Below, one piece after another: positions 1 to 64,000 of a stretch of 64,000 nucleotides of DNA; position 1 is the first letter of the stretch, and each line of letters starts with the position of its first letter. Origin of the DNA: Levilactobacillus humaensis (GTDB lineage Bacteria > Bacillota > Bacilli > Lactobacillales > Lactobacillaceae); contig NZ_BROB01000002.1 of assembly GCF_024345185.1 (NCBI RefSeq), forward strand, positions 1-64,000, written 5' to 3'. The notes below the pieces were generated by a model. It searched no databases. It worked only from the letters and a program-made list of their open reading frames with translations, and was not told the DNA's origin. The translations under genes and the position numbers were made by a program.

Positions 1-512
1 TCCTTGGACTTTAAAACCCATGATCGTACCTGCTGGTACGATACTTCAAAGTGTTCAGCTGCCTGAGAGTAGGAATGTTTATCGACAGTGACGTATTCAA
101 CGATTGTAATTCGTTCTTCAAAAGTAGTCTTACGACTCATAATGCGGACCTGCTTTCTTGACGGCGTAGCCGTCAGAGCTTTATTGGTCCCATTATACTG
201 AAATTTTTTGATCCAGTCTTGAAGTTGCGTATAACTTCTAAGACCAAAGCGATCCTGAATGTCACGCAAGCTTCCTTCCTTATTCAAGTAAGCTGTTACG
301 GCTTGTAGCTTAAGTTCTGGACTATACCGAGTCCAGTTATTTCGTTCTTCTAAGCCATTGATCCCATCCTGCTTGTAAAATTTTTGCCAACTGGTAAAAG
401 TCTGACCACTAATGTTGAATAAGCCAAGATATGCTAACTTCGGTAAATCAGTTTTTGACAGGCCCTGAATAATATTTAGCTTTTCTGCGGCCGTGAATCT
501 AGTTCTAGGCAT
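1..512 (-). CDS. IS3-family transposase OrfA (partial)
   Basis: DNA-binding subunit of a two-component IS3/IS150-type transposase; the frame is open from ATG at 512 to the window edge, about 170 codons. Three successive helix-turn-helix-like blocks are visible: about residues 10-55 (ends KFYKQDGINGLEERN), 65-110 (SLRDIQDRFGLRSY) and 130-168 (SYSQAAEHFEVSYQQVRSW). This repeated layout is usual for OrfA proteins of the IS150 group. The SD GAGGGG sits 8 nt before the start and is itself part of an inverted repeat. The catalytic OrfB would lie beyond the left edge. The family call is from sequence pattern only. Confidence 0.85.
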   Translation of the reverse strand, partial: MPRTRFTAAEKLNIIQGLSKTDLPKLAYLGLFNISGQTFTSWQKFYKQDGINGLEERNNWTRYSPELKLQAVTAYLNKEGSLRDIQDRFGLRSYTQLQDWIKKFQYNGTNKALTATPSRKQVRIMSRKTTFEERITIVEYVTVDKHSYSQAAEHFEVSYQQVRSWVLKSK

Positions 513-520
513 AATAAAAT

Positions 521-573
521 CCCCTCAAGGTTGACAGATGAATTATACTTTTTCATCTGTCAACCTCAAGGGG
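521..573 (-). promoter_or_regulatory. IS promoter inside a hairpin that can mask the orfA SD
   Basis: Two 22-nt arms (521-542 and 552-573) pair at 20 of 22 positions around a 9-nt loop. On the minus strand a TATAAT (542-547) and a TTGAGG (564-569, 16-bp spacer) form a promoter whose transcript would begin after the first arm, so the hairpin cannot form. Read-through RNA from outside would contain both arms and bury the orfA SD GAGGGG (521-526). This is the outside-transcription protection logic known from several insertion sequences; its operation here is inferred. Confidence 0.6.
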
Positions 574-631
574 ACTATAGCAGGATTGTGCTCGAATAGA
601 TTTATTTATTTAACAGATAACCCTACAACAT

Positions 632-2264
632 TTAGTTGGCAGGCGCGTCCGTCAGAGACCACGTGATGACCCCGGCATAACCCGTGGCCCCACCCGCAGC
701 ATAGATATTCGGATTGGCGTCCAGGTAAACCCCCGCCGGCACGGAACTGCCATTGTAGGACTTACCATCTTGGTTCCAGCTCTTGGCGATGTCCGTCGAG
801 TTGCTGTCACGTTGACCAGAGGCCACAGAGACCTCGTTCCCGCTGTCTAGCTGGCTCTTGGTCCCGTTACCATCCTCGTAGACGATATGCCCACTGAGGG
901 CCCGATTACTGCCATCTGTGGAAGTCATCGGTGTGGCACTAGCCGTAACATACCAGGCCGAGCCCATTTCACGCGTATCCGAGATGTTAATCTGATAGTC
1001 ACCAGGAGCGTACAGCGTCTGTTGGCCAGGAACAGGCAAGGTTGCGCCATTCCCAAAGACCATATCGGTCATATCGCCGAACTGTAACTTCCCAGCACCA
1101 CGGGTCACAGAAATTGTGGCTGGCGTGGTTGAGGCGTTACCGTCGCTATCGGAGGCATTCATCGTGACGTCTTGCGTGCCACCAGCAACGGTTGCCTTAA
1201 GGCTGTCACCGTCAGTGGTGTCAAAGGCCAAGGTCGATGGCGTGGTGCCATCCGGCTTGGTGGCCGTCATGCCCGTTTGTGAGGCAATCCAGGTCGCAAT
1301 ATCTGACGAAGACTTGCCGGCAATGTGGGCATCCCAATCATCTGGTGAGATGGTTAGGGATGGGGGTGGCCGAGGTGATGGTTAGAGGGACGGTACTGGT
1401 GACATTAGCTGTACTAGATTTCGAATCCCCTTCATCATTACTTTCAGTAACTTTCACACTGTCCGTAGCGCCTAAACTCTTCAAACTAGCTCCTAATGGA
1501 ATCGTATAAGCCCCATCAGAACCAGAACTGGCAGTAGTGGAATAAACTTTACCGTTCAAGGTAACCGAAACGGTCGAACTTGGTTCTGCCGTTCCACTAA
1601 TACTCGTATCACTAGACGACAGGTTGGAAACCCCGTTGGTATCTGTCCCCGAAGTTGGTGTGATCAGGACATCTTTTAAGGTTGTCGCAGCCAATTTATC
1701 CGCCGTGATTTGTCCACCAAAGTACGGGCGAGGATCATCATAAGAATTCTGCATCGTATATCTCAATCCAACATAAAGTGGTAAATCATGCGCCAGATCT
1801 GACAGATCGACTGTCATTTCCTGGTAAGTATTCGGTGGCGTAAACTTTTTGCTTGCAGAAGACATCATGTTAACTGGCGAATTCGTCGTCACGGTCCCAC
1901 CGCCGTCAGTCATGATATCAGCGTACACATTTCCGAAAGTCCCACCGTTTTTTTCGGTCATGTAACTACCATAGAGGACCCAAATTTTAGTGGTCTTGGT
2001 AGTTACACGTCCAGTTGCCGAAAGATTGTTGGCTCGAATATCAAGAATCGATGGATAATACCCCAGCGAGGTATAACCATCCTCAATATTAGGAACCGTC
2101 GTCCAAGTCGTCTTATTCGGAATATAAACGTTCCCATCCATGGAAACCACAGATGAACCGGCAGGAATGGTAGCAGCAGCTTCTGCCATTCGAATTCCAG
2201 TCAACCCCAGGAAAGTCACAGTCAGGAGCAAACCAAGCTGGAGTAAAAGTTTCTTTAGCTTCAT
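632..2264 (-). pseudogene. WxL-domain cell-surface protein, frameshifted
   Basis: Last gene of the WxL operon, beginning 6 bp after the LPQTN gene. The first part (2264 to stop at 1338, 308 aa) has a signal peptide (residues 1-30), a beta-rich region of lectin/adhesin appearance (about 32-190) and a bacterial Ig-like domain (about 195-290). The reading then shifts frame in a run of five G (plus strand about 1360-1364). The other frame continues through TISPDDWDAHIAGK and into a complete WxL domain ending at 632 (visible as a 212-aa frame from 1270), with the motifs WYVTA and ITWSLTDAP. One base fewer in the G run would give a single protein of about 543 aa. The break could be a true mutation, phase variation or a sequencing error. 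If intact, the product would attach non-covalently to peptidoglycan through the WxL domain. Confidence 0.8.
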
Positions 2265-2270
2265 CGCAAC

Positions 2271-2687
2271 TTACCCCCTCTCTCTGAGTAAACGGGCTTG
2301 ACGATAAATCAGCGCTAATAACATCAAAACAATTAACAAGAGAAAACCGACCATAGATACTAACAATGCTTGAACTTCATTCGTTTGTGGCAACTTACCC
2401 GCAATCACATCCGCGGCAGCCGATCTAACCAAGACACCCGTGCTGGGTTTAGTCTTTGTCTTGGTAACAGTTGGCTTTTTAGCACTTGGAATCTTAGGAT
2501 CAACCAGTGCTCCCGAGCTTCCATTATGGACAGTCGGCTTGGCATTGGGATTAGGCGTAAACGTAATCCCGGCCTCCGTTCGCCCAGTATGATACACGTC
2601 CAAGGCGAGCGCTGGTGTGCTTGCGCCCAGTCCCAGTACTAGAGTAAGCACCAGGACAACTCTCAAAATTAGCTTTTTCACAACCAA
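2271..2687 (-). CDS. small LPXTG-type cell-wall-anchored protein of WxL operon
   Basis: A 138-aa exported protein: signal peptide (1-29, ending ALAL), a short extracellular segment rich in Lys/Pro/Thr, then the sorting signal LPQTN near residue 100, a hydrophobic helix (about 106-127) and a positive tail (RQARLLRERG). LPQTN is a variant sortase motif common in the small anchored proteins encoded with WxL and DUF916 genes. It starts 15 bp after the DUF916/DUF3324 gene and ends 6 bp before the large WxL gene, so the three are surely co-transcribed. The specific role of these small proteins is unknown. Confidence 0.8.
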   Translation of the reverse strand: MVVKKLILRVVLVLTLVLGLGASTPALALDVYHTGRTEAGITFTPNPNAKPTVHNGSSGALVDPKIPSAKKPTVTKTKTKPSTGVLVRSAAADVIAGKLPQTNEVQALLVSMVGFLLLIVLMLLALIYRQARLLRERG

Positions 2688-2702
2688 CGCCCTCCTTTTT
2701 TA

Positions 2703-3767
2703 CTACTTTGCTTTATCCTCATCTTCATCATCCCGACGTCGTCTCCGAATCAAGTAGATAATCAAGAGAATTAATAGAACCAGAATCAACATCGCCAAAG
2801 CGCCAAGTGCAATCAGTAACCAAATATTTAAGCCTTGATTGTCGACTGAGTCATGATTCAACTTGTCAGCTTGCGCCTTGGTAATGGTGAAGTCACGATC
2901 AAAAATCCAATCACGTTCCGTATTTTTTACTACCATGTGCAAGTGATAATTGCCGGCCTTCAGTGGCTTTTCCCCAAACAACATTGGGTACTTAAACACT
3001 GAATTAGGGGCCATTTGCTTATTGGTTTCTTTCATGTGCATGACGGTTTGATTACTATCACGATTGGTAATCGTGGTATTCATCTTAAGGTTAGGAATGA
3101 TCACTGCCGACGTATTTCGTAGGTTGGCAGTAACTGCTTGGTGCCCGTTACTTAACGTGGCCCCAACCTTACCTAGGGTCATAACCGCAGCCGGTGCGTG
3201 ACCTAAACTATACTTCATCCCTAAAACGTAGGAATATTCACTCTTGATATTAGTGGCACCCTTAACCTTACCGGTAACCTTAGTATCTAAACGTTTAAAG
3301 TACCAGCCACCCAAGATAACGCCCTGCATGGAAGTCTTAGGTACCTTAACATCGGCCGTAACGACCTTAGATTGACCAGCAGGAATCGTCAATGTCTTCT
3401 TACCCTGAATCCGACTAATATCGCTCATCTTATAACGCAATGAGGCGTCAAAGTATTTGGCATTGTTGACGTAATCAATAGTTCCGGTTGGATTCGTCCA
3501 TGCTGTATGAATTGCCGTCTTAACGGTCACATCATCATTAGAGATATTGTTGATCCGAACCTTTAATGTCTCGGTTTGCCCGGATTTCATTTTTAAATCG
3601 AAAAAGGAATTTTCCTTGTTAATCTGATTTTTTGGAATAACCGGTGTGATATTATATCCAACATTGTTCTGAGTCCCATCAGCTTGCGCTTGCGCGGGCT
3701 TCAGTCCACCAAAAATCAATCCCAACAGCAACAATAATCCCAACTGAACTCTCTTAAAAACCTGCAT
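2703..3767 (-). CDS. DUF916/DUF3324 WxL-interacting protein
   Basis: A 354-aa membrane-anchored surface protein. Signal peptide at residues 1-27 (ends AQA); DUF916 domain about 38-155 (FFDLKMKSGQTETLKVRI); DUF3324 domain about 165-300 (GVILGGWYFKRLDTK); one membrane helix about 313-338; then a charged cytoplasmic tail RRRRRDDEDEDK. In characterised enterococcal WxL loci such proteins bind WxL proteins and host matrix or peptidoglycan. Here it follows the short WxL gene after a terminator-like hairpin and leads the three-gene tail of the operon. Confidence 0.9.
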   Translation of the reverse strand: MQVFKRVQLGLLLLLGLIFGGLKPAQAQADGTQNNVGYNITPVIPKNQINKENSFFDLKMKSGQTETLKVRINNISNDDVTVKTAIHTAWTNPTGTIDYVNNAKYFDASLRYKMSDISRIQGKKTLTIPAGQSKVVTADVKVPKTSMQGVILGGWYFKRLDTKVTGKVKGATNIKSEYSYVLGMKYSLGHAPAAVMTLGKVGATLSNGHQAVTANLRNTSAVIIPNLKMNTTITNRDSNQTVMHMKETNKQMAPNSVFKYPMLFGEKPLKAGNYHLHMVVKNTERDWIFDRDFTITKAQADKLNHDSVDNQGLNIWLLIALGALAMLILVLLILLIIYLIRRRRRDDEDEDKAK

Positions 3768-3840
3768 TGTTACTTACACCCCTGCCTACCAATCTTTTTG
3801 TCGTACTATTACTAACCTCATAGTACCACTATATGTAATG

Positions 3841-3877
3841 AAAAAAGGTGCTCATCTTTTAATCAATGGACACCTTT
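3841..3877 (-). terminator. hairpin between WxL gene and downstream operon genes
   Basis: Arms AAAGGTG / CACCTTT with a further CAT/ATG pairing, followed on the minus strand by a run of six T. It probably attenuates transcription so that the first WxL protein is made in excess of the downstream proteins. Confidence 0.7.
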
Positions 3878-3891
3878 CCTCGTAATTTTTA

Positions 3892-4644
3892 TTATGCTTC
3901 AGGAGTCGAAGCTAATGTCCAGTTTAAATTACCAGAGTAGGTCGTTGAATCACCAGTTACAGTAACGTTTGCTGGAATGTTGCTTAAGGAAATGTTACTT
4001 GGATCCAACTGGAAGGCAGTAGAACCAGCACCAGAACCCTTAGCAGCGTTGTAAACATCTACAGCAGAGCCACTACCCAAGACTGGGGCAGCATTTTCTT
4101 GGGTGATACCATCTGCACTAACAGAGTTGGTAACAGCTAAACCACTCTTAGCGTTAAAGTTCAAAACGGCACCAGTTAAGTTGTTCGTACCATCTGTGAA
4201 GTTGTCAGCACTTAATTGAACCTTCCAACCGGCGTTCGTAGCACGCGTGTCAGAAACTTCGGTAACGAAGTTAGGATTTGCAGTTGTACCAGCAAACGTC
4301 GTTGTACTGATGCTACCAGACTTACCATCTGAATTAGTCGCAGCAGTAAATGATTGCTTGTTAGAAGTTGAAGTTTCATGAGTTCCGAAGTCAAGAGTCT
4401 TAGTAACGTATAAGAAAGTTAAGTCGCCACTTGGTGTAGTCCCACCATTGTCACCAGGAGTCGTCGAAGGCGTACCTGGATTAGCAGGGTCAACTGGCGT
4501 CGTAACAGGTTCTGGCTTTGTAAAGGTTACGGAACCCTTAGTTGTACCTGTAGAACTTGCTGCATCCGCATTGGCAACAACTGGTGCAATGCTTCCTAAT
4601 AATAATGCACTTGCTAATAAAATACTGCTTACTGTCTTCTTCAT
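3892..4644 (-). CDS. WxL-domain cell-surface protein
   Basis: First gene of the WxL operon, 250 aa. Signal peptide (residues 1-28, ends ANADA), a Thr/Pro/Gly linker (about 45-75) and a C-terminal WxL domain (about 75-250) with both diagnostic motifs: AGWKVQLSADNF and the terminal LNWTLASTPEA. Such proteins bind peptidoglycan non-covalently on the cell surface. SD AAGGAG is 11 nt before ATG. Composition is AT-richer and more codon-biased than its neighbours, as usual for an abundant surface protein. A strong promoter lies about 180 bp upstream, followed by a long structured leader. Confidence 0.92.
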   Translation of the reverse strand: MKKTVSSILLASALLLGSIAPVVANADAASSTGTTKGSVTFTKPEPVTTPVDPANPGTPSTTPGDNGGTTPSGDLTFLYVTKTLDFGTHETSTSNKQSFTAATNSDGKSGSISTTTFAGTTANPNFVTEVSDTRATNAGWKVQLSADNFTDGTNNLTGAVLNFNAKSGLAVTNSVSADGITQENAAPVLGSGSAVDVYNAAKGSGAGSTAFQLDPSNISLSNIPANVTVTGDSTTYSGNLNWTLASTPEA

Positions 4645-4651
4645 AATCTAA

Positions 4652-4850
4652 TGCACTCCTTTTAATCTGCTGTGGATTCCCAAAACACTGTGACACCGAA
4701 TAGCCTGTGCGGCCAGAAACTAGTCAAGAATCATTAGTGATTCCCATAATTGTTCTGGTCACCCCAGAAACGACAACCTCCCTAGACGGTTGTTACGCTT
4801 CTCTAAATATGTAACAAGGTCATTATAGCTCCGATAAGTCAACTTGTAAA
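4652..4850 (-). promoter_or_regulatory. promoter and long structured leader of WxL operon
   Basis: Minus-strand -35 TTTACA (4845-4850) and -10 TATAAT (4822-4827) with an exact 17-bp spacer. Transcription would begin near 4815, leaving a leader of about 170 nt. The leader contains three small hairpins: CAACC/GGTTG near 4779-4797, TTCTGG/CCAGAA near 4752-4770, and GAATCAct/AgTGATTC near 4729-4744. This may stabilise the mRNA or regulate it; I match it to no known riboswitch. Confidence 0.65.
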
Positions 4851-4859
4851 CAATTATTT

Positions 4860-5236
4860 GTCTAAAATGTAAAGAAATATTGGACATTTTTTAAAAGACA
4901 CGCATCCCCGGCATGGCGGTATTTATGGCTATTCTAAGAGACCAATTTTTACACCCTATAAACTGTATTTTATAACCATACAGATAAAGTGTGTGAGCAA
5001 ATTTTACCGCAATATGGCCTCAATCGTTGACCCCTGTAGGCTTTCGTTTACTCTTTGTTAGTGAAATTTTAAATAAATGATATCGATTTTTCTAAAAATA
5101 TCATGATTTACAGTATTAATATCATTAATTTGGAACGAATTTGGCAGTCGCTTTTCCCACTAAAACGAGCGATTAATTGCCAAATATATTTAATTTAAAA
5201 CTTGATAATATTTTTTGTTTTTCTTTATATTGGTGA
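4860..5236. other. AT-rich intergenic stretch, no gene seen
   Basis: Very AT-rich compared with flanking genes, no open frame with a ribosome binding site, and no member of the two repeat families. Possibly UP-element or regulatory DNA for the WxL promoter. Confidence 0.4.
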
Positions 5237-5239
5237 CAA

Positions 5240-5276
5240 AAAGGGCGACATGGAACATTTAATTCCATACCGCCCT
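5240..5276 (-). terminator. terminator of the zinc-motif gene
   Basis: Stem GGGCGnnATGGAA / TTCCATnnCGCCC around a 7-nt loop, followed on the minus strand by TTTTTG. It lies 26 bp past the stop of the gene ending at 5303. Confidence 0.8.
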
Positions 5277-5302
5277 CATTTTAACCGTAATTTTAATTGT
5301 AC

Positions 5303-6832
5303 TTATTTCATCAAGTCACGCAGTAAAGCTTGCGTTGCATCCTGTCGCCGTTCTTCACGGTCCCGCTGGCGCAAATAATACTGATGTAACGCCGACAGCG
5401 TGATGGCATCATCTGCCGCGGGCAAGGCGTACAACCGGCGATACGCCGTCTGTACGGCCGCAAAGTCTGACTTCCCCGCCGTTAGGTGTCGCAACTGACT
5501 GGGTGTCACGTGATTCTTTCTGGCCGGCACCCAGCCTTGTTGCGGTTGGGGCGCCAGTCGTTCCGTGAAAGCCTCCGTCAATTCGGTTGGCCAACTCGTG
5601 GGCAATGACTTACCAGCCTCTAGCTCAGCACGAAGTGTCTCACAATCGGTGAATACCTGCGCCGGGACTTGCTGCCCTTCCCAAGGATCACGCAAAAGTT
5701 GCAACCGTTCGTGACGTTCTGCCGGTGCTAACTCAAAGCCAATCGCCACATTAAACAGATCGTCAACCCAATCCCGTTGGCGTTGCTTTGCCCGAAAACG
5801 CACGCGACGATTCAAATCGGCCACCAGATAACGCGGTACAATCTGTAAACGCGCCGCCGCAATCTTGCCACTGCGGTCGAACTCCGTGGCCATGACCCCT
5901 AATTGGTAGGAGTTGACTAACTTCTTCAACGATCGTGGTTGGTCGATCCCAGCTAACTGTGACTTGAACTCGGCTAACGGTAAATGCTGAACAATTAATT
6001 CGGCCACCGTCGCCACGTAATCACGGTAGGGTTGTGATGCTCGCAGTTCTTGCACCGCGGCACTTTCCTGCGTCTCGGCAGACTTCCAAGCGGCGGCCGC
6101 CGCCTCACGTTCGGCCCGTTGCTTGGCGACTTCATCCTGCTGCACTTGTTGCTGAGCCAACGCCTGCGTCGCTTCCTGATCCAATTCGGTCAGTTGCGTA
6201 TATTCGGTTAAGTAAGGGGTCAATTCTGCTTGCGGTAACCGACGCTGGCGATGTTTCAGGTAACCATCGACTGTCGTCTGCGTTCCCCGGCGCACCCACC
6301 GATGACGACCGTGTTGGGCCTGTGGCAGGTTCGACAGAGCCGTTTGGTCCCACAGAATCTCTGGGACTTGCGGATAGTGTGCCGTCAGATCATCATACTG
6401 GGCAACGGCGTGGAAGTTATCCTCAGTGGTGATTGCCATCAGGTACTGCATCTCATCACTCATGAACTTCTTGACGCACTCCGAGCCCACCACGATCTCC
6501 TGGCCATCCGTGCGCAACACGACGTGGTATTCGTAGCGCACCGGCTTGTGGCACAACGCACAGTGAGTCCAGTCCGTCCGGTGCTCGCTGGCATTAATCG
6601 CATAGGGTAAACGAGCCAATAGCTTCCAGACGCTACTCCCTTGCAGGAGCCACTCCACTCGCTGATCCGTCAACAGATCTCGGGCCGACCGCGTCAGAAA
6701 GTCACTGGTCGTTTTGACCGTTGGATGTTCCCGCAATAGCGGCATGACGCGCGTCAGGTCCGGTAGCTGGAGTGCGGGCTGACTGAGCTGGAGAAAGCGA
6801 TTTTCGGCAGGTGTGAGGAGTGTGGTGGTCAT
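5303..6832 (-). CDS. protein of unknown function with Cys zinc-binding motif
   Basis: A 509-aa soluble protein I do not recognise. Around residues 90-125 it has CALCHKPVRYEYHVV and then VGSECVKKF, a CxxC...C pattern suggesting a treble-clef or ribbon-type zinc site in which a histidine could be the fourth ligand. Residues about 205-260 are Ala/Gln/Glu-rich and probably coiled coil. The rest is rich in Gln, Arg and Leu without a familiar motif. No signal peptide or membrane helix. It follows the UvrA-like gene by 75 bp on the same strand and may share its transcript, so a nucleic-acid-related role is possible, but that is context only. SD AAGGGAAG precedes the ATG. Confidence 0.7.
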   Translation of the reverse strand: MTTTLLTPAENRFLQLSQPALQLPDLTRVMPLLREHPTVKTTSDFLTRSARDLLTDQRVEWLLQGSSVWKLLARLPYAINASEHRTDWTHCALCHKPVRYEYHVVLRTDGQEIVVGSECVKKFMSDEMQYLMAITTEDNFHAVAQYDDLTAHYPQVPEILWDQTALSNLPQAQHGRHRWVRRGTQTTVDGYLKHRQRRLPQAELTPYLTEYTQLTELDQEATQALAQQQVQQDEVAKQRAEREAAAAAWKSAETQESAAVQELRASQPYRDYVATVAELIVQHLPLAEFKSQLAGIDQPRSLKKLVNSYQLGVMATEFDRSGKIAAARLQIVPRYLVADLNRRVRFRAKQRQRDWVDDLFNVAIGFELAPAERHERLQLLRDPWEGQQVPAQVFTDCETLRAELEAGKSLPTSWPTELTEAFTERLAPQPQQGWVPARKNHVTPSQLRHLTAGKSDFAAVQTAYRRLYALPAADDAITLSALHQYYLRQRDREERRQDATQALLRDLMK

Positions 6833-6907
6833 GCGGATCTTCCCTTCGTTTCAAAAATTCAGTTCTCCTAGCATACCATAGTTATCGAAAATGGGGAACG
6901 TACGTTT

Positions 6908-9172
6908 TTAGTTCTCGTTGATCCATTCCCGCAACGCTACCCCAGTTCGTGAGTCGGCCACGGCGACCGAGCCCCGCGGGGTGCCGCTGTACTGGATGTG
7001 CCCACCGTAACGACCGGCATCCGGTCCGACGTCAATCAACCAGTCGGCCTGACTAATCACGGCCAGGTTGTGTTCGATGATAATCAAGGAATTTCCGGCC
7101 GCCACTAAGGCGTTGAATAATGTCATTAGTCGTGCGGTATCCTTTAAATGCAACCCGGCCGTGGGTTCGTCTAAGAGGTAAACCGTCCCCTGCTTACCGA
7201 GTTCGACAGCTAGCTTCAACCGTTGTAATTCCCCACCGGACAGCGTAGTCAAGGGTTGCGCCAGGGTCAAATAACCCAGGCCAACCTTATCCATGTTGGC
7301 CAATTGGGCCGCAATCTTGGGCGTAGCCGCGAAGAATGCAGCGGCCGCCGTGACAGACATCTGGAGCACCTCGGCAATCGTCTTATCCTGATAGCGATAC
7401 TGGAGGGCTTTCTCACTGTAGCGTTTGCCGTGACAGAGTTCGCAAGTCTGCACGACCGGGTCCATGAACGCCATGTTGGTGATCGTGACCCCTTTCCCCT
7501 TACACCGCGGGCAGGCCCCCTTGCCGTTATAGCTGAAGAGGCTGGTGCCGACGCGACCATTGGCATCGCTAAAGAGTTTCCGAATCCCGTCCAAAATCCC
7601 GAGATAGGTGGCGGAGGTCGATCGGATATTGATGCCGACCGGTGCCTGCGCCAGATCGATGTAGTCACCCGTCAACTTGGCCTTTAAGGCCGTGACCAGT
7701 GACGACTTCCCAGAACCGGCGACCCCCGAAATGACGGTCATGACGCCAAGCGGGACGTCCACGTTGACGTCTTGCAAATTATTCTGGGTCACGTGACGTA
7801 ATTCTAACTGACCGGTTGGCTGGCGTTCCGGGCCCCAATGATGGGCTTGACGCAACCAATCACCCGTCAACGTGTCGGAAGCTAGCAAATCTTGATAGGT
7901 CCCCGTAAAGGTAATTTGACCACCACCCTGACCGGCCAGCGGTCCCATTTCGACCACGTAATCGGCAAAGCTGATCATGGCCGGATTGTGCTCGACCACC
8001 AGAATGGTATTGCCCTTATCCTTCAACTTGGTGAGGGCCTGGCGAATCAGCTGAATGTCATGCGGATGCAAGCCCACGCTGGGTTCATCTAAGATGTAGA
8101 CCATATCGACCAACGCACTGGTTAGGTATTTGGCAATCTTAATCCGTTGGGCTTCCCCACCAGACAGGGAGCTGGTACCCCGATCTAAGGTCAGATAACC
8201 CAGGCCGATGTCAACCAGCGACTGAATCTTGGTGCTAAGTTCGCGCACAACGTCGGTGGCCAATGGTTCGGTGATGCCCTGCAGGAAACGCAAGACATGG
8301 TTGAGATCCATCGCACTGACGTCGGCGATGTTGACGCCGTTGATGTGCACCGTCAGCACCTCTGGCTTCAACCGAGTGCCGTGACAAACGGGACATGGCT
8401 TGCGGGTTACGATTTCGGCAATGGCCTCGCGGTGGTGTTCGGCCTCCTTCTTGCCGATAACCGACCGGCGAATCCGCGGCACGACCCCTTCATACAGGGC
8501 CGTCCGGGGAAACCCTTCACCGGGATGTGCCAGCTTCTGTTGGGGCACGTGCATCAAGAGATCATATTCTTCAGCGGTGTAATCCTTGATGGGTTTGTCG
8601 TCGTCAAAGAGGCCACTGGTGGCGTATCGTCGCCAACGCCAGGTATCGGGACCGAAGCTGACAAAGGTAATCGCCCCTTCGTTCAGTGACTTCTCAGGGT
8701 CAATCAGCTTGCTCTCGTCAATGTCGTCCACGTAACCCAACCCTTGGCAGGACGGACACATTCCCTGTGGTAGGTTGAAGGAGAAGCTGTCGGAGTAGCC
8801 GATAAATGGCTTCCCAATTCGCGAAAATAACAAACGCATTAACGAATAGATCCCCGTGTAAGTTGCCAGTGTCGAGCGCGCATTCTTCCCCAACCGTTGT
8901 TGTGCAATCACAATGGCCACGGGTAGGTGTTCGATATCCTGAACGTGGGGCTGGCCAAATTTTGGTAAGTATTGTTGCGTGAAACTCGGAAAGGTCTCGT
9001 TGAGTTCTCGGCGAGAGGCTGCGGCGATCGTGTCGAATACCAGTGACGACTTGCCCGACCCAGACAGCCCGACAAAAACGGTCGTCTGATATTTGGGCAC
9101 CTTTAAACTCACATGCTTCAGATTGTTTTGCGTGGCATCTTTAATTTCAATGTATCCCTGTTCAAATGGCAT
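6908..9172 (-). CDS. UvrA-like ABC ATPase, short form
   Basis: A 754-aa homologue of excinuclease subunit A, about 190 residues shorter than housekeeping UvrA (usually about 940). Both ATPase halves are present: Walker A GLSGSGKSS (residues 35-43) and GVAGSGKSS, signatures LSGGEAQRIKIA and LSGGELQRLKLA, and Walker B VYILDEPSVGLH and VYLLDEPTAGLH. Zinc motifs CPSCQGLGY, CPVCHG, CPRCKGKG and CELCHGK are kept. The shortness is consistent with loss of the UvrB-interaction insert, as in UvrA2/drug-resistance-type paralogues. Such proteins are linked to protection from DNA-binding drugs; the exact substrate here is unknown. It is divergent from the YagU-like gene. Confidence 0.88.
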   Translation of the reverse strand: MPFEQGYIEIKDATQNNLKHVSLKVPKYQTTVFVGLSGSGKSSLVFDTIAAASRRELNETFPSFTQQYLPKFGQPHVQDIEHLPVAIVIAQQRLGKNARSTLATYTGIYSLMRLLFSRIGKPFIGYSDSFSFNLPQGMCPSCQGLGYVDDIDESKLIDPEKSLNEGAITFVSFGPDTWRWRRYATSGLFDDDKPIKDYTAEEYDLLMHVPQQKLAHPGEGFPRTALYEGVVPRIRRSVIGKKEAEHHREAIAEIVTRKPCPVCHGTRLKPEVLTVHINGVNIADVSAMDLNHVLRFLQGITEPLATDVVRELSTKIQSLVDIGLGYLTLDRGTSSLSGGEAQRIKIAKYLTSALVDMVYILDEPSVGLHPHDIQLIRQALTKLKDKGNTILVVEHNPAMISFADYVVEMGPLAGQGGGQITFTGTYQDLLASDTLTGDWLRQAHHWGPERQPTGQLELRHVTQNNLQDVNVDVPLGVMTVISGVAGSGKSSLVTALKAKLTGDYIDLAQAPVGINIRSTSATYLGILDGIRKLFSDANGRVGTSLFSYNGKGACPRCKGKGVTITNMAFMDPVVQTCELCHGKRYSEKALQYRYQDKTIAEVLQMSVTAAAAFFAATPKIAAQLANMDKVGLGYLTLAQPLTTLSGGELQRLKLAVELGKQGTVYLLDEPTAGLHLKDTARLMTLFNALVAAGNSLIIIEHNLAVISQADWLIDVGPDAGRYGGHIQYSGTPRGSVAVADSRTGVALREWINEN

Positions 9173-9359
9173 CGCTAAACCAAACCCCTCTCACGTCATT
9201 TTTCTTCTATACTAACTCTCCCCATACTGGGGCACCTTTTCAGCCTAACACATTCTAAAATTTTCCACCTGCTCGAAAACTCGCAAGCCAATCACGCCGG
9301 TTTTCGGTTGTGTACGCTTATACTTTAACGTGTAAGATTTTTAGAAGGAGGAACATCCT

Positions 9360-9884
9360 ATGTCCTTATTGAAAAAGCACCCCTTGAATCTCCCCGCCGC
9401 CATCATCGCCGGTGGTGCCGCCGGCATCGTCTCTGGTTTGGTTAAACTCGGTTGGGAAAACATCCTGCCCCCACGGACCGAAGAACGCGACGCCACGAAT
9501 CCCCCACAGACGCTTTTGGAACAATTCGGGATTCCCGCTAAGATCACACACGCCACTTATACTTATTCCGGTCACAAATTACCTTGGGTGAGCTACATCA
9601 TCCACTTTGGCTTCTCAACCACCTTTGCTGTGCTCTACCAAATCGTTGGCGAGAAGTTGCCGATTGTGAAGAAGGACGCCGGCACCTGGTTCGGCCTCAC
9701 CATCTGGATTGCCTTTCACATTGGCTTGATGCCTGCCATGGGGACTGTCCCCGCCGCTAAGGACCAACCCACCGAGGAACACGTCTCCGAAGCCCTCGGC
9801 CACATTGCCTGGATGGTTACCAATGACCTGGTCGGCGCGGAAGTCTATCGCCGGTTGGTTCAGGAAAGCAAACGTCGAAAGTAA
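9360..9884 (+). CDS. YagU family (DUF1440) membrane protein
   Basis: A 174-aa integral membrane protein with three or four predicted helices (about 12-28, 72-90, 106-125 and 140-155). It has the YagU-family pattern GGAAGIVSGLVKLGWENILPPR near the N terminus, with PPR, H and D/E residues in the loops. In enteric bacteria YagU is connected to acid resistance; the molecular function is unknown. SD GGAGG lies 8 nt before ATG. A family I cloverleaf repeat begins about 40 bp after the stop codon. Confidence 0.85.
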   Translation: MSLLKKHPLNLPAAIIAGGAAGIVSGLVKLGWENILPPRTEERDATNPPQTLLEQFGIPAKITHATYTYSGHKLPWVSYIIHFGFSTTFAVLYQIVGEKLPIVKKDAGTWFGLTIWIAFHIGLMPAMGTVPAAKDQPTEEHVSEALGHIAWMVTNDLVGAEVYRRLVQESKRRK

Positions 9885-9924
9885 GTAGTAAGGAATCAAG
9901 ACCAGCGCTAACGCGTGGCGAAGG

Positions 9925-10085
9925 CCCCGCCAGCTCGCGGCTGACAGGGCTGGAACGGGGTGGACACGACTTGAAGCCTTTCAAAAACCGAAAGTCTCCC
10001 AGCTCGGCCTTTACCTAACCGACGAAAACCACGCCGCTAAGGCAAACGACACACCTGAGCCCTGTCAGCCACAAGCTGGCGCCAC
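9925..10085 (+). repeat. family I cloverleaf repeat, copy 1 (subtype C)
   Basis: Closing stem of 13 perfect bp (9939-9951 with 10058-10070), flanked by a further 7-bp pair GCCAGCT/AGCTGGC (9929-9935, 10074-10080). Inside are the ACTTGAAGCC...AAAGTC arm and a CTAA-containing arm. Subtype C is recognised by GGCTGGAACG after the first stem strand and ACGAC...CTGAGCC before the second. The sense orientation follows the yagU-like gene. Confidence 0.85.
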
Positions 10086-10249
10086 ACGGTGTGGTGACTG
10101 ATAAACTTGAATCCTGGCAACGTTAGTGCAAAACGTCCGCTGACACTTGCAGTAATTGAGAACTAACATTAATTGACCGGTAACGCCATCCGCATTGCCA
10201 TACCAAGCATCTCACATTCAGCCGGTTTAATCACACCACTAATCTAAGT

Positions 10250-10420
10250 CACAGGTGGTCAGGGGCAGAGTCCCGTGTCGAGGCTGTTAGGTCGGTGGTT
10301 TCCCGGCCTTACAGCCTGGGACGTCTTGAAGACCCGGTTCATGGGGCTTCGAGGCGAGGCCGAAGACCGTACTTTGGCTTCGACCGTGCCCCACAGGACG
10401 GCGCTCCTGACCACCTGCGA
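10250..10420 (-). repeat. family I cloverleaf repeat, copy 2 (subtype E)
   Basis: Closing stem CAGGTGGTCAGG / CCTGACCACCTG (10252-10263, 10406-10417; 12 perfect bp). Arms: AGGCTGT/ACAGCCT (10281-10287, 10311-10317) with an internal TTAG/CTTA loop, the TCTTGAAGAC arm, and CGAAG/CTTCG. It lies immediately upstream of the GPH symporter. Its sense strand is minus, so with copy 1 it forms an inverted pair about 165 bp apart. The symporter frame runs open backwards into this repeat, which is not coding. Confidence 0.85.
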
Positions 10421-10466
10421 CGTTCCATTTAAAACAACTTTGATTCAACCGCTTGGAGGCGATGCA

Positions 10467-11795
10467 ATGAACAAACCTTGGCAAACCAAGTGGCCCGAGC
10501 GCCTGAGCTACGGTCTAAGTGACGCGGCAGATAACTTGGTCTTTCAGATGATGACCACCTACCTGCTGTTCTTTTACACCGACGTTTACGGACTGACCGC
10601 TAGTGCGGCCGCGATTCTCTTCGTGGTGGCGCGGCTGGCCGACGTCGTCGAGAGTCTCATCATCGGCCTCATGATTGACCGCACCCATTCGAAGTGGGGC
10701 AAGAGCCGCCCGTTCTTTCTGTGGTACGCGCTTCCCTATGTCATCTTTGCCATCCTCACCTTCGTGACACCGCCATTTGGCGATAACGGTAAACTCGTCT
10801 GGGCCTACGTCACCTATCTGGGACTGGGCTTTCTCTACACGGCGGTCAATCTGCCGATCACGTCGATTCTCCCCACCATGACGGAAAACGATCAGGAACA
10901 AACTGTGTTAGGCGTCATTCGCCAGTTCTGCGGGAGTTCCGTTCAAATCATCGTGGCGGTCTTCACCCTGCCACTGGTGGCACTATTCGGCCATGGCAAC
11001 CAACAACGCGGTTTTCTCTTAACCATCGTGTTGTTCGGCGCCATTTCGCTGGTCCTCATCTGGAACACCTTCATTCATGTCCGCGAACGTTTCACCAATC
11101 CCGAGCACGCTCACCAGTCTTGGCGGGCCGTGGGCGGCATGTTGAAGCAGAACAAACCGTGGCTGGTCATCTCCGTAGTCATTCTGTTGTATTGGTTGAC
11201 CACTGCAATTAAGAATCAGACCACCATTTACTATTTCAAATACATTCAAAATAATGAACAACTGGTTCCGTACGCCAACGCCTTCACCTTTGCGGCTTTA
11301 ATCGGCGTGCTGTTAATCGTCCGTTTCTCCAATCGTTGGGGCAAGAAGCGCACGATGCTAACGGGCATTCTAGTCGCCGCAATTGGCCAGCTAATCCTCA
11401 GTCTGGGCGCTGTCGGCAATCTGTTGCCGGTCATCTTCACTGGCACCCTCATCAACTCCGTGGGAAATGGTCTCATCATTGGCCTCGTCTCTATCATGAT
11501 CGCCGACACGATTCGTTATGGGATGGCGATGGGCATTCAAGCCGAGGGTATCCTGGCCTCGACCGATGACTTCGGCGTCAACGTCGGTTTGGGCCTGGGC
11601 GGTTTAATCACTGCCGGTCTCTTTCACCTGTCTGGCTACGCGGCCAACCACGCCCAGAATGGCGCCACGCAACACATGATCCTCTTGAATTATGCTTGGC
11701 TACCGCTGATCCTCTACGTCGTGATGTTCGCGATGCTCCTGCTGTACAACGAACGCGAACTGCAGGCGAAGATTCAACCAGATATTCAAGATTAA
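10467..11795 (+). CDS. GPH-family sugar:cation symporter
   Basis: A 442-aa permease of the glycoside-pentoside-hexuronide family within the major facilitator superfamily; 12 membrane helices are visible. The N terminus carries the family signature LSYGLSDAADNLVFQ and FFYTDVYGL, and loop 2-3 has the cation-site region DRTHSKWGKSRPF. Substrate cannot be read from sequence (beta-glucosides, xylosides and galactosides are usual). The start is ATG 10467, with SD GGAGG 7 nt upstream; longer open reading upstream lies inside a repeat. The C terminus has no IIA domain, unlike LacS. A family I repeat and a bidirectional terminator follow. Confidence 0.9.
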   Translation: MNKPWQTKWPERLSYGLSDAADNLVFQMMTTYLLFFYTDVYGLTASAAAILFVVARLADVVESLIIGLMIDRTHSKWGKSRPFFLWYALPYVIFAILTFVTPPFGDNGKLVWAYVTYLGLGFLYTAVNLPITSILPTMTENDQEQTVLGVIRQFCGSSVQIIVAVFTLPLVALFGHGNQQRGFLLTIVLFGAISLVLIWNTFIHVRERFTNPEHAHQSWRAVGGMLKQNKPWLVISVVILLYWLTTAIKNQTTIYYFKYIQNNEQLVPYANAFTFAALIGVLLIVRFSNRWGKKRTMLTGILVAAIGQLILSLGAVGNLLPVIFTGTLINSVGNGLIIGLVSIMIADTIRYGMAMGIQAEGILASTDDFGVNVGLGLGGLITAGLFHLSGYAANHAQNGATQHMILLNYAWLPLILYVVMFAMLLLYNERELQAKIQPDIQD

Positions 11796-11899
11796 CCCTC
11801 ATACTAGTACTAACGAAATTCGGGGCAAATTTTTCGCATGTTTTGGCAAAATAAATTATTAAATACCAGATTAATTCCAAGATTCGGCGACGTGGTGGT

Positions 11900-12070
11900 T
11901 CAGTCGCCTACCGGCCGGCAGATATAGGCTGGAACGGTGCGAACACAACTTGAAGCCTCGAAGTTCACGAGTCTCCAAGCTTGGTTTTCTCCTAAGCCAG
12001 TGAGAAGACCACTCCCTGACTAAGGAGAACGACGCGCCTGAGCCTATATCTGCCGACCTCACGGCTAAGA
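11900..12070 (+). repeat. family I cloverleaf repeat, copy 3 (subtype C)
   Basis: Closing stem of 15 perfect bp CGGCAGATATAGGCT / AGCCTATATCTGCCG (11916-11930, 12041-12055). Arm c is TTCTCCT/AGGAGAA, where copy 7 has TTTCACT/AGTGAAA, a clear compensatory change. It lies about 105 bp past the symporter stop and before the terminator at 12143. Confidence 0.88.
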
Positions 12071-12142
12071 CGGTGCACTGCGGCAACACCCATTCGAAAA
12101 CAGCAAAATTGGCAATAGCTATCTCAAAGAATCAGAAAATCA

Positions 12143-12195
12143 AAAAGATCGGCAAGTATGACCCGGATAATCAGGTTGTACTTGCCGATATTTTT
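12143..12195. terminator. bidirectional terminator
   Basis: Perfect 11-bp stem ATCGGCAAGTA / TACTTGCCGAT (12148-12158, 12179-12189), with T runs on both sides in the corresponding directions. It would end the symporter transcript, so copy 3 of the cloverleaf repeat would be in that 3' UTR. Confidence 0.85.
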
Positions 12196-12243
12196 GACAT
12201 TATTAGGAATTAGAACAAATCGTCGTGGATACGATCAGACATA

Positions 12244-12426
12244 GCCGGAGGAGGCCAGGGATGGAGCCGGCCGTGGAGGTAGCGTTAGACCGAGTGACTT
12301 TCTCGGCCTTACGCTACGGGCGACTTTGAAGACCCGCGCCCCTGGCGGGGCTTCAAATCGAGCGAGAAGCCCAAGGGGCTGAAGCGTCCCCACAGCAGGC
12401 GGAATCCCTGGCAGCCGCAGGCGGCC
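12244..12426 (-). repeat. family I cloverleaf repeat, copy 4 (subtype A)
   Basis: Full subtype A copy, sense on minus strand. Closing stem GCCAGGGAT/ATCCCTGGC (12254-12262, 12404-12412), arm c GTAGCGT/ACGCTAC (12279-12285, 12311-12317), arm b TTTGAAG-x-CCCGC / GCGGG-GC-TTCAAA, arm a AGCCC/GGGCT. It is downstream of the marR stop and terminator. Confidence 0.9.
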
Positions 12427-12466
12427 AATCCTAATCTAACCTCAGCAAAATACAACCAAGAGATCA

Positions 12467-12500
12467 CAAAGAAGGACTATGCCTAATTAGCACAGTCCTC
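12467..12500 (-). terminator. marR terminator
   Basis: Stem AGGACTGTGC / GCATAGTCCT with one mismatch, followed by TCTTTG on the minus strand, 21 bp past the marR stop. Confidence 0.7.
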
Positions 12501-12520
12501 ATCTTTATGATTTATCCTAA

Positions 12521-13063
12521 TTAATCCTGAGTCGTGGTGTGACGCGTGCGGCCACGGTTGGAGTTCCGGCGCTTATCATGTAAGCTGTCGAAACCAACGA
12601 AGCCTGCCGCAACGGCCCGTTCGTTGGCCCGGTGGAGCACCTTGATAAAGTGTTCCGCTTCATCCTTGCCAAAGAAGCCTAACCAGCGGTGGAACCGTTC
12701 GTCCGTCGCCTGAGCCAAGTTCCGTTGAACCCGACTACCCGCAGCCGTCAAAGTAATGTACTTGACCCGGCGGTCATTAGGATCGACCTTCTGCATCACG
12801 TAGTTTTCCTTCAACAACACGTTAACTTGACGAGCAATGGCACTCTTCGAAACGCCTTCAAGCTTGGCCAGTTCCACCAACGTCTGCCCGTTCTTACTCC
12901 GCGCAACGTTTTCCATCACCATGAAGGCTTCAAAAGTCAAATTATACTTTTGGGTGGGAATCGAAACAAAATCCCCGATGTACTTGAAGATGTGCATGTA
13001 CAAGTCATCAAATTGTTTCTTTAATTCTGCTTCCGTAACGTTTTCGTTTGTCGTCTCTGTCAT
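12521..13063 (-). CDS. MarR-family transcriptional regulator
   Basis: A 180-aa winged-helix regulator. Recognition region about residues 55-100 (TLVELAKLEGVSKSAIARQVNVL) and wing DPNDRRVKYITLTAAG, both typical of MarR. The C-terminal tail of about 25 residues is basic and low complexity (DKRRNSNRGRTRH), an extension beyond the usual 140-150 aa. Divergent from an 81-residue protein; the shared 250-bp gap holds a palindrome over the divergent promoter, so autoregulation and control of the small gene are likely. The inducer is unknown. Confidence 0.9.
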   Translation of the reverse strand: MTETTNENVTEAELKKQFDDLYMHIFKYIGDFVSIPTQKYNLTFEAFMVMENVARSKNGQTLVELAKLEGVSKSAIARQVNVLLKENYVMQKVDPNDRRVKYITLTAAGSRVQRNLAQATDERFHRWLGFFGKDEAEHFIKVLHRANERAVAAGFVGFDSLHDKRRNSNRGRTRHTTTQD

Positions 13064-13251
13064 TATAAATCCATTACTCCTTCTAGTTCAGCGCGGGGCG
13101 CTGCCATTTACCGTCCTAAATTGGATACAGCCTACGGGACTTAATTTTAGCCGATAAAACGCCCGTCGTCACCGGTCAAAAGATTCAAAGTGGATAACCA
13201 TACTTATATTTTATAGATAAAGTAACTAATCCAGTAATATTATAGTTATGA

Positions 13252-13280
13252 TTGGCAAAATAGAACATATGTTCTATAAT
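13252..13280 (+). promoter_or_regulatory. promoter with palindromic operator (MarR-type)
   Basis: -35 TTGGCA (13252-13257) and -10 TATAAT (13275-13280), 17-bp spacer. The perfect 14-nt palindrome AGAACATATGTTCT (13262-13275) fills the spacer and touches the -10. A weaker minus-strand promoter for marR (TTACTG, 16 bp, TATAAA) lies about 13219-13246. Assignment of the palindrome to the neighbouring MarR protein is inference. Confidence 0.65.
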
Positions 13281-13313
13281 AGGATCAATCTCCTGACCAA
13301 GGATGTGACATGA

Positions 13314-13559
13314 ATGTTAGACTATACACCACAAAAAATTCGGCTCCTACTCCAAACCGCTTACCAAAAAAATCAGCTCACCACAGTCACTTACCGTGGC
13401 GTTACCAAAACGGGAACCGTTGACTTCGTGACTGCCAGCACCGTTTATCTCGGTTTAGCGGCCGGCCGTTCTCGTGAAATTCCCCTGACCCAGATCAGCC
13501 AAGTCAAACTACACCAATTACAATCTTGGTGGTATCTTTATGATTCTTCCGCACAGTAA
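13314..13559 (+). CDS. small hypothetical protein
   Basis: An 81-aa protein, ATG 13314 with AAGGA 10 nt upstream. Predicted short helix (residues 5-20) followed by beta strands (TVTYRGVTKTGTVDFV, TVYLGLAAG, REIPLTQISQVKL), suggesting an Sm- or SH3-like barrel; this fold guess is from pattern only. Not recognised as a named family. It is driven by the promoter at 13252-13280 and is probably controlled by the divergent MarR protein. Confidence 0.7.
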   Translation: MLDYTPQKIRLLLQTAYQKNQLTTVTYRGVTKTGTVDFVTASTVYLGLAAGRSREIPLTQISQVKLHQLQSWWYLYDSSAQ

Positions 13560-13898
13560 CTTCCTCTAGTATCGCCTCTTCTGCCTAAAAAATAAACCCC
13601 TTTTTTGTAAATTGTTTGTTTTTTCTTTACAATTCGAAGAAAACGCTGTCTTCTGCATGCCACCTTACTTTGTTTCATGTTGACAAATCAACAAAAGCCG
13701 ACCAGTTGGTTCTCAAAATGGACCAATTTAGTTGGTGGAACGCCCCAGTTAACGTCCATTTTTTAATAACTATTGGTCAAAACTGATAATGACCATAAAA
13801 CTTGCATAGTTTGATTCATTCGAGGGGGATCACCTCGTCATTCTTCCACACGCAAATCGGGTCAGGACAATTGTCCTGACCCGATTCTTTATATCTAT
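13560..13898. other. convergent intergenic region with long perfect palindrome
   Basis: Between two convergent genes. It contains a perfect 32-nt palindrome (13855-13886, half-site AATCGGGTCAGGACAA) just past the stop of the DUF4097 gene, and a weaker hairpin CGAGG/CCTCG (13821-13837). Flanking T runs are short, so it may be a weak bidirectional terminator. No coding frame and neither dispersed repeat family is seen. Confidence 0.6.
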
Positions 13899-15317
13899 TT
13901 AAATAATCTCTACTGTCCCTTGTTTACTATCCACAGTAACTGTCGCCGCGGGATTCTCCCCGACAGTTCCAATCTTATGGTGCCGGTCATCTAACGTGAA
14001 GTGGGCGTCACGAGGTGCTCGTACCGTGCCATCTTCATTGCGCAGGTCGAATTGGTAACTCTGGTCTGCTGGAACTTCTAAGCTCACGTTGCCGTGGCTC
14101 TGGACCTTGATATTGCCGGTCACTTCAGCGTTGACGCGACCATTCTTGGCCCGAATGTCGCCATCCCCGCTGAGCCCTTTGACACGGACCCCACCATTGC
14201 GGGCGATACACGTCAACTGACCGTCAACGCCATCGACCCGGATGCCACCATTCCGTGAATTCAAATGAATATCACCGGTCTGATCAGTCACCCGGATGGC
14301 GCCATTTATAGTGTCAACCGACCCTTTTCCGGTCAGTCGACCCAGCATTACCGCGCCATTGTCGGCCTTAATTTCGTAGATTGTGCTCTTCAGATCGTCA
14401 ATCTTGATGGCCCCATTGGTCGCGGTGAGATCGAGTCGTTCAACACCGGTATGGAAGATCCGCACCCGACCGTTAGTGGCGTGGGCCGCCAGGAAAATGG
14501 CACTCTGGAAGTCACTCATTTCGAGGCTCCCATTACCTGCCTCCACCGTGACGCGTCCCGTCAAAACGGCAGGCAATAGAATTTCTACCCGAATATGCAC
14601 GGGCCAGAGACGGGGACGTTCGCCCTGTTGAATGGTCAGCATATCCCCGACACGCGTTGCCCGCAGGTGAAAGCGATCGTTGTCGCGGCTCATATACTCA
14701 TTCACCACGATATTCTCACCGCTGGCCGCGCCGAGTTTAACGGCGGCATCGCGATAGTCAATCGCCACGTTAGCCAGGTCGGTCACCGCAAAGGTCTGGG
14801 TGTTGACCAGCTTCAGCGAGGTCACAATCGTCCGTTCCGGCTCCTGGCCGTTGACCGTGACGTGATCCCCGTTGACGTCAATCAGACCGTTAGCGACGGA
14901 AACGTGGTCGCCTTCCACCTGAACCAAACTCCCGAGATCCACCTTATCCTTGTCGTTATCCACAAGGACGTGGTCGCCCCAAGTCACTTGATCGTCGGTG
15001 ATGTGGAGCTTACCAACGTGAACGCTGGACTGAGAACTGTGCTTCGTCTTGGATTCACTTTGCCGATTGTGCCCGGTCGTGCTCTGACGCTCACTGTCTT
15101 CGGCCACTTCTTTGAGGAGGCTGTCGAGATCGCCAATCTGGTTAACGGCTTCATCAATTGCCTTGTCCGGCTGCATACCGTCGTTGACGCGTTCTGAGAC
15201 GGCTTCGGTCAGGTCGCCCACTAATTCTTCCTTGAGTTCCGTCAAAGCTCGCGATGGCGTGTAGTTGCTAAATAACTGGTCCAAACGCGTCCGAATTTCC
15301 ATTGTAATATCGTCCAT
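13899..15317 (-). CDS. DUF4097-type beta-helix protein with DUF1700-like N terminus
   Basis: A 472-aa protein. Residues 1-75 are a helical domain (LDQLFSNYTPSRALTELKEELVGDL...EAVNQIGD) resembling the N terminus of HAAS/DUF1700 proteins encoded with PadR regulators. A polar linker follows, and residues about 165-470 form a repeated beta structure with recurring NG/DG turns (ATNGRVRIF, ATNGAIKI, ADNGAVML, NGAIRVTD, NGGIRVDG, NGGVRVKG), the putative adhesin (DUF4097) pattern. No signal peptide or membrane helix is evident. It begins 2 bp after padR, a classic two-gene stress-response arrangement. Confidence 0.85.
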   Translation of the reverse strand: MDDITMEIRTRLDQLFSNYTPSRALTELKEELVGDLTEAVSERVNDGMQPDKAIDEAVNQIGDLDSLLKEVAEDSERQSTTGHNRQSESKTKHSSQSSVHVGKLHITDDQVTWGDHVLVDNDKDKVDLGSLVQVEGDHVSVANGLIDVNGDHVTVNGQEPERTIVTSLKLVNTQTFAVTDLANVAIDYRDAAVKLGAASGENIVVNEYMSRDNDRFHLRATRVGDMLTIQQGERPRLWPVHIRVEILLPAVLTGRVTVEAGNGSLEMSDFQSAIFLAAHATNGRVRIFHTGVERLDLTATNGAIKIDDLKSTIYEIKADNGAVMLGRLTGKGSVDTINGAIRVTDQTGDIHLNSRNGGIRVDGVDGQLTCIARNGGVRVKGLSGDGDIRAKNGRVNAEVTGNIKVQSHGNVSLEVPADQSYQFDLRNEDGTVRAPRDAHFTLDDRHHKIGTVGENPAATVTVDSKQGTVEII

Positions 15318-15319
15318 AA

Positions 15320-15670
15320 TTAAGCCTCCTCGGTAAGTTTACCGGTAATTAAATCGTCAATAATCGGTTTGGCAAACTGCCAGGCCGCTGTCTTCTCCGC
15401 CAGCATGTCGCGTCCCGCCGGCGTGACGTGATAATACTTGCGCCGCGAGCCCTGAGTCTCATCACCCCAGTAGTCCGTCAGGGCACCATTCTTTTCGAGT
15501 CGACGAAAGACCGTGTACAGCGTGGCTTCGTTGAGCTCATAGTGCCCGTGACTCAGGGCCTTCACCCGTTTGGCCACCTGGTACCCGTAACTATCCCCCT
15601 GTTGGAGAATGTTCAAAATAATCGTATCCGTATGGCCCCGAATGAGATCTTTGGAAATATTCTCAGCCAT
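15320..15670 (-). CDS. PadR-family transcriptional regulator
   Basis: A 116-aa winged-helix repressor of the short PadR (PadR-s2) class: GHTDTIILNILQQGDSYGY at the start, LNEATLYTVFRRLEKNGAL as recognition region and the wing GSRRKYYHVTPAGRDML. Translationally adjacent to the DUF4097 protein it probably regulates. A 10-bp inverted repeat over its promoter suggests autoregulation. Confidence 0.93.
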   Translation of the reverse strand: MAENISKDLIRGHTDTIILNILQQGDSYGYQVAKRVKALSHGHYELNEATLYTVFRRLEKNGALTDYWGDETQGSRRKYYHVTPAGRDMLAEKTAAWQFAKPIIDDLITGKLTEEA

Positions 15671-15704
15671 GCCGCCACTTCCTTCCTTTTGCTTGCATAT
15701 AATG

Positions 15705-15740
15705 TATCACATACTACTGTGTGTGTCAAAGTAGTATGTG
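15705..15740 (-). promoter_or_regulatory. padR promoter with inverted-repeat operator
   Basis: Arms CACATACTAC (15708-15717) and GTAGTATGTG (15731-15740), a perfect 10-bp inverted repeat. It brackets the minus-strand -35 TTGACA and reaches toward a -10-like TACATT after a 17-bp spacer. The position and symmetry suit PadR binding. Confidence 0.65.
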
Positions 15741-15857
15741 TCAAAAAAAGTGGAATTTTTTTGTCACGATTGCCTTAACTTTCACTTAAGCCATGTTCCC
15801 CGTGAAACCAGCATGGTACACTAAGCACAGCAAATTTATTCAGGGGAGACTTTTTCA

Positions 15858-16442
15858 ATGAAAACCTTTCGCAATATCCTAAGTTGGGTGTTACCCATCG
15901 TGGTTGCCCTGGCTGTCGTCTTCGTCGTGCGCACCTACCTGCTGGAAGTCGTCAAGGTTTCAGGTGACTCAATGGAACCGAACTTAGTGAACGGTGAGGC
16001 CATGATCGTGACCAAACCGACAACGGTCAAACGACTCAGTGTCATTGTTTTTGACGCCTACGGGGAAGACCCCACCGCGGCCAAGAATACCAACTATGTC
16101 AAACGCGTCATCGGCATGCCTGGCGATCAGGTGGCCAGCAAGAATGGCTACATTTACATCAATAATCGTAAGATTAAACAGAGCTTCATCAGCAAGTCCG
16201 AACGGGGCATCGGTACCGGAAATTGGACGCTAGGTGGCCTGGCTAAACAACACAACTGGACCTACCAAGGCAACACCGTTCCTAAGGGCCACTACTTCGT
16301 CCTTGGTGACCATCGGAGTGTCTCCGAGGATGGCCGGGCCTGGGGTTATGTCGACGCCAAGAAAATCATGGGCGTGGTCAAGGTGCCCTTCTGGGAAGGC
16401 AGTTCGGAGCACCGCGCTAATGTGAACAGTCTGGCTAGCTAA
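15858..16442 (+). CDS. lepB: signal peptidase I
   Basis: A 194-aa type I signal peptidase, which removes signal peptides of secreted proteins at the outer membrane face. N-terminal membrane anchor (residues 7-28), catalytic Ser38 in SGDSMEPN, catalytic Lys82 in NYVKRVIGMPGD, and box E LGDHRSVSEDGRAWG. Length is usual for Gram-positive SipS-type enzymes. Single gene, followed 24 bp later by a family I repeat. Confidence 0.95.
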   Translation: MKTFRNILSWVLPIVVALAVVFVVRTYLLEVVKVSGDSMEPNLVNGEAMIVTKPTTVKRLSVIVFDAYGEDPTAAKNTNYVKRVIGMPGDQVASKNGYIYINNRKIKQSFISKSERGIGTGNWTLGGLAKQHNWTYQGNTVPKGHYFVLGDHRSVSEDGRAWGYVDAKKIMGVVKVPFWEGSSEHRANVNSLAS

Positions 16443-16465
16443 TGCTGTTTGACTGTGTCGAAAAA

Positions 16466-16660
16466 GTCCGCCTGCGGCTGACAGGGGTTACGCCTGCTGT
16501 GGGGAACGCCTCCAGCCTGAGGGACAGGCTTCCGGCTCGCTTTGAAGCCCCGCCAAGGACGCGGGTCTCCAAAGTCGTCCCATGCTGTAAGACCGGGAAG
16601 GCCCTAGCGCCCGGCCTAACACCATCGACACGGCTGGCTCCACCCCTGTCCTCCTCCGGC
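16466..16660 (+). repeat. family I cloverleaf repeat, copy 5 (subtype A)
   Basis: Sense copy 24 bp after lepB. The closing stem is GACAGGGGT/ACCCCTGTC (16480-16488, 16642-16650), where most subtype A copies have GCCAGGGAT/ATCCCTGGC: compensatory changes at several positions. Arm a AGCCTG/CAGGCT. Arm c (ATGCTGT/ACACCAT) has one mismatch. Confidence 0.88.
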
Positions 16661-16964
16661 TATTGTGGTGCTTAATTGCCACAACTGTTCGAGACCAGGA
16701 CCATTACTTGTCTGCTGGTCAAATTCCATTCACGAATGACCTAATAATCTTCAATTTACAACCAACTAATAAGCCATCAGTTTTTGCATTCTAGCAAGAT
16801 ACTGGCGGCTTTTCGTGTGCACAATTGTGGATACTGGAGCCTTCACAATGTATGACCTTGGACATGACCGCCAGACCCACCTGAAAGGCAAAAAACGTGG
16901 CTTCTGCGAAAACTAATCCTACTGGTGCATGCCAACATCTATCTGGCTTGAACGTCACCACCAA
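16661..16964. other. spacer between inverted cloverleaf copies, no gene seen
   Basis: About 300 bp between copies 5 and 6, in the gap between convergent lepB and oleate hydratase genes. Only a weak hairpin (GACCAG/CTGGTC near 16694-16720) is visible and no T run follows it. Confidence 0.4.
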
Positions 16965-17144
16965 GCCGAAGGAGGCCAGGGATGGAGCCGGCCGTGGTGG
17001 TAGCGTTAGACCGAGTGACTTTCTCGGCCTTACGCTACGGGCGAATTTGAAGACACGTGGTTTTCGTGGCTTCAAATCGAGCGAGAAGCCCAAGGGGCTG
17101 AAGCGTCCCCACAGCAGGCGGAATCCCTGGCAGCCGCAGGCGGC
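16965..17144 (-). repeat. family I cloverleaf repeat, copy 6 (subtype A)
   Basis: Sense on minus strand, downstream of oleate hydratase and its terminator. Arm b is CACG/CGTG, where copy 4 has CCCGC/GCGGG within otherwise near-identical sequence: a direct compensatory pair change. One end reads GCCGAAGG instead of GCCGGAGG. Confidence 0.9.
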
Positions 17145-17157
17145 TGTTTTAGCAGAT

Positions 17158-17196
17158 CAAAAAATCCCAAGACCATAGAAATCATGTCTTGGGATT
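17158..17196 (-). terminator. oleate hydratase terminator
   Basis: Perfect 11-bp stem AATCCCAAGAC / GTCTTGGGATT (17163-17173, 17186-17196) followed by a T run on the minus strand, about 100 bp past the stop. Confidence 0.85.
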
Positions 17197-17296
17197 CAAT
17201 TTCGAAGAGAGTAACCGAGCAAACCTGCCTCGCAGGACAGGTCATCCCCGGAATGTCGCGGCGACCCCTCACTGGAGGCCATTAACGTGACAAGAT

Positions 17297-18991
17297 TTAG
17301 CTAAACATACGTCTAGTAGCCTTCAACAAGGTCTTCGGATCCTTGTCGTAACGAGGCGTATCGACCAATTTATCCATTGGAACCCCGGCAAAGTGGAACG
17401 CCGCGATTTCACCGGAACGGGTAGCACTCTGTTCCGTAAAGATCATTTGATAAGGCTGTTCAACGAATTCACCGGTAAAGGCTAAGTTGGTTGAGTGCGC
17501 TGGAATGACCTCAGGACGGTCGGCCTTAGCCCGGTTGTTGAAGAGGGCTGAAGCGTATGGCATGTAAACTGGAATATTGTTGATGATGCTGTCGAGAATG
17601 GCTGGTTCCTTTTCCTTAATGTTGTTAGGACCTGGATCCACCTTGGACAATTGGCCAATCAATTCCTGAGCCATTTCCTTACCTGTCATCTTGATGTACT
17701 GCTTGTGGACGAATTCACCCGTCCGACGTGGGTACAGGAAGTAACCCCAGATAACCGATTCATTTGGCTTCTGGCTGGTAAAGTGTGGCTGGTGGTGAAC
17801 CACGATCGACATGTTAATATCCTTCTGACCTAATGGCGTGATTGGCGTCGTGGACAGGAAGGAGTTCAAGGCATTTCCAGGAACTTGGGTGGTAATCCGG
17901 GTAATTTCGTTCAACAGCAAGTGGTTCTTCGTGGTCAACGTGAAGCTGACCCATTCGGAATTCTTACGGTCGGCGAAGAATTTATCAGGAGTCCCCAAGT
18001 TGTAGAAGCGTTCCGTGGCTTTCTTCCACAAAGCGGCACTGATCCCGTATTCCATGTTTTCGCGTGCTGGGGTGTTGTAATCTCCCATCGTCGCGGAGTC
18101 GGTGATGGACCCGTTAGTAAAGATAACCGCCGTCTCGTCATCAATGTCGACGACTTCTTCGGTGTCATCCTCAACGTTCTTGACGTGGATCCCAGTAACC
18201 GTGATCTCGTCTTGCATAGCGCTGTCGGCGAAGTCCCAATCCGTGACAATCCGGTTGGAAATAAATTTAACCCCTTCACCCTTGAGGTAGTTAATCAAAG
18301 GCAAGATCATACTTTCAAATTGGTTGTAACGGGTCCGGTTGACCCCAACCAAGTGTTCAATTTGCGTGAATTCATAAATCATTTGGTGCATGTAACGCCG
18401 GAGTTCTTGAACGGAACTCTCGATCCGAAAGGCGAACGTGGTTTCCCACATGTACCAGAAGTTGGTTTGGAACATGTGTGGGTCGTCCTTGAAGTATTCG
18501 GCGATCGTCACGTTGTCCAACTTGGTTTCTTCGTCATCAGGCATCAGGACTAATTTCGATAACAGTGTCCGGTCCTTGTTGTTCAGACCCAACTTACCAC
18601 CGTCGATAATGCCCTTGCCACCTTGCAACAACCGCGCCTTATCGTAGGTCTGGTGATGTGAATCGAAGTCGCGCGTATCTTCTGCGGCAGTCATGCCTTC
18701 CTCAGTTGCGGAAGGAATTCGGTCCAGTAGGTCCATCAAATCAACGTAGGTCCGGTAGTTCAGCATCCGGCCACCCCGGGCAACGTAACCCGTCTGGTTG
18801 TCGAGTGGGTGCTCCTTGTTCCAGTATTCATCACTGAATTCTTCGGTCGTCCCACCATCGTTGGCACCGTGCATATCTGCCCCATAAAAGGTGATATTAT
18901 CACCGCGCCAATGGCCTTCTTGAATCAGGTAAACCGCCGCGGCCATATTAGATAAACCCGCACCGATCATTACTGCTTTTGTTTTAACCAT
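17297..18991 (-). CDS. ohyA: oleate hydratase (MCRA family)
   Basis: FAD-dependent fatty-acid hydratase of the myosin-cross-reactive-antigen family, which adds water to the delta-9 double bond of oleic and linoleic acids and helps detoxify them. A 564-aa product with the dinucleotide motif GAGLSNMAAAVYL at the N terminus and GGRMLNYRTYVDL, as is typical. The start is ATG 18991 because GGAGGTG lies 6 nt upstream; an in-frame GTG at 19000 overlaps that SD and is less likely. Monocistronic. Its promoter overlaps a palindrome resembling a catabolite-response site. Confidence 0.93.
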   Translation of the reverse strand: MVKTKAVMIGAGLSNMAAAVYLIQEGHWRGDNITFYGADMHGANDGGTTEEFSDEYWNKEHPLDNQTGYVARGGRMLNYRTYVDLMDLLDRIPSATEEGMTAAEDTRDFDSHHQTYDKARLLQGGKGIIDGGKLGLNNKDRTLLSKLVLMPDDEETKLDNVTIAEYFKDDPHMFQTNFWYMWETTFAFRIESSVQELRRYMHQMIYEFTQIEHLVGVNRTRYNQFESMILPLINYLKGEGVKFISNRIVTDWDFADSAMQDEITVTGIHVKNVEDDTEEVVDIDDETAVIFTNGSITDSATMGDYNTPARENMEYGISAALWKKATERFYNLGTPDKFFADRKNSEWVSFTLTTKNHLLLNEITRITTQVPGNALNSFLSTTPITPLGQKDINMSIVVHHQPHFTSQKPNESVIWGYFLYPRRTGEFVHKQYIKMTGKEMAQELIGQLSKVDPGPNNIKEKEPAILDSIINNIPVYMPYASALFNNRAKADRPEVIPAHSTNLAFTGEFVEQPYQMIFTEQSATRSGEIAAFHFAGVPMDKLVDTPRYDKDPKTLLKATRRMFS

Positions 18992-19031
18992 CAAAAACAC
19001 CTCCGTAGATTCTTTGTGCCTTTACGACTTC

Positions 19032-19069
19032 ATTATGCTTGCTTTGTCATGCATTGTAAAGCGTTTACA
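19032..19069 (-). promoter_or_regulatory. oleate hydratase promoter with palindromic site
   Basis: Minus-strand -35 TTTACA (19055-19060) and -10 CATAAT (19032-19037), spacer 17 bp. The -35 lies in the palindrome TGTAAAGCGTTTACA (19055-19069), which resembles a CcpA cre site but is one base longer than consensus, so the regulator is uncertain. Confidence 0.6.
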
Positions 19070-19214
19070 TGACGGTTTTATAAAAAACTTCAGATCGTTA
19101 CGAATCCTTAATACACCGGGGATTGCGACACGTCATGTTCCATTTATAGGGGCCAAATACCGCTTGAATTACCGCTGTGAAAACGGTCGAAACGGTTTAC
19201 CTTTTAGGATCAAA

Positions 19215-19336
19215 AAGAGTGTCAAAAAAGGCGATTAGTCAATGAGCATTAACGTCGATAATCGGGCAATCCCGGGCTTGGATTGTTTGATTATCGGGGT
19301 TAATCGGAGTTGACTGCCTTTTTTGACACGTTTCGG
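19215..19336 (+). repeat. family II hairpin repeat, copy 1
   Basis: Family II: about 123-bp hairpin, AAGAGTG-[P1]-...-GAGCATTAAC-[P3]-GTTAAnCGGAG-[P2']-[P1']-CGTTTCG. Here P1 is GTGTCAAAAAAGGC/GCCTTTTTTGACAC (19219-19232, 19316-19329, 14 perfect bp). P2 is AGTCAA/TTGACT, and P3 is GATAATC/GATTATC with the conserved tip ending CCCGGGCTTGG. It lies between the terminator of the secreted-protein gene and the ohyA promoter. Confidence 0.85.
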
Positions 19337-19360
19337 CCATATAAACTCAACCGCCCCTAC

Positions 19361-19390
19361 AAAAAAAGCCGAGACAACCGTCTCGGCTTT
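19361..19390 (-). terminator. terminator of two-repeat secreted protein
   Basis: Perfect 8-bp stem GCCGAGAC / GTCTCGGC with tetraloop-like AACC and seven T on the minus strand, 25 bp past the stop. Confidence 0.9.
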
Positions 19391-19414
19391 TAGGCTATTG
19401 TGTGGAGGTAATGG

Positions 19415-20131
19415 TTAGTCAGCTGCCATGAACTTGCCGGCGGTCAACTTAGAAGCTAAGACCCAGCCCTTCGTCTTTCCGCTAGTAACGTAGAGGTATT
19501 TGACATTCTTCTTCGCATTCTTAATCGTGATCTGTTCAATTGCGTAGAAGGTCTTGCTTTCTGGTAACTTGCCCTTCAATGTCAACGTAACCTTTGACTT
19601 ATCGGCAGCGAATTTGCCCGTGTAGAAGGCTGGACGAGTGCTCTTGAAGTGGTAAGCGCTCTTCTTAATCTTCTTAGCGCTAACCAAGGTATACGTATTT
19701 GCTTTGTGAATCCCATCGGCCGCCATGAACTTACCAGCGACTAACTTGGAAAGGGCAACCCAACCCTTAACCTTGCCGTTAGCCGTCTTGATGTAAACAT
19801 AGCTGACCTTCTTGCCCTTGGCATTCTTAATCACAATCTTCTTGCTGGCGGTAAAGTTAACGCCAACCTTCACCGTGCCCTTCTTAGCCATCGTCACTTT
19901 AGACTTGTCAGCGGCAAAAGCAGCACTATAAAGCGCTGGTTTCCCAGTCTTGACGTTGTAAGCCGCCTTCTTCAAGGCCTTGCTACTCAATAACGTATAG
20001 CTGACTTTCTTCACTGCTGGTTTGGCAGCGGCAAATGCAGTCACGGAACTACTTACGGGAGCAATAGCCCCGACCCCTAATGGTAATACCATGGCTGCTG
20101 CAGCTGCGATCATTGCAACTTTTTTCATCAT
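19415..20131 (-). CDS. secreted protein with two GW/SH3-like repeats
   Basis: A 238-aa exported protein. Signal peptide (1-35, ends TAFAAA), then two tandem modules of about 100 residues (about 40-138 and 145-238). Each begins YTL(L/V)S(S/A)K and ends KGWV(A/L)(L/A)SKL(V/T)AGKFMAAD. The lysine-rich GW-like modules resemble bacterial SH3/GW cell-wall-binding domains and have no catalytic motif. It is probably retained on the wall by charge. Start could be ATG 20131 or the adjacent ATG 20128. Confidence 0.75.
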   Translation of the reverse strand: MMKKVAMIAAAAAMVLPLGVGAIAPVSSSVTAFAAAKPAVKKVSYTLLSSKALKKAAYNVKTGKPALYSAAFAADKSKVTMAKKGTVKVGVNFTASKKIVIKNAKGKKVSYVYIKTANGKVKGWVALSKLVAGKFMAADGIHKANTYTLVSAKKIKKSAYHFKSTRPAFYTGKFAADKSKVTLTLKGKLPESKTFYAIEQITIKNAKKNVKYLYVTSGKTKGWVLASKLTAGKFMAAD

Positions 20132-20302
20132 AACAATTACCCCCCAATAATTTTGAACTCATCTCTGAATTCACGGGTATCATATCACGCCCCCAAGGGA
20201 GACGGAAATAGCGACACTCAAAAAGCACTCAAAACCCTGTTAAATAAGGGATTAGCGGTAAATTAACGGAACTTACTCTTAGAGCCTTATTCATGTCAAA
20301 TC

Positions 20303-20341
20303 GAAAAAATCGTGACCGCCAAATTAATAGCGGTCACGATC
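20303..20341 (-). terminator. terminator downstream of acyltransferase and two repeats
   Basis: Perfect 11-bp stem ATCGTGACCGC / GCGGTCACGAT (20309-20319, 20330-20340) followed by TTTTTT on the minus strand. The nearest upstream minus-strand gene is the acyltransferase ending at 20903, so its 3' UTR would contain both repeats at 20396-20885. Confidence 0.8.
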
Positions 20342-20395
20342 ACTTGTCGTTCTAATGATTTAATGGGTTTTAAGGTTTAGAGCTACTGGAGATCA

Positions 20396-20558
20396 GGCCT
20401 CCGGGCGGTTGCTCAGAGGGCTGGAACGTTGTGGCCACGATTTGAAGCCCAGCGCCCAAACCGCGCAGGTCTTCAAACTCGGGCTTTCACTAGGCTAGGA
20501 AAACCACCCAGCTAAGTGAAACGACACGACTGAGCCCTCTGAGCAACCACCCTCCGGC
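20396..20558 (+). repeat. family I cloverleaf repeat, copy 7 (subtype C)
   Basis: The longest perfect subtype C closing stem, 16 bp GGTTGCTCAGAGGGCT / AGCCCTCTGAGCAACC (20407-20422, 20533-20548). Arm c TTTCACT/AGTGAAA. It lies antisense to the acyltransferase transcript and forms an inverted pair with copy 8, 150 bp away. Confidence 0.88.
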
Positions 20559-20709
20559 AAAGATCCAGCATTGCCAAAGCGAAGAGTTGCATTGACCAAT
20601 TGCGAAAACACATTGCCAATTTACTGGCATCAGTAATTGACTAACATCAGCCAGCCATCAACAATCCCCGTTCACTCTCGAATACGATAACTAACAACAC
20701 ACAATCTCA

Positions 20710-20885
20710 GCCGGAGGAAACCAGACAGAACCCCCGTGTCGGTGGTCTTAGCCGAGGTTTTCTCTCGGCTTAGAGCACGGTCAACTTTGAAACTCGTGAT
20801 TTTCGAGGTTCAAGGTTGCCCTGAAGACCGCTTTTCAGGCTTCAGGTCTGCCTCATGGGGGTTCTGTCTGGTTACCGCAGGCGAC
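20710..20885 (-). repeat. family I cloverleaf repeat, copy 8 (subtype B)
   Basis: Closing stem of 17 perfect bp AACCAGACAGAACCCCC / GGGGGTTCTGTCTGGTT (20719-20735, 20857-20873). Arm b CTTTGAA-A-CTCG/CGAG-G-TTCAAGG. It ends 17 bp from the acyltransferase stop, in the sense orientation. Confidence 0.9.
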
Positions 20886-20902
20886 CCAACCCAATCTCAC
20901 AC

Positions 20903-22846
20903 TTATTTTTGTTGGCTAACCTTAGTCACAGCCTTGGCGATGAGTGACGTGTAGTGTCGGTTCCCCCGATTATTCGGATGAACATGGTCACTGACGAACC
21001 ACTTGTCTTCGCCCTTAGCCGTGCTGTACCAGTCAATAACGTGGACGTTCTTGTAGGCGTCCGCCGTCTTTTGAATTCGTCGGTTAACCGAGTTCTGCCA
21101 TTCCCGCGTTGGGACGTGAGCCGTGACCCAGAAGATCTCGTGATTGGGTCCAATGGCCTCGACGATATCCTTGGCCTGTTCCGGCGTGACGTAACCGTTC
21201 GTTCCAATGTTGATCAGAACATTCTTCGCCAGTTGCCCCTGTTGAGCGAGGCTATTTACAATGTCCTTCACGTCCGCCGCTTGCCGGCCAACCTTACCAT
21301 CCACGATGGCGCCAGGGAAGACCTTCTGCAGGTCCCCCGAGTCATCCAAGAGGACGGAATCCCCGATCGCCGTCAACGGCGTCTGCTTACTGGTAACGAC
21401 CTCTTCGGGCGTCAGGTAGTACGTCTTCGACGTGTCTTGGTCTTCCTTAGAGAGCTTCGAGAACGCCACAGCCTTTTCATGCTTGCGTTTTGAAGCTTCC
21501 TTGGCTAAGGCCTTTTGTTTCTTAGCGGCTTCGGCATTCTTCTTCTTGGCTGCCGCTTGTCGTTGTGTGATGGTCTGTTGTAACGCCGTTGGCTTGGCTG
21601 CCGCTGGCTGTTGAACAAAGCCGACTGCCGTCAGTCCAAAGAGTAAGGCACCGATGACACCGAGACTGCTAGCGAGTCGGTGCGCGTCAGGTTGCTTGAA
21701 GAAGGTGACCACGTCGCTGGTAATCTGTCCATAGTGGTAGTGCCGTAATGGCCGTTCAATCCAACGGTAACTGAGTTCCGTCGCCACCATAATCAAGGCA
21801 ACCTCAACCAAAGCATTGAACAGCGGATGATTGCCAATATTGATGCGAGATTCGTAGAAAATCATGACCGGAAATTGATACAGGTAAATTCCATAACTCC
21901 GTTGTCCCACGTAACTAAAGACAGGGTTCGATAAAATTCGATTCATATCACTACCAGGATGCGCAACCGTCCCGACCAGAATTCCGGAGAGTACGGTGAA
22001 CCAGAACATCCCGCCACGATAAGTGCTGGCCGCCTGGCCGTTCATGTTAAAGAACAGGTAAATCAGGGCCAACAGTGAGGCGCCCCCGAGGCCGTCCATG
22101 ATCAACCGATGGGCTCGCGTGACATCCGCACTAAGTCGATGGGCCGGCCAAACGAAGGCCATGGCCGCACCAATTAGGATGGCAAACATCCGCGTATCCG
22201 TCCCATAGTAAACCCGGTTGGTGTTCTGCGGATCAAATAATAGAGCCATCGCTAAGGCCGACGCAATTGCCGCCCCTAGCAAAATCAATAAGATCCGGCC
22301 TTGCTTTTTAACCAGAATCAGCAGGGCCAAGACCACGAGTGGCCAAACCAGGTAAAACTGACCTTCGATCGACAACGACCACAAATGGGTAAACGGTGAT
22401 TCTCCACTGAACCGGTCAAAGTACGATTGCCCGTGACTAATTTCAAACCAGTTGTACCCATAAATTAAATTGGTCAGCACCGTCTTTCTGATGTTGACCA
22501 GTAGCTCCCGTTGGAACAGCGTAATATACGCCGTAGTCGCCAGTAACATTGTGACCAGTGCCGGATACAGTCGTTTCAACCGTCGGCCGTAGAAGCCCCA
22601 GATATCGATGGTATGGGTCTGATCCCACTCCTGAATCAGCAGATAGGTAATCAAATAACCCGAAACTACGAAAAAGATCGGAACTCCCAGGTAGCCACCT
22701 TGAAGCGTCGATGGTGCCAAGTGATAAATAATAACTCCCAAAACAGCTAAGGTTCGAATACCATCGAACCCCGTTATGTAGCGCTTCTTCCCCACGCGAT
22801 GCGCCCGAAAATCAGAACGCGTTAATCGCGAATTCAATTGATCCAT
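20903..22846 (-). CDS. oatA: OatA-like acyltransferase (AT3 membrane domain plus SGNH domain)
   Basis: A 647-aa protein. Residues 20-370 form the acyltransferase-3 domain with about ten membrane helices (RYITGFDGIRTLAVLGVI, PIFFVVSGYLIT). A Lys/Ala-rich linker (about 425-470) leads to an extracellular SGNH esterase-type domain with TAIGDSVL (Ser block), LINIGTNG (Asn block) and SDHVHPN (Asp-His block). OatA proteins O-acetylate peptidoglycan and confer lysozyme resistance; modification of other envelope sugars is possible, so the symbol is tentative. Promoter (TTTACA, 18 bp, TAAAAT) lies at 22910-22939 on the minus strand. Confidence 0.85.
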   Translation of the reverse strand: MDQLNSRLTRSDFRAHRVGKKRYITGFDGIRTLAVLGVIIYHLAPSTLQGGYLGVPIFFVVSGYLITYLLIQEWDQTHTIDIWGFYGRRLKRLYPALVTMLLATTAYITLFQRELLVNIRKTVLTNLIYGYNWFEISHGQSYFDRFSGESPFTHLWSLSIEGQFYLVWPLVVLALLILVKKQGRILLILLGAAIASALAMALLFDPQNTNRVYYGTDTRMFAILIGAAMAFVWPAHRLSADVTRAHRLIMDGLGGASLLALIYLFFNMNGQAASTYRGGMFWFTVLSGILVGTVAHPGSDMNRILSNPVFSYVGQRSYGIYLYQFPVMIFYESRINIGNHPLFNALVEVALIMVATELSYRWIERPLRHYHYGQITSDVVTFFKQPDAHRLASSLGVIGALLFGLTAVGFVQQPAAAKPTALQQTITQRQAAAKKKNAEAAKKQKALAKEASKRKHEKAVAFSKLSKEDQDTSKTYYLTPEEVVTSKQTPLTAIGDSVLLDDSGDLQKVFPGAIVDGKVGRQAADVKDIVNSLAQQGQLAKNVLINIGTNGYVTPEQAKDIVEAIGPNHEIFWVTAHVPTREWQNSVNRRIQKTADAYKNVHVIDWYSTAKGEDKWFVSDHVHPNNRGNRHYTSLIAKAVTKVSQQK

Positions 22847-22909
22847 AAAATTACTCCTTTTCTCTCTAAAGCCTTGCAGAGATCCCCCAAATTAATCAGT
22901 TAATTATTA

Positions 22910-22939
22910 ATTTTAAGCAGTTTATATTTAAGGTGTAAA
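22910..22939 (-). promoter_or_regulatory. acyltransferase promoter
   Basis: Minus-strand -35 TTTACA (22934-22939) and -10 TAAAAT (22910-22915), 18-bp spacer, giving a leader of roughly 55 nt. Confidence 0.5.
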
Positions 22940-23260
22940 TAATAGAGTCAACGACTAAGCCAATCGGCTTAAATATTGTTCCGCCGGGTGATCGTTAACC
23001 CCATCTAAGTAGCTTCATTCTATAATGTTTTCCATTAGGAAACAACGCTTTTACTCGAAATTTCAAAATTGTAAAATTTGACACTCGACCGACACATCCT
23101 TGGTCAAAAATCCCCCGGCAATTCATGGGATCTTAGGCGATGTTGGTTAGTTCAATGACCATTCACAAACGCTAACCGTGAAATCATTTTCGGCTAATAT
23201 CTCCCACCCTTACGGCCGCCCGACTCATGGTATACTAAACTCATATCAACCGACGTTGTT

Positions 23261-23432
23261 GGCCTGCGGTAAACAGACGCCACCCGGTGAGGCAAACCTG
23301 AAACCTGAAAAGCGGTCTTCAGGGCAACTTTGAACCTCGAAGAACCCGAGTTTCAAAGTTGGCCGTGCTCTAAGTCGAGACAGAACCTCGACTAAGACCA
23401 CCGACACGGGGTTCTGTCTGTTTACCTCCGGC
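23261..23432 (+). repeat. family I cloverleaf repeat, copy 9 (subtype B)
   Basis: Closing stem core GGTAAACAGAC / GTCTGTTTACC (23268-23278, 23416-23426), where the other subtype B copies have different pairs at the same place. Ends GGCCTGCGG...CCTCCGGC. It lies in the divergent gap between the acyltransferase and adenosine deaminase genes, probably in the adenosine deaminase 5' UTR. Confidence 0.88.
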
Positions 23433-23449
23433 CTACCGGGTTACGTTCA

Positions 23450-23547
23450 CGCATATTGTTATCTTTTACAGGTGATTGTAACCATAGGGTGTTCGCTCTG
23501 TCCACCGAAGGTGGCTGTAACCCATCAACGTCAACCAACAATATAGG
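23450..23547 (+). promoter_or_regulatory. structured leader of adenosine deaminase gene
   Basis: An 8-bp long-range pairing ATATTGTT (about 23453-23460) with AACAATAT (about 23538-23545) encloses a CCACC-GAA-GGTGG hairpin (about 23500-23512) and other short stems. It ends 1 nt before the SD AGGAGG. A role in translation control is inferred; it does not match the purine riboswitch core that I know. Confidence 0.45.
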
Positions 23548-23557
23548 AGGAATTTCC

Positions 23558-24580
23558 ATGACCCAACAGCCATTTACCCCCGTTACCGTCCGTCAGTACC
23601 CCAAGATCGACCTGCACTGTCACCTTGAAGGTTCACTCTCCCTCGGTGCCCTGCGTGAAATGGCCGCGGTGACGGCAACGCCGCTCCCCGTGGGCGATCG
23701 CGCGTTACACGACCTGCTCATTGCCACCGCGACGAATCCCGAGACTACAGATTATTTAAAGCGCTTTCAACCAGTCATTGACCTGATGCAGACCGCCGAA
23801 CAACTCGAAATCGCCGGGGCTGACATCGTGCGCTCCGCCGCAGCCGACGGGCTCATTTACATGGAAACCCGGTTCACACCAACGCTTTACACCCAAGGCA
23901 ACCTGACCTTGGCAGCGGCCATTGCCGCACTGCTTCGGGGGCTCCATGCCGGAACGAAAACATACGGCGTACCCGTCAACGCCATCGTCTGTGGCCGCCG
24001 TGAAGGATCGTTAGCCGAACTCACCACGGTCTTTGAAACGGCCGCCAAATTTGCCGATCAGGGTGTCGTGGGTCTAGACCTTGTCGGCGATGAGGCTGAA
24101 TACCCCACGATTGCGCTTGCCGATGCCATCCGCGCCGCTCATGCGACTGGCCTACCAATCGCCCTGCACGCCGGAGAAACGGCCCCCGTGGATAACGTGG
24201 TCGTCGCGATGAGCCTGAAGGTTGAGCGCATCGGTCACGGCCAGCGACTCAACGGCTTCCCAGCCGCCATGGCCCGGGCCAAACGGACCGGGACCACGCT
24301 AGAAACCTGTCTGACCAGTAGCCACCGCTCGGTCGACCTGCCCGATTATCCTAACTTGCCACTTCAGGATTTTCTCGATGCTGGCCTGAAGGTCACCGTG
24401 AACACCAATCACCGAACGATTGCCGACGTTAATTTGACCGACGAAATCCTAGCACTCCATGACCACAGCGATTTGGATTGGCCCCAGTTGGCCCAATTAA
24501 CCCACAACGCCATTGATGGCGCCTTCCTCAGCGACGCAGACAAAGCCGCTTTGCGGGCCAAGGTTCCAGTTACTGCCTAA
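23558..24580 (+). CDS. add: adenosine deaminase
   Basis: Purine-salvage enzyme converting adenosine to inosine, 340 aa. TIM-barrel metallohydrolase motifs: KIDLHCHLEGS at residue about 18 (two zinc-binding His), LHAGE (His and catalytic Glu), RIGHG (catalytic His), and VNTNHRTI near the C terminus. In the last motif the usual NTDDP/NSDDP becomes NTNHR, so the metal Asp pair is changed. This suggests a divergent member of the adenosine/adenine deaminase family, and substrate should be treated as tentative. The start is ATG 23558 with AGGAGG 8 nt upstream; the frame is open further upstream but without an SD. Confidence 0.8.
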   Translation: MTQQPFTPVTVRQYPKIDLHCHLEGSLSLGALREMAAVTATPLPVGDRALHDLLIATATNPETTDYLKRFQPVIDLMQTAEQLEIAGADIVRSAAADGLIYMETRFTPTLYTQGNLTLAAAIAALLRGLHAGTKTYGVPVNAIVCGRREGSLAELTTVFETAAKFADQGVVGLDLVGDEAEYPTIALADAIRAAHATGLPIALHAGETAPVDNVVVAMSLKVERIGHGQRLNGFPAAMARAKRTGTTLETCLTSSHRSVDLPDYPNLPLQDFLDAGLKVTVNTNHRTIADVNLTDEILALHDHSDLDWPQLAQLTHNAIDGAFLSDADKAALRAKVPVTA

Positions 24581-24707
24581 CTTAATCACACTTACAAATT
24601 GGATCCGGACGCTAGTCGTTCGGGTCTTTTTCATTAGCATTAAGAGATGATGACTTGCCAGCACCGTCTTTCTTGGTTAAAGTAATCATTATCAAGGAGG
24701 CTTTGCC

Positions 24708-25532
24708 ATGTCCCAGACTTATCCCTATCAAGACGCCTTCAACCGCGTGCTTCACGAGCGATCCATGGCGCAGGCCACGTTCGACGAATATAACGCCACG
24801 TTGACCGATTTCTTTAAATACCTCGAAAACTTTAATCCTACCTATCAACGGGAGCACCACGTCAATCAGCTTCAGACCGCCGATGTCCAACAATATCTGG
24901 CCATGCTGGTTGACCAACGCCAGATTCAAAATCAAACCTATAACAAGATCCTGTCCCACCTCAACGTCTACTTCAAGTTTCTCTTCTCCCACCGCTGGAC
25001 GCCCTACTTGCCAACCCTGGACCTCAAGAGCAAGCCCAAGCAGGCCGCGCGTCCCCTGAACTTTCGCTGGGTCGACGACCTCGATGACTTATTGGCAGAC
25101 CAACGACTTCACGTCTACACTCGCCTGACACTCTTGCTGATCGCTCACGGTTATCCGGTTCAAGCCTTTCTACGGCCCGGCTTTACCGCCGATCTTGATA
25201 CGCGATCCTGGTCACCCGCGGCCCAGACCTTTTTAACTGAGCTCCGTGAATTTATCACGCCCCTCCAGGCCCGCTTCCGGTCGTCCGACTGGTTTCTCAA
25301 GCAACGGGCCTCAACCGACCCACACCTCACACTTCCGGGACTCCATAAATATTTAAAGCCCGACGAGGCCCTCACCGGCTTCGCCCTCGGCCCAGCCGGC
25401 CTGTATCAAGGCTACTTAGTTAACTATCTCCGCCGTCATCCCCAAAAGTCCGATCGTGAGGTCATTGCGGCCCTACATCTAGCCCCTGACGCCATCGATT
25501 ACTACCGCCGTTTAGCGCAACGGGCAGACTAA
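24708..25532 (+). CDS. degenerate tyrosine recombinase-like protein
   Basis: A 274-aa protein whose N-terminal half (residues 5-95) is a good SAM-like core-binding domain of XerC/D-type integrases (FNRVLHERSMAQATFDEYNATLTDFF, kept here only in part). The C-terminal half aligns in outline to the catalytic domain but lacks its residues: the first Arg motif (normally GLRVSE) reads HGYPVQAF, no HxLRH box is seen, and the final segment has DYYRR without a preceding LGH. It is therefore probably not a recombinase and may be a repurposed DNA-binding protein. SD AAGGAGG precedes ATG. No att-like repeats are visible nearby. Confidence 0.7.
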   Translation: MSQTYPYQDAFNRVLHERSMAQATFDEYNATLTDFFKYLENFNPTYQREHHVNQLQTADVQQYLAMLVDQRQIQNQTYNKILSHLNVYFKFLFSHRWTPYLPTLDLKSKPKQAARPLNFRWVDDLDDLLADQRLHVYTRLTLLLIAHGYPVQAFLRPGFTADLDTRSWSPAAQTFLTELREFITPLQARFRSSDWFLKQRASTDPHLTLPGLHKYLKPDEALTGFALGPAGLYQGYLVNYLRRHPQKSDREVIAALHLAPDAIDYYRRLAQRAD

Positions 25533-25535
25533 GCA

Positions 25536-25564
25536 TTGCCACTTCACGTTGAACCCCCTATACT
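25536..25564 (+). promoter_or_regulatory. promoter of polysaccharide deacetylase gene
   Basis: -35 TTGCCA (25536-25541), -10 TATACT (25559-25564), 17-bp spacer, 35 bp before the start codon. Confidence 0.65.
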
Positions 25565-25598
25565 ATGTAGGTGAAATAACTAATTGGGGGAATTAGAC

Positions 25599-26456
25599 AT
25601 GAAGAAACAATGGGGAATCTTGGGGGGCCTGGTTGCACTACTCGTCGTGCTGATCGGAGTGGTTGTCTGGCAACAACGACAACCCGTTAAAAAATCGGCG
25701 GCGCCAGTTAGCGAAAGTCGCCGCAAGGAATCCGACACCAAAAGCACCGTGGTCAAGCAACCTAAGGCCAAGCCATGGATCAGATTAAACAAGCCGTTAA
25801 AATTACCAATCCTGATGTACCACAGCATTTCTAGTGGCAACTCCCTGCGGGTACCCGCGCGACAATTTCAACAGGAGATGGCCTACCTTCAACGTCACCA
25901 CTACCGCACCCTGACCGCTGACGAAGCGGTTCGGGCGCTGACCACCAACACCGTGCCCCAGAAGAAGGTCGTCTGGGTCACCCTCGACGACGCCTACAAG
26001 GATAACCTGACGCATGGTCTGCCTGCCTTGGAACAGACCAAGGTGCACGCCACCATCAACGCCATCACCGGGTTCACCCACAAGTCCAACCACTTGACGC
26101 TCTCGGAAATGAAACAGATGAAAACCACCGGACGCGTTGATTTCGCCAGCCATACTGTTCAGCACCTGGATTTAAACGAAATCACCGCCGCCCAGCAGAA
26201 GACGGAACTGTTCAAGTCTAAGCAGTGGCTGGATGCCAAGCTGAATCAGAAGACTGAGGTTCTCTGTTATCCCGCCGGTCGGGCCGACAAGACAACCCAC
26301 CGCTTAGCCAAACAAGCCGGCTATAGCATCGCCCTGACTACCCAGGAAGGTCTGGCCCAGATGAGTCAAGGTCGCTACAATCTGTCCCGATTACGCGTCA
26401 TTCCCGGGATGTCGACCGCCACTTTTGGCAGTCTGATCGCGGTTAATAATCAGTAA
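25599..26456 (+). CDS. membrane-anchored polysaccharide deacetylase (NodB domain)
   Basis: A 285-aa extracytoplasmic enzyme of carbohydrate esterase family 4, which removes acetyl groups from peptidoglycan or other amino sugars. N-terminal membrane anchor (residues 7-26), Lys/Ser linker, and NodB domain from about 70. Motifs: LPILMYHSI, VTLDDAYKDN (catalytic base Asp plus metal Asp), SHTVQHLDL (the metal His pair in the spacing HxxxH), and CYPAGRADKTT. The start at 25599 is chosen for GGGGG 8 nt upstream. Its own promoter suggests a single-gene unit. Confidence 0.88.
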   Translation: MKKQWGILGGLVALLVVLIGVVVWQQRQPVKKSAAPVSESRRKESDTKSTVVKQPKAKPWIRLNKPLKLPILMYHSISSGNSLRVPARQFQQEMAYLQRHHYRTLTADEAVRALTTNTVPQKKVVWVTLDDAYKDNLTHGLPALEQTKVHATINAITGFTHKSNHLTLSEMKQMKTTGRVDFASHTVQHLDLNEITAAQQKTELFKSKQWLDAKLNQKTEVLCYPAGRADKTTHRLAKQAGYSIALTTQEGLAQMSQGRYNLSRLRVIPGMSTATFGSLIAVNNQ

Positions 26457-26470
26457 CAATCTAGCCATCG

Positions 26471-26514
26471 TGAAAGCGTTTCCTATTGTGTCCTGTCGGG
26501 ACTCGGCGTACAAT
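26471..26514 (+). promoter_or_regulatory. promoter with cre-like site for 30-aa peptide
   Basis: -35 TTGTGT (26486-26491), -10 TACAAT (26509-26514), 17-bp spacer. Immediately upstream TGAAAGCGTTTCCT (26471-26484) matches the CcpA cre consensus at 12 of 14 positions, which hints at carbon-source control. Confidence 0.5.
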
Positions 26515-26549
26515 AAAGGTAAGCATTCCGACACAAGGAGGTCTTTACC

Positions 26550-26642
26550 ATGGGGAGCGTTGTCACGTTAGCAACCTGGTCATTCATGCTGGTTTTAATC
26601 GGTGCCGAGATTATTCGGGGAATTTTTATGTTTAAGGGTTAA
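26550..26642 (+). CDS. 30-residue membrane peptide
   Basis: ATG 26550 follows AAGGAGG at a good distance and reads 30 codons to TAA. The product is one hydrophobic helix (about residues 4-22, with TWSFMLVLIGAEI) and a short tail IRGIFMFKG. It has its own promoter and a strong terminator, so it is an independent gene too short for most gene finders. It may be a small regulatory membrane protein or a toxin-like peptide; no family is recognised and no antisense RNA is obvious. Confidence 0.65.
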   Translation: MGSVVTLATWSFMLVLIGAEIIRGIFMFKG

Positions 26643-26666
26643 TATTTAAATTAAGTTATTTATGTA

Positions 26667-26714
26667 GGTCGCACAAAAACGCTAGTCTAACGCTGGTTTT
26701 GGTGCGGCCTTTTT
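26667..26714 (+). terminator. terminator of 30-aa peptide gene
   Basis: Stem GGTCGCAC-AAAA / TTTT-GGTGCGGCC followed by TTTTT, 25 bp past the stop. Confidence 0.85.
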
Positions 26715-26748
26715 CGATCCCACCCCCGCTAGTACCGCTAAATGTGTG

Positions 26749-26777
26749 TTGACAGTGTTTCAGTCGACACTTAAAAT
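26749..26777 (+). promoter_or_regulatory. promoter of L,D-transpeptidase gene
   Basis: Consensus -35 TTGACA (26749-26754) and -10 TAAAAT (26772-26777), 17-bp spacer. Confidence 0.75.
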
Positions 26778-26814
26778 TAAAGACATATCGGGAGCATTTC
26801 AAGGAGGAGTCGTC

Positions 26815-27369
26815 ATGAAGAAGTTTAGAATTGGCCTCATCACGGGACTAGCCATTTTCGCCCTCTTCGGTGGAGTCATTGGCACGAACTTACCGGGGAA
26901 TCAAGCCACGGCCTACGCCAAAACCACCAAAAAGATCAAGAAAGCCAAGAAGCCACGCTGGGAACGGCCATCCGAAAACAAGCCTTACCCTAATCTAAAA
27001 GTACATAAGCACGTTTACCTACAAGTTTCCCTCAAGAAGCAACGGGTTTACGTCATGAGCAAGCATCACAAGGTGCTCTACACCATGATCTGCTCAACGG
27101 GGAAGAAGTCGACGCCAACGCCTAAAGGGACCTTCCACATTCAAAATCGTGGGAAGCACTTCGTCGGTGCCAACTACTGGACTTCCTTCAAGGGCTGGGG
27201 CATCTACATGTTCCACTCTGTGGTCATCAACAGTCAGGGCCACTACATCAAGAGTGAAGCCAAGAAGCTGGGCCACCCGGCTAGCCATGGGTGCATTCGG
27301 ATGCCAATTCCCGATGCGCACTGGATCAACAGTCATATTCCGGCTAAGACCAAAGTGATTATTAAATAG
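26815..27369 (+). CDS. L,D-transpeptidase (YkuD domain)
   Basis: A 184-aa exported peptidoglycan cross-linking enzyme. Signal peptide or anchor (residues 5-30), a basic linker (KKIKKAKKPRWER), and the YkuD domain from about 65: YLQVSLKKQRVYVM, TPTPKGTFHI, and the catalytic motif HPASHGCIRMP (His and Cys). The start ATG 26815 is preceded by AAGGAGGAG. Single gene between a consensus promoter and terminator. With the deacetylase and OatA-like enzymes nearby it fits a cell-wall maintenance role. Confidence 0.92.
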   Translation: MKKFRIGLITGLAIFALFGGVIGTNLPGNQATAYAKTTKKIKKAKKPRWERPSENKPYPNLKVHKHVYLQVSLKKQRVYVMSKHHKVLYTMICSTGKKSTPTPKGTFHIQNRGKHFVGANYWTSFKGWGIYMFHSVVINSQGHYIKSEAKKLGHPASHGCIRMPIPDAHWINSHIPAKTKVIIK

Positions 27370-27386
27370 TTGTTTTTCATGATTAA

Positions 27387-27417
27387 GGGGCGAGACCTTT
27401 ATGTCTTGCCCCTTTTT
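27387..27417 (+). terminator. terminator of L,D-transpeptidase gene
   Basis: Stem GGGGCGAGAC / GTCTTGCCCC (one wobble pair) followed by TTTTT. Confidence 0.88.
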
Positions 27418-27446
27418 GGTTGGGATTTGAATATTGCGATAAAAAG

Positions 27447-27509
27447 GCCGCCTGCGGCTGCCAGGGATTAAGCCTGCTGTGGGGACGCTTCAGCCTAGAA
27501 ACCAGGCTT
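27447..27509 (+). repeat. family I cloverleaf repeat, copy 10, truncated
   Basis: Only the first third of a subtype A element: conserved end, first strand of the closing stem (GCCAGGGAT) and arm a (AGCCT...AGGCT). It stops at 27509 and unrelated DNA follows, so the closing stem has no partner. It lies 30 bp past the L,D-transpeptidase terminator, in sense orientation. The flank beginning GATCCAGCATT also occurs beside copy 7. Confidence 0.88.
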
Positions 27510-27729
27510 TGATCCAGCATTCACTTAACCTTGTTTTGGTGGACTTAACCGACTAACCTGACCCACTAAAGTTCTAGCCTGCTTATTATCCAAAATCGAT
27601 ATCTCAGCGCTTCTGGTCCAGCCGCGTACAGCCACTTAATCGTGACTCACCTATCACTTTAAAAGGAAGTACGCTACACTAGAAATAATTGCTTTTCCTC
27701 AGATCACATTCAGAAAGGAATTCATCCGC
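27510..27729. other. intergenic region, no gene seen
   Basis: Unremarkable AT-richer DNA after the truncated repeat; AAAGGAA before ATG 27730 is the only recognisable signal. Confidence 0.35.
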
Positions 27730-29448
27730 ATGTTGTTAGTCGCCTTCTTCTGCACCCTGTCGGCCTTTATCATGGCCATCATGGGCATCGTGCAACGTCG
27801 TCAGCACCTCCGCCTATTGGCCGGGGTCTACGTCGTCTACTACCTGATCGCCTTAGTCGCCGTGTTCGTCGTTCTGCCGAGCAAGGCCCTCTTTAGCCTG
27901 ATTATCTTAAATGTCATCAGTGGGGTCTGCTACCTACCGTTCTTGGCCTTCAGCAGTCCTGACGTCGTCATTGAGGCCGGTGAGAACCGTCCCCATGTCC
28001 GGAGCCGCAATCGCGGGCTGAACGTCGCAGCCGGCATCCTAGGACTTCTCTTCCTGACCAGTCTCTTCGGGGCCGCGCAGACCAAGTTCGGCGTCAAACC
28101 TGTTTACAATTCCCTCAAAATCAAGACAATGAAGACCGCGCCGCTCCTGGATAAGGACGCCACCCCCATCGCCATTGCCCCCAAGACCGTGCGGAACAAG
28201 ATGAACAAGGCCATGAGTGCCGTGCCCAACACGTCCTATTACAAGCTGGGGGCACTCCAGACGCAGGTCGTGAAGGGCAAGACCGTCTACATTGCTCCCG
28301 TCGAGTTCGATGGCTTCTGGCGCTGGCAACGGGCGAAGAAGAGTCCCGGCTACTTCATGATTGACGCCACCAACGTCAATGCTGAACCCAAATTCGTTAA
28401 ACAACCCATGAAATACACCCCGAGTGCCTACCTCTTTGACGACGCGCAGCGGGTCATCTACAACCGTTTCCCTGGCTGGGTTCAGGAAGGCCAACCCCAA
28501 CTCGAAATCAAAGATAACGGGGAACCCTACTTCATCCAAACCGTCTACAAGGCGCGTGGCGTTTCCAGTCGAATCAACTACAAGAGCCTCCACGTCGCGG
28601 TCCTAAATGCCAAGACCGGGGAGACCAAACTGTACTCGGCCGCCGGGGCACCGAAGTTTATCAACGAGTCGATCGCCTCCTCGACCGCTGCCGAAATGAA
28701 TGAAATCTTTGGCTGGTATGGCAATGGCTTCTTCAATGCTCATTTCAACAAAACCGGCGTCAAGGACCCGAACAGTAACGGGACCGAGGACGGCGTCACC
28801 CCAGTCGTCGACAAGCATGGCAACATCTCGTATTTCAACGACTTCACCTCGCCTAAGACTGGCGCCGACTCAACCATGGGTTACTCCATGATTAACGCCC
28901 GGACCGGGACACTGACCTACTACACCGGTAAGAATATCGGGGTCATGGATAGCGACGGGGCCAAGAAGATTGCCGAAAAGGAATACGTCGCTCAGAAATG
29001 GTCGGCCACGATGCCCATCATGTACAACATTGACGGCACCCCGACCTGGGTCGTCTCCCTCTTAGACTCCACCGGGGCCTTCCGGAGCTACGCCTACATC
29101 AAGGCAGCCGACCAAAGCGTGAAGGCCTACGCCACCACGGCCACCCAGGCGCTGGACCAATACCGCGTCCAGCTGGCCTCCTCTGGGTCGACAGCCAGCT
29201 CAACGACATCTTCCAAGACCATTAAGGCCAGCGGAACCGTCGAACGGGTCGTGGTTATCCCTAATGGTGACACCCAGAACGTGCTCTTCGCCTTGAAGGG
29301 CCAAGACACCCTCTGGACCATCGGCACCGCCGACTACCCCAAGGCCGTCCTGATGACTGCTGGCGACCAAGTGAAGATCACCGGTCGCGTCAATGAAAGT
29401 GCCAAGACCGGGACCGTTGAAGATTATGTGAACCGAACGTTTAAGTAA
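27730..29448 (+). CDS. large membrane protein of unknown function
   Basis: A 572-aa protein with four hydrophobic helices near the N terminus (about 1-20, 27-47, 50-75 and 98-115) and a large extracytoplasmic domain (about 120-572). That domain has alternating beta/alpha sequence and repeated lines such as FMIDATNVN, HVAVLNAKTGETKLYS and YSMINARTGTLTYYTG, which resemble PepSY-type repeats. Residues about 485-572 look like an OB-fold (GTVERVVVIPNGDTQNVLFAL...DQVKITGRV). I cannot name the family. Single gene ended by a bidirectional terminator. Confidence 0.75.
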   Translation: MLLVAFFCTLSAFIMAIMGIVQRRQHLRLLAGVYVVYYLIALVAVFVVLPSKALFSLIILNVISGVCYLPFLAFSSPDVVIEAGENRPHVRSRNRGLNVAAGILGLLFLTSLFGAAQTKFGVKPVYNSLKIKTMKTAPLLDKDATPIAIAPKTVRNKMNKAMSAVPNTSYYKLGALQTQVVKGKTVYIAPVEFDGFWRWQRAKKSPGYFMIDATNVNAEPKFVKQPMKYTPSAYLFDDAQRVIYNRFPGWVQEGQPQLEIKDNGEPYFIQTVYKARGVSSRINYKSLHVAVLNAKTGETKLYSAAGAPKFINESIASSTAAEMNEIFGWYGNGFFNAHFNKTGVKDPNSNGTEDGVTPVVDKHGNISYFNDFTSPKTGADSTMGYSMINARTGTLTYYTGKNIGVMDSDGAKKIAEKEYVAQKWSATMPIMYNIDGTPTWVVSLLDSTGAFRSYAYIKAADQSVKAYATTATQALDQYRVQLASSGSTASSTTSSKTIKASGTVERVVVIPNGDTQNVLFALKGQDTLWTIGTADYPKAVLMTAGDQVKITGRVNESAKTGTVEDYVNRTFK

Positions 29449-29474
29449 CTACCTGACGAATTAACTAGTTAACG

Positions 29475-29516
29475 AAAAGAAGCGAATCGACCAATTGGCG
29501 ATTCGCTTCTTTATTT
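29475..29516. terminator. bidirectional terminator
   Basis: Perfect 11-bp stem GAAGCGAATCG / CGATTCGCTTC, T-rich on the plus side and AAAAG (T run on minus strand) on the other. Serves the genes ending at 29448 and 29562. Confidence 0.88.
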
Positions 29517-29561
29517 TGCACAGATTAAACGGCATTAGCTCGTGTTAAACTTGCCTATCCA

Positions 29562-30572
29562 TTAACGTGTGAATTTCGTGTCACCCGCAGATGCCAGTGG
29601 TCCCACCAATTCATGAGGCAGATAGGGGTCTTCCAGATAGGCAATATCTTCGGCGGATAAGGTCAGATCCAGAGCCTTCACGGCGCCTTGGAGGTGACTG
29701 GACTTGGTTGCTCCGATGATCGGCGCCGTGACGGTTGGCTTCTGTAAGAGCCAGGCCAAAGCAACCTGAACCCGATCGACGCCATACTTTTGGGCAATCT
29801 CACCGACCCGCGCAATGATGGGCATGTCTAAATCTTTGCTGTCATTGTACTTTTCGCGGGCCACCTTGTCCGTGGCATAGCGCTTCGTTTCGCCAGCCCA
29901 ATCACGGGTCAACCGACCCGAAGCCAAGGGACTGTACGGGGTCACGGCGATGCCTTGATCGGCACACAGCGGCAACATCTCCCGTTCCTCCTCACGATAG
30001 AGCAGGTTCAGGTGATTTTGCATCGACACAAACTTGGTCCAGCCATGCTGTTCGGCGACGGCTTGGGCCTTCTCAAATTGCCAAGCAAACATGGCCGAGG
30101 CCCCAATGTAGCGCGCCTTCCCAGACTTAACGACATCATTTAGGGCTTCCATGGTCTCTTCAATCGGCGTGGTGTAATCCCAGCGATGAATGATATAGAG
30201 ATCGACGTAGTCCGTTTGAAGCCGTTCCAGGCTCTGATCGATTTGCGAAAGGATGGCCTTACGCGAGAGGCCAGCTAAGTTGGGCCCCTGCGTCGGCGTG
30301 AAGAACACCTTCGTGGCTAAGACAATCTTGTCCCGGTCGGCCAATTTATTCAGGGCGTGACCGACGAACCGTTCGCTGTCTCCATGGGAATAAATATTAG
30401 CCGTATCAAAAAAGTTAATCCCGAGATCCAAGGCTTCTTTGATGACGGCCTCACTCGGTTTCTCACCAATCGCCCAGGGAAACATCCCCGTGGACGCGTT
30501 ACCGAAGCCCATTGTTCCCAAACACAAGCGAGAAACGTCGAGTCCGGTGTGACCTAATTTCGTATATTGCAT
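29562..30572 (-). CDS. aldo/keto reductase (NADPH-dependent)
   Basis: A 336-aa cytoplasmic oxidoreductase with a TIM barrel. Motifs: LGTMGFGN, FFDTANIYSHGDSE (catalytic Asp and Tyr), YIIHRWDYTTP (His) and the NADPH-binding C-terminal segment (PIIGATKSSHLQGA). Similar to the YajO/IolS group. Last gene of a three-gene run (acetyltransferase, ABM protein, AKR) with gaps of 3 and 15 bp; the substrate is unknown. Confidence 0.9.
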   Translation of the reverse strand: MQYTKLGHTGLDVSRLCLGTMGFGNASTGMFPWAIGEKPSEAVIKEALDLGINFFDTANIYSHGDSERFVGHALNKLADRDKIVLATKVFFTPTQGPNLAGLSRKAILSQIDQSLERLQTDYVDLYIIHRWDYTTPIEETMEALNDVVKSGKARYIGASAMFAWQFEKAQAVAEQHGWTKFVSMQNHLNLLYREEEREMLPLCADQGIAVTPYSPLASGRLTRDWAGETKRYATDKVAREKYNDSKDLDMPIIARVGEIAQKYGVDRVQVALAWLLQKPTVTAPIIGATKSSHLQGAVKALDLTLSAEDIAYLEDPYLPHELVGPLASAGDTKFTR

Positions 30573-30587
30573 ATGCTTTAGCTTCCT

Positions 30588-31250
30588 TTAATTAATTTCA
30601 TTAATAACGGTCAGCCCACCCTGATTGACCAGGGTGTCGCCCGTGAGAACCGTCGCATCGGCCGTCGTGATCAACGACCGCGATTCGGTCTGATAAATCT
30701 GAAAGGCGGGTGTCTGACAATGGGTCTTAAAGGCGGCCAGATCTTGAAACACTTCGAAAAGCACCCAGCGTTCTGGATCATCGACAGACTGGCCCACCAA
30801 TGCCACCAACAGACCCGCCTCGGCGGCCATCGCTGGTCGCAGACTCGCCGTCACCAACGTCTGATAGGCCGCTGCCTGATCAACCGGAATCGTCAGCTCG
30901 GTCAGTTGGCTGAACTGCGTCGCGCCACCCCGCAATGGGTCCGGTTTTTCCAATAAAAGTCGTGGGGTCAGCTGGCTTACTGCTTGACTCATCACGGCGC
31001 GCTTGGCAACCTCACGAAAGGCCGCAAACTGGGGCGAATGCGCGTGCTGATCATAACTAGCCGCATCGCGGTAAATCTCGATAACCCGATTGTCCAGACC
31101 GGCCGGGTCCACGTGGCTCGTGTACATCGCCAGCGTCCCCGGTTCATTTTTGATCGAGGTCAGCAGGTTCTGTTCACCCACCTTCGCAAAGGCTTCGCGT
31201 TCGTCAGCGGTGATCTTTAATTTAAACAAGCGAAATAACGGTGTCGTCAT
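30588..31250 (-). CDS. tandem ABM-domain (antibiotic biosynthesis monooxygenase-like) protein
   Basis: A 220-aa protein with two ferredoxin-like ABM domains: residues about 5-95 (LFKLKITADEREAFAKVGEQ ... IEIYRDAASYDQHAHSPQF) and about 118-205 (ELTIPVDQAAAYQTLV ... LFEVFQDLAAFKTHCQTPAF). The pairing of two half-domains in one chain mimics the usual homodimer. ABM proteins are often small redox or quinone-modifying enzymes. Co-transcribed with the AKR downstream and the acetyltransferase upstream. Confidence 0.85.
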   Translation of the reverse strand: MTTPLFRLFKLKITADEREAFAKVGEQNLLTSIKNEPGTLAMYTSHVDPAGLDNRVIEIYRDAASYDQHAHSPQFAAFREVAKRAVMSQAVSQLTPRLLLEKPDPLRGGATQFSQLTELTIPVDQAAAYQTLVTASLRPAMAAEAGLLVALVGQSVDDPERWVLFEVFQDLAAFKTHCQTPAFQIYQTESRSLITTADATVLTGDTLVNQGGLTVINEIN

Positions 31251-31253
31251 GAC

Positions 31254-31874
31254 CTACTCTCCTTTAGGTGTCGTCAAGGGCGCCAGCGGTTTGATAACGC
31301 GTGCCGGAACCCCGGCAACGACCGTGTTATCCGGAACATCCTTGGTGACAACTGCCCCGGCGCCAACCACAACGTTATTGCCGATGTGGACCCCGCCGAT
31401 CACGGTGACGTTGCCCCCGATCCAGACATCATCGCCCACAGTAATGGGCTTGGTCGTGGTAATCAGGTAACGTGTGCCATCTGGCCGCACGCCAAAACGT
31501 TGCGTAGCATCTAGCGAATGCGCGCCACAGTAAAACTTCACGTCAGGGGCAATGATAACCCGGTTGCCTAAAACGATCCGATTGGAGTCCTGAAACGTAC
31601 AGTTGCCATTGATAAAGACGTCGTCACCGACCGCGATATGCGCGCCATAAACGGCACTGAATTGGCCATTGATGACGAGTCGTTCACCGGCATGCCCGAA
31701 GAAGTCCTGCATGGCCGCCGCACGTTGGTCCATATCCTGGCTGGTATTGATCACATGCAGCAGATCCTTGCCGCGCGCAATCAATCCCTGGAGTTCTGGA
31801 TCACGATAGTCGTAATCCAAACCCGCTAATAATTTTTCATGTTCTGTCATCAAGTTTATCTGACTCCTAACCAT
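31254..31874 (-). CDS. sugar O-acetyltransferase (hexapeptide repeat)
   Basis: A 206-aa acetyl-CoA-dependent transferase of the maltose/galactoside acetyltransferase type. N-terminal [20 protein letters not shown] block (the Mac domain), then left-handed beta-helix repeats ([48 protein letters not shown]) and the active-site His in GAHSLD. An in-frame start 5 codons earlier (31874, MVRSQ) is given; ATG for MTEHEK at about 31850 is an alternative. First gene of the run ending with the AKR. Confidence 0.9.
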
Positions 31875-31910
31875 TTAAAAATAAACAAAACCAGCCATAA
31901 CGAATTATGT

Positions 31911-31942
31911 AAAAGAGAACGGCCTCGGTTAAAAGGCCGACT
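31911..31942 (-). terminator. terminator after amidohydrolase and repeat
   Basis: Minus-strand stem GGCCT/AGGCC with flanking pairs, followed by TTCTCTTTT. The cloverleaf repeat at 31969-32154 lies between the amidohydrolase stop and this site. Confidence 0.7.
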
Positions 31943-31968
31943 CCATTTGTAAAAGTTCATCAATCTAA

Positions 31969-32154
31969 GCCGTAGGGTGGGTGAAAATGGGCTCAGCCGT
32001 GGGAATTCCCTTAGCGGCGAACTTGGCCGCTTAGGGAATTGGCGCCTTTGAAACGCGCTTCTCAGCGGTTCAAAGCGAGCGCGAAGACCGCCCTTTGGCT
32101 TCGGGCGTCCGCCCACAGCGTCCCAGCCCATTTTCACCCGCCCGGAGGCGCGGG
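31969..32154 (-). repeat. family I cloverleaf repeat, copy 11 (subtype D)
   Basis: Closing stem 15 perfect bp GGGTGAAAATGGGCT / AGCCCATTTTCACCC (31979-31993, 32125-32139). Arm c AATTCCCT-T-AGCGGC / GCCGCT-T-AGGGAATT (32004-32018, 32026-32040) is nearly perfect with the recurring TTAG/CTTA opposition. Arm b CTTTGAA-A-CGC/GCG-G-TTCAAAG. It begins 28 bp past the amidohydrolase stop, sense. Confidence 0.9.
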
Positions 32155-32182
32155 CATCACGCCCTGCTCACCACAACTACAA

Positions 32183-33097
32183 TTAGTCGGTGGCCATTAA
32201 CCACTGCCAGTTGCCGCTGAAGATCCGTTGCTTCTCCGTCTCCGACACCTGCATGTCATTCACCGCTTGTTCCACGACCGCGGTAGGTCCCACGGGCGGA
32301 ATGCCAAATGGCGAATCCGTTCCGAACAACACGTGATCGCTGCCAAAGAAATCCACGACCAGATCAAGGGCCCGAGGATTTCCCAGGATTGCGGTGTCAA
32401 CGTAGAAACGATGAAAATCTTCATAGTTTTCAGCGGACTGAATGTATTTAATCCGCTGGCCAAACATCGGCACCATCGCCCCGGCATGATGCACGATAAC
32501 CTTTAGACCCGGGTACTTGCGGAAATACTTCGCCGCCACAATACCATTCATGGCCTGGGTCAGTTCGTACTCCCAACTGAAGGTTAACTCGTTATCCGTC
32601 TTGTGGGTATCGAACACGGGATGCAGCCAAACGGGGGCGCCAATCGCCGCTAATTTCGCGAAGATCGGTTCATAGTCCGGCGCCGTGATCGGTTGTCCCA
32701 GGGCCTGGGTGAAGAGCTGAACGCCCACTAAGGCATCGCTTCCGGCAACCTGATCGTCAATAATGGCGAGGGCCTCCGGGATGTTATTCATCGGCACCAT
32801 GGCCACGCCGGCCGGGAAAATGTCCCGGTTGGCCCGGACCATTTCGGCAATCTCGTCATTAGCCGCGCGGCAGAGTTCAGCCGCTTGCCTGGGTGCCACG
32901 AAGTCCTCGGGGTTCAAATTAACCGCGGAGATCACTTGTTGGTGATCGGCGGGTAGCGACGCCCGATGCTTCGCCAAATCGGTCAGGAGATCATTCTTCA
33001 TATAAGGGAATTGGTCTAAGATTTCGGGAAAGCTCGCCTGCATTCGCGCCAAAAACTTGGGTGGCAGGACGTGCGCAAAGACATCAATAACCGTCAT
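32183..33097 (-). CDS. amidohydrolase family 2 (ACMSD-like) protein
   Basis: A 304-aa TIM-barrel metalloenzyme of the amidohydrolase-2 family (decarboxylases and hydrolases such as ACMSD). Motifs: VIDVFAHVLPPKF, in which the first metal His of the usual HxH is Phe; WLHPVFD; VIVHHAGAMVP; and FGTDSPFG (metal Asp). The altered metal site makes the reaction uncertain. The start is ATG 33097 with GGAGGG 8 nt upstream; the open frame beyond it overlaps the upstream gene. It follows the SDR gene by 13 bp. Confidence 0.85.
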   Translation of the reverse strand: MTVIDVFAHVLPPKFLARMQASFPEILDQFPYMKNDLLTDLAKHRASLPADHQQVISAVNLNPEDFVAPRQAAELCRAANDEIAEMVRANRDIFPAGVAMVPMNNIPEALAIIDDQVAGSDALVGVQLFTQALGQPITAPDYEPIFAKLAAIGAPVWLHPVFDTHKTDNELTFSWEYELTQAMNGIVAAKYFRKYPGLKVIVHHAGAMVPMFGQRIKYIQSAENYEDFHRFYVDTAILGNPRALDLVVDFFGSDHVLFGTDSPFGIPPVGPTAVVEQAVNDMQVSETEKQRIFSGNWQWLMATD

Positions 33098-33110
33098 CGG
33101 GGCGCCCTCC

Positions 33111-33752
33111 TTAATACCAGCTAGGCTTGTCGCCATCGGTACCGGCCTTATCCAAGCCGACACTGACATTCTGGTACTGACTTGGATCGGCAATCACCTT
33201 GAAGGCAAAGTCGGCCACACTCTGACGTGAGACTTCGGTTCCCTTGAAGCCATCGGCCAAGGTTGTCACTTCATAGTCAACTTCGTCGTTGTCGGTCAAC
33301 CAGGCTGGCCGAATTTCGGTAAAGGTCACACCGGACTTCTCAACGATATCGGCCGTCTCACGGAAACCAGGCAGGTAGGCGCCAATCATCTTTTCATTCC
33401 ATTCCCCGAACTTACCGGGAATTTCATGATGTGCCCCTAGTGAACTGATGTAGAGCAACCGTTGGACCTTCGTTTGAACCATGGCGTCCACGACACTCTG
33501 CGTTTGGGTTGCCAGATCTTGACCCCCTAAATTGGAGTAAACGACGTCGACACCGGCCATCGCCTTAGCAACCACTGCCGTGTCGTGAACATCCCCATCA
33601 ACCAGCGTGACCCGGTCATTGCCCGCATACTGGTTCAAACGATCGTCGTTCCGTAAAAATAACGTTAAGGTATCCGTGGTTTCATGCAACAGGCGTTCCG
33701 TTAAAATCCGGGCCATGGCCCCGTTGGCACCAATAATCATTACTTTAGTCAT
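33111..33752 (-). CDS. NAD(P)-binding (atypical SDR) oxidoreductase
   Basis: A 213-aa Rossmann protein of the NAD(P)H-binding SDR_a5/NmrA-like group: dinucleotide motif MIIGANGAMARIL at residue 5, VDVVYSNLGGQ at the end of beta-4, and LLYISSLGAHHEIPGKFGEWN, a typical sequence for lactobacillar oxidoreductases of this type. No YxxxK catalytic pair is obvious. Same transcript as the downstream amidohydrolase; the upstream AKR ends 77 bp before it. Confidence 0.88.
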   Translation of the reverse strand: MTKVMIIGANGAMARILTERLLHETTDTLTLFLRNDDRLNQYAGNDRVTLVDGDVHDTAVVAKAMAGVDVVYSNLGGQDLATQTQSVVDAMVQTKVQRLLYISSLGAHHEIPGKFGEWNEKMIGAYLPGFRETADIVEKSGVTFTEIRPAWLTDNDEVDYEVTTLADGFKGTEVSRQSVADFAFKVIADPSQYQNVSVGLDKAGTDGDKPSWY

Positions 33753-33829
33753 TTAAAAATCCTCCTATTATTCGCAGGTATGTGGCAGTCCCTAAATAAG
33801 GACGCCCCACAATCATTATCATACGCTGT

Positions 33830-34771
33830 TTAGGCCATGGGAGCTTCCCAGGAGCCTTTGGTATCAACGTTAGCCGCTTGGGCCAAGTCTTCTAGCTGAC
33901 TGATATCAGCCGCACTCAGCGTCAGTGCCATTGCCTTGGCCTCACTTGGAATGTACTTGGCCTTGGTCACCCCAATGATTGGTGTGGTCCCCTTGGCAAT
34001 CGCATAGGCCGTGGCTACTTCGGCAGCGGAAGCCTGTTGTGCGGCACCAATTTTCTGAAGGCCCTCGGTTAACGCACTCACTTGTGGCAAGACACTGTTG
34101 TAAATACTGCCGCGCATACTGTCGGCGGGTAGCGGGTTGTCGACGTTATATCGACCACTCAACAGACCTTGTTCCAGCACCATGTAAGCAAAGAAGGTGA
34201 TGTCATGTTTCCGGCAATAGTCGATGATCCCGGCCTCTTCTGAGGACCGGTACAATAGACTGAAATGGTTCTGAACGGCAGAGACTTGAATGCCCGCTTC
34301 GCCCAAGATTTCATTAGCTCGCTTGATCTGGGCGAGGTTGTGGTTCGAGACCCCAACGCGCTTGATCTTGCCACTCTTCACGAGGGGAATCAGTTGTGGC
34401 GTCCACTTCTCGACGTCGGCCGGGTTGTGAATCCAATAGATGTCAATGTAATCCGTGTGTAGGCGTTTCAGACTACCTTCCAGCATATCGGCCACCTCAT
34501 GGTCACTGTCACCGGCGGCCATCTGAGGGGTAAATTTCGTTGATAATTGGTAACTCGCGCGCGGATAGTCCTGTAAGAGTTCGCCCAGTTTATCCTCGGA
34601 AGCCCCCGCACCATAAGCATAGGCGGTATCCCATAAGGTTAACCCCGCGGCCATCGCATCGGCCACGACCGGCTTCAAGTCGGCGGCAGTCAAATGATTC
34701 CCAAAAACTTGGCCATCCGGCGTGTCGCCCCAGGCCCAGGTTCCAAGTGCAATTTTAGGTTGTGTTGTCAT
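33830..34771 (-). CDS. aldo/keto reductase
   Basis: A 313-aa AKR: LGTWAWGD, LWDTAYAYGAGASEDKLGELL (catalytic Asp/Tyr), YWIHNPADVEKWTP (His), and cofactor segment PIIGVTKAKYI. Only moderately similar to the AKRs at 29562 and 41012, so these are not recent duplicates. First gene of the AKR-SDR-amidohydrolase run. A cloverleaf repeat lies upstream, belonging to the DUF2255 gene. Confidence 0.9.
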   Translation of the reverse strand: MTTQPKIALGTWAWGDTPDGQVFGNHLTAADLKPVVADAMAAGLTLWDTAYAYGAGASEDKLGELLQDYPRASYQLSTKFTPQMAAGDSDHEVADMLEGSLKRLHTDYIDIYWIHNPADVEKWTPQLIPLVKSGKIKRVGVSNHNLAQIKRANEILGEAGIQVSAVQNHFSLLYRSSEEAGIIDYCRKHDITFFAYMVLEQGLLSGRYNVDNPLPADSMRGSIYNSVLPQVSALTEGLQKIGAAQQASAAEVATAYAIAKGTTPIIGVTKAKYIPSEAKAMALTLSAADISQLEDLAQAANVDTKGSWEAPMA

Positions 34772-34853
34772 AGTTTTTCTCCTTTAATTAGATAACGATT
34801 TAAGCGATCAATTCTAGCAACCGCCGACTCACATCTTTGTCACGATCACTGTC

Positions 34854-35041
34854 AGCCGGGAGGGTGGTGAAAATAAGCCCAGCCGTGGGAATTCTCTTAG
34901 TGGCGTTCTGTGCCGCTTAGAGAATTGGCGTCTTTGAAACGCGTTCCTCAGCGGTTCAAAGCGAGCCCGAAGACCGCTCTTTGGCTTCGGGCGTCCGCCC
35001 ACAGCGTTCCAGCTTATTTTCACCGCCCGGAAGGCGCGGTC
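34854..35041 (-). repeat. family I cloverleaf repeat, copy 12 (subtype D)
   Basis: Closing stem GGTGAAAATAAGC / GCTTATTTTCACC (34866-34878, 35012-35024; 13 perfect bp). Compared with copy 11, GGGCT/AGCCC becomes AAGC/GCTT, and arm c CCC/GGG becomes CTC/GAG: paired substitutions. It ends 4 bp from the DUF2255 stop codon, in sense orientation. Confidence 0.9.
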
Positions 35042-35045
35042 AGGT

Positions 35046-35432
35046 CTATTCCGCACTGAGCGGATCGAGTCGTACGGTAGCACTGATCGGTCCCGCCGCA
35101 ACCATTGGTGGCAGATAAGGACTCCCGGCATACTTAGTTTCGTAAGCCTGACTGATGGCGGCCGTCAGCTGGTCATCGGTAGTTACGGGCACATAGGCCA
35201 CGTCGAAGTCCTGGTCGGCGAGATGGATCCGACCGGCCCCTTGGGTCTTGGCGGATTGGTACCACCGTGACTGTTGGCCATTCCAGGCCCGCACATAGAG
35301 ATGACCATCGACCACGACCGACCAGATCCAGGTTGGCGTGCCATAGGTTTTCCCATCTTCATAAAACGGGGAGACGTGCATATCGTCTGCCGTCGCAAAG
35401 GCTTGTAGCTGTTGCGTTGTCCATTCACTCAT
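35046..35432 (-). CDS. DUF2255 family protein (copy 1)
   Basis: A 128-aa protein of the DUF2255 family, a split-barrel fold related to flavin/pyridoxamine oxidase proteins (known family inference). Visible motifs: FYEDGKTYGTPTWIWSVVV and LYVRAWNG, then WYQSAKTQGAGRIHL. The start ATG 35432 (MSEWTTQQL) has AAAGGGG upstream. Divergent from a LysR gene 120 bp away, which likely controls it. A paralogue with the same neighbours lies at 38109. Confidence 0.87.
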   Translation of the reverse strand: MSEWTTQQLQAFATADDMHVSPFYEDGKTYGTPTWIWSVVVDGHLYVRAWNGQQSRWYQSAKTQGAGRIHLADQDFDVAYVPVTTDDQLTAAISQAYETKYAGSPYLPPMVAAGPISATVRLDPLSAE

Positions 35433-35552
35433 ACAAAGAACCCCTTTCAAGTTCAACTCATTGACATCATCATACGGGCGATTGATAATAATGTAAAATG
35501 CTTAGTTGAAATGCTTTATCATTCAGTTTTTGTATACTTAAGGGAGGCACTC

Positions 35553-36440
35553 ATGGATACCCGGCTACTTCATTATTTCACCGTGCTGACGCGGGTTGGC
35601 AATATCACCCGTGCGGCCAATGAACTCCATACAACCCAACCCACCCTGTCCCGCCAGCTCAAGGAACTGGAGGACGAGGTGGGCGCCCAACTCTTCATTC
35701 GGGGCAAACGCGAGATTACCCTCACCGACGCCGGCGTCCTTTTCGAACAACGCGCTCAGACCATTCTGAACGTCTTGGAACAGACCAAACGGGACGTCCA
35801 TGATCAGGCTGGCCTGGCCGGAAATTTACGAGTTGGCTGTGTTGAAAGTCACCTGTCCACGTATCTGACAGATTGGCTCGCCGACTTTCAACAGGTCCAC
35901 CCCAACATTCATTTCTCACTGTATAGTGCGGATGGCAACTCCCTGCGCCGCCAAATGGATCGTGGGGCCCTCGACATTGGCTTCTTATTGGAGCCCGTGG
36001 AGTCGGCCAAATACTTCGCCCACGCCATCCCCGTAACCGAAACTTGGGGACTGATCATGGCTAAGACCGCTCCGCTGGCCGCGCATTCGGTGATCACGGG
36101 GGCCGACCTACAGGGCTTAAGACTGATTGGCCCCCGTCGGCAAATCGTTCAAAATCAGATTGCCACTTGGCTGCGCCTAGATCCCGACAGTCTGAACTTC
36201 TGTGGTGATCATAACTTGGAAAATAACGTGACACCACTACTACTCAATCACGGCTACTATGACATTGGGATCGATGGCGTGTTGAGTTTCTATCCGAATG
36301 ATCAACTCACCTTCGTTCCCCTACAACCCCTGAGTCAAACGCGCCACACCATGATTTGGCGTAAGAATCACACACCATCCCCGATTGCGCAGGCGTTCAT
36401 CGATTTTGTGACGCAGCGGGTTCGCGAGATGCCAATCTAA
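35553..36440 (+). CDS. LysR-family transcriptional regulator
   Basis: A 295-aa regulator: N-terminal winged helix (LLHYFTVLTRVGNITRAANE, TTQPTLSRQLKELEDEVG) and periplasmic-binding-like effector domain from about residue 90. SD AGGGAGG precedes ATG 35553. Divergent from DUF2255 copy 1. Followed 23 bp later by ltrA on the same strand. The effector is unknown; the redox gene neighbourhood suggests a role in electrophile or oxidant response. Confidence 0.93.
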   Translation: MDTRLLHYFTVLTRVGNITRAANELHTTQPTLSRQLKELEDEVGAQLFIRGKREITLTDAGVLFEQRAQTILNVLEQTKRDVHDQAGLAGNLRVGCVESHLSTYLTDWLADFQQVHPNIHFSLYSADGNSLRRQMDRGALDIGFLLEPVESAKYFAHAIPVTETWGLIMAKTAPLAAHSVITGADLQGLRLIGPRRQIVQNQIATWLRLDPDSLNFCGDHNLENNVTPLLLNHGYYDIGIDGVLSFYPNDQLTFVPLQPLSQTRHTMIWRKNHTPSPIAQAFIDFVTQRVREMPI

Positions 36441-36463
36441 CTCATTTCTGGAGGGTCTTCCTA

Positions 36464-37615
36464 GTGCAAAATAAGTCTAAATCCTGGTGGGGTGCGCCGC
36501 GGACCATCACCAATACCATCGATAATCGTAAAATTTCTTGGCTCGAACTGTTCTCAGATCTGGTCTATGTCGTCATCATCCATAGTTTCGTGGAGAACTT
36601 AGCGGAACACTTTACCCTGTACGGTTTCATGACCTTCTGGGTCTTGTTCCTGTTCTTCTTCAACACCTGGACCAACATGGTGCTGTACTTCGACCTTCAC
36701 GGGAAAAACAACCTGCGAAACGTCAGCTTCTCCTTGCTTCAAATCATCGCGGTCGCGGTGACGGCCACCTTTACCCCGGACGTCTTCGCCGGTCACTATA
36801 CCGGCTTTATCCTGGCCTATTCTTTTAACCAGCTCATCTACATGTACCTCTACCTAAAAACCATGATTGCCGATCCGCTACATGCCACAACGACTCGCCC
36901 CTTCTTGCGGGCCTATGTGATTGGTGAGATTCTCCTGATCGGCAGTATTCTTGTGCCGAGTCTAGCCATTCAACAGGGGCTGGTGATCGTCAGTTTGGTC
37001 ATCTTTCTGGGAGCCGTCATGGCTGAAAATAGGAACTTTGACCGTGAATTTAAAACGCGAAAGATCCCCTTTGAACTCAATTCGGCCGTCTTGGAACGCT
37101 ATGGCCTCTTTACGATGATCGTTTTAGGCGAATCGTTGGCCGGCATCATCGAGCACATGACAGAGGATCATACCCACCTCGCCGACTACACCCATTTCAT
37201 CATCGCCATGGTCACGATCATTGGCACCTGGATGATTTACTACACCCTGATGGAGGAACGGAAAATCACCGCGCATCGCTACTGGCCCATCTCGCTATTC
37301 CGCGGTGTCCATCGCTTCCTGATTGCCTGTCTGACCCTGCAATCCTTCTTCATTGCCCAAACGGTGGCGTCTGGTGAGACCGTCTACTATCGTGGCCTAA
37401 TCATCGTCACGGTCCTGATTCTTGGGGCGCTACTCGCCTTGACCCGACCGCGACTCTACAATGTGACCCCGCTCAGTGGCGTTAAAACGCGTGGTCTCCT
37501 ATTAGGCATCGTGGGCCTGTTGATCACCCTGTTCATCCCCGTCTTCTTGGGATTGTTCGTCGCCGACCTGATTCTGCTCATGCTGGGTGTCTGGTATTGG
37601 ACACCCGAAAATTAG
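36464..37615 (+). CDS. ltrA: LtrA-family membrane protein
   Basis: A 383-aa low-temperature-requirement A family protein with about 10-11 membrane helices. The N-terminal signature KISWLELFSDLVYVVIIHSF is characteristic, with the following FWVLFLFFFNTWTN. Function is unknown beyond the cold-sensitive phenotype reported for Listeria. It starts with GTG at 36464 (SD GGAGGG 8 nt before). Probably co-transcribed with the LysR gene. Confidence 0.88.
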   Translation: MQNKSKSWWGAPRTITNTIDNRKISWLELFSDLVYVVIIHSFVENLAEHFTLYGFMTFWVLFLFFFNTWTNMVLYFDLHGKNNLRNVSFSLLQIIAVAVTATFTPDVFAGHYTGFILAYSFNQLIYMYLYLKTMIADPLHATTTRPFLRAYVIGEILLIGSILVPSLAIQQGLVIVSLVIFLGAVMAENRNFDREFKTRKIPFELNSAVLERYGLFTMIVLGESLAGIIEHMTEDHTHLADYTHFIIAMVTIIGTWMIYYTLMEERKITAHRYWPISLFRGVHRFLIACLTLQSFFIAQTVASGETVYYRGLIIVTVLILGALLALTRPRLYNVTPLSGVKTRGLLLGIVGLLITLFIPVFLGLFVADLILLMLGVWYWTPEN

Positions 37616-37663
37616 TGGTCACTCTTACTAACGAAATTTAGGCGGATTTTTTCGCATAAAAAT

Positions 37664-37708
37664 TAAAAAAATCGTCACGACCCGGTTAATGGATTGTGGC
37701 GATTTTTG
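37664..37708. terminator. terminator between convergent genes
   Basis: Stem AAAATCGTCAC / GTGGCGATTTTT, with T-rich ends in both directions, between the ltrA stop and the merR stop. Confidence 0.75.
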
Positions 37709-37736
37709 TTCAGTTCTAAATTAGCTTGGCCCTATA

Positions 37737-38090
37737 CTAACAAGCGGCACTGGCCTGTAATTTCTGGGTTGGCAGGTCCGTAATCTTCGTTTCGAGCCGT
37801 TCCAGGGATTCCTGTAAGTGGTCAATTTGGTCGCGCAGCTCTGCGGCCTGATCCGTTAAAATCTCGCGTTGTTCTTCGCTTGATTCGGCTACTTGGAACT
37901 GCTTAATTTCCTCAATCGTGACCCCACAGTCCCGCAGATCCAGGATGCCCTTGATCTGGGCCAAATCAGCGTCACTGTAGTCGCGCATCCCACTGACCCG
38001 GGCAATCGGCGCCATTATCCCGATCTGTTCATAATAACGGAGTGTCCATGCACTGGTTCGTAACTGCTTAGCGGCTTCATTGATTTTCAT
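37737..38090 (-). CDS. MerR-family transcriptional regulator
   Basis: A 117-aa regulator: winged-helix INEAAKQLRTSAWTLRYYEQIGI, then RDYSDADLAQIKGIL and a coiled-coil dimerisation helix (about 80-110). The Cys at the last position (AAC) is single, so a metal-sensing loop is not evident. The start ATG 38090 has GAGGGGG upstream. It follows DUF2255 copy 2 by 18 bp and is probably co-transcribed with it. Confidence 0.9.
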   Translation of the reverse strand: MKINEAAKQLRTSAWTLRYYEQIGIMAPIARVSGMRDYSDADLAQIKGILDLRDCGVTIEEIKQFQVAESSEEQREILTDQAAELRDQIDHLQESLERLETKITDLPTQKLQASAAC

Positions 38091-38108
38091 GGGAATCCCC
38101 CTCACTTT

Positions 38109-38486
38109 CTAGGCTGGCAAAATCTCGACGGTGGCCGATTGTGGCCCCGCTTGTAACATCGGTTGGACGTAGGTACTGTCCTGATATTTCTGGCGATAGG
38201 CGGTATCAATCCGCGTGGCCAATTCGGCATCGTTGATAACTGGTAGAAACCCCACCTGAAAGGTCCGACCAGCCAAGTAGATTCGTCCCGCCCGCTGGTC
38301 AATCGCCGAGTGATACCACGAGGAGCGCTGGCCATTCCAGGCCCGGACGTAGAGGTGCTCACCCACGACCACGGACCAGATCCAAGTTGGCGTGCCATAG
38401 GTCTGGCCATCGCTATAAAATGGCGAGATCCGCAGGTCATCGGCTGTCGCGAAGGCTCGTAGCCGTTCTGTCGTCCATTTTTTCAT
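38109..38486 (-). CDS. DUF2255 family protein (copy 2)
   Basis: A 125-aa paralogue of the protein at 35046: the same FYSDGQTYGTPTWIWSVVV, LYVRAWNG and WYHSAIDQRAGRIYL segments, clearly more than half identical by eye. Divergent from a LysR gene 118 bp away, repeating the arrangement at 35 kb. In a run with the merR gene downstream. Confidence 0.87.
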   Translation of the reverse strand: MKKWTTERLRAFATADDLRISPFYSDGQTYGTPTWIWSVVVGEHLYVRAWNGQRSSWYHSAIDQRAGRIYLAGRTFQVGFLPVINDAELATRIDTAYRQKYQDSTYVQPMLQAGPQSATVEILPA

Positions 38487-38604
38487 CTACCCTCGTTCCT
38501 TTCTGTGGTTATCTTCAAGTTCTATCTTATGAGTTGACTTTTGATATGTCGAATGCTTAGATCAAATTAAGTGCTATACAAATCAGTTATAGGAGATGGT
38601 GACG

Positions 38605-39486
38605 ATGGAATTACGCGTCTTACGTTACTTTTTGATGGTCGTTCAGGAAAAGAATATCAGTCAGGCTTCGGAACGGCTCCATGTCTCGCAACCTACCGTA
38701 TCGCGGCAACTCAAAGAGTTAGAGGCCGAACTCGGGACGGTGCTTTTCGAGCGAGGAAATCGTAGCATTCAGCTAACGGCCGACGGCGAGTACTTCGCCA
38801 ATCAGGCCAAACAAATCCTGTCCTTGACCGACAAGACCCTGGCCAATATTCATCAGGAACAGGACGTTCGCGGGGCCGTCTACGTGGGGAGTGCCGAGGC
38901 ACGAAGCATGTTGACCGTGGCTCAGGCCATCGGTCACTTGAATCAGCGACACCCACACGTCCAGATTAACCTCGTCAGCACCGACGCCAGTGACATCCAC
39001 CAACAACTCAGCTCCGGCGTCTTTGATTTCGGCGTCATCATGGAACCCACGGACAAGACCGACTACGACTTCCTACGGTTGCCCGGCGAGAGTCGCTGGG
39101 GTCTCCTGGTCCAGAATCACTCGCCGTTGGCCCAACAAGCCACGGTAAGTCTCGACGACATTGCCAACGCCACGCTCATCTTGCCCCAACAGGGTGGCAG
39201 TCAGCGCATCCACGCCCTCTTTGGACTGGACACGGCCGACCTGCACGTCGCCGCCACCTACAACCTACTGTACAATGCCTCACTCCTGGTCTCGGCCGGG
39301 GTCGGGAGCGCGTTAGGTCTCGACGGCATCATCAACACGAACCAATCCGACCTCACTTTTGTCCCGCTAGATCCACGGACCTCATCCGGTTCCAGTCTGG
39401 TCTGGTTAAAGGGCCAGCGTTTGTCTACCGCCGCCCAAGCGTTACTGGCTCAGATTCGATCCGAGTTGACGCCCGCCGAGAATTAA
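38605..39486 (+). CDS. LysR-family transcriptional regulator (second)
   Basis: A 293-aa LysR protein with HTH LRYFLMVVQEKNISQASE and VSQPTVSRQLKELEAELG, very like the one at 35553 in its DNA-binding part. The start ATG 38605 is preferred because AGGAG lies 9 nt upstream; ATG 38596 directly abuts the SD. Divergent from DUF2255 copy 2 and merR. Confidence 0.92.
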   Translation: MELRVLRYFLMVVQEKNISQASERLHVSQPTVSRQLKELEAELGTVLFERGNRSIQLTADGEYFANQAKQILSLTDKTLANIHQEQDVRGAVYVGSAEARSMLTVAQAIGHLNQRHPHVQINLVSTDASDIHQQLSSGVFDFGVIMEPTDKTDYDFLRLPGESRWGLLVQNHSPLAQQATVSLDDIANATLILPQQGGSQRIHALFGLDTADLHVAATYNLLYNASLLVSAGVGSALGLDGIINTNQSDLTFVPLDPRTSSGSSLVWLKGQRLSTAAQALLAQIRSELTPAEN

Positions 39487-39492
39487 ACCGAT

Positions 39493-39993
39493 CTATTCGG
39501 CGGTAATCCTGACCGTAAATGGCCGATGCTGCTGGCGAATCAACTTTTCCGCTCGCCGCCGCTGGTCAAAATGTCCCAACACGTGAATCCCTTGATAGTA
39601 CGCCACATCCCCCCAGTAAAAGACCAATCGGGGTTGTGGGGACCAATAGGCAATATCACCGGGACGCGGATTGGCCCCGCTCGGCGTGTGGTTTACCCGC
39701 AGGACCTGCTTTAAGTCACTCGTCTTTTCGGGATCGCCCGCACCCATGCCATTGAAACGAAACGTGGCCGGTAACTGACGACGCAACTGTTTGGCCGGTT
39801 GACTCTGACTCAAATGGGCCTTCAGCCGATGACCAGCAATGGTGACTTGAATCGCGGTGGTTGCTGGACGCCGGTAGCTCGTCTTCGTTGACGCAGCCGT
39901 AGAACTGGCACTAGCCGGCTTAGCTGTTGATTGCGCCGCACAGCCAGACAATCCGACTAGGCTGAGCCCAATCAAAAACCATTTAATTTTCAT
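39493..39993 (-). CDS. cyclophilin-like-fold lipoprotein
   Basis: A 166-aa lipoprotein: signal sequence with lipobox VGLSGC (Cys18), a Ser/Ala/Thr linker, then a domain beginning IQVTIAGHRLKAHL and ending with GDIAYWSPQPRLVFYWGD, which fits the cyclophilin-like (DUF) family found in many lactobacilli. It overlaps the 3' end of the upstream acetyltransferase gene by 11 bp, so the two are translationally coupled. Function unknown. Confidence 0.8.
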   Translation of the reverse strand: MKIKWFLIGLSLVGLSGCAAQSTAKPASASSTAASTKTSYRRPATTAIQVTIAGHRLKAHLSQSQPAKQLRRQLPATFRFNGMGAGDPEKTSDLKQVLRVNHTPSGANPRPGDIAYWSPQPRLVFYWGDVAYYQGIHVLGHFDQRRRAEKLIRQQHRPFTVRITAE

Positions 39994-40570
39994 CTGGTAT
40001 ACTTCCTTTCACGCGACGCAAGATTCGGGCTGGTGAACCCACGACGACCATGTTGGCTGGGACGTCCTTGGTCACAATGGATCCGGCGCCAACGATGGCA
40101 TTTTCACCCACCGTGACCCCCGGAAGAATCAAGGCCTTGGCGCCAACCCAAGCGTTCTTTTCAATGTGAATCGACTTGGCGTAGACGTCGCGCCGATGGG
40201 CAGGATCCTCGACATGATTGACCGTGATCAACATGGCACCCGGGCCAATCAAGGCCCCGTCCGCTAAATAGATGCCGCCTAAGTCCACGAACACCACGCC
40301 TTGATTGACGTAAACATTTTCACCGAAAAAGAGATGCGGTCCAAAGTCGCTGTGCACCGGGGCGTTCACCTCGGTGGAGTCGGGGATGCGGTACCCCACG
40401 ACGCGACTGAGCGTGGCACGACGTTCGGCATTGGTCTGATCGATATGGTTGTATTTTTTCAGTAACTCTTGCGTCTTTTGAGCGGTCTGATTGACCAGTT
40501 GAAAGTCAGCTCCAGTGAAGTCCAAGGGCTTCCCGGATAAGGCACGTTGAAAGATTGCGGGTTCTGTCAT
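39983..40570 (-). CDS. sugar O-acetyltransferase (hexapeptide repeat), second
   Basis: A 195-aa left-handed beta-helix acetyltransferase. Repeats: IYLADGALIGPGAMLI, IHIEKNAWVGAKALIL, VTVGENAIVGAGSIV; active-site His in ITVNHVED. Only distantly related to the one at 31254. Upstream of and overlapping the lipoprotein gene. Confidence 0.88.
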   Translation of the reverse strand: MTEPAIFQRALSGKPLDFTGADFQLVNQTAQKTQELLKKYNHIDQTNAERRATLSRVVGYRIPDSTEVNAPVHSDFGPHLFFGENVYVNQGVVFVDLGGIYLADGALIGPGAMLITVNHVEDPAHRRDVYAKSIHIEKNAWVGAKALILPGVTVGENAIVGAGSIVTKDVPANMVVVGSPARILRRVKGSIPDEN

Positions 40571-40694
40571 GTTGATGACCTCCTTTGGTTATAACTGTCA
40601 GTATAGGAAGTCTGGCTGGATATAGCCAATACTTAAATTAAATCATTATCTATAACTTTTAAGCATAATTGATGCAGTCATCAAAACTGAACGC

Positions 40695-40736
40695 AAAAAA
40701 GCCAAACCGAGACGGGGGAGTGTCGGTTTGGCTTTT
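40695..40736. terminator. bidirectional terminator
   Basis: Perfect 10-bp stem GCCAAACCGA / TCGGTTTGGC (40701-40710, 40723-40732), flanked by A6 and T4. On the minus strand it would terminate the AKR transcript after the family II repeat. Confidence 0.85.
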
Positions 40737-40883
40737 CTGCTGTGGTCGGTCTGATAGTTCTGGTCAGATTGACTGTTGTCTGTTTTCGTTATTGCTTATG
40801 GTGCTTTTTTCTCAAATAATTAGACTTGTTTGGTGATCCAAAACCGGATCGGCTTCCGCCGCTTGATCCTGGTGGTGGCAGCC

Positions 40884-41006
40884 TCCGAAACGTGCAAAAA
40901 TAGCCAGGTCCCTGCGCTTAACCCCGTCTCCATAATGACCCAAGATCGGGGTCATCATGGAGACGACGTTAATGCTCAGGACCTAAACGGCTATTTTTGC
41001 ACTCTT
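40884..41006 (-). repeat. family II hairpin repeat, copy 2
   Basis: P1 GTGCAAAAATAGCC/GGCTATTTTTGCAC (40892-40905, 40989-41002; 14 perfect bp), P2 AGGTCC/GGACCT, P3 CGTCTCCAT/ATGGAGACG. The conserved loop parts GCTTAAC / GTTAATGCTCA (given on the plus strand) and the tip CCAAGATCGGG are kept. Its end lies 5 bp from the AKR stop codon and before that gene's terminator. Confidence 0.88.
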
Positions 41007-41011
41007 GCCTT

Positions 41012-41857
41012 TTAATCTCCAACCGGATGCCAGCCGTTGGCATCACTTAAGCGGTTCAAGAACGCCATGTCCTTGTCATTGATTTCGAAGTCTAGCTTGG
41101 CGTTGGCTTCGACGTGGGCCATTGCCCGAGCCTTTGGTAGTGGGGCCACGCCATTTTGGATGACGAAGCGCAAGGCCAATTGCGGAATCGACACGTTGTA
41201 GTTGCCAGCAACGCGTTCGAGTTCTGGGCTATCGACCAAGCCACCGGTTGCCAGTGGGGAATACGCCTGAACCAGGATCTGGTTGGCATTCGCCGTCTTC
41301 ACAATCGTATCTTGGGTGTGCCCCACGTAGTATTGAATCTGGTCAACGGCGGGCTTAACCGTCAGGCCGTCCCACGTTAACAGGTTTTCGAGGTCATGGG
41401 AATTGAAGTTAGATACCCCAATAGCCTTGGCCCGGCCGCTGTTGTAAATGTCCTGCATGGCCCGCCAAACGTCGCGGTTTTCGGCGTCATGGTTACTGCC
41501 CATTTGGGCCCAAGGCCATGGCGCATGGATGATATAAGAATCCACATAGTCCAGGTTCAAGGCGGCTAAACTGCTCTCGAAGTCAGCCATTGCGGCGTCG
41601 TAACTCTTCGATTCAGCCGGTAACTTCGTTTGCACGAAGATGTCCTCGCGAACCACATCACTGTCAGCGATGGCTTCGCCCACGCTCTGTTCGTTCTGGT
41701 AAGCCTTGGCGGTATCGATGAAGCGGTAACCAGCCGTTAAAGCATTGGTCACGGCGTCGTAAGTTTCCTTACCAGGCCGCGTTTGCCAGGTCCCAAAACC
41801 AACCTTGGGCATCTTTAAATCATTATTTAAGGTAAATTCATCTGTAATTGTAGGCAT
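41012..41857 (-). CDS. aldo/keto reductase (2,5-diketogluconate reductase type)
   Basis: A 281-aa AKR5-like enzyme: VGFGTWQTRPG, FIDTAKAYQNEQSVGEAI (Asp, Tyr), SYIIHAPWPW (His), IGVSNFNSHDLENLL. Shorter and of a different subgroup from the two AKRs further left. Single gene, followed by a family II hairpin and a terminator. Confidence 0.92.
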   Translation of the reverse strand: MPTITDEFTLNNDLKMPKVGFGTWQTRPGKETYDAVTNALTAGYRFIDTAKAYQNEQSVGEAIADSDVVREDIFVQTKLPAESKSYDAAMADFESSLAALNLDYVDSYIIHAPWPWAQMGSNHDAENRDVWRAMQDIYNSGRAKAIGVSNFNSHDLENLLTWDGLTVKPAVDQIQYYVGHTQDTIVKTANANQILVQAYSPLATGGLVDSPELERVAGNYNVSIPQLALRFVIQNGVAPLPKARAMAHVEANAKLDFEINDKDMAFLNRLSDANGWHPVGD

Positions 41858-41929
41858 TGCGTCTCCTCCATTTCAGTTTATGGGATACATCTTAGCCCCT
41901 TAGGGCCACTCGAAGGCAAGCACTTTTTG

Positions 41930-43576
41930 CTAAAATTTGACCAAATCCTGAGAACGTACTGCCCGATACAGGTTGAAGGCCCCATCTAAATTAACCACGT
42001 CAAACCCATGTTGCCGCAAAATCCGCTCGGCCATGTAGCTCCGTTGCCCGCTGAAACAGCTGACCACATAGGCCTGCTTGGGATCCAGTTCATCCAACCG
42101 CTCTCGCAACTCGTTGAGGGGAATGGTCACGGAATTTGGAAAGACGCCCTCTTTAAGTTCTGAAGGGTCACGCACATCCAGCACCCGTTTACCAGCCTGC
42201 AGCGCGGCCGGGAGTTCAGACCACTGAATCGAGTGACTGAGGCCATCCATCACGTTTTGCGCCGCGTAGCCCAGCATGTTCACGGGATCCTTGGCCGATC
42301 CAAATGGTGGCGCGTAGGTTAATTCCAACTCGGGGAGATCGGCCACCGTCAGGCCACCCTTGATGGCGGTTGCCAAGACATCTAGGCGCTTATCGACTCC
42401 CGCTTTACCAACACCCTGGGCGCCATAGATCGCACCGGAATCGGCATTAAAAATGAGTTTCAGGAGTAAGGGTGTCCCACCGGGGAAATAGCCGGCATGA
42501 CTGGTACCCCGCACGTGAATAACGCTGGCCTTCAACCCTTTTTCCTTGGCCTGTTGCTCGCTAAACCCAGTGGCGGCCGCCGTGAGGTCAAAGACCCGCA
42601 CGATGGCGGTTCCCAGACTCCCTTGGTTCGGTCGGTCGAGACCAGCCAAATTATCGGCGACCTGTCGGCCCTGGCGATTAGCCGGCGAAGCCAACGGAAT
42701 CAAGGTTGGCGTGCCATCCAGCACCTGATTGACCACAATCGCATCCCCCACCGCATAGATGCTGGGGTCACTGGTTTGATAGTGGTGGTCCACGACGAGT
42801 CCGCCCCGTAGCCCTAGTTTCAGACCAGCTTCCTTGGCCAAACGGGTATCGGGGCGAACCCCGACGGCTAATAAGGTTAGCCCGGTGGAAATCTGAGTGA
42901 CATCAGTCAAGACCACCGTCTCCCCACGATCCTGAAAGGCCGCCACGGCTTGGCCAGTCACGACCCGCACGCCATGTTGCCGGAGTTCATTTTCAGCAAA
43001 TGCCGCCATCTCGGTATCCAATGCTGGGAGCACATGGTCGGCCTGTTCCACCACGGTCACGGCGACTCCTCGCTTGGTCAGGGCTTCGGCCACCTCTAGA
43101 CCAATAAAGCCGCCACCAACGACTAACGATGGTTGATCGGCCTTCAGCCCCGCCATGAGGCCGTCAAGATCGGGAATGTTCCGTAAAACGTGGACGTTTT
43201 CGGCGGTATCTAAGCCCACAATCGGCGGCACTACGGGCGCCGCTCCCGGTGACAAGATCAGCCGGTCATAACTTTCCCGGGACTCCTGTCCATCATGACG
43301 AACAACTACCTCGTGACGCTCCGGTAAAATCTGCGTCACCTCATGGTTCGGCCGCACATCGAGGTTGAACCGTTGCTGTAGCTTATCTGCCGTCTGAACG
43401 ATCAGATCACTGCGATCGGCAATCTCACCTGAGAGATAGTAAGGCAACCCACAGTTCGCAAACGACACATAAGGACCCTTTTCCAAGACAACAATCTCGG
43501 CGTCCTCATCCAACCGCCGTAACCGTGTCGCCGCAGACATCCCGCCAGCCACACCACCAACAATGACAACTTTCAT
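41930..43576 (-). CDS. CoA-disulfide reductase with C-terminal rhodanese domain
   Basis: A 548-aa flavoprotein: FAD motif VIVGGVAGGMSAATRLRR, active Cys42 in SFANCGLPYY, NAD(P) motif VVGGGFIGLEVAEAL, second FAD motif YAVGDAIVV. A rhodanese domain (about 450-545) has catalytic Cys in VSCFSGQRS. This is the CoADR-Rhd fusion known to reduce CoA disulfide, persulfides or polysulfides. Whether this host uses CoA thiol or another low-molecular thiol is unknown. Single gene with its start near a cloverleaf repeat. Confidence 0.92.
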   Translation of the reverse strand: MKVVIVGGVAGGMSAATRLRRLDEDAEIVVLEKGPYVSFANCGLPYYLSGEIADRSDLIVQTADKLQQRFNLDVRPNHEVTQILPERHEVVVRHDGQESRESYDRLILSPGAAPVVPPIVGLDTAENVHVLRNIPDLDGLMAGLKADQPSLVVGGGFIGLEVAEALTKRGVAVTVVEQADHVLPALDTEMAAFAENELRQHGVRVVTGQAVAAFQDRGETVVLTDVTQISTGLTLLAVGVRPDTRLAKEAGLKLGLRGGLVVDHHYQTSDPSIYAVGDAIVVNQVLDGTPTLIPLASPANRQGRQVADNLAGLDRPNQGSLGTAIVRVFDLTAAATGFSEQQAKEKGLKASVIHVRGTSHAGYFPGGTPLLLKLIFNADSGAIYGAQGVGKAGVDKRLDVLATAIKGGLTVADLPELELTYAPPFGSAKDPVNMLGYAAQNVMDGLSHSIQWSELPAALQAGKRVLDVRDPSELKEGVFPNSVTIPLNELRERLDELDPKQAYVVSCFSGQRSYMAERILRQHGFDVVNLDGAFNLYRAVRSQDLVKF

Positions 43577-43706
43577 TTGAATGACCTCTTTCTTTTTAGT
43601 ATCACATCACACGCAACTGAAAATTATTCTGACACGCCCAGTAACGCAACACACCAATCCAACATTAGGATTGATCCCTACACCACGAGAACTAGGTTTA
43701 ACGCCA

Positions 43707-43882
43707 GCCGGAGGCAACCGGACAGAACCCCCGTGTCGGTGGTCTTAGTCGAGGTTTTGTCTCGACTTAGAGCACGGCCAGCTTTGAAACTCGTGGTTTT
43801 CGAGGTTCAAGGTTGCCCTGAAGACCGCCCTTCAGGCTTCAGGTCTGCCCCATGGGGGTTCTGTCTGGTTGCCGCAGGCGAC
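43707..43882 (-). repeat. family I cloverleaf repeat, copy 13 (subtype B)
   Basis: Closing stem of 18 nt CAACCGGACAGAACCCCC / GGGGGTTCTGTCTGGTTG (43715-43732, 43854-43871) with one G:T wobble. It is very similar to copy 8 with paired differences. One of the few copies between divergent genes (CoA-disulfide reductase and ABC exporter), upstream of both. Confidence 0.9.
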
Positions 43883-43926
43883 CTTTTGATCTTAATTTTA
43901 GTATACCCTAATGTAACCGTTTCCCG

Positions 43927-43955
43927 TTGCGTAAACCGGCGTTTCCGCCTACAAT
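43927..43955 (+). promoter_or_regulatory. promoter of ABC exporter operon
   Basis: -35 TTGCGT (43927-43932), -10 TACAAT (43950-43955), 17-bp spacer; the leader would be about 50 nt, so the upstream repeat is not transcribed from it. Confidence 0.6.
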
Positions 43956-44011
43956 TGGACTAGCGATTCACGACTGGAAAGCCAGTCCCATCAGACCAGG
44001 AGGCGCAACGC

Positions 44012-44713
44012 ATGTCCTACATAGAAGTTAAAAATGAAACGCGTAAATTTACTCAAGGCGACCAAGAAACGATCGCCAATCATGACATCTCCTTCACCGT
44101 CGAACAAGGCGAAATCGTCACGATTCTCGGACCCAGTGGTGCCGGCAAATCGACACTGCTCAACATCTTAGGCGGCATGGACAGCCCCACCAGCGGCCAG
44201 GTTCTCATTGATGGCAAAGACATTGCCCAACTGAATGCCAAGCAACTCACGACCTACCGGCGCCAAGACGTCGGCTTCGTCTTTCAATTTTATAATCTCG
44301 TTCCCAACCTGACTGCCAGAGAAAATGTCGAACTGGCTTCCCAAATTACCGCGGATGCCCACGACGTCGGAGAAACCTTACGGCTGGTGGGACTTGCCGA
44401 CCGGGCGGGAAACTTTCCTGCCCAGCTCTCCGGTGGGGAACAGCAGCGGGTCGCCATTGCCCGGGCCATCGCCAAGAATCCCAAGCTCCTGTTGTGTGAC
44501 GAACCCACGGGAGCTCTGGATTATCAGACGGGAAAACAGGTGCTCCAGGTCATTCAGGACGGCGCCCGGCAGACCAATATGACGGTCATCATCGTCACCC
44601 ACAACAGTGCCATTGCCGAGATGGGCGATCAGGTCATCCACATCAACGATGCCCGCGTTCAGTCGGTTCGCCACAACGACCACCCGACACCTGTTGACGA
44701 GATTGAATGGTAG
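44012..44713 (+). CDS. ABC transporter ATP-binding protein (MacB/LolD type)
   Basis: A 233-aa ATPase: Walker [11 protein letters not shown]-loop [13 protein letters not shown], signature [16 protein letters not shown], Walker [14 protein letters not shown]-loop VTHN. The type pairs with FtsX-like permeases. SD AGGAGG. Its stop overlaps the region of the permease start, so the two are coupled. Export of a lipid, peptide or toxic compound is likely; the substrate cannot be read. Confidence 0.93.
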
Positions 44714-44721
44714 GTGGCAAA

Positions 44722-47298
44722 ATGACAAAAGCTTATTTCAAAGCCATTCTCCGGGAGATTGGCCGATCCAAGGCCCGCTTTCTCTCGATCATGTTGATTA
44801 TTTTTCTCGGTGTGGCCTTCTACACCGGGATCCGGGCAACCGGACCCGACATGTTACAGGCCGCCGATGACTACTACACGCGCCAAAAACTCGCCACCAA
44901 CAGTGTCCAATCCACGGCCGGCCTCACGAAAAATGACCTCGCCGTCCTGCATCGGCACCGCAACGACTTAACCTATCAGGCAGTTAAATACCTAGACATT
45001 AACCAGCTCAACAACAACCGCGCTGTCCGGGTCGCCGAGATCCCCGCCAATCAACGAGTCAACCGCCTCACCGTGGTCAGTGGTCACCTGCCGCGCAAGG
45101 CCAACGAAATCGTCTTGGACCAACAGGCGCGGGTCCTTCAACCTCGCCTCAAGCTCGGGGATACCTATCGCATCGCCACGACCACCAAGCTCAACCGCCA
45201 GTTCAAACGGCGGACGTTTAAGATCGTCGGCTTCGTGACCTCACCCCGCTATATCGAAAAGGCCACACGTGGCGTCACCAACGTCGGCAAGGGGACCCTG
45301 GACTATTTTGCCCTGGTAAAACCAGGAACCTTGACGCAGAACGTTGCCAGTCGCATCGACATCCAATTCAAAAATCTGGCAACCGTCAAGCCCTACTCCG
45401 CCACCTACAAACGCCTAGACAAGGCCAATACCGTCAAGCTCAAGCGTTGGTTGAAACCGATGGCAGCTCAACGTCAGACGCAACTTCAGCAACAGGCCCG
45501 CGCCAAGCTGGCACCACAAGCCGCCAAGGTCGATCAGCTGGCACAACAGTTACCAGCTAATTCGCCCATCCTGACGGCGGCTCAAGCCAGGATCACCCAA
45601 GCCAAGGCGCAAATTGCGGCCATCGACCGGCCAACCTACCTCTACAGTGGGCGGGCCGCCAATCCCGGTTACAGTGAATATCACGAAAACACGCAACGCG
45701 TCGTGGCCCTCTCCACGGTCTTTCCCCTCTTCTTTATCGCGATTGCCGCGCTAATTTGTCTGACGACGATGACCCGGATGGTCGCGGAACTCCGCGTTCA
45801 AATGGGGACACTGAAGGCCCTGGGTTACAGCAATACCGCCATCGGGAGTGAATTTCTCCTCTACGGGGGCCTCGCGAGTCTTCTGGGAACCATTCTGGGT
45901 GTGGGCTTCGGGGTTAATTTCTTCCCCCGGTTCATTGCCCAAGCCTATGGCAGTATGTACAATCTCCCGGCCATCAACGTCCAGTACCTCTGGGGCGACA
46001 TCGGCATTGCCCTCATCATCGCGTTGACCTGCACCATGGGGAGTGCCGCCATCGTCCTGCGCGTCGATCTTAACAGCTTGCCCGCGGTACTGATGCAACC
46101 GAAAGCCCCCAAGGCCGGCAAGACCCTGTGGCTGGAACACTGGCATGGGTTCTGGCGTCGCCTGAGTTTTAACCACAAGGTCACGCTACGAAATCTCTTC
46201 CGTTACAAGCAACGCCTGCTGATGACGGTTCTGGGAATCGCCGGCTGTATGGCGATGATGATCACCGGATTCGGTCTCAAGGATTCCATCGGTGACATCA
46301 GTCTCAAACAGTTCGACCAGCTCTGGCACTACGATGCCGTTGTGGTCCGTAGCGGATCACAGACCGCCGCGCAACGTCGCGCCTTGCATCGACAGTCCCT
46401 CTACCGCCATGACCTCGTGTTAAAACAGTCTCAGGTGACGGTCGAAAAGGATGGCATTGCCAACCAAACGGCGACGCTCAGTGTGCCGCAACAGCCGACA
46501 AAATTGAAAAAATTCGTCGTCCTGCGTAACCGGCAAACGCACCAAGCCTATCAACTCAACAACCACGGCGCCATCATTGATGAGAAATTAGCTAAGCTGT
46601 ACCACGTCAAGATTGGCGACACTTTACCAGTCAAACTGGGCAACCGCGCCTTAAAACAAGTCAAGATCGCCGCCATTGCCGAAAATTACGTCAATCATTT
46701 CATCTACTTATCGCCAACCGCCTACCGTCAGGTCTTTGGCCATCCCGCCGTCTACAATGGCAACCTGGTCCAATTTACCCAGCACGGTGAACGGGCCCAG
46801 AATCAATTTGCCAGCGACCTCCTAAAGACCAAGGGCATGCTCAACGTGACGCTTCTCAGTACCGAGAAGAAGACCAACTTCCAGATGCTCGACACCATGG
46901 ATCTGGTGGTCATCATCTTCGTCGTGGCCGCCGGCGCATTGGCGCTAGTCGTGCTCTACAACCTCACTAACATCAACGTTTCCGAACGAATTCGGGAACT
47001 CTCGACGATTAAAGTTCTCGGCTTCTATGACCACGAAGTCACGATGTATATCTTCCGGGAAAACTTGATTCTAACGGTCCTCGGCATTATTGTCGGCTGC
47101 TTCATGGGCGACTGGCTTCACAGCTATATTCTCAACACGGCCGAGACCGATAGCCTAATGTTCTCGCCGGGAATTCATCCCCTGAGTTATGTTTATTCGG
47201 CGTTGCTGACCCTGGCTTTTAGTTTACTGGTCATGTGGCTCATGCACCGGAAACTCAAACGGATTAACATGCTCGATGCTTTGCAGTCGGTAGACTAG
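44722..47298 (+). CDS. ABC transporter permease (two FtsX domains)
   Basis: An 858-aa permease with an N-terminal helix (about 15-37), a large extracytoplasmic region with Gln/Ala-rich coiled coil (about 230-310), a first FtsX triple-helix block (about 330-460), another helix near 500 and a second FtsX block (about 725-850). Start choice: ATG 44722 with AGGTGG 4 nt before; ATG 44707, overlapping the ATPase stop, is the alternative. This layout matches large MacB-like exporters of Firmicutes. A subtype A cloverleaf repeat begins 22 bp past the stop. Confidence 0.9.
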   Translation: MTKAYFKAILREIGRSKARFLSIMLIIFLGVAFYTGIRATGPDMLQAADDYYTRQKLATNSVQSTAGLTKNDLAVLHRHRNDLTYQAVKYLDINQLNNNRAVRVAEIPANQRVNRLTVVSGHLPRKANEIVLDQQARVLQPRLKLGDTYRIATTTKLNRQFKRRTFKIVGFVTSPRYIEKATRGVTNVGKGTLDYFALVKPGTLTQNVASRIDIQFKNLATVKPYSATYKRLDKANTVKLKRWLKPMAAQRQTQLQQQARAKLAPQAAKVDQLAQQLPANSPILTAAQARITQAKAQIAAIDRPTYLYSGRAANPGYSEYHENTQRVVALSTVFPLFFIAIAALICLTTMTRMVAELRVQMGTLKALGYSNTAIGSEFLLYGGLASLLGTILGVGFGVNFFPRFIAQAYGSMYNLPAINVQYLWGDIGIALIIALTCTMGSAAIVLRVDLNSLPAVLMQPKAPKAGKTLWLEHWHGFWRRLSFNHKVTLRNLFRYKQRLLMTVLGIAGCMAMMITGFGLKDSIGDISLKQFDQLWHYDAVVVRSGSQTAAQRRALHRQSLYRHDLVLKQSQVTVEKDGIANQTATLSVPQQPTKLKKFVVLRNRQTHQAYQLNNHGAIIDEKLAKLYHVKIGDTLPVKLGNRALKQVKIAAIAENYVNHFIYLSPTAYRQVFGHPAVYNGNLVQFTQHGERAQNQFASDLLKTKGMLNVTLLSTEKKTNFQMLDTMDLVVIIFVVAAGALALVVLYNLTNINVSERIRELSTIKVLGFYDHEVTMYIFRENLILTVLGIIVGCFMGDWLHSYILNTAETDSLMFSPGIHPLSYVYSALLTLAFSLLVMWLMHRKLKRINMLDALQSVD

Positions 47299-47320
47299 TC
47301 TTGTTATTAAGAACAAGAAG

Positions 47321-47506
47321 GCCGCCTGCGGCTGCCAGGGATTACGCCTGCTGTGGGGACGCTTCAGCCTGGGAACCAGGCTTCTCGCTCGATTTGAAGC
47401 CTCGCCAAGAACGCGAGTTTTCAAAGTCGCCCGTGATGTAAGGCCGAGAAAATCACTCGGTCTAACATCACCGCCACGGCTGGCTCCATCCCTGGCCTCC
47501 TCCGGC
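47321..47506 (+). repeat. family I cloverleaf repeat, copy 14 (subtype A reference)
   Basis: Best copy for describing the family. Conserved ends GCCGCCTGCGGC and CCTCCTCCGGC; closing stem GCCAGGGAT/ATCCCTGGC (47334-47342, 47488-47496); arm a AGCCTGG-GAA-CCAGGCT; arm b TTTGAA...CTCG/CGAG...TTCAAA; arm c GTGATGT/ACATCAC (47433-47439, 47465-47471) with inner CCGAG/CTCGG. Sense, 22 bp after the permease stop and before the terminator at 47598. Confidence 0.93.
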
Positions 47507-47597
47507 TATGTTGGTGCTTTCTGGCAACGTTGTTGGAAGCATGGTGACTTTTGCTTAGCATGCGTAACCTACAATTAATCTATTCAATTTTACTTTT

Positions 47598-47627
47598 GGG
47601 GCCATGACAACCATCATGGTCCCTTTT
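47598..47627 (+). terminator. terminator of ABC exporter operon
   Basis: Stem GGGGCCATGA / TCATGGTCCC followed by TTTT, 300 bp past the stop codon. The repeat would lie inside the 3' UTR. Confidence 0.75.
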
Positions 47628-47637
47628 CATTTACGTG

Positions 47638-47760
47638 GTCGAAACGTGTGCCCAAGGGCAGCTGGCTCCGCTTAACCCCGCTAAGAAAATCATCCAAGCC
47701 CGGGATGATTCTCTTAGCGACGTTAATGCTCGACGACTAAGCGCCCTCCGGCACACTCTT
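47638..47760 (-). repeat. family II hairpin repeat, copy 3
   Basis: P1 GTGTGCC..AGGGC/GCCCT..GGCACAC (2 mismatches in the middle), P3 CGCTAAGA/TCTTAGCG then ATCATCC/GGATGAT, tip CCAAGCCCGGG. P2 (AGCTGG opposite CGACT) is imperfect here. It lies between the exporter terminator and the dacA terminator. Confidence 0.85.
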
Positions 47761-47782
47761 TATACATTGTCCTAACTAGCCG

Positions 47783-47818
47783 AAAAAAGCCCCGGAGTCT
47801 TTACCCTCCGGGGCTTTC
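47783..47818 (-). terminator. dacA terminator
   Basis: Perfect 10-bp stem AGCCCCGGAG / CTCCGGGGCT with T6 on the minus strand, 28 bp past the stop. Confidence 0.9.
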
Positions 47819-47845
47819 GTTTACACTAAATGTTGTGCACGGTTG

Positions 47846-49120
47846 CTATTTGGCTGTTGCACGCTGCATTGGGGTGACCAGCACTTGGATTAACTGATCC
47901 GCCTGGTGTTTGGCAGCGAAGACGGCGCGTTCTGCGAAGACCGTCGCCGCTTCCTGGGCCTTGTAAGTCACCAGTTGCTTGGCACCAGTCTGGGTGTCCG
48001 TCACCGTGGCCTGTGCCACCGGATCACCGGCCCCCACCGTTCCTCGACTAAGTTGGATCGGGGTGAGCTTGGTTTCGACCTTCGTTGTCAGAGCCGCGGT
48101 CTTGTCCTGGTACCAGACGCCGGCCTGTGACGCGGTTGGTTGGGCCGTCACTTTGGTGGCTAAGCCATTAGATAGGGAGATCGTTTGACTGGACAGCGGT
48201 GTCGTCTCCAATTGGTAGCTTGCCTTCAGTTGTTTGATGAGTTTGTTCATCGCGGAGAACGTGGTGTCCCCACCGAGAATCGTGGCGACCATCCGTTGAC
48301 CGTCAACCGTATAGGTCGCGGTGAAGCACAACTTGGCATTCTCCGTGAAACCAGTCTTCAAACCATCGATCTGACTTTCCTTCTTATACTGGCTCTTCCC
48401 TGGCAGACAGCTATTTTCGTTAAAGATCTTGGTGCCGTTGATGCTATCCTGAGTCTTGCTGGCAATCTGTGTGATCGTCGGATCGGCCTTCAGGAGTTGC
48501 TGGGCCACGATCGAAATGGCTTTGGCGGACACCAGATTCTCTTCCGATTTGCCGGTATCTGGTAACACGAGGTTGTAGTCCTTTAGGTCGGTGTTGTCTA
48601 ACCCGGAGGAGCTAATGAAGTGGGCCTCTAGTCCCCAATCTTCACTCTGTTGGTTCATCTGCGCGACAAACTTGGCGTTGCTCCCGGCAACGTATTCCCC
48701 CAAGGCAGTCGCGGCACTATTCGATGAGGCAATCATGGCGGCCGCCACTAATTGACGTACCGTGAACTGTTCCCCCGACTTCATGCGAAGGGACGAATAG
48801 GCATAGCTGTGGCTCAACTTAATAAGGTTACTAGCCATCGGGACCTGATCGTCCCAACCAATCTTACCGTCGTTAATTGCCTGGACGGTGAGATACACCG
48901 TTAGTAACTTTGATAGCGAAGCAATCGGGTAGCGTTTGTCCGCATTCTGTTGGTAAAGAACCTGGCCACTCGTGGCGTCCATCACGTAAGCCGCTCTGGC
49001 CGGGACCTTACTGACCTTTGTTGTGGCCGCTTTGACCGGCAGACCCGGTGCTAAGATCAGCGCAATCATTCCGCTAATCACACCCAATCGCAACCATCGT
49101 TTCAACCCACTCACCAGCAC
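47846..49120 (-). CDS. dacA: D-alanyl-D-alanine carboxypeptidase (PBP5 family)
   Basis: A 424-aa secreted or membrane-associated peptidase that trims the terminal D-Ala of peptidoglycan stem peptides. Signal sequence (1-32), catalytic S68-L-S-K71 in PIASLSKLLTVYL, second motif SSNSAAT, third motif LKTGFTE, and a C-terminal PBP5 beta domain (about 290-400). It starts with GTG at 49120 with AAAGGAG upstream. The amphipathic C-terminal anchor helix is short. Confidence 0.93.
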   Translation of the reverse strand: MLVSGLKRWLRLGVISGMIALILAPGLPVKAATTKVSKVPARAAYVMDATSGQVLYQQNADKRYPIASLSKLLTVYLTVQAINDGKIGWDDQVPMASNLIKLSHSYAYSSLRMKSGEQFTVRQLVAAAMIASSNSAATALGEYVAGSNAKFVAQMNQQSEDWGLEAHFISSSGLDNTDLKDYNLVLPDTGKSEENLVSAKAISIVAQQLLKADPTITQIASKTQDSINGTKIFNENSCLPGKSQYKKESQIDGLKTGFTENAKLCFTATYTVDGQRMVATILGGDTTFSAMNKLIKQLKASYQLETTPLSSQTISLSNGLATKVTAQPTASQAGVWYQDKTAALTTKVETKLTPIQLSRGTVGAGDPVAQATVTDTQTGAKQLVTYKAQEAATVFAERAVFAAKHQADQLIQVLVTPMQRATAK

Positions 49121-49252
49121 ATTCGCTCCTTTCGTAACGCAAACTTTTTATCCATTATACAAATTGTACCAAGGGATGGGGGGCTTCGTGGGAATCTTGC
49201 CCAAATTTTAAAGACTTATTATTCGATTTGTAATCTGCTCGACATCTTTTTC

Positions 49253-49313
49253 TTGACACTCCACGTTTACAGTTGTAAACTCAATTTATCGATTGAGGAT
49301 TACATTTGTAAAC
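49253..49313 (+). promoter_or_regulatory. copY promoter with two cop boxes
   Basis: -35 TTGACA (49253-49258), -10 TAAACT (49276-49281), 17-bp spacer. Perfect cop box GTTTACAGTTGTAAAC (49265-49280) covers the spacer and -10; the second, GATTACATTTGTAAAC (49298-49313), covers the start of transcription. Both fit the TACAnnTGTA operator core of CopY. Confidence 0.93.
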
Positions 49314-49329
49314 AAAGGAGAGAGCGAGA

Positions 49330-49770
49330 ATGGCAACCACTGAATTAACCGCCACCATCACCGACGCCGAATGGCGCGTGATGCGCATCGTCTGGACACT
49401 GGGTCAGGCCGACAGCCACACCATCATTGACCTACTGGTTCGCCAGCACGACTGGAAACCCGCCACGATTAAGACCTTGATTGGCCGCCTGGTCAAAAAG
49501 GGCGCCTTGGGAACGACCAAGGATGGCCGGCAGTACATCTATCATCCCCTGATTGCCGAACAAGCCGCCATGGATACGGCGCTTGCGACCGAGCTCAATC
49601 AGATGTGTGCGATGTGCCGCGGCAAGGCTTTCGTCCACGCGATTGACGAGACGGAGCTTAGCCAAGATGACATCCAAACCTTAATTAGCCACTTACAAAA
49701 GAAGTTAACGACGGCACCTACCGCAGTCTCCTGCGATTGTTTGCCAGCCGATTACGAAGGGAGCTGTTAG
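49330..49770 (+). CDS. copY: CopY/TcrY-type copper-responsive repressor
   Basis: A 146-aa winged-helix repressor of the BlaI/CopY class: ITDAEWRVMRIVWTLG, KPATIKTLIGRLVKKGAL, KDGRQYIYHPLI. The C terminus has SCDCLPADYEGSC, i.e. CxC and one later Cys, rather than the standard CxCxxxxCxC metal hook. An internal CAMC (about residue 97-100) may contribute ligands. It binds the two cop boxes upstream and releases on copper, by family knowledge. It ends 1 bp before copB. Confidence 0.92.
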   Translation: MATTELTATITDAEWRVMRIVWTLGQADSHTIIDLLVRQHDWKPATIKTLIGRLVKKGALGTTKDGRQYIYHPLIAEQAAMDTALATELNQMCAMCRGKAFVHAIDETELSQDDIQTLISHLQKKLTTAPTAVSCDCLPADYEGSC

Positions 49771-49771
49771 T

Positions 49772-51925
49772 ATGAACGAATCAGAACGACACTTGGGCAT
49801 GACCCACATGAATATGGACCACGATATGAAAGACATGGACCACAGCCAGATGGACCATATGGACATGAACAGCCAGGATATGGAACACCACGACATGAGT
49901 AACATGGACATGAGCCACATGGATATGGACATGGGTGACGGTCATATGATGCACATGGGAAACTTGAAACGGAAGTTCTGGGTCTCACTTATTCTGACTA
50001 TTCCCGTCATTCTGATGTCTCCGATGATGGGCGTGACGCTTCCCTTCCAACTCGTTTTTCCTGGGAGTGACTGGATCGTTGCCATCCTCGGCACCATCCT
50101 CTTCTTCTATGGCGGGATGCCCTTCTTCAGTGGGGCTAAGGCCGAACTTCAAATGAAGCGGCCGGCCATGATGACGTTGATCGCCATGGGGATCGGGGTA
50201 GCCTACGTTTACAGTATCTACGCCGTGATCGCCAACAACCTCTTCCACGTCACCCCGACCGTCAACAACTTCTTCTGGGAACTCTCAACCTTGATTGTCA
50301 TCATGCTGTTGGGTCACTGGATTGAAATGAACACGGTCATGAGTGCCGGGTCCGCCGTTGAAGCATTGGGTAAACTCCTCCCACAGGAAGCCCACGTGAT
50401 CGACGAAAATGGCAAGACCACCGATGTTCAACTCAGTGATCTGCAAGTTGGTCAACTGGTTGCTGTCCGTGCTGGGGAACAAATCCCAGCCGATGCGACA
50501 ATTATTTCAGGTGAGTCCGACGTCAACGAATCCCTCGTTACCGGGGAATCCAAGGCCGTCAAGAAAGCCACTGGCGATACCGTTATCGGGGGTTCTGTCA
50601 ACGGAACGGGCACCTTTACCGCTAAGGTCACAGGAACTGGCGAGACCGGTTACTTGGCCCAGGTCATGAAGCTCATCAGTGACGCTAAGCACTCCAAGTC
50701 CAAGTCAGAAAACCTTGCCGACAAGGTTGCCGGCTGGTTATTCTACGCCGCCCTCTTCGTGGGGATTCTGGCCTTCATCGTATGGCTTACCGTGGCGAAC
50801 CTCGCCGTGGCCTTACCAGTGGCCGTCGCCGTCTTCGTTATCGCATGTCCTCACGCCTTAGGGCTAGCCGTTCCTCTGGTGGTTTCACGGAGTACCGCGA
50901 TCGCCGCTCAAAACGGACTGTTGATCCGGAACCGTAACGCCATGGAACAAGTTAACCAAATCAAGTATGCCCTGATGGACAAGACTGGCACGCTGACGAT
51001 GGGTGAATTCAAGGTTAACCACTTGGTTAGTCTCAGTGATGACCTCAGCGACAACGACGTCTTGGCCTTAATGGCTGGATTGGAAAACGGATCAAGTCAC
51101 CCCTTAGCTACCGGGATTTTAACCGCTGCTAAGACGCAGAATGTGACGTTCACTGGTGCCTCTGACACCCACCAAGAAACTGGGATGGGGCAATTTGGGA
51201 CTATCGCTGGCACCACTTATGGCGTCGTCGCCGTTAACTACCTGGAACAACATCAGTTAGCTTACGACCACGACCAATTCACAGAATTTGCCGCCGAAGG
51301 GAACTCGATCAGTTACCTCGTCGCTGGTGACCGAGTGCTCGGGCTCGTTGCTCAGGGTGACCAAATCAAGCCTGCCGCAAAGCAGCTAATTGCCTCTCTC
51401 AAGCACCAAGGGATCACGCCAGTTATGTTGACTGGTGATAACCAGGAAACGGCCAACAAGGTGGCTTCCAACATCGGGATTGATGATGTTCAAGCCCGCC
51501 TGTTGCCTGAAGACAAGGAACGTTTGGTTCAGGAATACCAGCAAAAGGGGAAGGTTCTCTTCATTGGGGATGGGGTTAACGATGCCCCTAGCCTGACCCG
51601 TGCTGACATTGGGATTGCCATTGGATCTGGGACCGATGTGGCCATTGAATCCGCCGACATCATTCTCGTTTCCAGCGATCCAGCCGATGTCATTCAGTTC
51701 TTAGACTTGGCCCGGGCAACACGGCGTAAGATGACCGAAAACCTCTGGTGGGGTGCCGGTTACAACTTAATCGCCATTCCACTGGCCGCCGGGGTCTTGG
51801 CACCTGTTGGTTTCATGTTGGACCCAATGGTCGGTGCCGTTATCATGTCCTTGAGTACCATTATCGTGGCGATTAACGCCATGACATTGCGGATTAAGAC
51901 TGTTAAGGACGTTGCTCAAGACTAG
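49772..51925 (+). CDS. copB: copper-exporting P1B-type ATPase
   Basis: A 717-aa pump. Residues 1-62 are an extreme His/Met/Asp-rich tail made of repeats such as MDHDMKDMDHSQMDHMDM, the usual copper-binding N terminus of CopB. Eight membrane helices; the motif CPHALG in helix 6 marks the CopB class (CPH instead of CPC); phosphorylation site DKTGTLTMG; SHPLATGI; GDGVNDAP. Second gene of the copper operon. Confidence 0.96.
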   Translation: MNESERHLGMTHMNMDHDMKDMDHSQMDHMDMNSQDMEHHDMSNMDMSHMDMDMGDGHMMHMGNLKRKFWVSLILTIPVILMSPMMGVTLPFQLVFPGSDWIVAILGTILFFYGGMPFFSGAKAELQMKRPAMMTLIAMGIGVAYVYSIYAVIANNLFHVTPTVNNFFWELSTLIVIMLLGHWIEMNTVMSAGSAVEALGKLLPQEAHVIDENGKTTDVQLSDLQVGQLVAVRAGEQIPADATIISGESDVNESLVTGESKAVKKATGDTVIGGSVNGTGTFTAKVTGTGETGYLAQVMKLISDAKHSKSKSENLADKVAGWLFYAALFVGILAFIVWLTVANLAVALPVAVAVFVIACPHALGLAVPLVVSRSTAIAAQNGLLIRNRNAMEQVNQIKYALMDKTGTLTMGEFKVNHLVSLSDDLSDNDVLALMAGLENGSSHPLATGILTAAKTQNVTFTGASDTHQETGMGQFGTIAGTTYGVVAVNYLEQHQLAYDHDQFTEFAAEGNSISYLVAGDRVLGLVAQGDQIKPAAKQLIASLKHQGITPVMLTGDNQETANKVASNIGIDDVQARLLPEDKERLVQEYQQKGKVLFIGDGVNDAPSLTRADIGIAIGSGTDVAIESADIILVSSDPADVIQFLDLARATRRKMTENLWWGAGYNLIAIPLAAGVLAPVGFMLDPMVGAVIMSLSTIIVAINAMTLRIKTVKDVAQD

Positions 51926-51956
51926 CATTGGGTTAATTGATTTAAAGATGTAGAAG

Positions 51957-52142
51957 GCCGCCTGCGGCTGCCAGGGATTACGCCTGCTGTGGGGACGCTT
52001 CAGCCCGGGGACCAGGCTTCTCGCTCGATTTGAAGCCTCACCAAAAGCGCGAGTCTTCAAAGTCGCCCGTGATGTAAGGCCGAGAAAATCGCTCGGTCTT
52101 ACATCACCGCCACGGCTGGCTCCATCCCTGGCCTCCTCCGGC
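51957..52142 (+). repeat. family I cloverleaf repeat, copy 15 (subtype A)
   Basis: Sense, 32 bp after copB and before the terminator at 52215. Almost identical to copy 14, with small changes in arm loops: arm a CCCGGGGACCAGG against CCTGGGAACCAGG, arm c inner loop AAAATCG. Confidence 0.92.
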
Positions 52143-52214
52143 TCACACTGACGGTCAATGCTAGTCAGTAGTCGTTGGGTGAACAATATCCGCAACCTAA
52201 TTAAAATCAAATTC

Positions 52215-52262
52215 AAGAGACACAACCATCGATGAAACTCGACATGGTTGTGTCTCTTTTAA
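52215..52262. terminator. terminator of copper operon
   Basis: Perfect 15-bp stem AAGAGACACAACCAT / ATGGTTGTGTCTCTT followed by TTAATTT, 290 bp past the copB stop, leaving the cloverleaf repeat in the 3' UTR. Confidence 0.88.
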
Positions 52263-52290
52263 TTTGCTATCAGTCTCACACAGAATCAAC

Positions 52291-52319
52291 TTGTCTACCG
52301 TCATGCAAAGGCTTACAAT
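52291..52319 (+). promoter_or_regulatory. promoter of secreted protein gene
   Basis: -35 TTGTCT (52291-52296), -10 TACAAT (52314-52319), 17-bp spacer, 46 bp before the start codon. Confidence 0.6.
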
Positions 52320-52364
52320 TTAATTAGGAGTCCAATACATTCGGGGATTAGAGGAGGCTATTTT

Positions 52365-53561
52365 ATGTTAAAACTAGGAATCAAAGTAGTTGCCGCGCTG
52401 GCGCTATTCGTTGGTGGCGGTATACTCACCACGACCACCGCTCAGGCATCTGCCTACAAGATTACGTCAAGTGAGGATATCACACCAACACCTTATTACT
52501 TAACGAACTATACTAAGACACGGTATGCCTGGGATAAGACGCACACAAAGAAAATGACGGTGTTAAAATACATTTTTCCAGATAGATCTGTTTATGTTGT
52601 TCAAAAACTCACGATCAACCATAACGGCAAAGATGTTGACTACTTCCACATTAGAAATGAATATGGCGGAGAGATTGGTTATGTCACAACACAAGGCTTC
52701 AGAAAGGGATTCAACCCAAAGGGCGATGAGGATTTACCCTATATTGCGCCAAGTCCAGCTCGAAAGCCTTACCGTCAGATGATTAATCCAACTACCAAAA
52801 AAGAGTTTGCCAAAGCTGCTAAGCAGATCGGTGACTATCATTTCTACAAGACTACAAAGAAAATGACCTTCAATATCCACTTCACTGCCTACACGGGGAA
52901 CGGAACCATTAAGCTTCCAATAACCCTACCTGCCGGAACAGTTCTCAAAGGAGGACCTTTCTACAATAGCCTCTCCTTCAATGGTGAATTGCTGAATCAA
53001 AAAATTCTCAGTCCAGGTTACCGCGAAGGATTATGGATACGAGACGGCAACATCAGCACTTCCAGCCGATCGAAAAAGAAAAACTTTAAACGTGTTAAGC
53101 GCCCAGCCTACTTCCCTAAGAACAAAAGCGAAGGTGACTTCTATTCTGGTGGTATGACCGCCATGCAATACAGGGGCTCGCTTCTCTCCAAGCAGTCGGT
53201 TCAAATCACCACTGATGGATACGTTGAAGTCCGTCAAAACAATCCTAAAGACGATGCGATTGTCTACAGTTCTAAGCCGGCAACCTCCGTTAAAATCAAA
53301 CGGACGCGCATCAAGGGCCACACCCGTTATCTTTACTTGGCTAACAAGCTGAAGGGCTTTAAGACCACAAAAGTTCGTTACAAGGGTAAACATCAATACC
53401 GACTAGCGTTGACTAACCTCCAAGACACTTATGAAACCCCACCGTATGAGATGGAAGCCGATGGCGAGAGCTACATAGTGCCATCAGATTATTATGGCGT
53501 CATGCATCTTGGAGGAAAAACCTTCTATACCCCTTATGGACAAGTTCCTTATGATGATTAA
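52365..53561 (+). CDS. secreted protein of unknown function
   Basis: A 398-aa exported protein: signal peptide (1-29, ends AQASA), then a region rich in Lys, Tyr and Thr without catalytic motif. Around residues 45-110 and 320-355 there are SH3/GW-like lines (VYVVQKLTINHNGKDVDYFHI, RIKGHTRYLYLANKLKGF). The coding sequence is AT-richer than neighbours (AAA, TAT, AAC use), which may mean recent acquisition. SD GAGGAGG precedes ATG. Monocistronic with own promoter and terminator. Confidence 0.8.
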   Translation: MLKLGIKVVAALALFVGGGILTTTTAQASAYKITSSEDITPTPYYLTNYTKTRYAWDKTHTKKMTVLKYIFPDRSVYVVQKLTINHNGKDVDYFHIRNEYGGEIGYVTTQGFRKGFNPKGDEDLPYIAPSPARKPYRQMINPTTKKEFAKAAKQIGDYHFYKTTKKMTFNIHFTAYTGNGTIKLPITLPAGTVLKGGPFYNSLSFNGELLNQKILSPGYREGLWIRDGNISTSSRSKKKNFKRVKRPAYFPKNKSEGDFYSGGMTAMQYRGSLLSKQSVQITTDGYVEVRQNNPKDDAIVYSSKPATSVKIKRTRIKGHTRYLYLANKLKGFKTTKVRYKGKHQYRLALTNLQDTYETPPYEMEADGESYIVPSDYYGVMHLGGKTFYTPYGQVPYDD

Positions 53562-53577
53562 TTTGGATTAGAATCAA

Positions 53578-53628
53578 AGAGCCGTAGCCCCTGCTGACTT
53601 GTCAGCTAGCGCTACGACTCTTTTTTAA
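53578..53628 (+). terminator. terminator of secreted protein gene
   Basis: Long stem AGAG-CGTAGC / GCTACG-CTCT plus inner GCTGAC/GTCAGC, followed by TTTTTT. Confidence 0.9.
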
Positions 53629-53636
53629 TTTAAGTT

Positions 53637-54578
53637 TTAATCCGTCCGCCAACGACGGAAAAGATTGAGAATCTTCTGCGCGTTGATGGAAAGAATCATG
53701 ACGGCGATGATAATCAAGGAGCCCCCCACCAGATCGAAACCAGTGAGTTGGACATTCAGGAAAATCACGGAGAACACCGTGGCCGACAAGGGTTCGAAGG
53801 CATCTAGCAAGCTGGCCGTCGTTGGGAGAATGTATCCCAGGGCGTGCGCAAACATCAGGAATGGGAAGATCGTCCCAAACAGCACGATAAAAGCAATCAG
53901 ACCCACTTCTTGCCACGTCAGCGTCACGGGAACCAACCACAGGGGACCAAACACATTCAGGCAGATACCGGCCAAAAATAGGCCCCACCCGGTCACGTTA
54001 ATTGCTCCAAATTTCGGTAATAATGGCCGTGGCAATAGGGTGTTCGTGGCGACCCCAATCGCCGACAACCCACCCCAGAAAAGGACAACGGGTGAGATTG
54101 CCAGGCTATTTAAGTGCCCATGGGTCACAATCAAAAATGTCCCCACAAAGGCAATCACCATGCCAATCCCTTCGGCGCGGGATGGCTTGGTATGTTTGAA
54201 TAAGAAGTAATAAATGCTAATAATAAAGGGTCCAAGGAACTGAATGATCGTGGCGATCGGTGCACTCCCGAATTTAACGGCTTCAAAGTAACACCATTGA
54301 ACCGGCACCAATCCCAACAGGCCGTAGCTGATGACGCGCATACTGGTCGACCGTTGCTTAAAAATCTCAAACGGATGCGTTCCAATGATGAGGCCCATGA
54401 TCAGGAGGATCAACCCGGCCGTAATCATTCGAACCTGAGTCAACCACAGCGGGGTCACATGGGCATTTAAGATAAACAGGGTACTCGCGGCAACCCCGGA
54501 GACGCCCCATAACATGCAGGCCACACTAGCCAACAGGACGCCACGTAGATGATGTTGTTGGGTTACCACGTCCGCCAC
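53637..54578 (-). CDS. EamA/DMT-family transporter
   Basis: A 313-aa permease with ten membrane helices in two EamA repeats (residues about 12-145 and 160-298); PVQWCYFEAVKFGSAPIATI and EPLSATVFSVIFLN are typical. Likely exports a metabolite, but the substrate is unknown. The first codon appears to be GTG 54578 with a weak SD. A better SD and ATG lie upstream in another frame (see 54563-54613), so the real N terminus is uncertain. Confidence 0.85.
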   Translation of the reverse strand: MADVVTQQHHLRGVLLASVACMLWGVSGVAASTLFILNAHVTPLWLTQVRMITAGLILLIMGLIIGTHPFEIFKQRSTSMRVISYGLLGLVPVQWCYFEAVKFGSAPIATIIQFLGPFIISIYYFLFKHTKPSRAEGIGMVIAFVGTFLIVTHGHLNSLAISPVVLFWGGLSAIGVATNTLLPRPLLPKFGAINVTGWGLFLAGICLNVFGPLWLVPVTLTWQEVGLIAFIVLFGTIFPFLMFAHALGYILPTTASLLDAFEPLSATVFSVIFLNVQLTGFDLVGGSLIIIAVMILSINAQKILNLFRRWRTD

Positions 54579-54613
54579 CGCCCAACTTCCATTCCGATCA
54601 TAATCATTTTCAT
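54563..54613 (-). CDS. 16-codon upstream frame overlapping EamA start
   Basis: AGAGGA followed by ATG 54613 opens a 16-residue frame (MKMIMIGMEVGRWRTW) that ends inside the first codons of the EamA gene. It may be a leader peptide providing translational coupling, or the original start of the EamA gene separated from it by a frameshift. Confidence 0.35.
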   Translation of the reverse strand: MKMIMIGMEVGRWRTW

Positions 54614-54982
54614 ATTCCTCTCGTTTTCAAAGTTCACATGCGAGATCCATTATAACAAACCTCGCGGGGAAACCCACGGGCTCCCGCCAAATCTTCATGA
54701 GAATATAATTTACAAGAGTAATTATCATCGCTAACCAAAACAAAAAGGCCTCCGATAACCCGGAAGCCCCACAAACCCAGCCACGAATACGATCACAGCA
54801 ACAATTGATGGTAGTCGCCCGACATATCCGTTTTATAAACTGCTGAGTATGAGTGTCAGGAGGCAAATCCTCCCCTAACTCTGACGCCTATTTTACCCTA
54901 TGACCGAATGACTGATCGCGTGCTATCACCCGGTTTGCTTGGCGAATAAATTAAAGGCCAACATAACTTCAGGGCTAATTGA
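54614..54982. other. intergenic region with possible minus-strand small RNA
   Basis: No convincing coding frame. On the minus strand a hairpin GGAGGATTTGCCTCC (about 54860-54874) is followed downstream by the terminator at 54742-54768, which could mark a small RNA of about 130-150 nt; the promoter is not clear. The frame 54627-54866 crosses that terminator and has no SD. Confidence 0.3.
54742..54768 (-). terminator. minus-strand terminator
   Basis: Stem GGCTTCCG / CGGAGGCC (one wobble) followed by TTTTTG. It stands about 210 bp beyond the stop of the secreted protein gene at 54983 and may end that transcript or a small RNA. Confidence 0.75.
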
Positions 54983-55981
54983 TCATGCATAGGCTACGCT
55001 CGAAACGGTCGAAGAAACCTTGCCAGTTGCCGTGACAGTGATCACATAGTCATCAACATAACCGTCCATCCATACAAGTCGGCTGAAAGTTACCTTGCTT
55101 TTCGGCGTGGCAAAATCTTTGACCTGGGTCTTGGTGCCATCCCCCAGTCGATGGAGCTTCTTAACCGCCAGACCATCCTTGAAATCAATCGTGGTGGTCT
55201 CACTCCACTCATCCACGATAACCACGCGTTGGACCGCACCATCCCGTTTGGCCACGCCAACTCTGAGATTGCGCTTCCGATTGACTACCGTGGTCTTGGT
55301 CGTCGTGTCCGGCAAATCACGGGCTAACTCACGCTTCAGCGGGTCGGAATAGGTACCCCGGTACACCGCATCTGCTGGCAACCAGCCGATCTCCTGTCCC
55401 TTAGCCGTCTTAAAGTTCAAGTAGCGGTGGTGGGTCACCGTCGTCAGTGTTTGAAACGCATAGATCGTCTGGTAGGCCAAGTCTCTCCCGTATTCGACAG
55501 CACTCGTGTTACCCACGGTTCCCGCTGGCATATCCCAGAAGTCTTGATCTTGGTTTGGCAACCAGTAAGCTGTCTTCTTCATGGTCGTATATGATTGAAT
55601 TTTCTTATGCGAACGTAGCTTACTGAGCAGAACGTAGCCACTATTCAGATGGCTCCATACCACACCGCGACCCACCGATCCATGTTGTAGCGGTATCTGA
55701 TCACTTTGTCTGAGTTTACCGTAGCGCTTGCCCTTAATCCGCACCACTTTGGTTAGCGTCCAAGTCCGCTTGATACTCTTGTTCTTCCCCAGATACTTGC
55801 TATACGGGTGACTGGCCCGAGGATAGCTGTAGACCTTGGTATTTTTGGCCTTGAAGGTCATAATCCGGTCGATAGGATATGGCGCCAACTTGACGCGCTT
55901 GGCGGCCTGAGCCGTGGTCACGCCACCCCCTCCGATAACTAATCCCATCGCCACAATCAATCCTAACTTCATGACTCGCAT
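54983..55981 (-). CDS. secreted SH3/GW-like protein (paralogue 1)
   Basis: A 332-aa exported protein: signal peptide (1-26, ends AQAA), then PYPIDRIMTFKAKNTKVYSYP and several beta-rich modules with GW-like endings (ILLSKLRSHKKI, QEIGWLPADAVY), and a C-terminal beta domain (VGVAKRDGAVQRVVIVDEWS). Clearly paralogous to the next gene with the same order of motifs. No enzyme motif; probably a wall-associated protein. Confidence 0.75.
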   Translation of the reverse strand: MRVMKLGLIVAMGLVIGGGGVTTAQAAKRVKLAPYPIDRIMTFKAKNTKVYSYPRASHPYSKYLGKNKSIKRTWTLTKVVRIKGKRYGKLRQSDQIPLQHGSVGRGVVWSHLNSGYVLLSKLRSHKKIQSYTTMKKTAYWLPNQDQDFWDMPAGTVGNTSAVEYGRDLAYQTIYAFQTLTTVTHHRYLNFKTAKGQEIGWLPADAVYRGTYSDPLKRELARDLPDTTTKTTVVNRKRNLRVGVAKRDGAVQRVVIVDEWSETTTIDFKDGLAVKKLHRLGDGTKTQVKDFATPKSKVTFSRLVWMDGYVDDYVITVTATGKVSSTVSSVAYA

Positions 55982-56155
55982 CTCTGACGCGCCCTCTCCT
56001 GGATGATCCTCAAGCTAACTCTTGATGGGGACTATCGATTCATTGTATTAATTATAATTTTATTATACTACTATTCGAATGATTACGTTCAATCACTCGG
56101 ATCTGAGAGGTGACGGTTATGAGGCGGGCAACACTTTTTTGAAAATGTGTAGACT

Positions 56156-56187
56156 AAAAGAGAGGCCTTGCCGATTGGCATGCCTCC
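56156..56187 (-). terminator. terminator of paralogue 2
   Basis: Minus-strand stem AGGCatGCC / GGCaaGGCCT followed by CTCTTTT. The family II hairpin lies between the stop at 56334 and this site. Confidence 0.65.
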
Positions 56188-56210
56188 CTGAGTTGCTTTG
56201 AATTTACATT

Positions 56211-56333
56211 GTCGAAACGTGTGAAGAAGGGCAGTCGACTCCGCTTAACCCCGCTAAGAAAATCATCCAAGACCGGGATGATTCTCTTAGCGACGTTAAT
56301 GCTCGACGACTAAGCGCCCTTTTTCACACTCTT
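56211..56333 (-). repeat. family II hairpin repeat, copy 4
   Basis: P1 GTGTGAAGAAGGGC/GCCCTTTTTCACAC (56219-56232, 56316-56329; one wobble), P2 AGTCG/CGACT, P3 CGCTAAGA/TCTTAGCG, tip CCAAGACCGGG. Its end touches the stop codon of the gene at 56334. Confidence 0.88.
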
Positions 56334-57341
56334 CTATGCCATCCACCCGCCGACGTCAACGAAGCTCACCTTACCGGCCGGCGTAACCGTAACTTGATAG
56401 ACAATCCCTTGAATATCAAAGTTAGCGCGGGCCTTAAAGGTCAGATTTGTGTCATCTGTTGGCGTCAACGAGGCGACCTCTTTGACCGCACCAGTGGCGG
56501 TTCGAGTCGTCCGCGTGGTCACGCGACCAGCCTTGAAATCATAGATGATCGTCTGGCTGTTCTGCTTTAACAGAACGACGCGTTGGACGACACCGTCCTT
56601 GACGGCAACGCCCACCTTCACGTGACCCTTCTTATCAATGGTCGTAGTGGTCGTGGTCGTTCCTGTCAGATCGCGAGTTAACTCACGGTTGAGCAAGTTG
56701 GGATAGGTGCCTTTGTTGAGCGCCGTTGTTGGTAACCAGCCAGCTGCCTTACCCGCCGCTGTTTCCAGGTACAGGTATTGCTTCTTACTGGTCGTGGTCA
56801 ACGACTGAATCGCGTACAACGTCTGGTAACCATAGGTGCTCCCGTAGTGCAAAGCAACCGTAGTTCCCAGCGTATTGGCTGGCATGTTCCAGAAGTCATG
56901 CGTCGCGGTTGGCGCCCAGTAGGCCGTCTTCTGAAGAGACTTGAGTTGACTGATCTTTTCGTGCGCCTTCAGTTTGTTCAGGGCGACGTAACCCCCGACT
57001 AATTTGGTTGAAGCTGACTTTGCGCCGATCACAATCGTCCCGTGGGACAGCGGTTTGGCACTCACCAGGGCTAAACGCACGTAGCGTTTCCCCTTGACCG
57101 TCACGACCTTGGTGGCCGTCCACCGTTTCGTGGTACTCTTGGCCTTACCTAAGGCGTGTTGGCCCTGAGCCGCGGCCTTGGACGTCCGGTAAACCGGGGT
57201 GTCCTTGGTCTTAAACGTTAAGATTCGTTGCACGGGATACGCGGGTAATTTCACCCGACTAGCGGCCTGAGCCACCGTGACACTGGTTCCCACGGTCAGC
57301 CCCAGGACAGCGGCTACCGTTAACTTTAACCATCTCTGCAT
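56334..57341 (-). CDS. secreted SH3/GW-like protein (paralogue 2)
   Basis: A 335-aa exported protein with the same plan as the gene at 54983: signal peptide (1-27, ends AQAA), PAYPVQRILTFKTKDTPVYR, GGYVALNKLKAHEKI, AAGWLPTTALNKGTYPNLLN and the C-terminal VGVAVKDGVVQRVVLLKQ module. Lys/Thr-rich and basic. The two probably arose by tandem duplication and now differ throughout. Confidence 0.75.
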   Translation of the reverse strand: MQRWLKLTVAAVLGLTVGTSVTVAQAASRVKLPAYPVQRILTFKTKDTPVYRTSKAAAQGQHALGKAKSTTKRWTATKVVTVKGKRYVRLALVSAKPLSHGTIVIGAKSASTKLVGGYVALNKLKAHEKISQLKSLQKTAYWAPTATHDFWNMPANTLGTTVALHYGSTYGYQTLYAIQSLTTTSKKQYLYLETAAGKAAGWLPTTALNKGTYPNLLNRELTRDLTGTTTTTTTIDKKGHVKVGVAVKDGVVQRVVLLKQNSQTIIYDFKAGRVTTRTTRTATGAVKEVASLTPTDDTNLTFKARANFDIQGIVYQVTVTPAGKVSFVDVGGWMA

Positions 57342-57390
57342 AGTCTCCTCCTCCGAAACGCAAACGACTTTTTCTAATTCTGACGATAGC

Positions 57391-58812
57391 TTAGAGGTTC
57401 TGGCCCTTTTCCCAAGCCGTCTTCGATAAGTTCAACCCATGCTTGACCAGTTCATCAAACAACGCGTGGGTCCGCTTGGAAATTTCACCGGCGGTCTCCG
57501 CATTACTCCGGGTCAAGAATGCCGTGACGTCACTACCAACGGCGGCATCAGTCGCTGCGACCCGTGAACGGGCGTATGACTGACAGCCTTCGCGGAAGGC
57601 GTTGACACTCTCTACGTATTCATGGAAGTGTGGTTCGATGATGACAGATAAGGTCTTATTCAACCAGTAAACGTTGTTGACGTCGACCGAAGTCGTCGTG
57701 TTCTGGTAATCCACTGGGGTGTCATTGATGTTGGTAAAGAATGGCACATAAGGCGCATAGGCAAAGAAGCCCATGGCAATCCATTGAATTGCCGCGTGAT
57801 CGGCATCGACGTCATTTCTAATCTGTAGGATTGAGGAACATTGATTCCGGTCCATGGCGATTGGCCGGTACTTCCGTTGATCATTAGCGGAACCAGAGGC
57901 GTAGGTGCCAAATGGATCGTATGGCGTGCCGTTATAGTGAGAAGACAGGAAAAATTGCACGTCTTCGATGGCAATCTTCTTCGCTGGCTTCCGCGTAAAT
58001 GGCATGTCTTGATCGGTGGGTTCTTGGTCGGTAATCTCTGGATTAAAGAGCGTTTGCCCATACCAAGTCCGTGGCGTGTTGTAGTACGCGTCATCCTCAC
58101 CATGGGTTCCAAAGATTTCGCGGAAGTTAAAGCTTCCTGGCGTTGGATTCAGGTGGTTCTTTTCGACAAAATCAACCAGGTCAGTGGCGACCAGGAAGTT
58201 GTCGGTATCGGTCAGATCAACCTCTTGCATCAACGTCTGGTTAGGCGCGATGGCATAGGTATCTTCGGGAAGCCGCATGGCTGCCCAATGATGCCCACCG
58301 GCCGTTTCCAAATACCAGATTTCGTCGTGATCGTTGAAGGCGATGCTGTTACTTTCACCGGTCCCATACTTTTCCAGTAAGGCGCCCAAACGTTGGGCCC
58401 CTTCCTTGGCCGTCTTGATGTACGGCAGAACCAAGGTCACCATTGCTTCTTCATTGATCCCATCGTTAACTAAGGGATCGTAGCCCAAGACCCGGGCATT
58501 CGTCGCCGTCGTTTCGGTCGCACTCATCCCGACATTTAGTTCATTAATGCCGGCTTCTTCATACTGGCCGTCGCTTTGATCAGCTTGCGGAGTTCCCGTA
58601 TACCGATAGGCATGGTCGGGTAAGGGTACCGTCACATCGGTTACAGCCGACGTAAACGTTGCCTGCGTCTGATCCGTGGCTGGATGCACCACAAATTTGA
58701 TTGGGTTGACTGGCCCATACCCATCCTCATTACGCGCAACAATCGTGGAGCCATCCATACTAGCGGCTTTCCCCACTAAAATCTCGGTACAATCGGAACT
58801 CTTTTTCTTCAC
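57391..58812 (-). CDS. pepD: C69-family dipeptidase
   Basis: A 473-aa Ntn-hydrolase peptidase cleaving dipeptides. The nucleophile Cys8 is in SSDCTEILVGKAASMDGST, followed by VARNEDGYGP; unlike autoprocessed relatives the Cys is internal and exposed after removal of the first residues. Length and motifs (GINELNVGMSATETT, TWYGQTLFNPE) fit lactobacillar PepD/PepDA. Cytoplasmic. Single gene. Confidence 0.95.
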   Translation of the reverse strand: MKKKSSDCTEILVGKAASMDGSTIVARNEDGYGPVNPIKFVVHPATDQTQATFTSAVTDVTVPLPDHAYRYTGTPQADQSDGQYEEAGINELNVGMSATETTATNARVLGYDPLVNDGINEEAMVTLVLPYIKTAKEGAQRLGALLEKYGTGESNSIAFNDHDEIWYLETAGGHHWAAMRLPEDTYAIAPNQTLMQEVDLTDTDNFLVATDLVDFVEKNHLNPTPGSFNFREIFGTHGEDDAYYNTPRTWYGQTLFNPEITDQEPTDQDMPFTRKPAKKIAIEDVQFFLSSHYNGTPYDPFGTYASGSANDQRKYRPIAMDRNQCSSILQIRNDVDADHAAIQWIAMGFFAYAPYVPFFTNINDTPVDYQNTTTSVDVNNVYWLNKTLSVIIEPHFHEYVESVNAFREGCQSYARSRVAATDAAVGSDVTAFLTRSNAETAGEISKRTHALFDELVKHGLNLSKTAWEKGQNL

Positions 58813-59037
58813 AGTGCTCCGCCTCCTTTGCTTTAAGTATAGGATTATCGGGTGCTAAGAGCCAGCGTATTTTGTAAAATAGTCACAAATGTTGCCGGTG
58901 CCGATCGTGATAGTCCTGAATACTTAGCGGCTACGTTTAGAATGATCGGTGACCTAACAGCAGTTGCACTGGAATCCCGATGTATCTATACTGAATCTAA
59001 TTCTAAAATTAACCCCAATTCAAGGAGGTAAAACCGC

Positions 59038-59376
59038 ATGACCACGACGCAAATGAAACTCGCGGCCGACCAATTCGACCTTATGGCAGCCGGCACCAAA
59101 ACCATTGAAATTCGCCTCCATGATCCCAAACGCCAGGCCATTCGGGTCGGCGATGTGATTCGCTTCGTTAATCTCGCCGATGCCAGACGGGTTCTGGAAA
59201 AACAAGTCCGTGGCTATCGGTTATTCCCAACCTTTGCGGCCCTCTATCAAGCCTATTCTCCAGTTAGCGTGGGAAGTCAGCCGATGGACAGTGTGGACCA
59301 GATGGTACAGGCAACCTATACGATTTATACGCCGGAACAGGAACGCCGGTGGGGTGTGATGGCGATTGAATTTTGA
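59038..59376 (+). CDS. ASCH-domain protein
   Basis: A 112-aa protein with the ASCH (PUA-like) fold: MKLAADQFDLMAAGTKTIEIRL (start of the domain with the GxKxxExR-like pattern, GTKTIEIR), VGDVIRFVNL and YTPEQERRWGVMAIEF. ASCH proteins bind RNA or act as small amidohydrolases. SD AAGGAGG precedes ATG. Followed by a bidirectional terminator. Confidence 0.9.
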   Translation: MTTTQMKLAADQFDLMAAGTKTIEIRLHDPKRQAIRVGDVIRFVNLADARRVLEKQVRGYRLFPTFAALYQAYSPVSVGSQPMDSVDQMVQATYTIYTPEQERRWGVMAIEF

Positions 59377-59390
59377 CTGGCTTGCACGCA

Positions 59391-59433
59391 AAAAGAGAGG
59401 GACTGTGGTGATTGCCACGGTCCCTCTCTTCTT
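59391..59433. terminator. bidirectional terminator
   Basis: Stem AGAGAGGGACTGTGG / CCACGGTCCCTCTCT (one wobble), T-rich plus-strand side and T run on the minus strand. Ends the ASCH gene and the P-type ATPase gene. Confidence 0.9.
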
Positions 59434-59446
59434 TGAATTTATATGG

Positions 59447-59568
59447 TCGAAACGTGTGACAGCGGGCAGCTGGCTCCGCTTAAGCCTGATAACCACCTAA
59501 TCCAAGTGCGGGATTAGGTGGTTATCAGGCTTAATGCTCACCGACTACCGCCCGCTGTCACACTCTTA
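59447..59568 (-). repeat. family II hairpin repeat, copy 5
   Basis: P1 GTGTGACAGCGGGC/GCCCGCTGTCACAC (14 perfect bp); P3 GCCTGATAACCACCTAATCC with the matching GGATTAGGTGGTTATCAGGC, a 20-bp perfect stem; tip CCAAGTGCGGG. Its end overlaps the stop codon of the P-type ATPase at 59566-59568. Confidence 0.9.
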
Positions 59569-62313
59569 AATATTTCGTTGTTCTCTCTGAACAATACTAT
59601 TATCCAACCGATGGCGAATTGCCTTGGCAATTTCCGTCACGATGAGGACGACTGCCCCCGCCATGATTGGGATTCCCCAACCATAGTGGAAGTTAACCGA
59701 CGTGGTGTGGAAGACACTCTGCATGGCTGGCCAGTAAATAATGCCGGCCTGTAGAACCAACAGAATGGCCACAATCACGAAGCTCATCTTGTTGCGGAAG
59801 AAGTACTTCGACAGAACCGGGTGATCATTTTGCAAGTTGAAGAGGTAGAAGACCTTCCCGAAGATGATGACGTTTAACGTCATGGTACTGCCGATGACGG
59901 CCGACAATCCTTGGGACGTCAGGAGGTCGTAGGCAAACATCCCCAGCCCTGAAATCAGGAGGGAGACGTAGGCCACCTCAAACATATCAAGCTTCGATAA
60001 AATCCCGCGGGTGACATCTCGGGGCCCCCGCTTCATGATCCCACTCTCGGCAGGCTCGAAGATAAAGGCGAACTGGATCGTCAAGGCGGACACCATGTTA
60101 ATCCACAACAGTTGTGTTGGGAACAGTGGCAGCTCTTGATCCATCAGGATACTGAGGACCACGATTAGCCCTTCGGCAAAACTAGTTGGCAAGAGGAATC
60201 GAATCGTTTTACGAATGTTATCGAAGACGTGGCGACCCTCACGGACGGCCCCCAGGATCGAGGTGAAGTCATCATCGGCCAGCACCATATCGGCGGAGTC
60301 CTTGGCGACGTCGGTTCCCCGAATCCCCATGGCGACCCCAATATCGGCTTGCTTCAAGGCAGGCGCATCGTTGACCCCGTCACCGGTCATGGAAACCACA
60401 TGACCCCGCTGTTGCTGCGCCTTCACGATCCGTAATTTATCGGCGGGGGTGGTCCGGGCAAACACCGTGTACTGGTCAATCTTAGCGGCCAATTCGTCGT
60501 CACTCAATTGTGCCAACTCAGGTCCGGTAATGGCCTTCGCCTTTTCGGACAGGTTCAACTGCTGGGCAATTGCGGCCGCGGTCTCGGGGTCATCCCCCGT
60601 GATCATCTTAACCTTGATTCCGGCATAGCGGAGTTGCTTAACGGCATCCGCCACCCCAGGACGTGGGGGATCAATGATCCCCGCCATCCCGGCCAGATGG
60701 AAGTTCTGCCCGATAGGCAGGTCATCCACTTCATCGGCGTCGGCTGCCACAGGTTGATACCCTAAGGCGACAACCCGTTTCCCCTGTTGCGTCAACTGAG
60801 AAATCCGCGCTTGCCAGGCGTCTTGATCGACGGTCTGGCCTTGATCAGTCATCAAACGCATCAGGGTTTGTGGCGCCCCCTTAACCAGCAAATACCGTTG
60901 GTCACGGTGGTCTACCAGTCGTGCAGAATAACGAATGGCCGAATCGAATGGCAATGAGTCAATCTCCTGGGGTGCGGGATCGGTGCCGACTAGCTTGTGG
61001 TACAGCGCGGTCAAGGCCCCATCGGTTGGCTCTCCGGTCAGAACCCACTGCCCATCTTCCTCATGGAACTGGGCGTCGGAGGTCTGGCCGGCAATCTGAA
61101 CCAACCACTCGAGGTCGGTATCGTCACGCCAGGCCACCGTCTGGCCTTCGTCATTTTCAACCTGGCCGGTCGCGTCGTACCCGACACCGGAAACGGTGTA
61201 GGTGTCAGCGGCGGTCAGCACATCCGTCACGGTCATTTCATTTTTCGTCAACGTCCCGGTCTTGTCGGTGTTAACAATGTCGACGGCCCCAAGAGTTTCC
61301 ACGGCGGGTAACGTCTTCACAATCACATTCTGCTTGGTCATCGCCTGCGTTCCCATGGCCAGGACCACCGACGTACTAGCCGGCAGACCTTCGGGCATCG
61401 AGCCCACCACCATCGTAATCACGGCAATCAACAAGGTTGGTAGGCTGTAAACGTGGGTAATCATCCCCAGGATAAAGAGCAAGACTGCCGCCACCAAGAT
61501 GGCAATCGACAGACCAAGCCCCAAGCCATTGAGGTTCTGCATTAGAGGTGTTTGTTGTTGCTTAACTTCGGCCACGTTCTGTTGGATATGACCGATCTCG
61601 GTGTCGGCACCCGTCACCGTCACAATACCTCGGCCGGACCCACTGGTCACGGCCGTCGAGGCGAAGGCCTGGTTCGACCGTTCGGCCAGCGCTAGATTAG
61701 CGTCGGGTAAGGGATCCTCGCCCTTGTTGACCGAGTCGGTTTCCCCAGTTAGCGCAGATTCCTGAATCTTCAGGTTATCTGCATCGATCAGCCGCAGGTC
61801 GGCAGGCACGGTATCCCCTGCCTCCAGCTGGACGATATCTCCCTTCACCAATTCACGGGAAGGTAGCGTGATCTTCTGACCATCGCGAAAGACGACGGCC
61901 TCGGAGACCAGCAGGGCCTTAATTTTATCGAGGGCGTTATCCGCCGATTTTTCTTGGAAGTAACCGATAAAGGCGTTCGCGATAATCACCAGTCCGATAA
62001 CGATTGAGTCGGAGTAGTGGTGCATGAAGAAGGTGAGCAAGGCGGCACCCGCCAGGATATAGATGATACTGTTGTTGAACTGTTTCAAGAAACGTAAGAG
62101 GTTCGATTGTTTCTTAGCGGTCAACTCGTTAGGCCCGTCCGCACGCAGTCTTTGCTGCGCCTCGTCGGTCGTGAGCCCGGCATCCCTATCGGTAGCGAAT
62201 TCGGTTAACAGATCTGATGTTGATTTTTGCCAAAGCGACTCCTGACTGGGTCCAGGGTCGGTGGTTTCAGTTTCGGTGGTCGTGGTGACAGTTGCTTCTG
62301 TTTCTTGTGCCAT
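59566..62313 (-). CDS. cation-transporting P-type ATPase (P2 type)
   Basis: A 915-aa ion pump of the Ca2+/Na+-type P2 subfamily: acidic, Thr-rich N-terminal extension (1-25), cation-ATPase N domain (WQKSTSDLLTEFATDRDAGLT), actuator LTGETDSVNKG, ion-site helix SMPEGLPAST, phosphorylation site NTDKTGTLTKNEM, hinge MTGDGVNDAPALKQADIG, and four C-terminal helices (about 690-900). The ion is unknown; PEGL suggests calcium or a related cation. The stop codon is shared with a family II hairpin. Confidence 0.93.
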   Translation of the reverse strand: MAQETEATVTTTTETETTDPGPSQESLWQKSTSDLLTEFATDRDAGLTTDEAQQRLRADGPNELTAKKQSNLLRFLKQFNNSIIYILAGAALLTFFMHHYSDSIVIGLVIIANAFIGYFQEKSADNALDKIKALLVSEAVVFRDGQKITLPSRELVKGDIVQLEAGDTVPADLRLIDADNLKIQESALTGETDSVNKGEDPLPDANLALAERSNQAFASTAVTSGSGRGIVTVTGADTEIGHIQQNVAEVKQQQTPLMQNLNGLGLGLSIAILVAAVLLFILGMITHVYSLPTLLIAVITMVVGSMPEGLPASTSVVLAMGTQAMTKQNVIVKTLPAVETLGAVDIVNTDKTGTLTKNEMTVTDVLTAADTYTVSGVGYDATGQVENDEGQTVAWRDDTDLEWLVQIAGQTSDAQFHEEDGQWVLTGEPTDGALTALYHKLVGTDPAPQEIDSLPFDSAIRYSARLVDHRDQRYLLVKGAPQTLMRLMTDQGQTVDQDAWQARISQLTQQGKRVVALGYQPVAADADEVDDLPIGQNFHLAGMAGIIDPPRPGVADAVKQLRYAGIKVKMITGDDPETAAAIAQQLNLSEKAKAITGPELAQLSDDELAAKIDQYTVFARTTPADKLRIVKAQQQRGHVVSMTGDGVNDAPALKQADIGVAMGIRGTDVAKDSADMVLADDDFTSILGAVREGRHVFDNIRKTIRFLLPTSFAEGLIVVLSILMDQELPLFPTQLLWINMVSALTIQFAFIFEPAESGIMKRGPRDVTRGILSKLDMFEVAYVSLLISGLGMFAYDLLTSQGLSAVIGSTMTLNVIIFGKVFYLFNLQNDHPVLSKYFFRNKMSFVIVAILLVLQAGIIYWPAMQSVFHTTSVNFHYGWGIPIMAGAVVLIVTEIAKAIRHRLDNSIVQREQRNI

Positions 62314-62587
62314 GTAATGGGGTCATCCTTTCTTAGATGAAATAAATTTAGCGGTCAGGAATTGGGAGTGCAATCAAACGGTCGTGCAAGACGTCCACCT
62401 CCAGTTTTAATGTTAAGTTAATTAATTCTACCAAGGTTTTTAAACAATTGCACCCAATTAGCGGGTAATGCAATCTAAATTTAACATATAGACGTAACCA
62501 ATAGGGGTGCTAACCAAATGAATGGCTTTCCCTTTCGGCGTGCTTCCCCTAAGATAGAACTAACTCTAAAGAATAGGACTGATTGCG
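62314..62587. other. divergent promoter region
   Basis: Between the P-type ATPase and the quinone-oxidoreductase-like gene. AT-rich, with an imperfect inverted repeat ATTGCACCC / GGGTAATGCAAT (about 62444-62472) that could be an operator. Confidence 0.4.
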
Positions 62588-63577
62588 ATGCAAGCATGGA
62601 CAATTATGGGACACGGTCCTCACGACCTTGACGATGTCCGGCAATTAGAAATTGCCACCCCCACTCCGGGACCTGGTGAACTGCTCATCCAGGTGGGCGC
62701 GGTAGGTCTGAACCCAGCCGACTACAAGGTCATTGAGAATGGCACCTGGAATGACCCGCACGTCATCGGCATGGATGCTGCGGGTATTGTGGCGGGACTT
62801 GGTCGCGGCGTCACCGACTTTACTGTGGGTGATCGGGTCTTCTATCACGGTGATCTCCGCCGAGCTGGGAGCCTGGCCACCTACACGATCACCACGAGTC
62901 AAAGTGTGGCCCACCTGCCGGTCAACGTCAGTCTGGATGCGGCCGCTGCGAGTCTATGCGGCACCCTGACAGCCTACCAGGCCTTGCACCGCAAGGCGAA
63001 CTTGACCACCGCTAAAAGTGTGTTGATTCACGCTGGGGGCGGTGCCGTCGGGCTGGCCGCCTTACAATTTGCCCACCAACTTGGCCTCCAAACGATCACA
63101 ACCACCTCTGACCGTAAGCGCGCTCTAGTTGAACGCGTCGGGGCAGACGTCATCATTGACTATCATCAAACTGATGTCACCCAGGCTGTCTTGGCTGCCA
63201 CCAACGGCCGTGGTGTCGACGTCAGCCTCAATACGCTCGGAGGTGAGACCATAGCTGAAGATGTCGTCAGAATGGCCTACAACGGCCAAATTATCGCCAT
63301 TGGCGACGGGATGCCGGCCCACTTCGACTTCGACGCCCGGGCCCTGAGCCTGAGTCGTTCCGGGTTGGGTGGCGTCTACCGTTCCGCGGATCCCGTGGGT
63401 ATCCACGATCTGGCCGTCATGGCGACCGCAGTTGGCAAACAACTGGCTAGCGGCACGCTTGATCCGGTAATTGGAGCCACCCTGTCCTTTAACCAGGCTG
63501 TCATTGGGTTAAAGCATCTGAAGCATGACGAAAACCTGGGGAAATTGGTGGTTCATGTGGATAGTTCGCTTAAATAA
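62588..63577 (+). CDS. zinc-independent MDR/quinone oxidoreductase-like protein
   Basis: A 329-aa medium-chain dehydrogenase/reductase: GroES-like N domain (PGPGELLIQVGAVGLNPADYKVIE), DAAGIV in the usual place, and the nucleotide motif HAGGGAVGLAALQFA. No zinc-ligand Cys/His set, so it is a quinone oxidoreductase or enoyl-reductase type using NADPH. Probably detoxifies quinones or reactive carbonyls. Single gene; a cloverleaf repeat begins 18 bp past the stop. Confidence 0.9.
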   Translation: MQAWTIMGHGPHDLDDVRQLEIATPTPGPGELLIQVGAVGLNPADYKVIENGTWNDPHVIGMDAAGIVAGLGRGVTDFTVGDRVFYHGDLRRAGSLATYTITTSQSVAHLPVNVSLDAAAASLCGTLTAYQALHRKANLTTAKSVLIHAGGGAVGLAALQFAHQLGLQTITTTSDRKRALVERVGADVIIDYHQTDVTQAVLAATNGRGVDVSLNTLGGETIAEDVVRMAYNGQIIAIGDGMPAHFDFDARALSLSRSGLGGVYRSADPVGIHDLAVMATAVGKQLASGTLDPVIGATLSFNQAVIGLKHLKHDENLGKLVVHVDSSLK

Positions 63578-63594
63578 TTAGAAACGCTAAAAAG

Positions 63595-63776
63595 GCCGCC
63601 TGCGGCTGCCAGGGATTACGCCTGCTGTGGGGACGCTTCAGCCCTTTGGGCTTCTCGCTCGATTTGAAGCCCCGCCAAGAACGCGAGTCTCCAAAGTCGC
63701 CCGTACTGTAAGGCCGAGAAAAACACTCGGTCTAACAGTACCGCCACGGCTGGCTCCATCCCTGACCTCCTCCGGC
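63595..63776 (+). repeat. family I cloverleaf repeat, copy 16 (subtype A)
   Basis: Sense, 18 bp after the stop codon and before the terminator at 63928. Arm a AGCCC-TTT-GGGCT (copy 14: AGCCTGG/CCAGGCT) and arm c GTACTGT/ACAGTAC (copy 14: GTGATGT/ACATCAC) are compensated; the closing stem reads GCCAGGGAT/ATCCCTGAC. Confidence 0.92.
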
Positions 63777-63927
63777 TATGATTGTTTTTATCCATTATGA
63801 TTAGCTCCCAATAATCATCACTAGTCACTTCTGATCAAATGCGTCGATCACTTACCAAACTCATACTGTTTCCAAAATTTTTGATCTTCATTGACGTAAA
63901 CTGATCTTAATGCCATCTGGCCTAACT

Positions 63928-63978
63928 AAAAACAGCACCAGCTACTTGGACCTCAGTCCACCTAGCTGGTGCTGTTTT
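63928..63978. terminator. bidirectional terminator
   Basis: Perfect 16-bp stem AAAACAGCACCAGCTA / TAGCTGGTGCTGTTTT enclosing a small GGAC/GTCC hairpin. It ends the MDR gene transcript after the repeat. Confidence 0.9.
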
Positions 63979-64000
63979 CTTCCGGTGCGGGTCTCATGCC

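Follow-up and report, generated by a model that had tools for sequence, protein, structure and literature searches.

The repeats in the 64,000-nt stretch of DNA analysed here (the window), from a host of the genus Levilactobacillus, are probably the cloverleaf cores of small, gene-less transposable elements of Lactobacillaceae that resemble MITEs (miniature inverted-repeat transposable elements, of which pneumococcal RUP is an example). The repeat is an undescribed family, without an entry in Rfam or in the literature searched. None of 4227 Rfam families matched the window at gathering score, and no match of weight was detected at any element when L058 and L065 were compared at relaxed E-value; two microRNA models gave weak matches (E 0.64 and 4.3) that overlapped one two-arm 'TY' copy. 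An earlier note on this DNA had called the family unrecognised, and the Rfam comparison that it proposed yielded no family that fits. The element was likewise not described in the literature searched, including the available portions of PMC2267715, PMC2965389 and PMC5217627.

Sixteen related copies were found in the window (Table 1), in agreement with the earlier count: 15 were returned by covariance model R1 (E 7.5e-41 to 6.8e-12), and a truncated copy of 69 nt was seen in a repeat search and by blastn, approaches by which the window copies were also recovered. The R1 seed was composed of 40 copies from the window's own genome, of which 12 are window elements that match by construction; the independent matches are the three two-arm copies (at 9927, 11900 and 20391), which lie outside the seed set. 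At least 137 R1 matches were present in the 2.37 Mb of this genome, a lower bound, as 150 of 573 candidates were scored. Genome-wide, the density is lower than the previously noted one copy per 4 kb. Copies were uneven across the contigs of this genome.

Table 1. Repeat copies in the window and parts of the copy at 63592. Strand is orientation 'F' (the GCCTGCGG-first orientation of the earlier reader); start is the lower coordinate.
Feature	Start	End	Strand	Evidence
Cloverleaf, two-arm 'TY' type, facing 10245-10427	9927	10079	+	R1 E 1.4e-15
Cloverleaf, three-arm 'TX' type	10245	10427	-	R1 E 7.5e-41
Cloverleaf, two-arm 'TY' type, facing 12241-12428	11900	12068	+	R1 E 3.1e-12
Cloverleaf, 'T1' type	12241	12428	-	R1 E 3.7e-35
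Cloverleaf, 'T1' type, facing 16962-17147, ~20 nt past ORF end	16464	16663	+	R1 E 9e-38
Cloverleaf, 'T1' type	16962	17147	-	R1 E 2.8e-36
Cloverleaf, two-arm 'TY' type, facing 20707-20888	20391	20561	+	R1 E 6.8e-12
Cloverleaf, 'T6' type	20707	20888	-	R1 E 8.8e-40
Cloverleaf, 'T6' type	23256	23435	+	R1 E 4.6e-37
Truncated 'T1' copy, 5' 69 nt only	27441	27509	+	Repeat search, blastn
Cloverleaf, 'T5' type	31966	32155	-	R1 E 3.3e-24
Cloverleaf, 'T5' type	34852	35040	-	R1 E 2.7e-24
Cloverleaf, 'T6' type	43704	43885	-	R1 E 3.9e-39
Cloverleaf, 'T1' type, ~20 nt past ORF end	47318	47509	+	R1 E 8.5e-37
Cloverleaf, 'T1' type, ~29 nt past ORF end	51954	52145	+	R1 E 1.9e-35
Cloverleaf, 'T1' type	63592	63779	+	R1 E 6.5e-36
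Terminal stem 5' side (GGCC-GCCTGC-GGCT ... CTGTGGGG) of 63592 copy	63592	63632	+	Own-copy alignment A1
Arm a of 63592 copy	63635	63657	+	Own-copy alignment
Arm b of 63592 copy (TTTGAAGCC...GTCTCCAAA)	63662	63696	+	Own-copy alignment
Arm c of 63592 copy (GTACTGTAAG...CTAACAGTAC)	63703	63741	+	Own-copy alignment
Terminal stem 3' side (CACGG ... CTCCTCCGGCT) of 63592 copy	63744	63777	+	Own-copy alignment

The shape first proposed, a terminal stem closing three arms, was found in types T1, T6, T5 and TX and not in TY, where arm a is unclear. Ends described as conserved (GCCTGCGG and CCTCCGGC) were present in most T1 and T6 copies and missing from many of those assigned to TX, T5 and TY. Mismatches inside the arms were conserved, and unpaired arm positions were among the letters kept in >90% of copies in the own-copy alignment.

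The covariance-model search of Lactobacillaceae that had been suggested detected matches in 76 of 301 genomes and 10 of 40 genera, by which restriction to one genus, an impression gained by blastn, was rejected. Of 295 genomes of the order, 11 in family f1 were carriers, and f2 contributed a single weak match (E 2.5e-4). Plasmid or phage carriage was also rejected: blastn, a blunt tool here, gave no match of six elements to 72,556 plasmid records nor of one element to phages, and of two patterns run against viral contigs, one hit 4 stretches, three of them with model matches to fragments of just 20-24 nt, and the other hit none. In genome G014, where 40 of 43 stretches (one per 60 kb) were scanned, copies were clustered with no clear origin-terminus axis.

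Evidence for transposition was obtained from relatives, in which 14-bp inverted repeats (CTRAARGTTGAAAG) flank some of the units. Terminal inverted repeats together with target duplications of 7-9 bp are marks of a cut-and-paste (DDE-type) transposon. Ends with at most one mismatch occurred 54 times in 3.14 Mb compared to about 4 expected by chance (some of the loci overlap, and a cruder chance formula gives 8). Fifteen pairs of these ends, spaced 180-927 bp and including genera g1, g55 and g21, were found, of which 13 enclose one or two clear model matches; perfect 7-9 bp target duplications flanked nine pairs and were lacking from six, compared to 3 of 210 mismatched-flank controls. Units with two cloverleaves measured 557-637 bp (seven cases) and those with one 294-393 bp (six cases). 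By open-stretch length, no transposase gene lay inside: the longest open stretch was 122 codons in the 14 pairs of 180-637 bp and 177 codons in one doubtful pair of 927 bp. At one shared insertion site, just past the hairpin that follows dacA, L. yonginensis carries one cloverleaf and L. tongjiangensis two within the same target duplication. Judged from their sequence, the units with CTRAARGTTGAAAG ends and target duplications are gene-less, MITE-like transposons. No autonomous insertion sequence with such ends was noticed in the 3.14 Mb, where end pairs as far as 4 kb apart were considered. Of 76 elements tested in the genome of the window, none had CTRAARGTTGAAAG with 3 or fewer mismatches in the preceding 130 nt, and the transposon reading of these copies thus rests on the relatives. 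T1 copies might move by another route.

The elements lie outside genes as far as seen. None of 222 elements with a gene on each side was inside a long ORF, in a count from which ORFs overlapping an element were dropped unless >900 nt. When close neighbours were compared, 87 of 96 faced each other and none were back to back.

Many copies were retained at orthologous sites of sister species, with 19 of 24 comparisons at 90-98% identity in aligned columns (three of the 19 with long gaps of 45-78 columns), against third-codon-position identities of 71% and 78% and a 3'-flank identity of 73%. This measure is conditional on copies being detected in both genomes, and the orthologues, filtered by locus, still include one mispaired case (L065:10930, with unrelated flanks). 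By contrast, L. huananensis has lost nearly all copies, with 5' stubs remaining at three inspected sites. This near-total loss, combined with the conservation in sisters, suggests that the element has a function with a putative partner. L. huananensis lacks the element at the 43704-43885 site (436 vs 259 bp), and GGCC-N6-GGCT alone, as read by eye, remains at its 51954-52145 site. Other copies are missing singly in G008 or G032; a solo GGCC-N6-GGCT was all that was read by eye at the 12241-12428 site of G008.

Conservation of the fold, claimed earlier from the window, was very strongly borne out by comparison to shuffles. In 40 copies of the own genome, both-sided change was detected in 34 of 45 pairs, with 267 compensatory cells compared to 72.5 when shuffled and 27-58 when slid. 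For 50 copies from other genera, in an alignment fitted to the covariance model, the values were 43 of 45 pairs and 582 compared to 154.5 cells. G.U was no commoner than A.C over 222 elements (223 vs 251, ratio 0.89). In a tRNA control (24 of 38 distinct tRNAs, roughly paired in that 36 of 288 cells fell in neither class), G.U outnumbered A.C by 30 to 5 (ratio 6). That G.U does not exceed A.C, unlike in tRNA, argues for DNA folded on both strands, and it is apparently in DNA, not RNA, that the fold is maintained. The G.U/A.C ratio was 1.15 where F matches the direction of both neighbouring genes and 0.75 where it opposes both; this difference is small and of the sign predicted for RNA, and in no gene context was G.U better tolerated than A.C. 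Strand symmetry could also come from transcription of both strands.

The structured RNA suggested by the earlier note, as a 3'-UTR element or small RNA folded in F orientation with selection on the transcript, would account for the covariation in own copies and other genera, the slow evolution at orthologous sites, and the position of the own copies, 51 of 73 of which follow a same-strand gene (by a median of 43 nt from its end). We nonetheless regard it as improbable, as G.U/A.C falls far below the tRNA value overall and in either gene context, 88 of 222 copies do not follow a same-strand gene and Rfam gave no match; an RNA gene or riboswitch was rejected on the Rfam and G.U/A.C results. Covariation that is Watson-Crick-only and without strand preference would also follow from neutral quasi-palindrome correction, in which intrastrand template switching perfects stems without function. 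This is very improbable: the letters conserved in >90% of copies include unpaired arm positions, and single-sided differences dominate among orthologues (43 vs 8 double), which indicates that pairs are not mended at once.

The earlier note had also raised a mobile element of single-strand DNA type; mobility is upheld by the evidence from relatives, and the IS200/REP type is not, since the Y1 transposase profile (PF01797) does not track the element across 35 genus genomes, by which an IS200/RAYT system was rejected. Movement of a REPIN-like element by a single-strand (HUH) transposase of the IS200/RAYT type would fit the palindromic units that face each other in pairs near gene ends and the conserved mismatches inside arms. 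We regard this as very improbable: PF01797 had no match in 12 of the 35 genomes, nine of which (G002 and G032 among them) carry 62-75 element matches, whereas Y1 matched 5 times in L. huananensis (G031), where a single element match was found. Moreover, nine of 15 units have 7-9 bp target duplications, which HUH elements are not known to make. A domesticated chromosomal DNA element, its cruciform a host-protein site (gyrase-, SMC- or terminator-like) and its cores deleted in L. huananensis after loss of the partner, is possible but rather unlikely. Consistent with it are the conservation at orthologous loci, the strand symmetry of G.U and A.C, the near-complete L. huananensis loss with its stubs, and the uneven spread over contigs. 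Against it, the partner was not found, copies were also lost singly in G008 and G032, and the clear transposon units show more than domestication; SbcD, a palindrome-cutting nuclease, was rejected as cause of the loss, as it is present in 35 of 35 genus genomes. Domestication is compatible with the MITE-like explanation. Also rather unlikely is a reading in which the folded-DNA cloverleaf is the functional form of a family-wide element, spread to many sites by transposition and kept by selection via a host factor lost in L. huananensis, such that the covariation records DNA, not RNA, structure.

In the preferred MITE-like explanation, a complete unit, as observed in other species, comprises a 14-bp inverted repeat, ~30-70 nt, a cloverleaf, a spacer, a facing cloverleaf, ~60 nt and the second inverted repeat. 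Its insertion duplicates 7-9 bp of the target and presumably depends on a transposase supplied in trans (not found). After insertion, the cloverleaf may be kept because it is read in its folded double-stranded form, as a cruciform in which each strand forms hairpins. Its most likely role, by analogy to enterobacterial BIMEs, would be to bind a protein or to insulate at the ends of genes. The outer ends of the transposon would no longer be recognisable in the genome of the window, leaving cores only. Core conservation exceeds the needs of a plain MITE, and the lack of a plasmid match by blastn is unusual for an active transposon; both speak against the MITE-like reading.

The elements resemble MITEs in being short, gene-less, intergenic so far as seen and of high copy number, and in the terminal inverted repeats and target duplications of their complete units. 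Unlike MITEs, they contain internal cloverleaf modules that show covariation and recur in several genera, recognisable terminal repeats are missing from most of the copies seen (including all 76 tested in the own genome), and no parent insertion sequence is known. REP, BIME and REPIN sequences with RAYT occur in enterobacteria and pseudomonads and have in common inverted palindromic pairs near gene ends, conserved non-pairs and chromosomal location; they are short hairpins, whereas the units here are 150-200 bp with two or three arms, without Y1 association and with target duplications. BOX and SPRITE of Streptococcus pneumoniae, also in Lactobacillales, are likewise modular, structured and intergenic repeats; the inverted pairs and cloverleaf set the present elements apart. 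Rfam families share a covarying multibranch fold, and none matches. BIMEs are treated as terminators in PMC2965389, and BOX and RUP as S. pneumoniae repeats in PMC3049150.

More than 100 copies adjoin genes of lactobacilli, including the food species L. brevis, which is among the carriers. Compensatory changes are usually read as proof of functional RNA; covariation without RNA-type wobble tolerance makes this family a test case for DNA versus RNA structure, and the presence or absence of the element at corresponding sites of sister species provides a natural experiment on function.

Outside 85 facing pairs, inverted repeats were found in 14 compared to 12 of 253 shuffled, few with duplications. 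Two scans for terminators beside the elements had a mixed outcome. Flanks of single copies were slightly more complementary than shuffles (duplex energy -15.3 vs -13.4), which may be read as an older outer stem or as insertion into a hairpin.

Several related repeat types (T1, T6, T5, TX and the two-arm TY) were present in the window, which has a G+C content of 51.8%. Elements were read on strand F, i.e., with GCCTGCGG first, as in the earlier note. Forty own-genome copies, taken from the window and from 20 stretches of the same genome mostly picked around T1 matches, were aligned with MAFFT, and the terminal stem closing three arms that had been described by direct reading was recovered from this alignment. 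A covariance model built from the 40 copies (R1) recovered 15 window copies (12 of which belong to the seed alignment), and one additional copy was truncated, in agreement with the sixteen related elements claimed. Three window TY copies outside the seed were matched at E 1.4e-15 to 6.8e-12. With RNAalifold pairs as the scored structure and arm a added by hand, both-sided changes were detected in 34 of 45 pairs of the 40 copies. Covariation came out above its controls: 267 cells were compensatory, where shuffles gave 72.5 and slid controls 27-58; further pair types, the weakest covariation measure, were equalled by 17 of 500 shuffles. Despite the freely varying stems, certain letters were fixed (CTGTGGGG, AAGCC...GTCT, GTAAG...CTAAC and CACGG, among others), including unpaired positions within arms.

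When 150 of 573 own-genome candidates were scored, at least 137 R1 matches were found at E up to 1e-3. These were clustered (at least 19 on contig C2, 18 on C19, 14 on C10 and 12 on C20), and none of the matches listed was on C1, C7, C9, C14 or C15. Across the genus, 34 of 35 genomes had R1 matches and 21 had at least 75, with the fewest in G021 (0), L. huananensis (1), G015 (10), G012 (30) and G034 (45). Within Lactobacillaceae, matches were detected in 76 of 301 genomes, covering 10 of 40 genera, with up to 8 candidates scored per genome and some carriers represented by a single weak match; the order-wide search gave one match outside family f1, also weak. In stretches of low G+C content (L100-L102, L110 and L111; 34-39%), the copies had 39-54% G+C. 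Among 50 copies collected over 20 stretches in other genera (at least one an opposite-strand match), 92.4% of cells were paired, both-sided changes occurred in 43 of 45 pairs, and compensatory cells numbered 582, where shuffles gave 154.5 and sliding 77-132, figures that favour the structure because the alignment was fitted to the model.

MITE-like transposons built around cloverleaf cores are the best reading of the family. In the relative G014, the repeated unit was found to exceed the cloverleaf, with conserved spacer and outer flanks and inverted ends. When one mismatch to CTRAARGTTGAAAG was allowed, a search of 3.14 Mb revealed 54 ends, compared to an expectation of about 4 under uniform base composition (8 by a cruder formula), and 15 pairs spanning 180-927 bp. 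Perfect direct repeats of 7-9 bp lay outside 9 of the 15 pairs, compared to 3 of 210 mismatched flanks. One insertion, directly after the hairpin following dacA, was common to L. yonginensis (L031) and L. tongjiangensis (L036), with the duplication TTTGTTA in both; the two differ by one cloverleaf, located between two CTAAT repeats. At 76 own-genome elements tested, such terminal-repeat ends were absent (best, at least 4 mismatches; reversed control similar). Inside the unit that the terminal repeats enclose at L029:13524-13916, a stretch of about 38 nt is tandemly repeated near the cloverleaf start.

Second-repeat-family matches in the window and terminal-repeat units in relatives (L-handles, genomic stretches examined)
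Feature	Location	Strand	Detail
Second repeat family	window 19230-19345	-	
Second repeat family	window 47630-47760	+	
Second repeat family	window 56203-56333	+	
Second repeat family	window 59438-59567	+	
Direct repeat flanking unit	L029		TTAAAGATA
Direct repeat flanking unit	L030		CTGTATAA
Direct repeat flanking unit	L037		ATAGAAAA
Direct repeat flanking unit	L098 (genus g55)		TTGACTAA
Direct repeat flanking unit	L190		TTATTTAT
Two facing cloverleaves enclosed	L024, L030, L036, L042, L176, L190, L197		7 pairs
One cloverleaf enclosed	L029, L031, L098, L100, L168, L179		6 pairs
180-bp remnant	L037		partial cloverleaf, without model match
Doubtful terminal-repeat pair	L196		

By protein search, DacA was closest to that of L. 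huananensis (97%), L. paucivorans (96%) and L. lindianensis (94%), which places the host in the genus Levilactobacillus. L. huananensis had a shorter counterpart for each of the 11 measurable intergenic regions of the window (2 carrying the second repeat family only), e.g., 152 versus 586, 242 versus 726, 316 versus 855 and 259 versus 436 bp; some further relatives had longer inserts of unrelated sequence. On visual inspection, 5' element stubs are retained in L. huananensis at L065:6076, L065:10930 and L060:5551, along with a piece of the element found at window 47318; its ancestors therefore carried these elements, and the cores were deleted. No stub was seen by eye at L065:18331 or L060:8151. 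At the site of a window T1 copy, G008 has a solo GGCC-N6-GGCT, which suits slippage deletion, as the two ends are imperfect direct repeats.

Element orthologues of G000 and either G008 or G032 were 90-98% identical over aligned columns in 19 of 24 comparisons (3 with 45-78 gap columns) and 62-83% identical in the other five (one wrongly paired), an overstatement of conservation since copies lost in one genome were excluded. Third codon positions in the matched portions of 14 window genes were 71% (G008) and 78% (G032) identical, and element flanks 73% (3') and 85% (5'). In comparisons above 80% identity, the per-site difference in stems was 3.7%; double changes numbered 8 (1.1 expected), of which 7 replaced one Watson-Crick pair by another, and single changes numbered 43. 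At two shared sites (L065:14398-14582 with L119:14443-14630, and window 10245-10427 with L086:5110-5295), TX-type copies of 73-75% identity have stems quite different yet largely complementary, as if stems turned over fast or a copy had been replaced.

A folded RNA tolerates G.U but not A.C. The structured RNA suggested by the earlier note was not borne out in this respect: 222 elements had 8046 Watson-Crick, 223 G.U, 251 A.C and 544 other cells (one column, mostly G.U, omitted), compared to 30 G.U and 5 A.C by rough pairing of 24 tRNAs of the same genome. The G.U/A.C ratio was 1.15 (54 vs 47) with both adjoining genes along F, 0.75 (43 vs 57) with both against F, 0.84 at convergent and 0.89 at divergent sites, and, when split by presumed replication strand, 1.0 (leading) or 0.85 (lagging). 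Because G.T on one strand is A.C on the opposite strand, equal cost of the two is the prediction of a two-strand structure; we infer, short of proof, that the fold is held by both DNA strands, i.e., as a cruciform. The same symmetry would be expected if both strands were transcribed. Symmetry between the strands favours folded DNA at gene ends, putatively bound by, or insulating against, something. A same-strand gene precedes 51 of 73 own copies at a median of 43 nt from the gene end, and none of the 222 elements lay within an ORF (element-overlapping ORFs kept only if >900 nt). Neighbours less than 450 bp apart were facing in 87 of 96 cases, in line in 9 and back to back in none, with some regions of the 'levi' set counted twice (L023 overlaps L080). 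As partners of the element, SbcD and a Y1 transposase were examined and do not fit.

The second repeat family, whose members are about 130 bp long and fold into one long hairpin (GTGTG...CACAC), had 8 matches in the window and own-genome stretches; no relation to the cloverleaf family was seen by blastn. G008:C1:34200-54078 and G032:C114:3247-23125 match L065 over equal lengths with nearly equal scores, and the two genomes differ in identity to the window (best pieces, 87% vs 90-93%); either recent interspecies exchange or mixed assemblies may account for this similarity.
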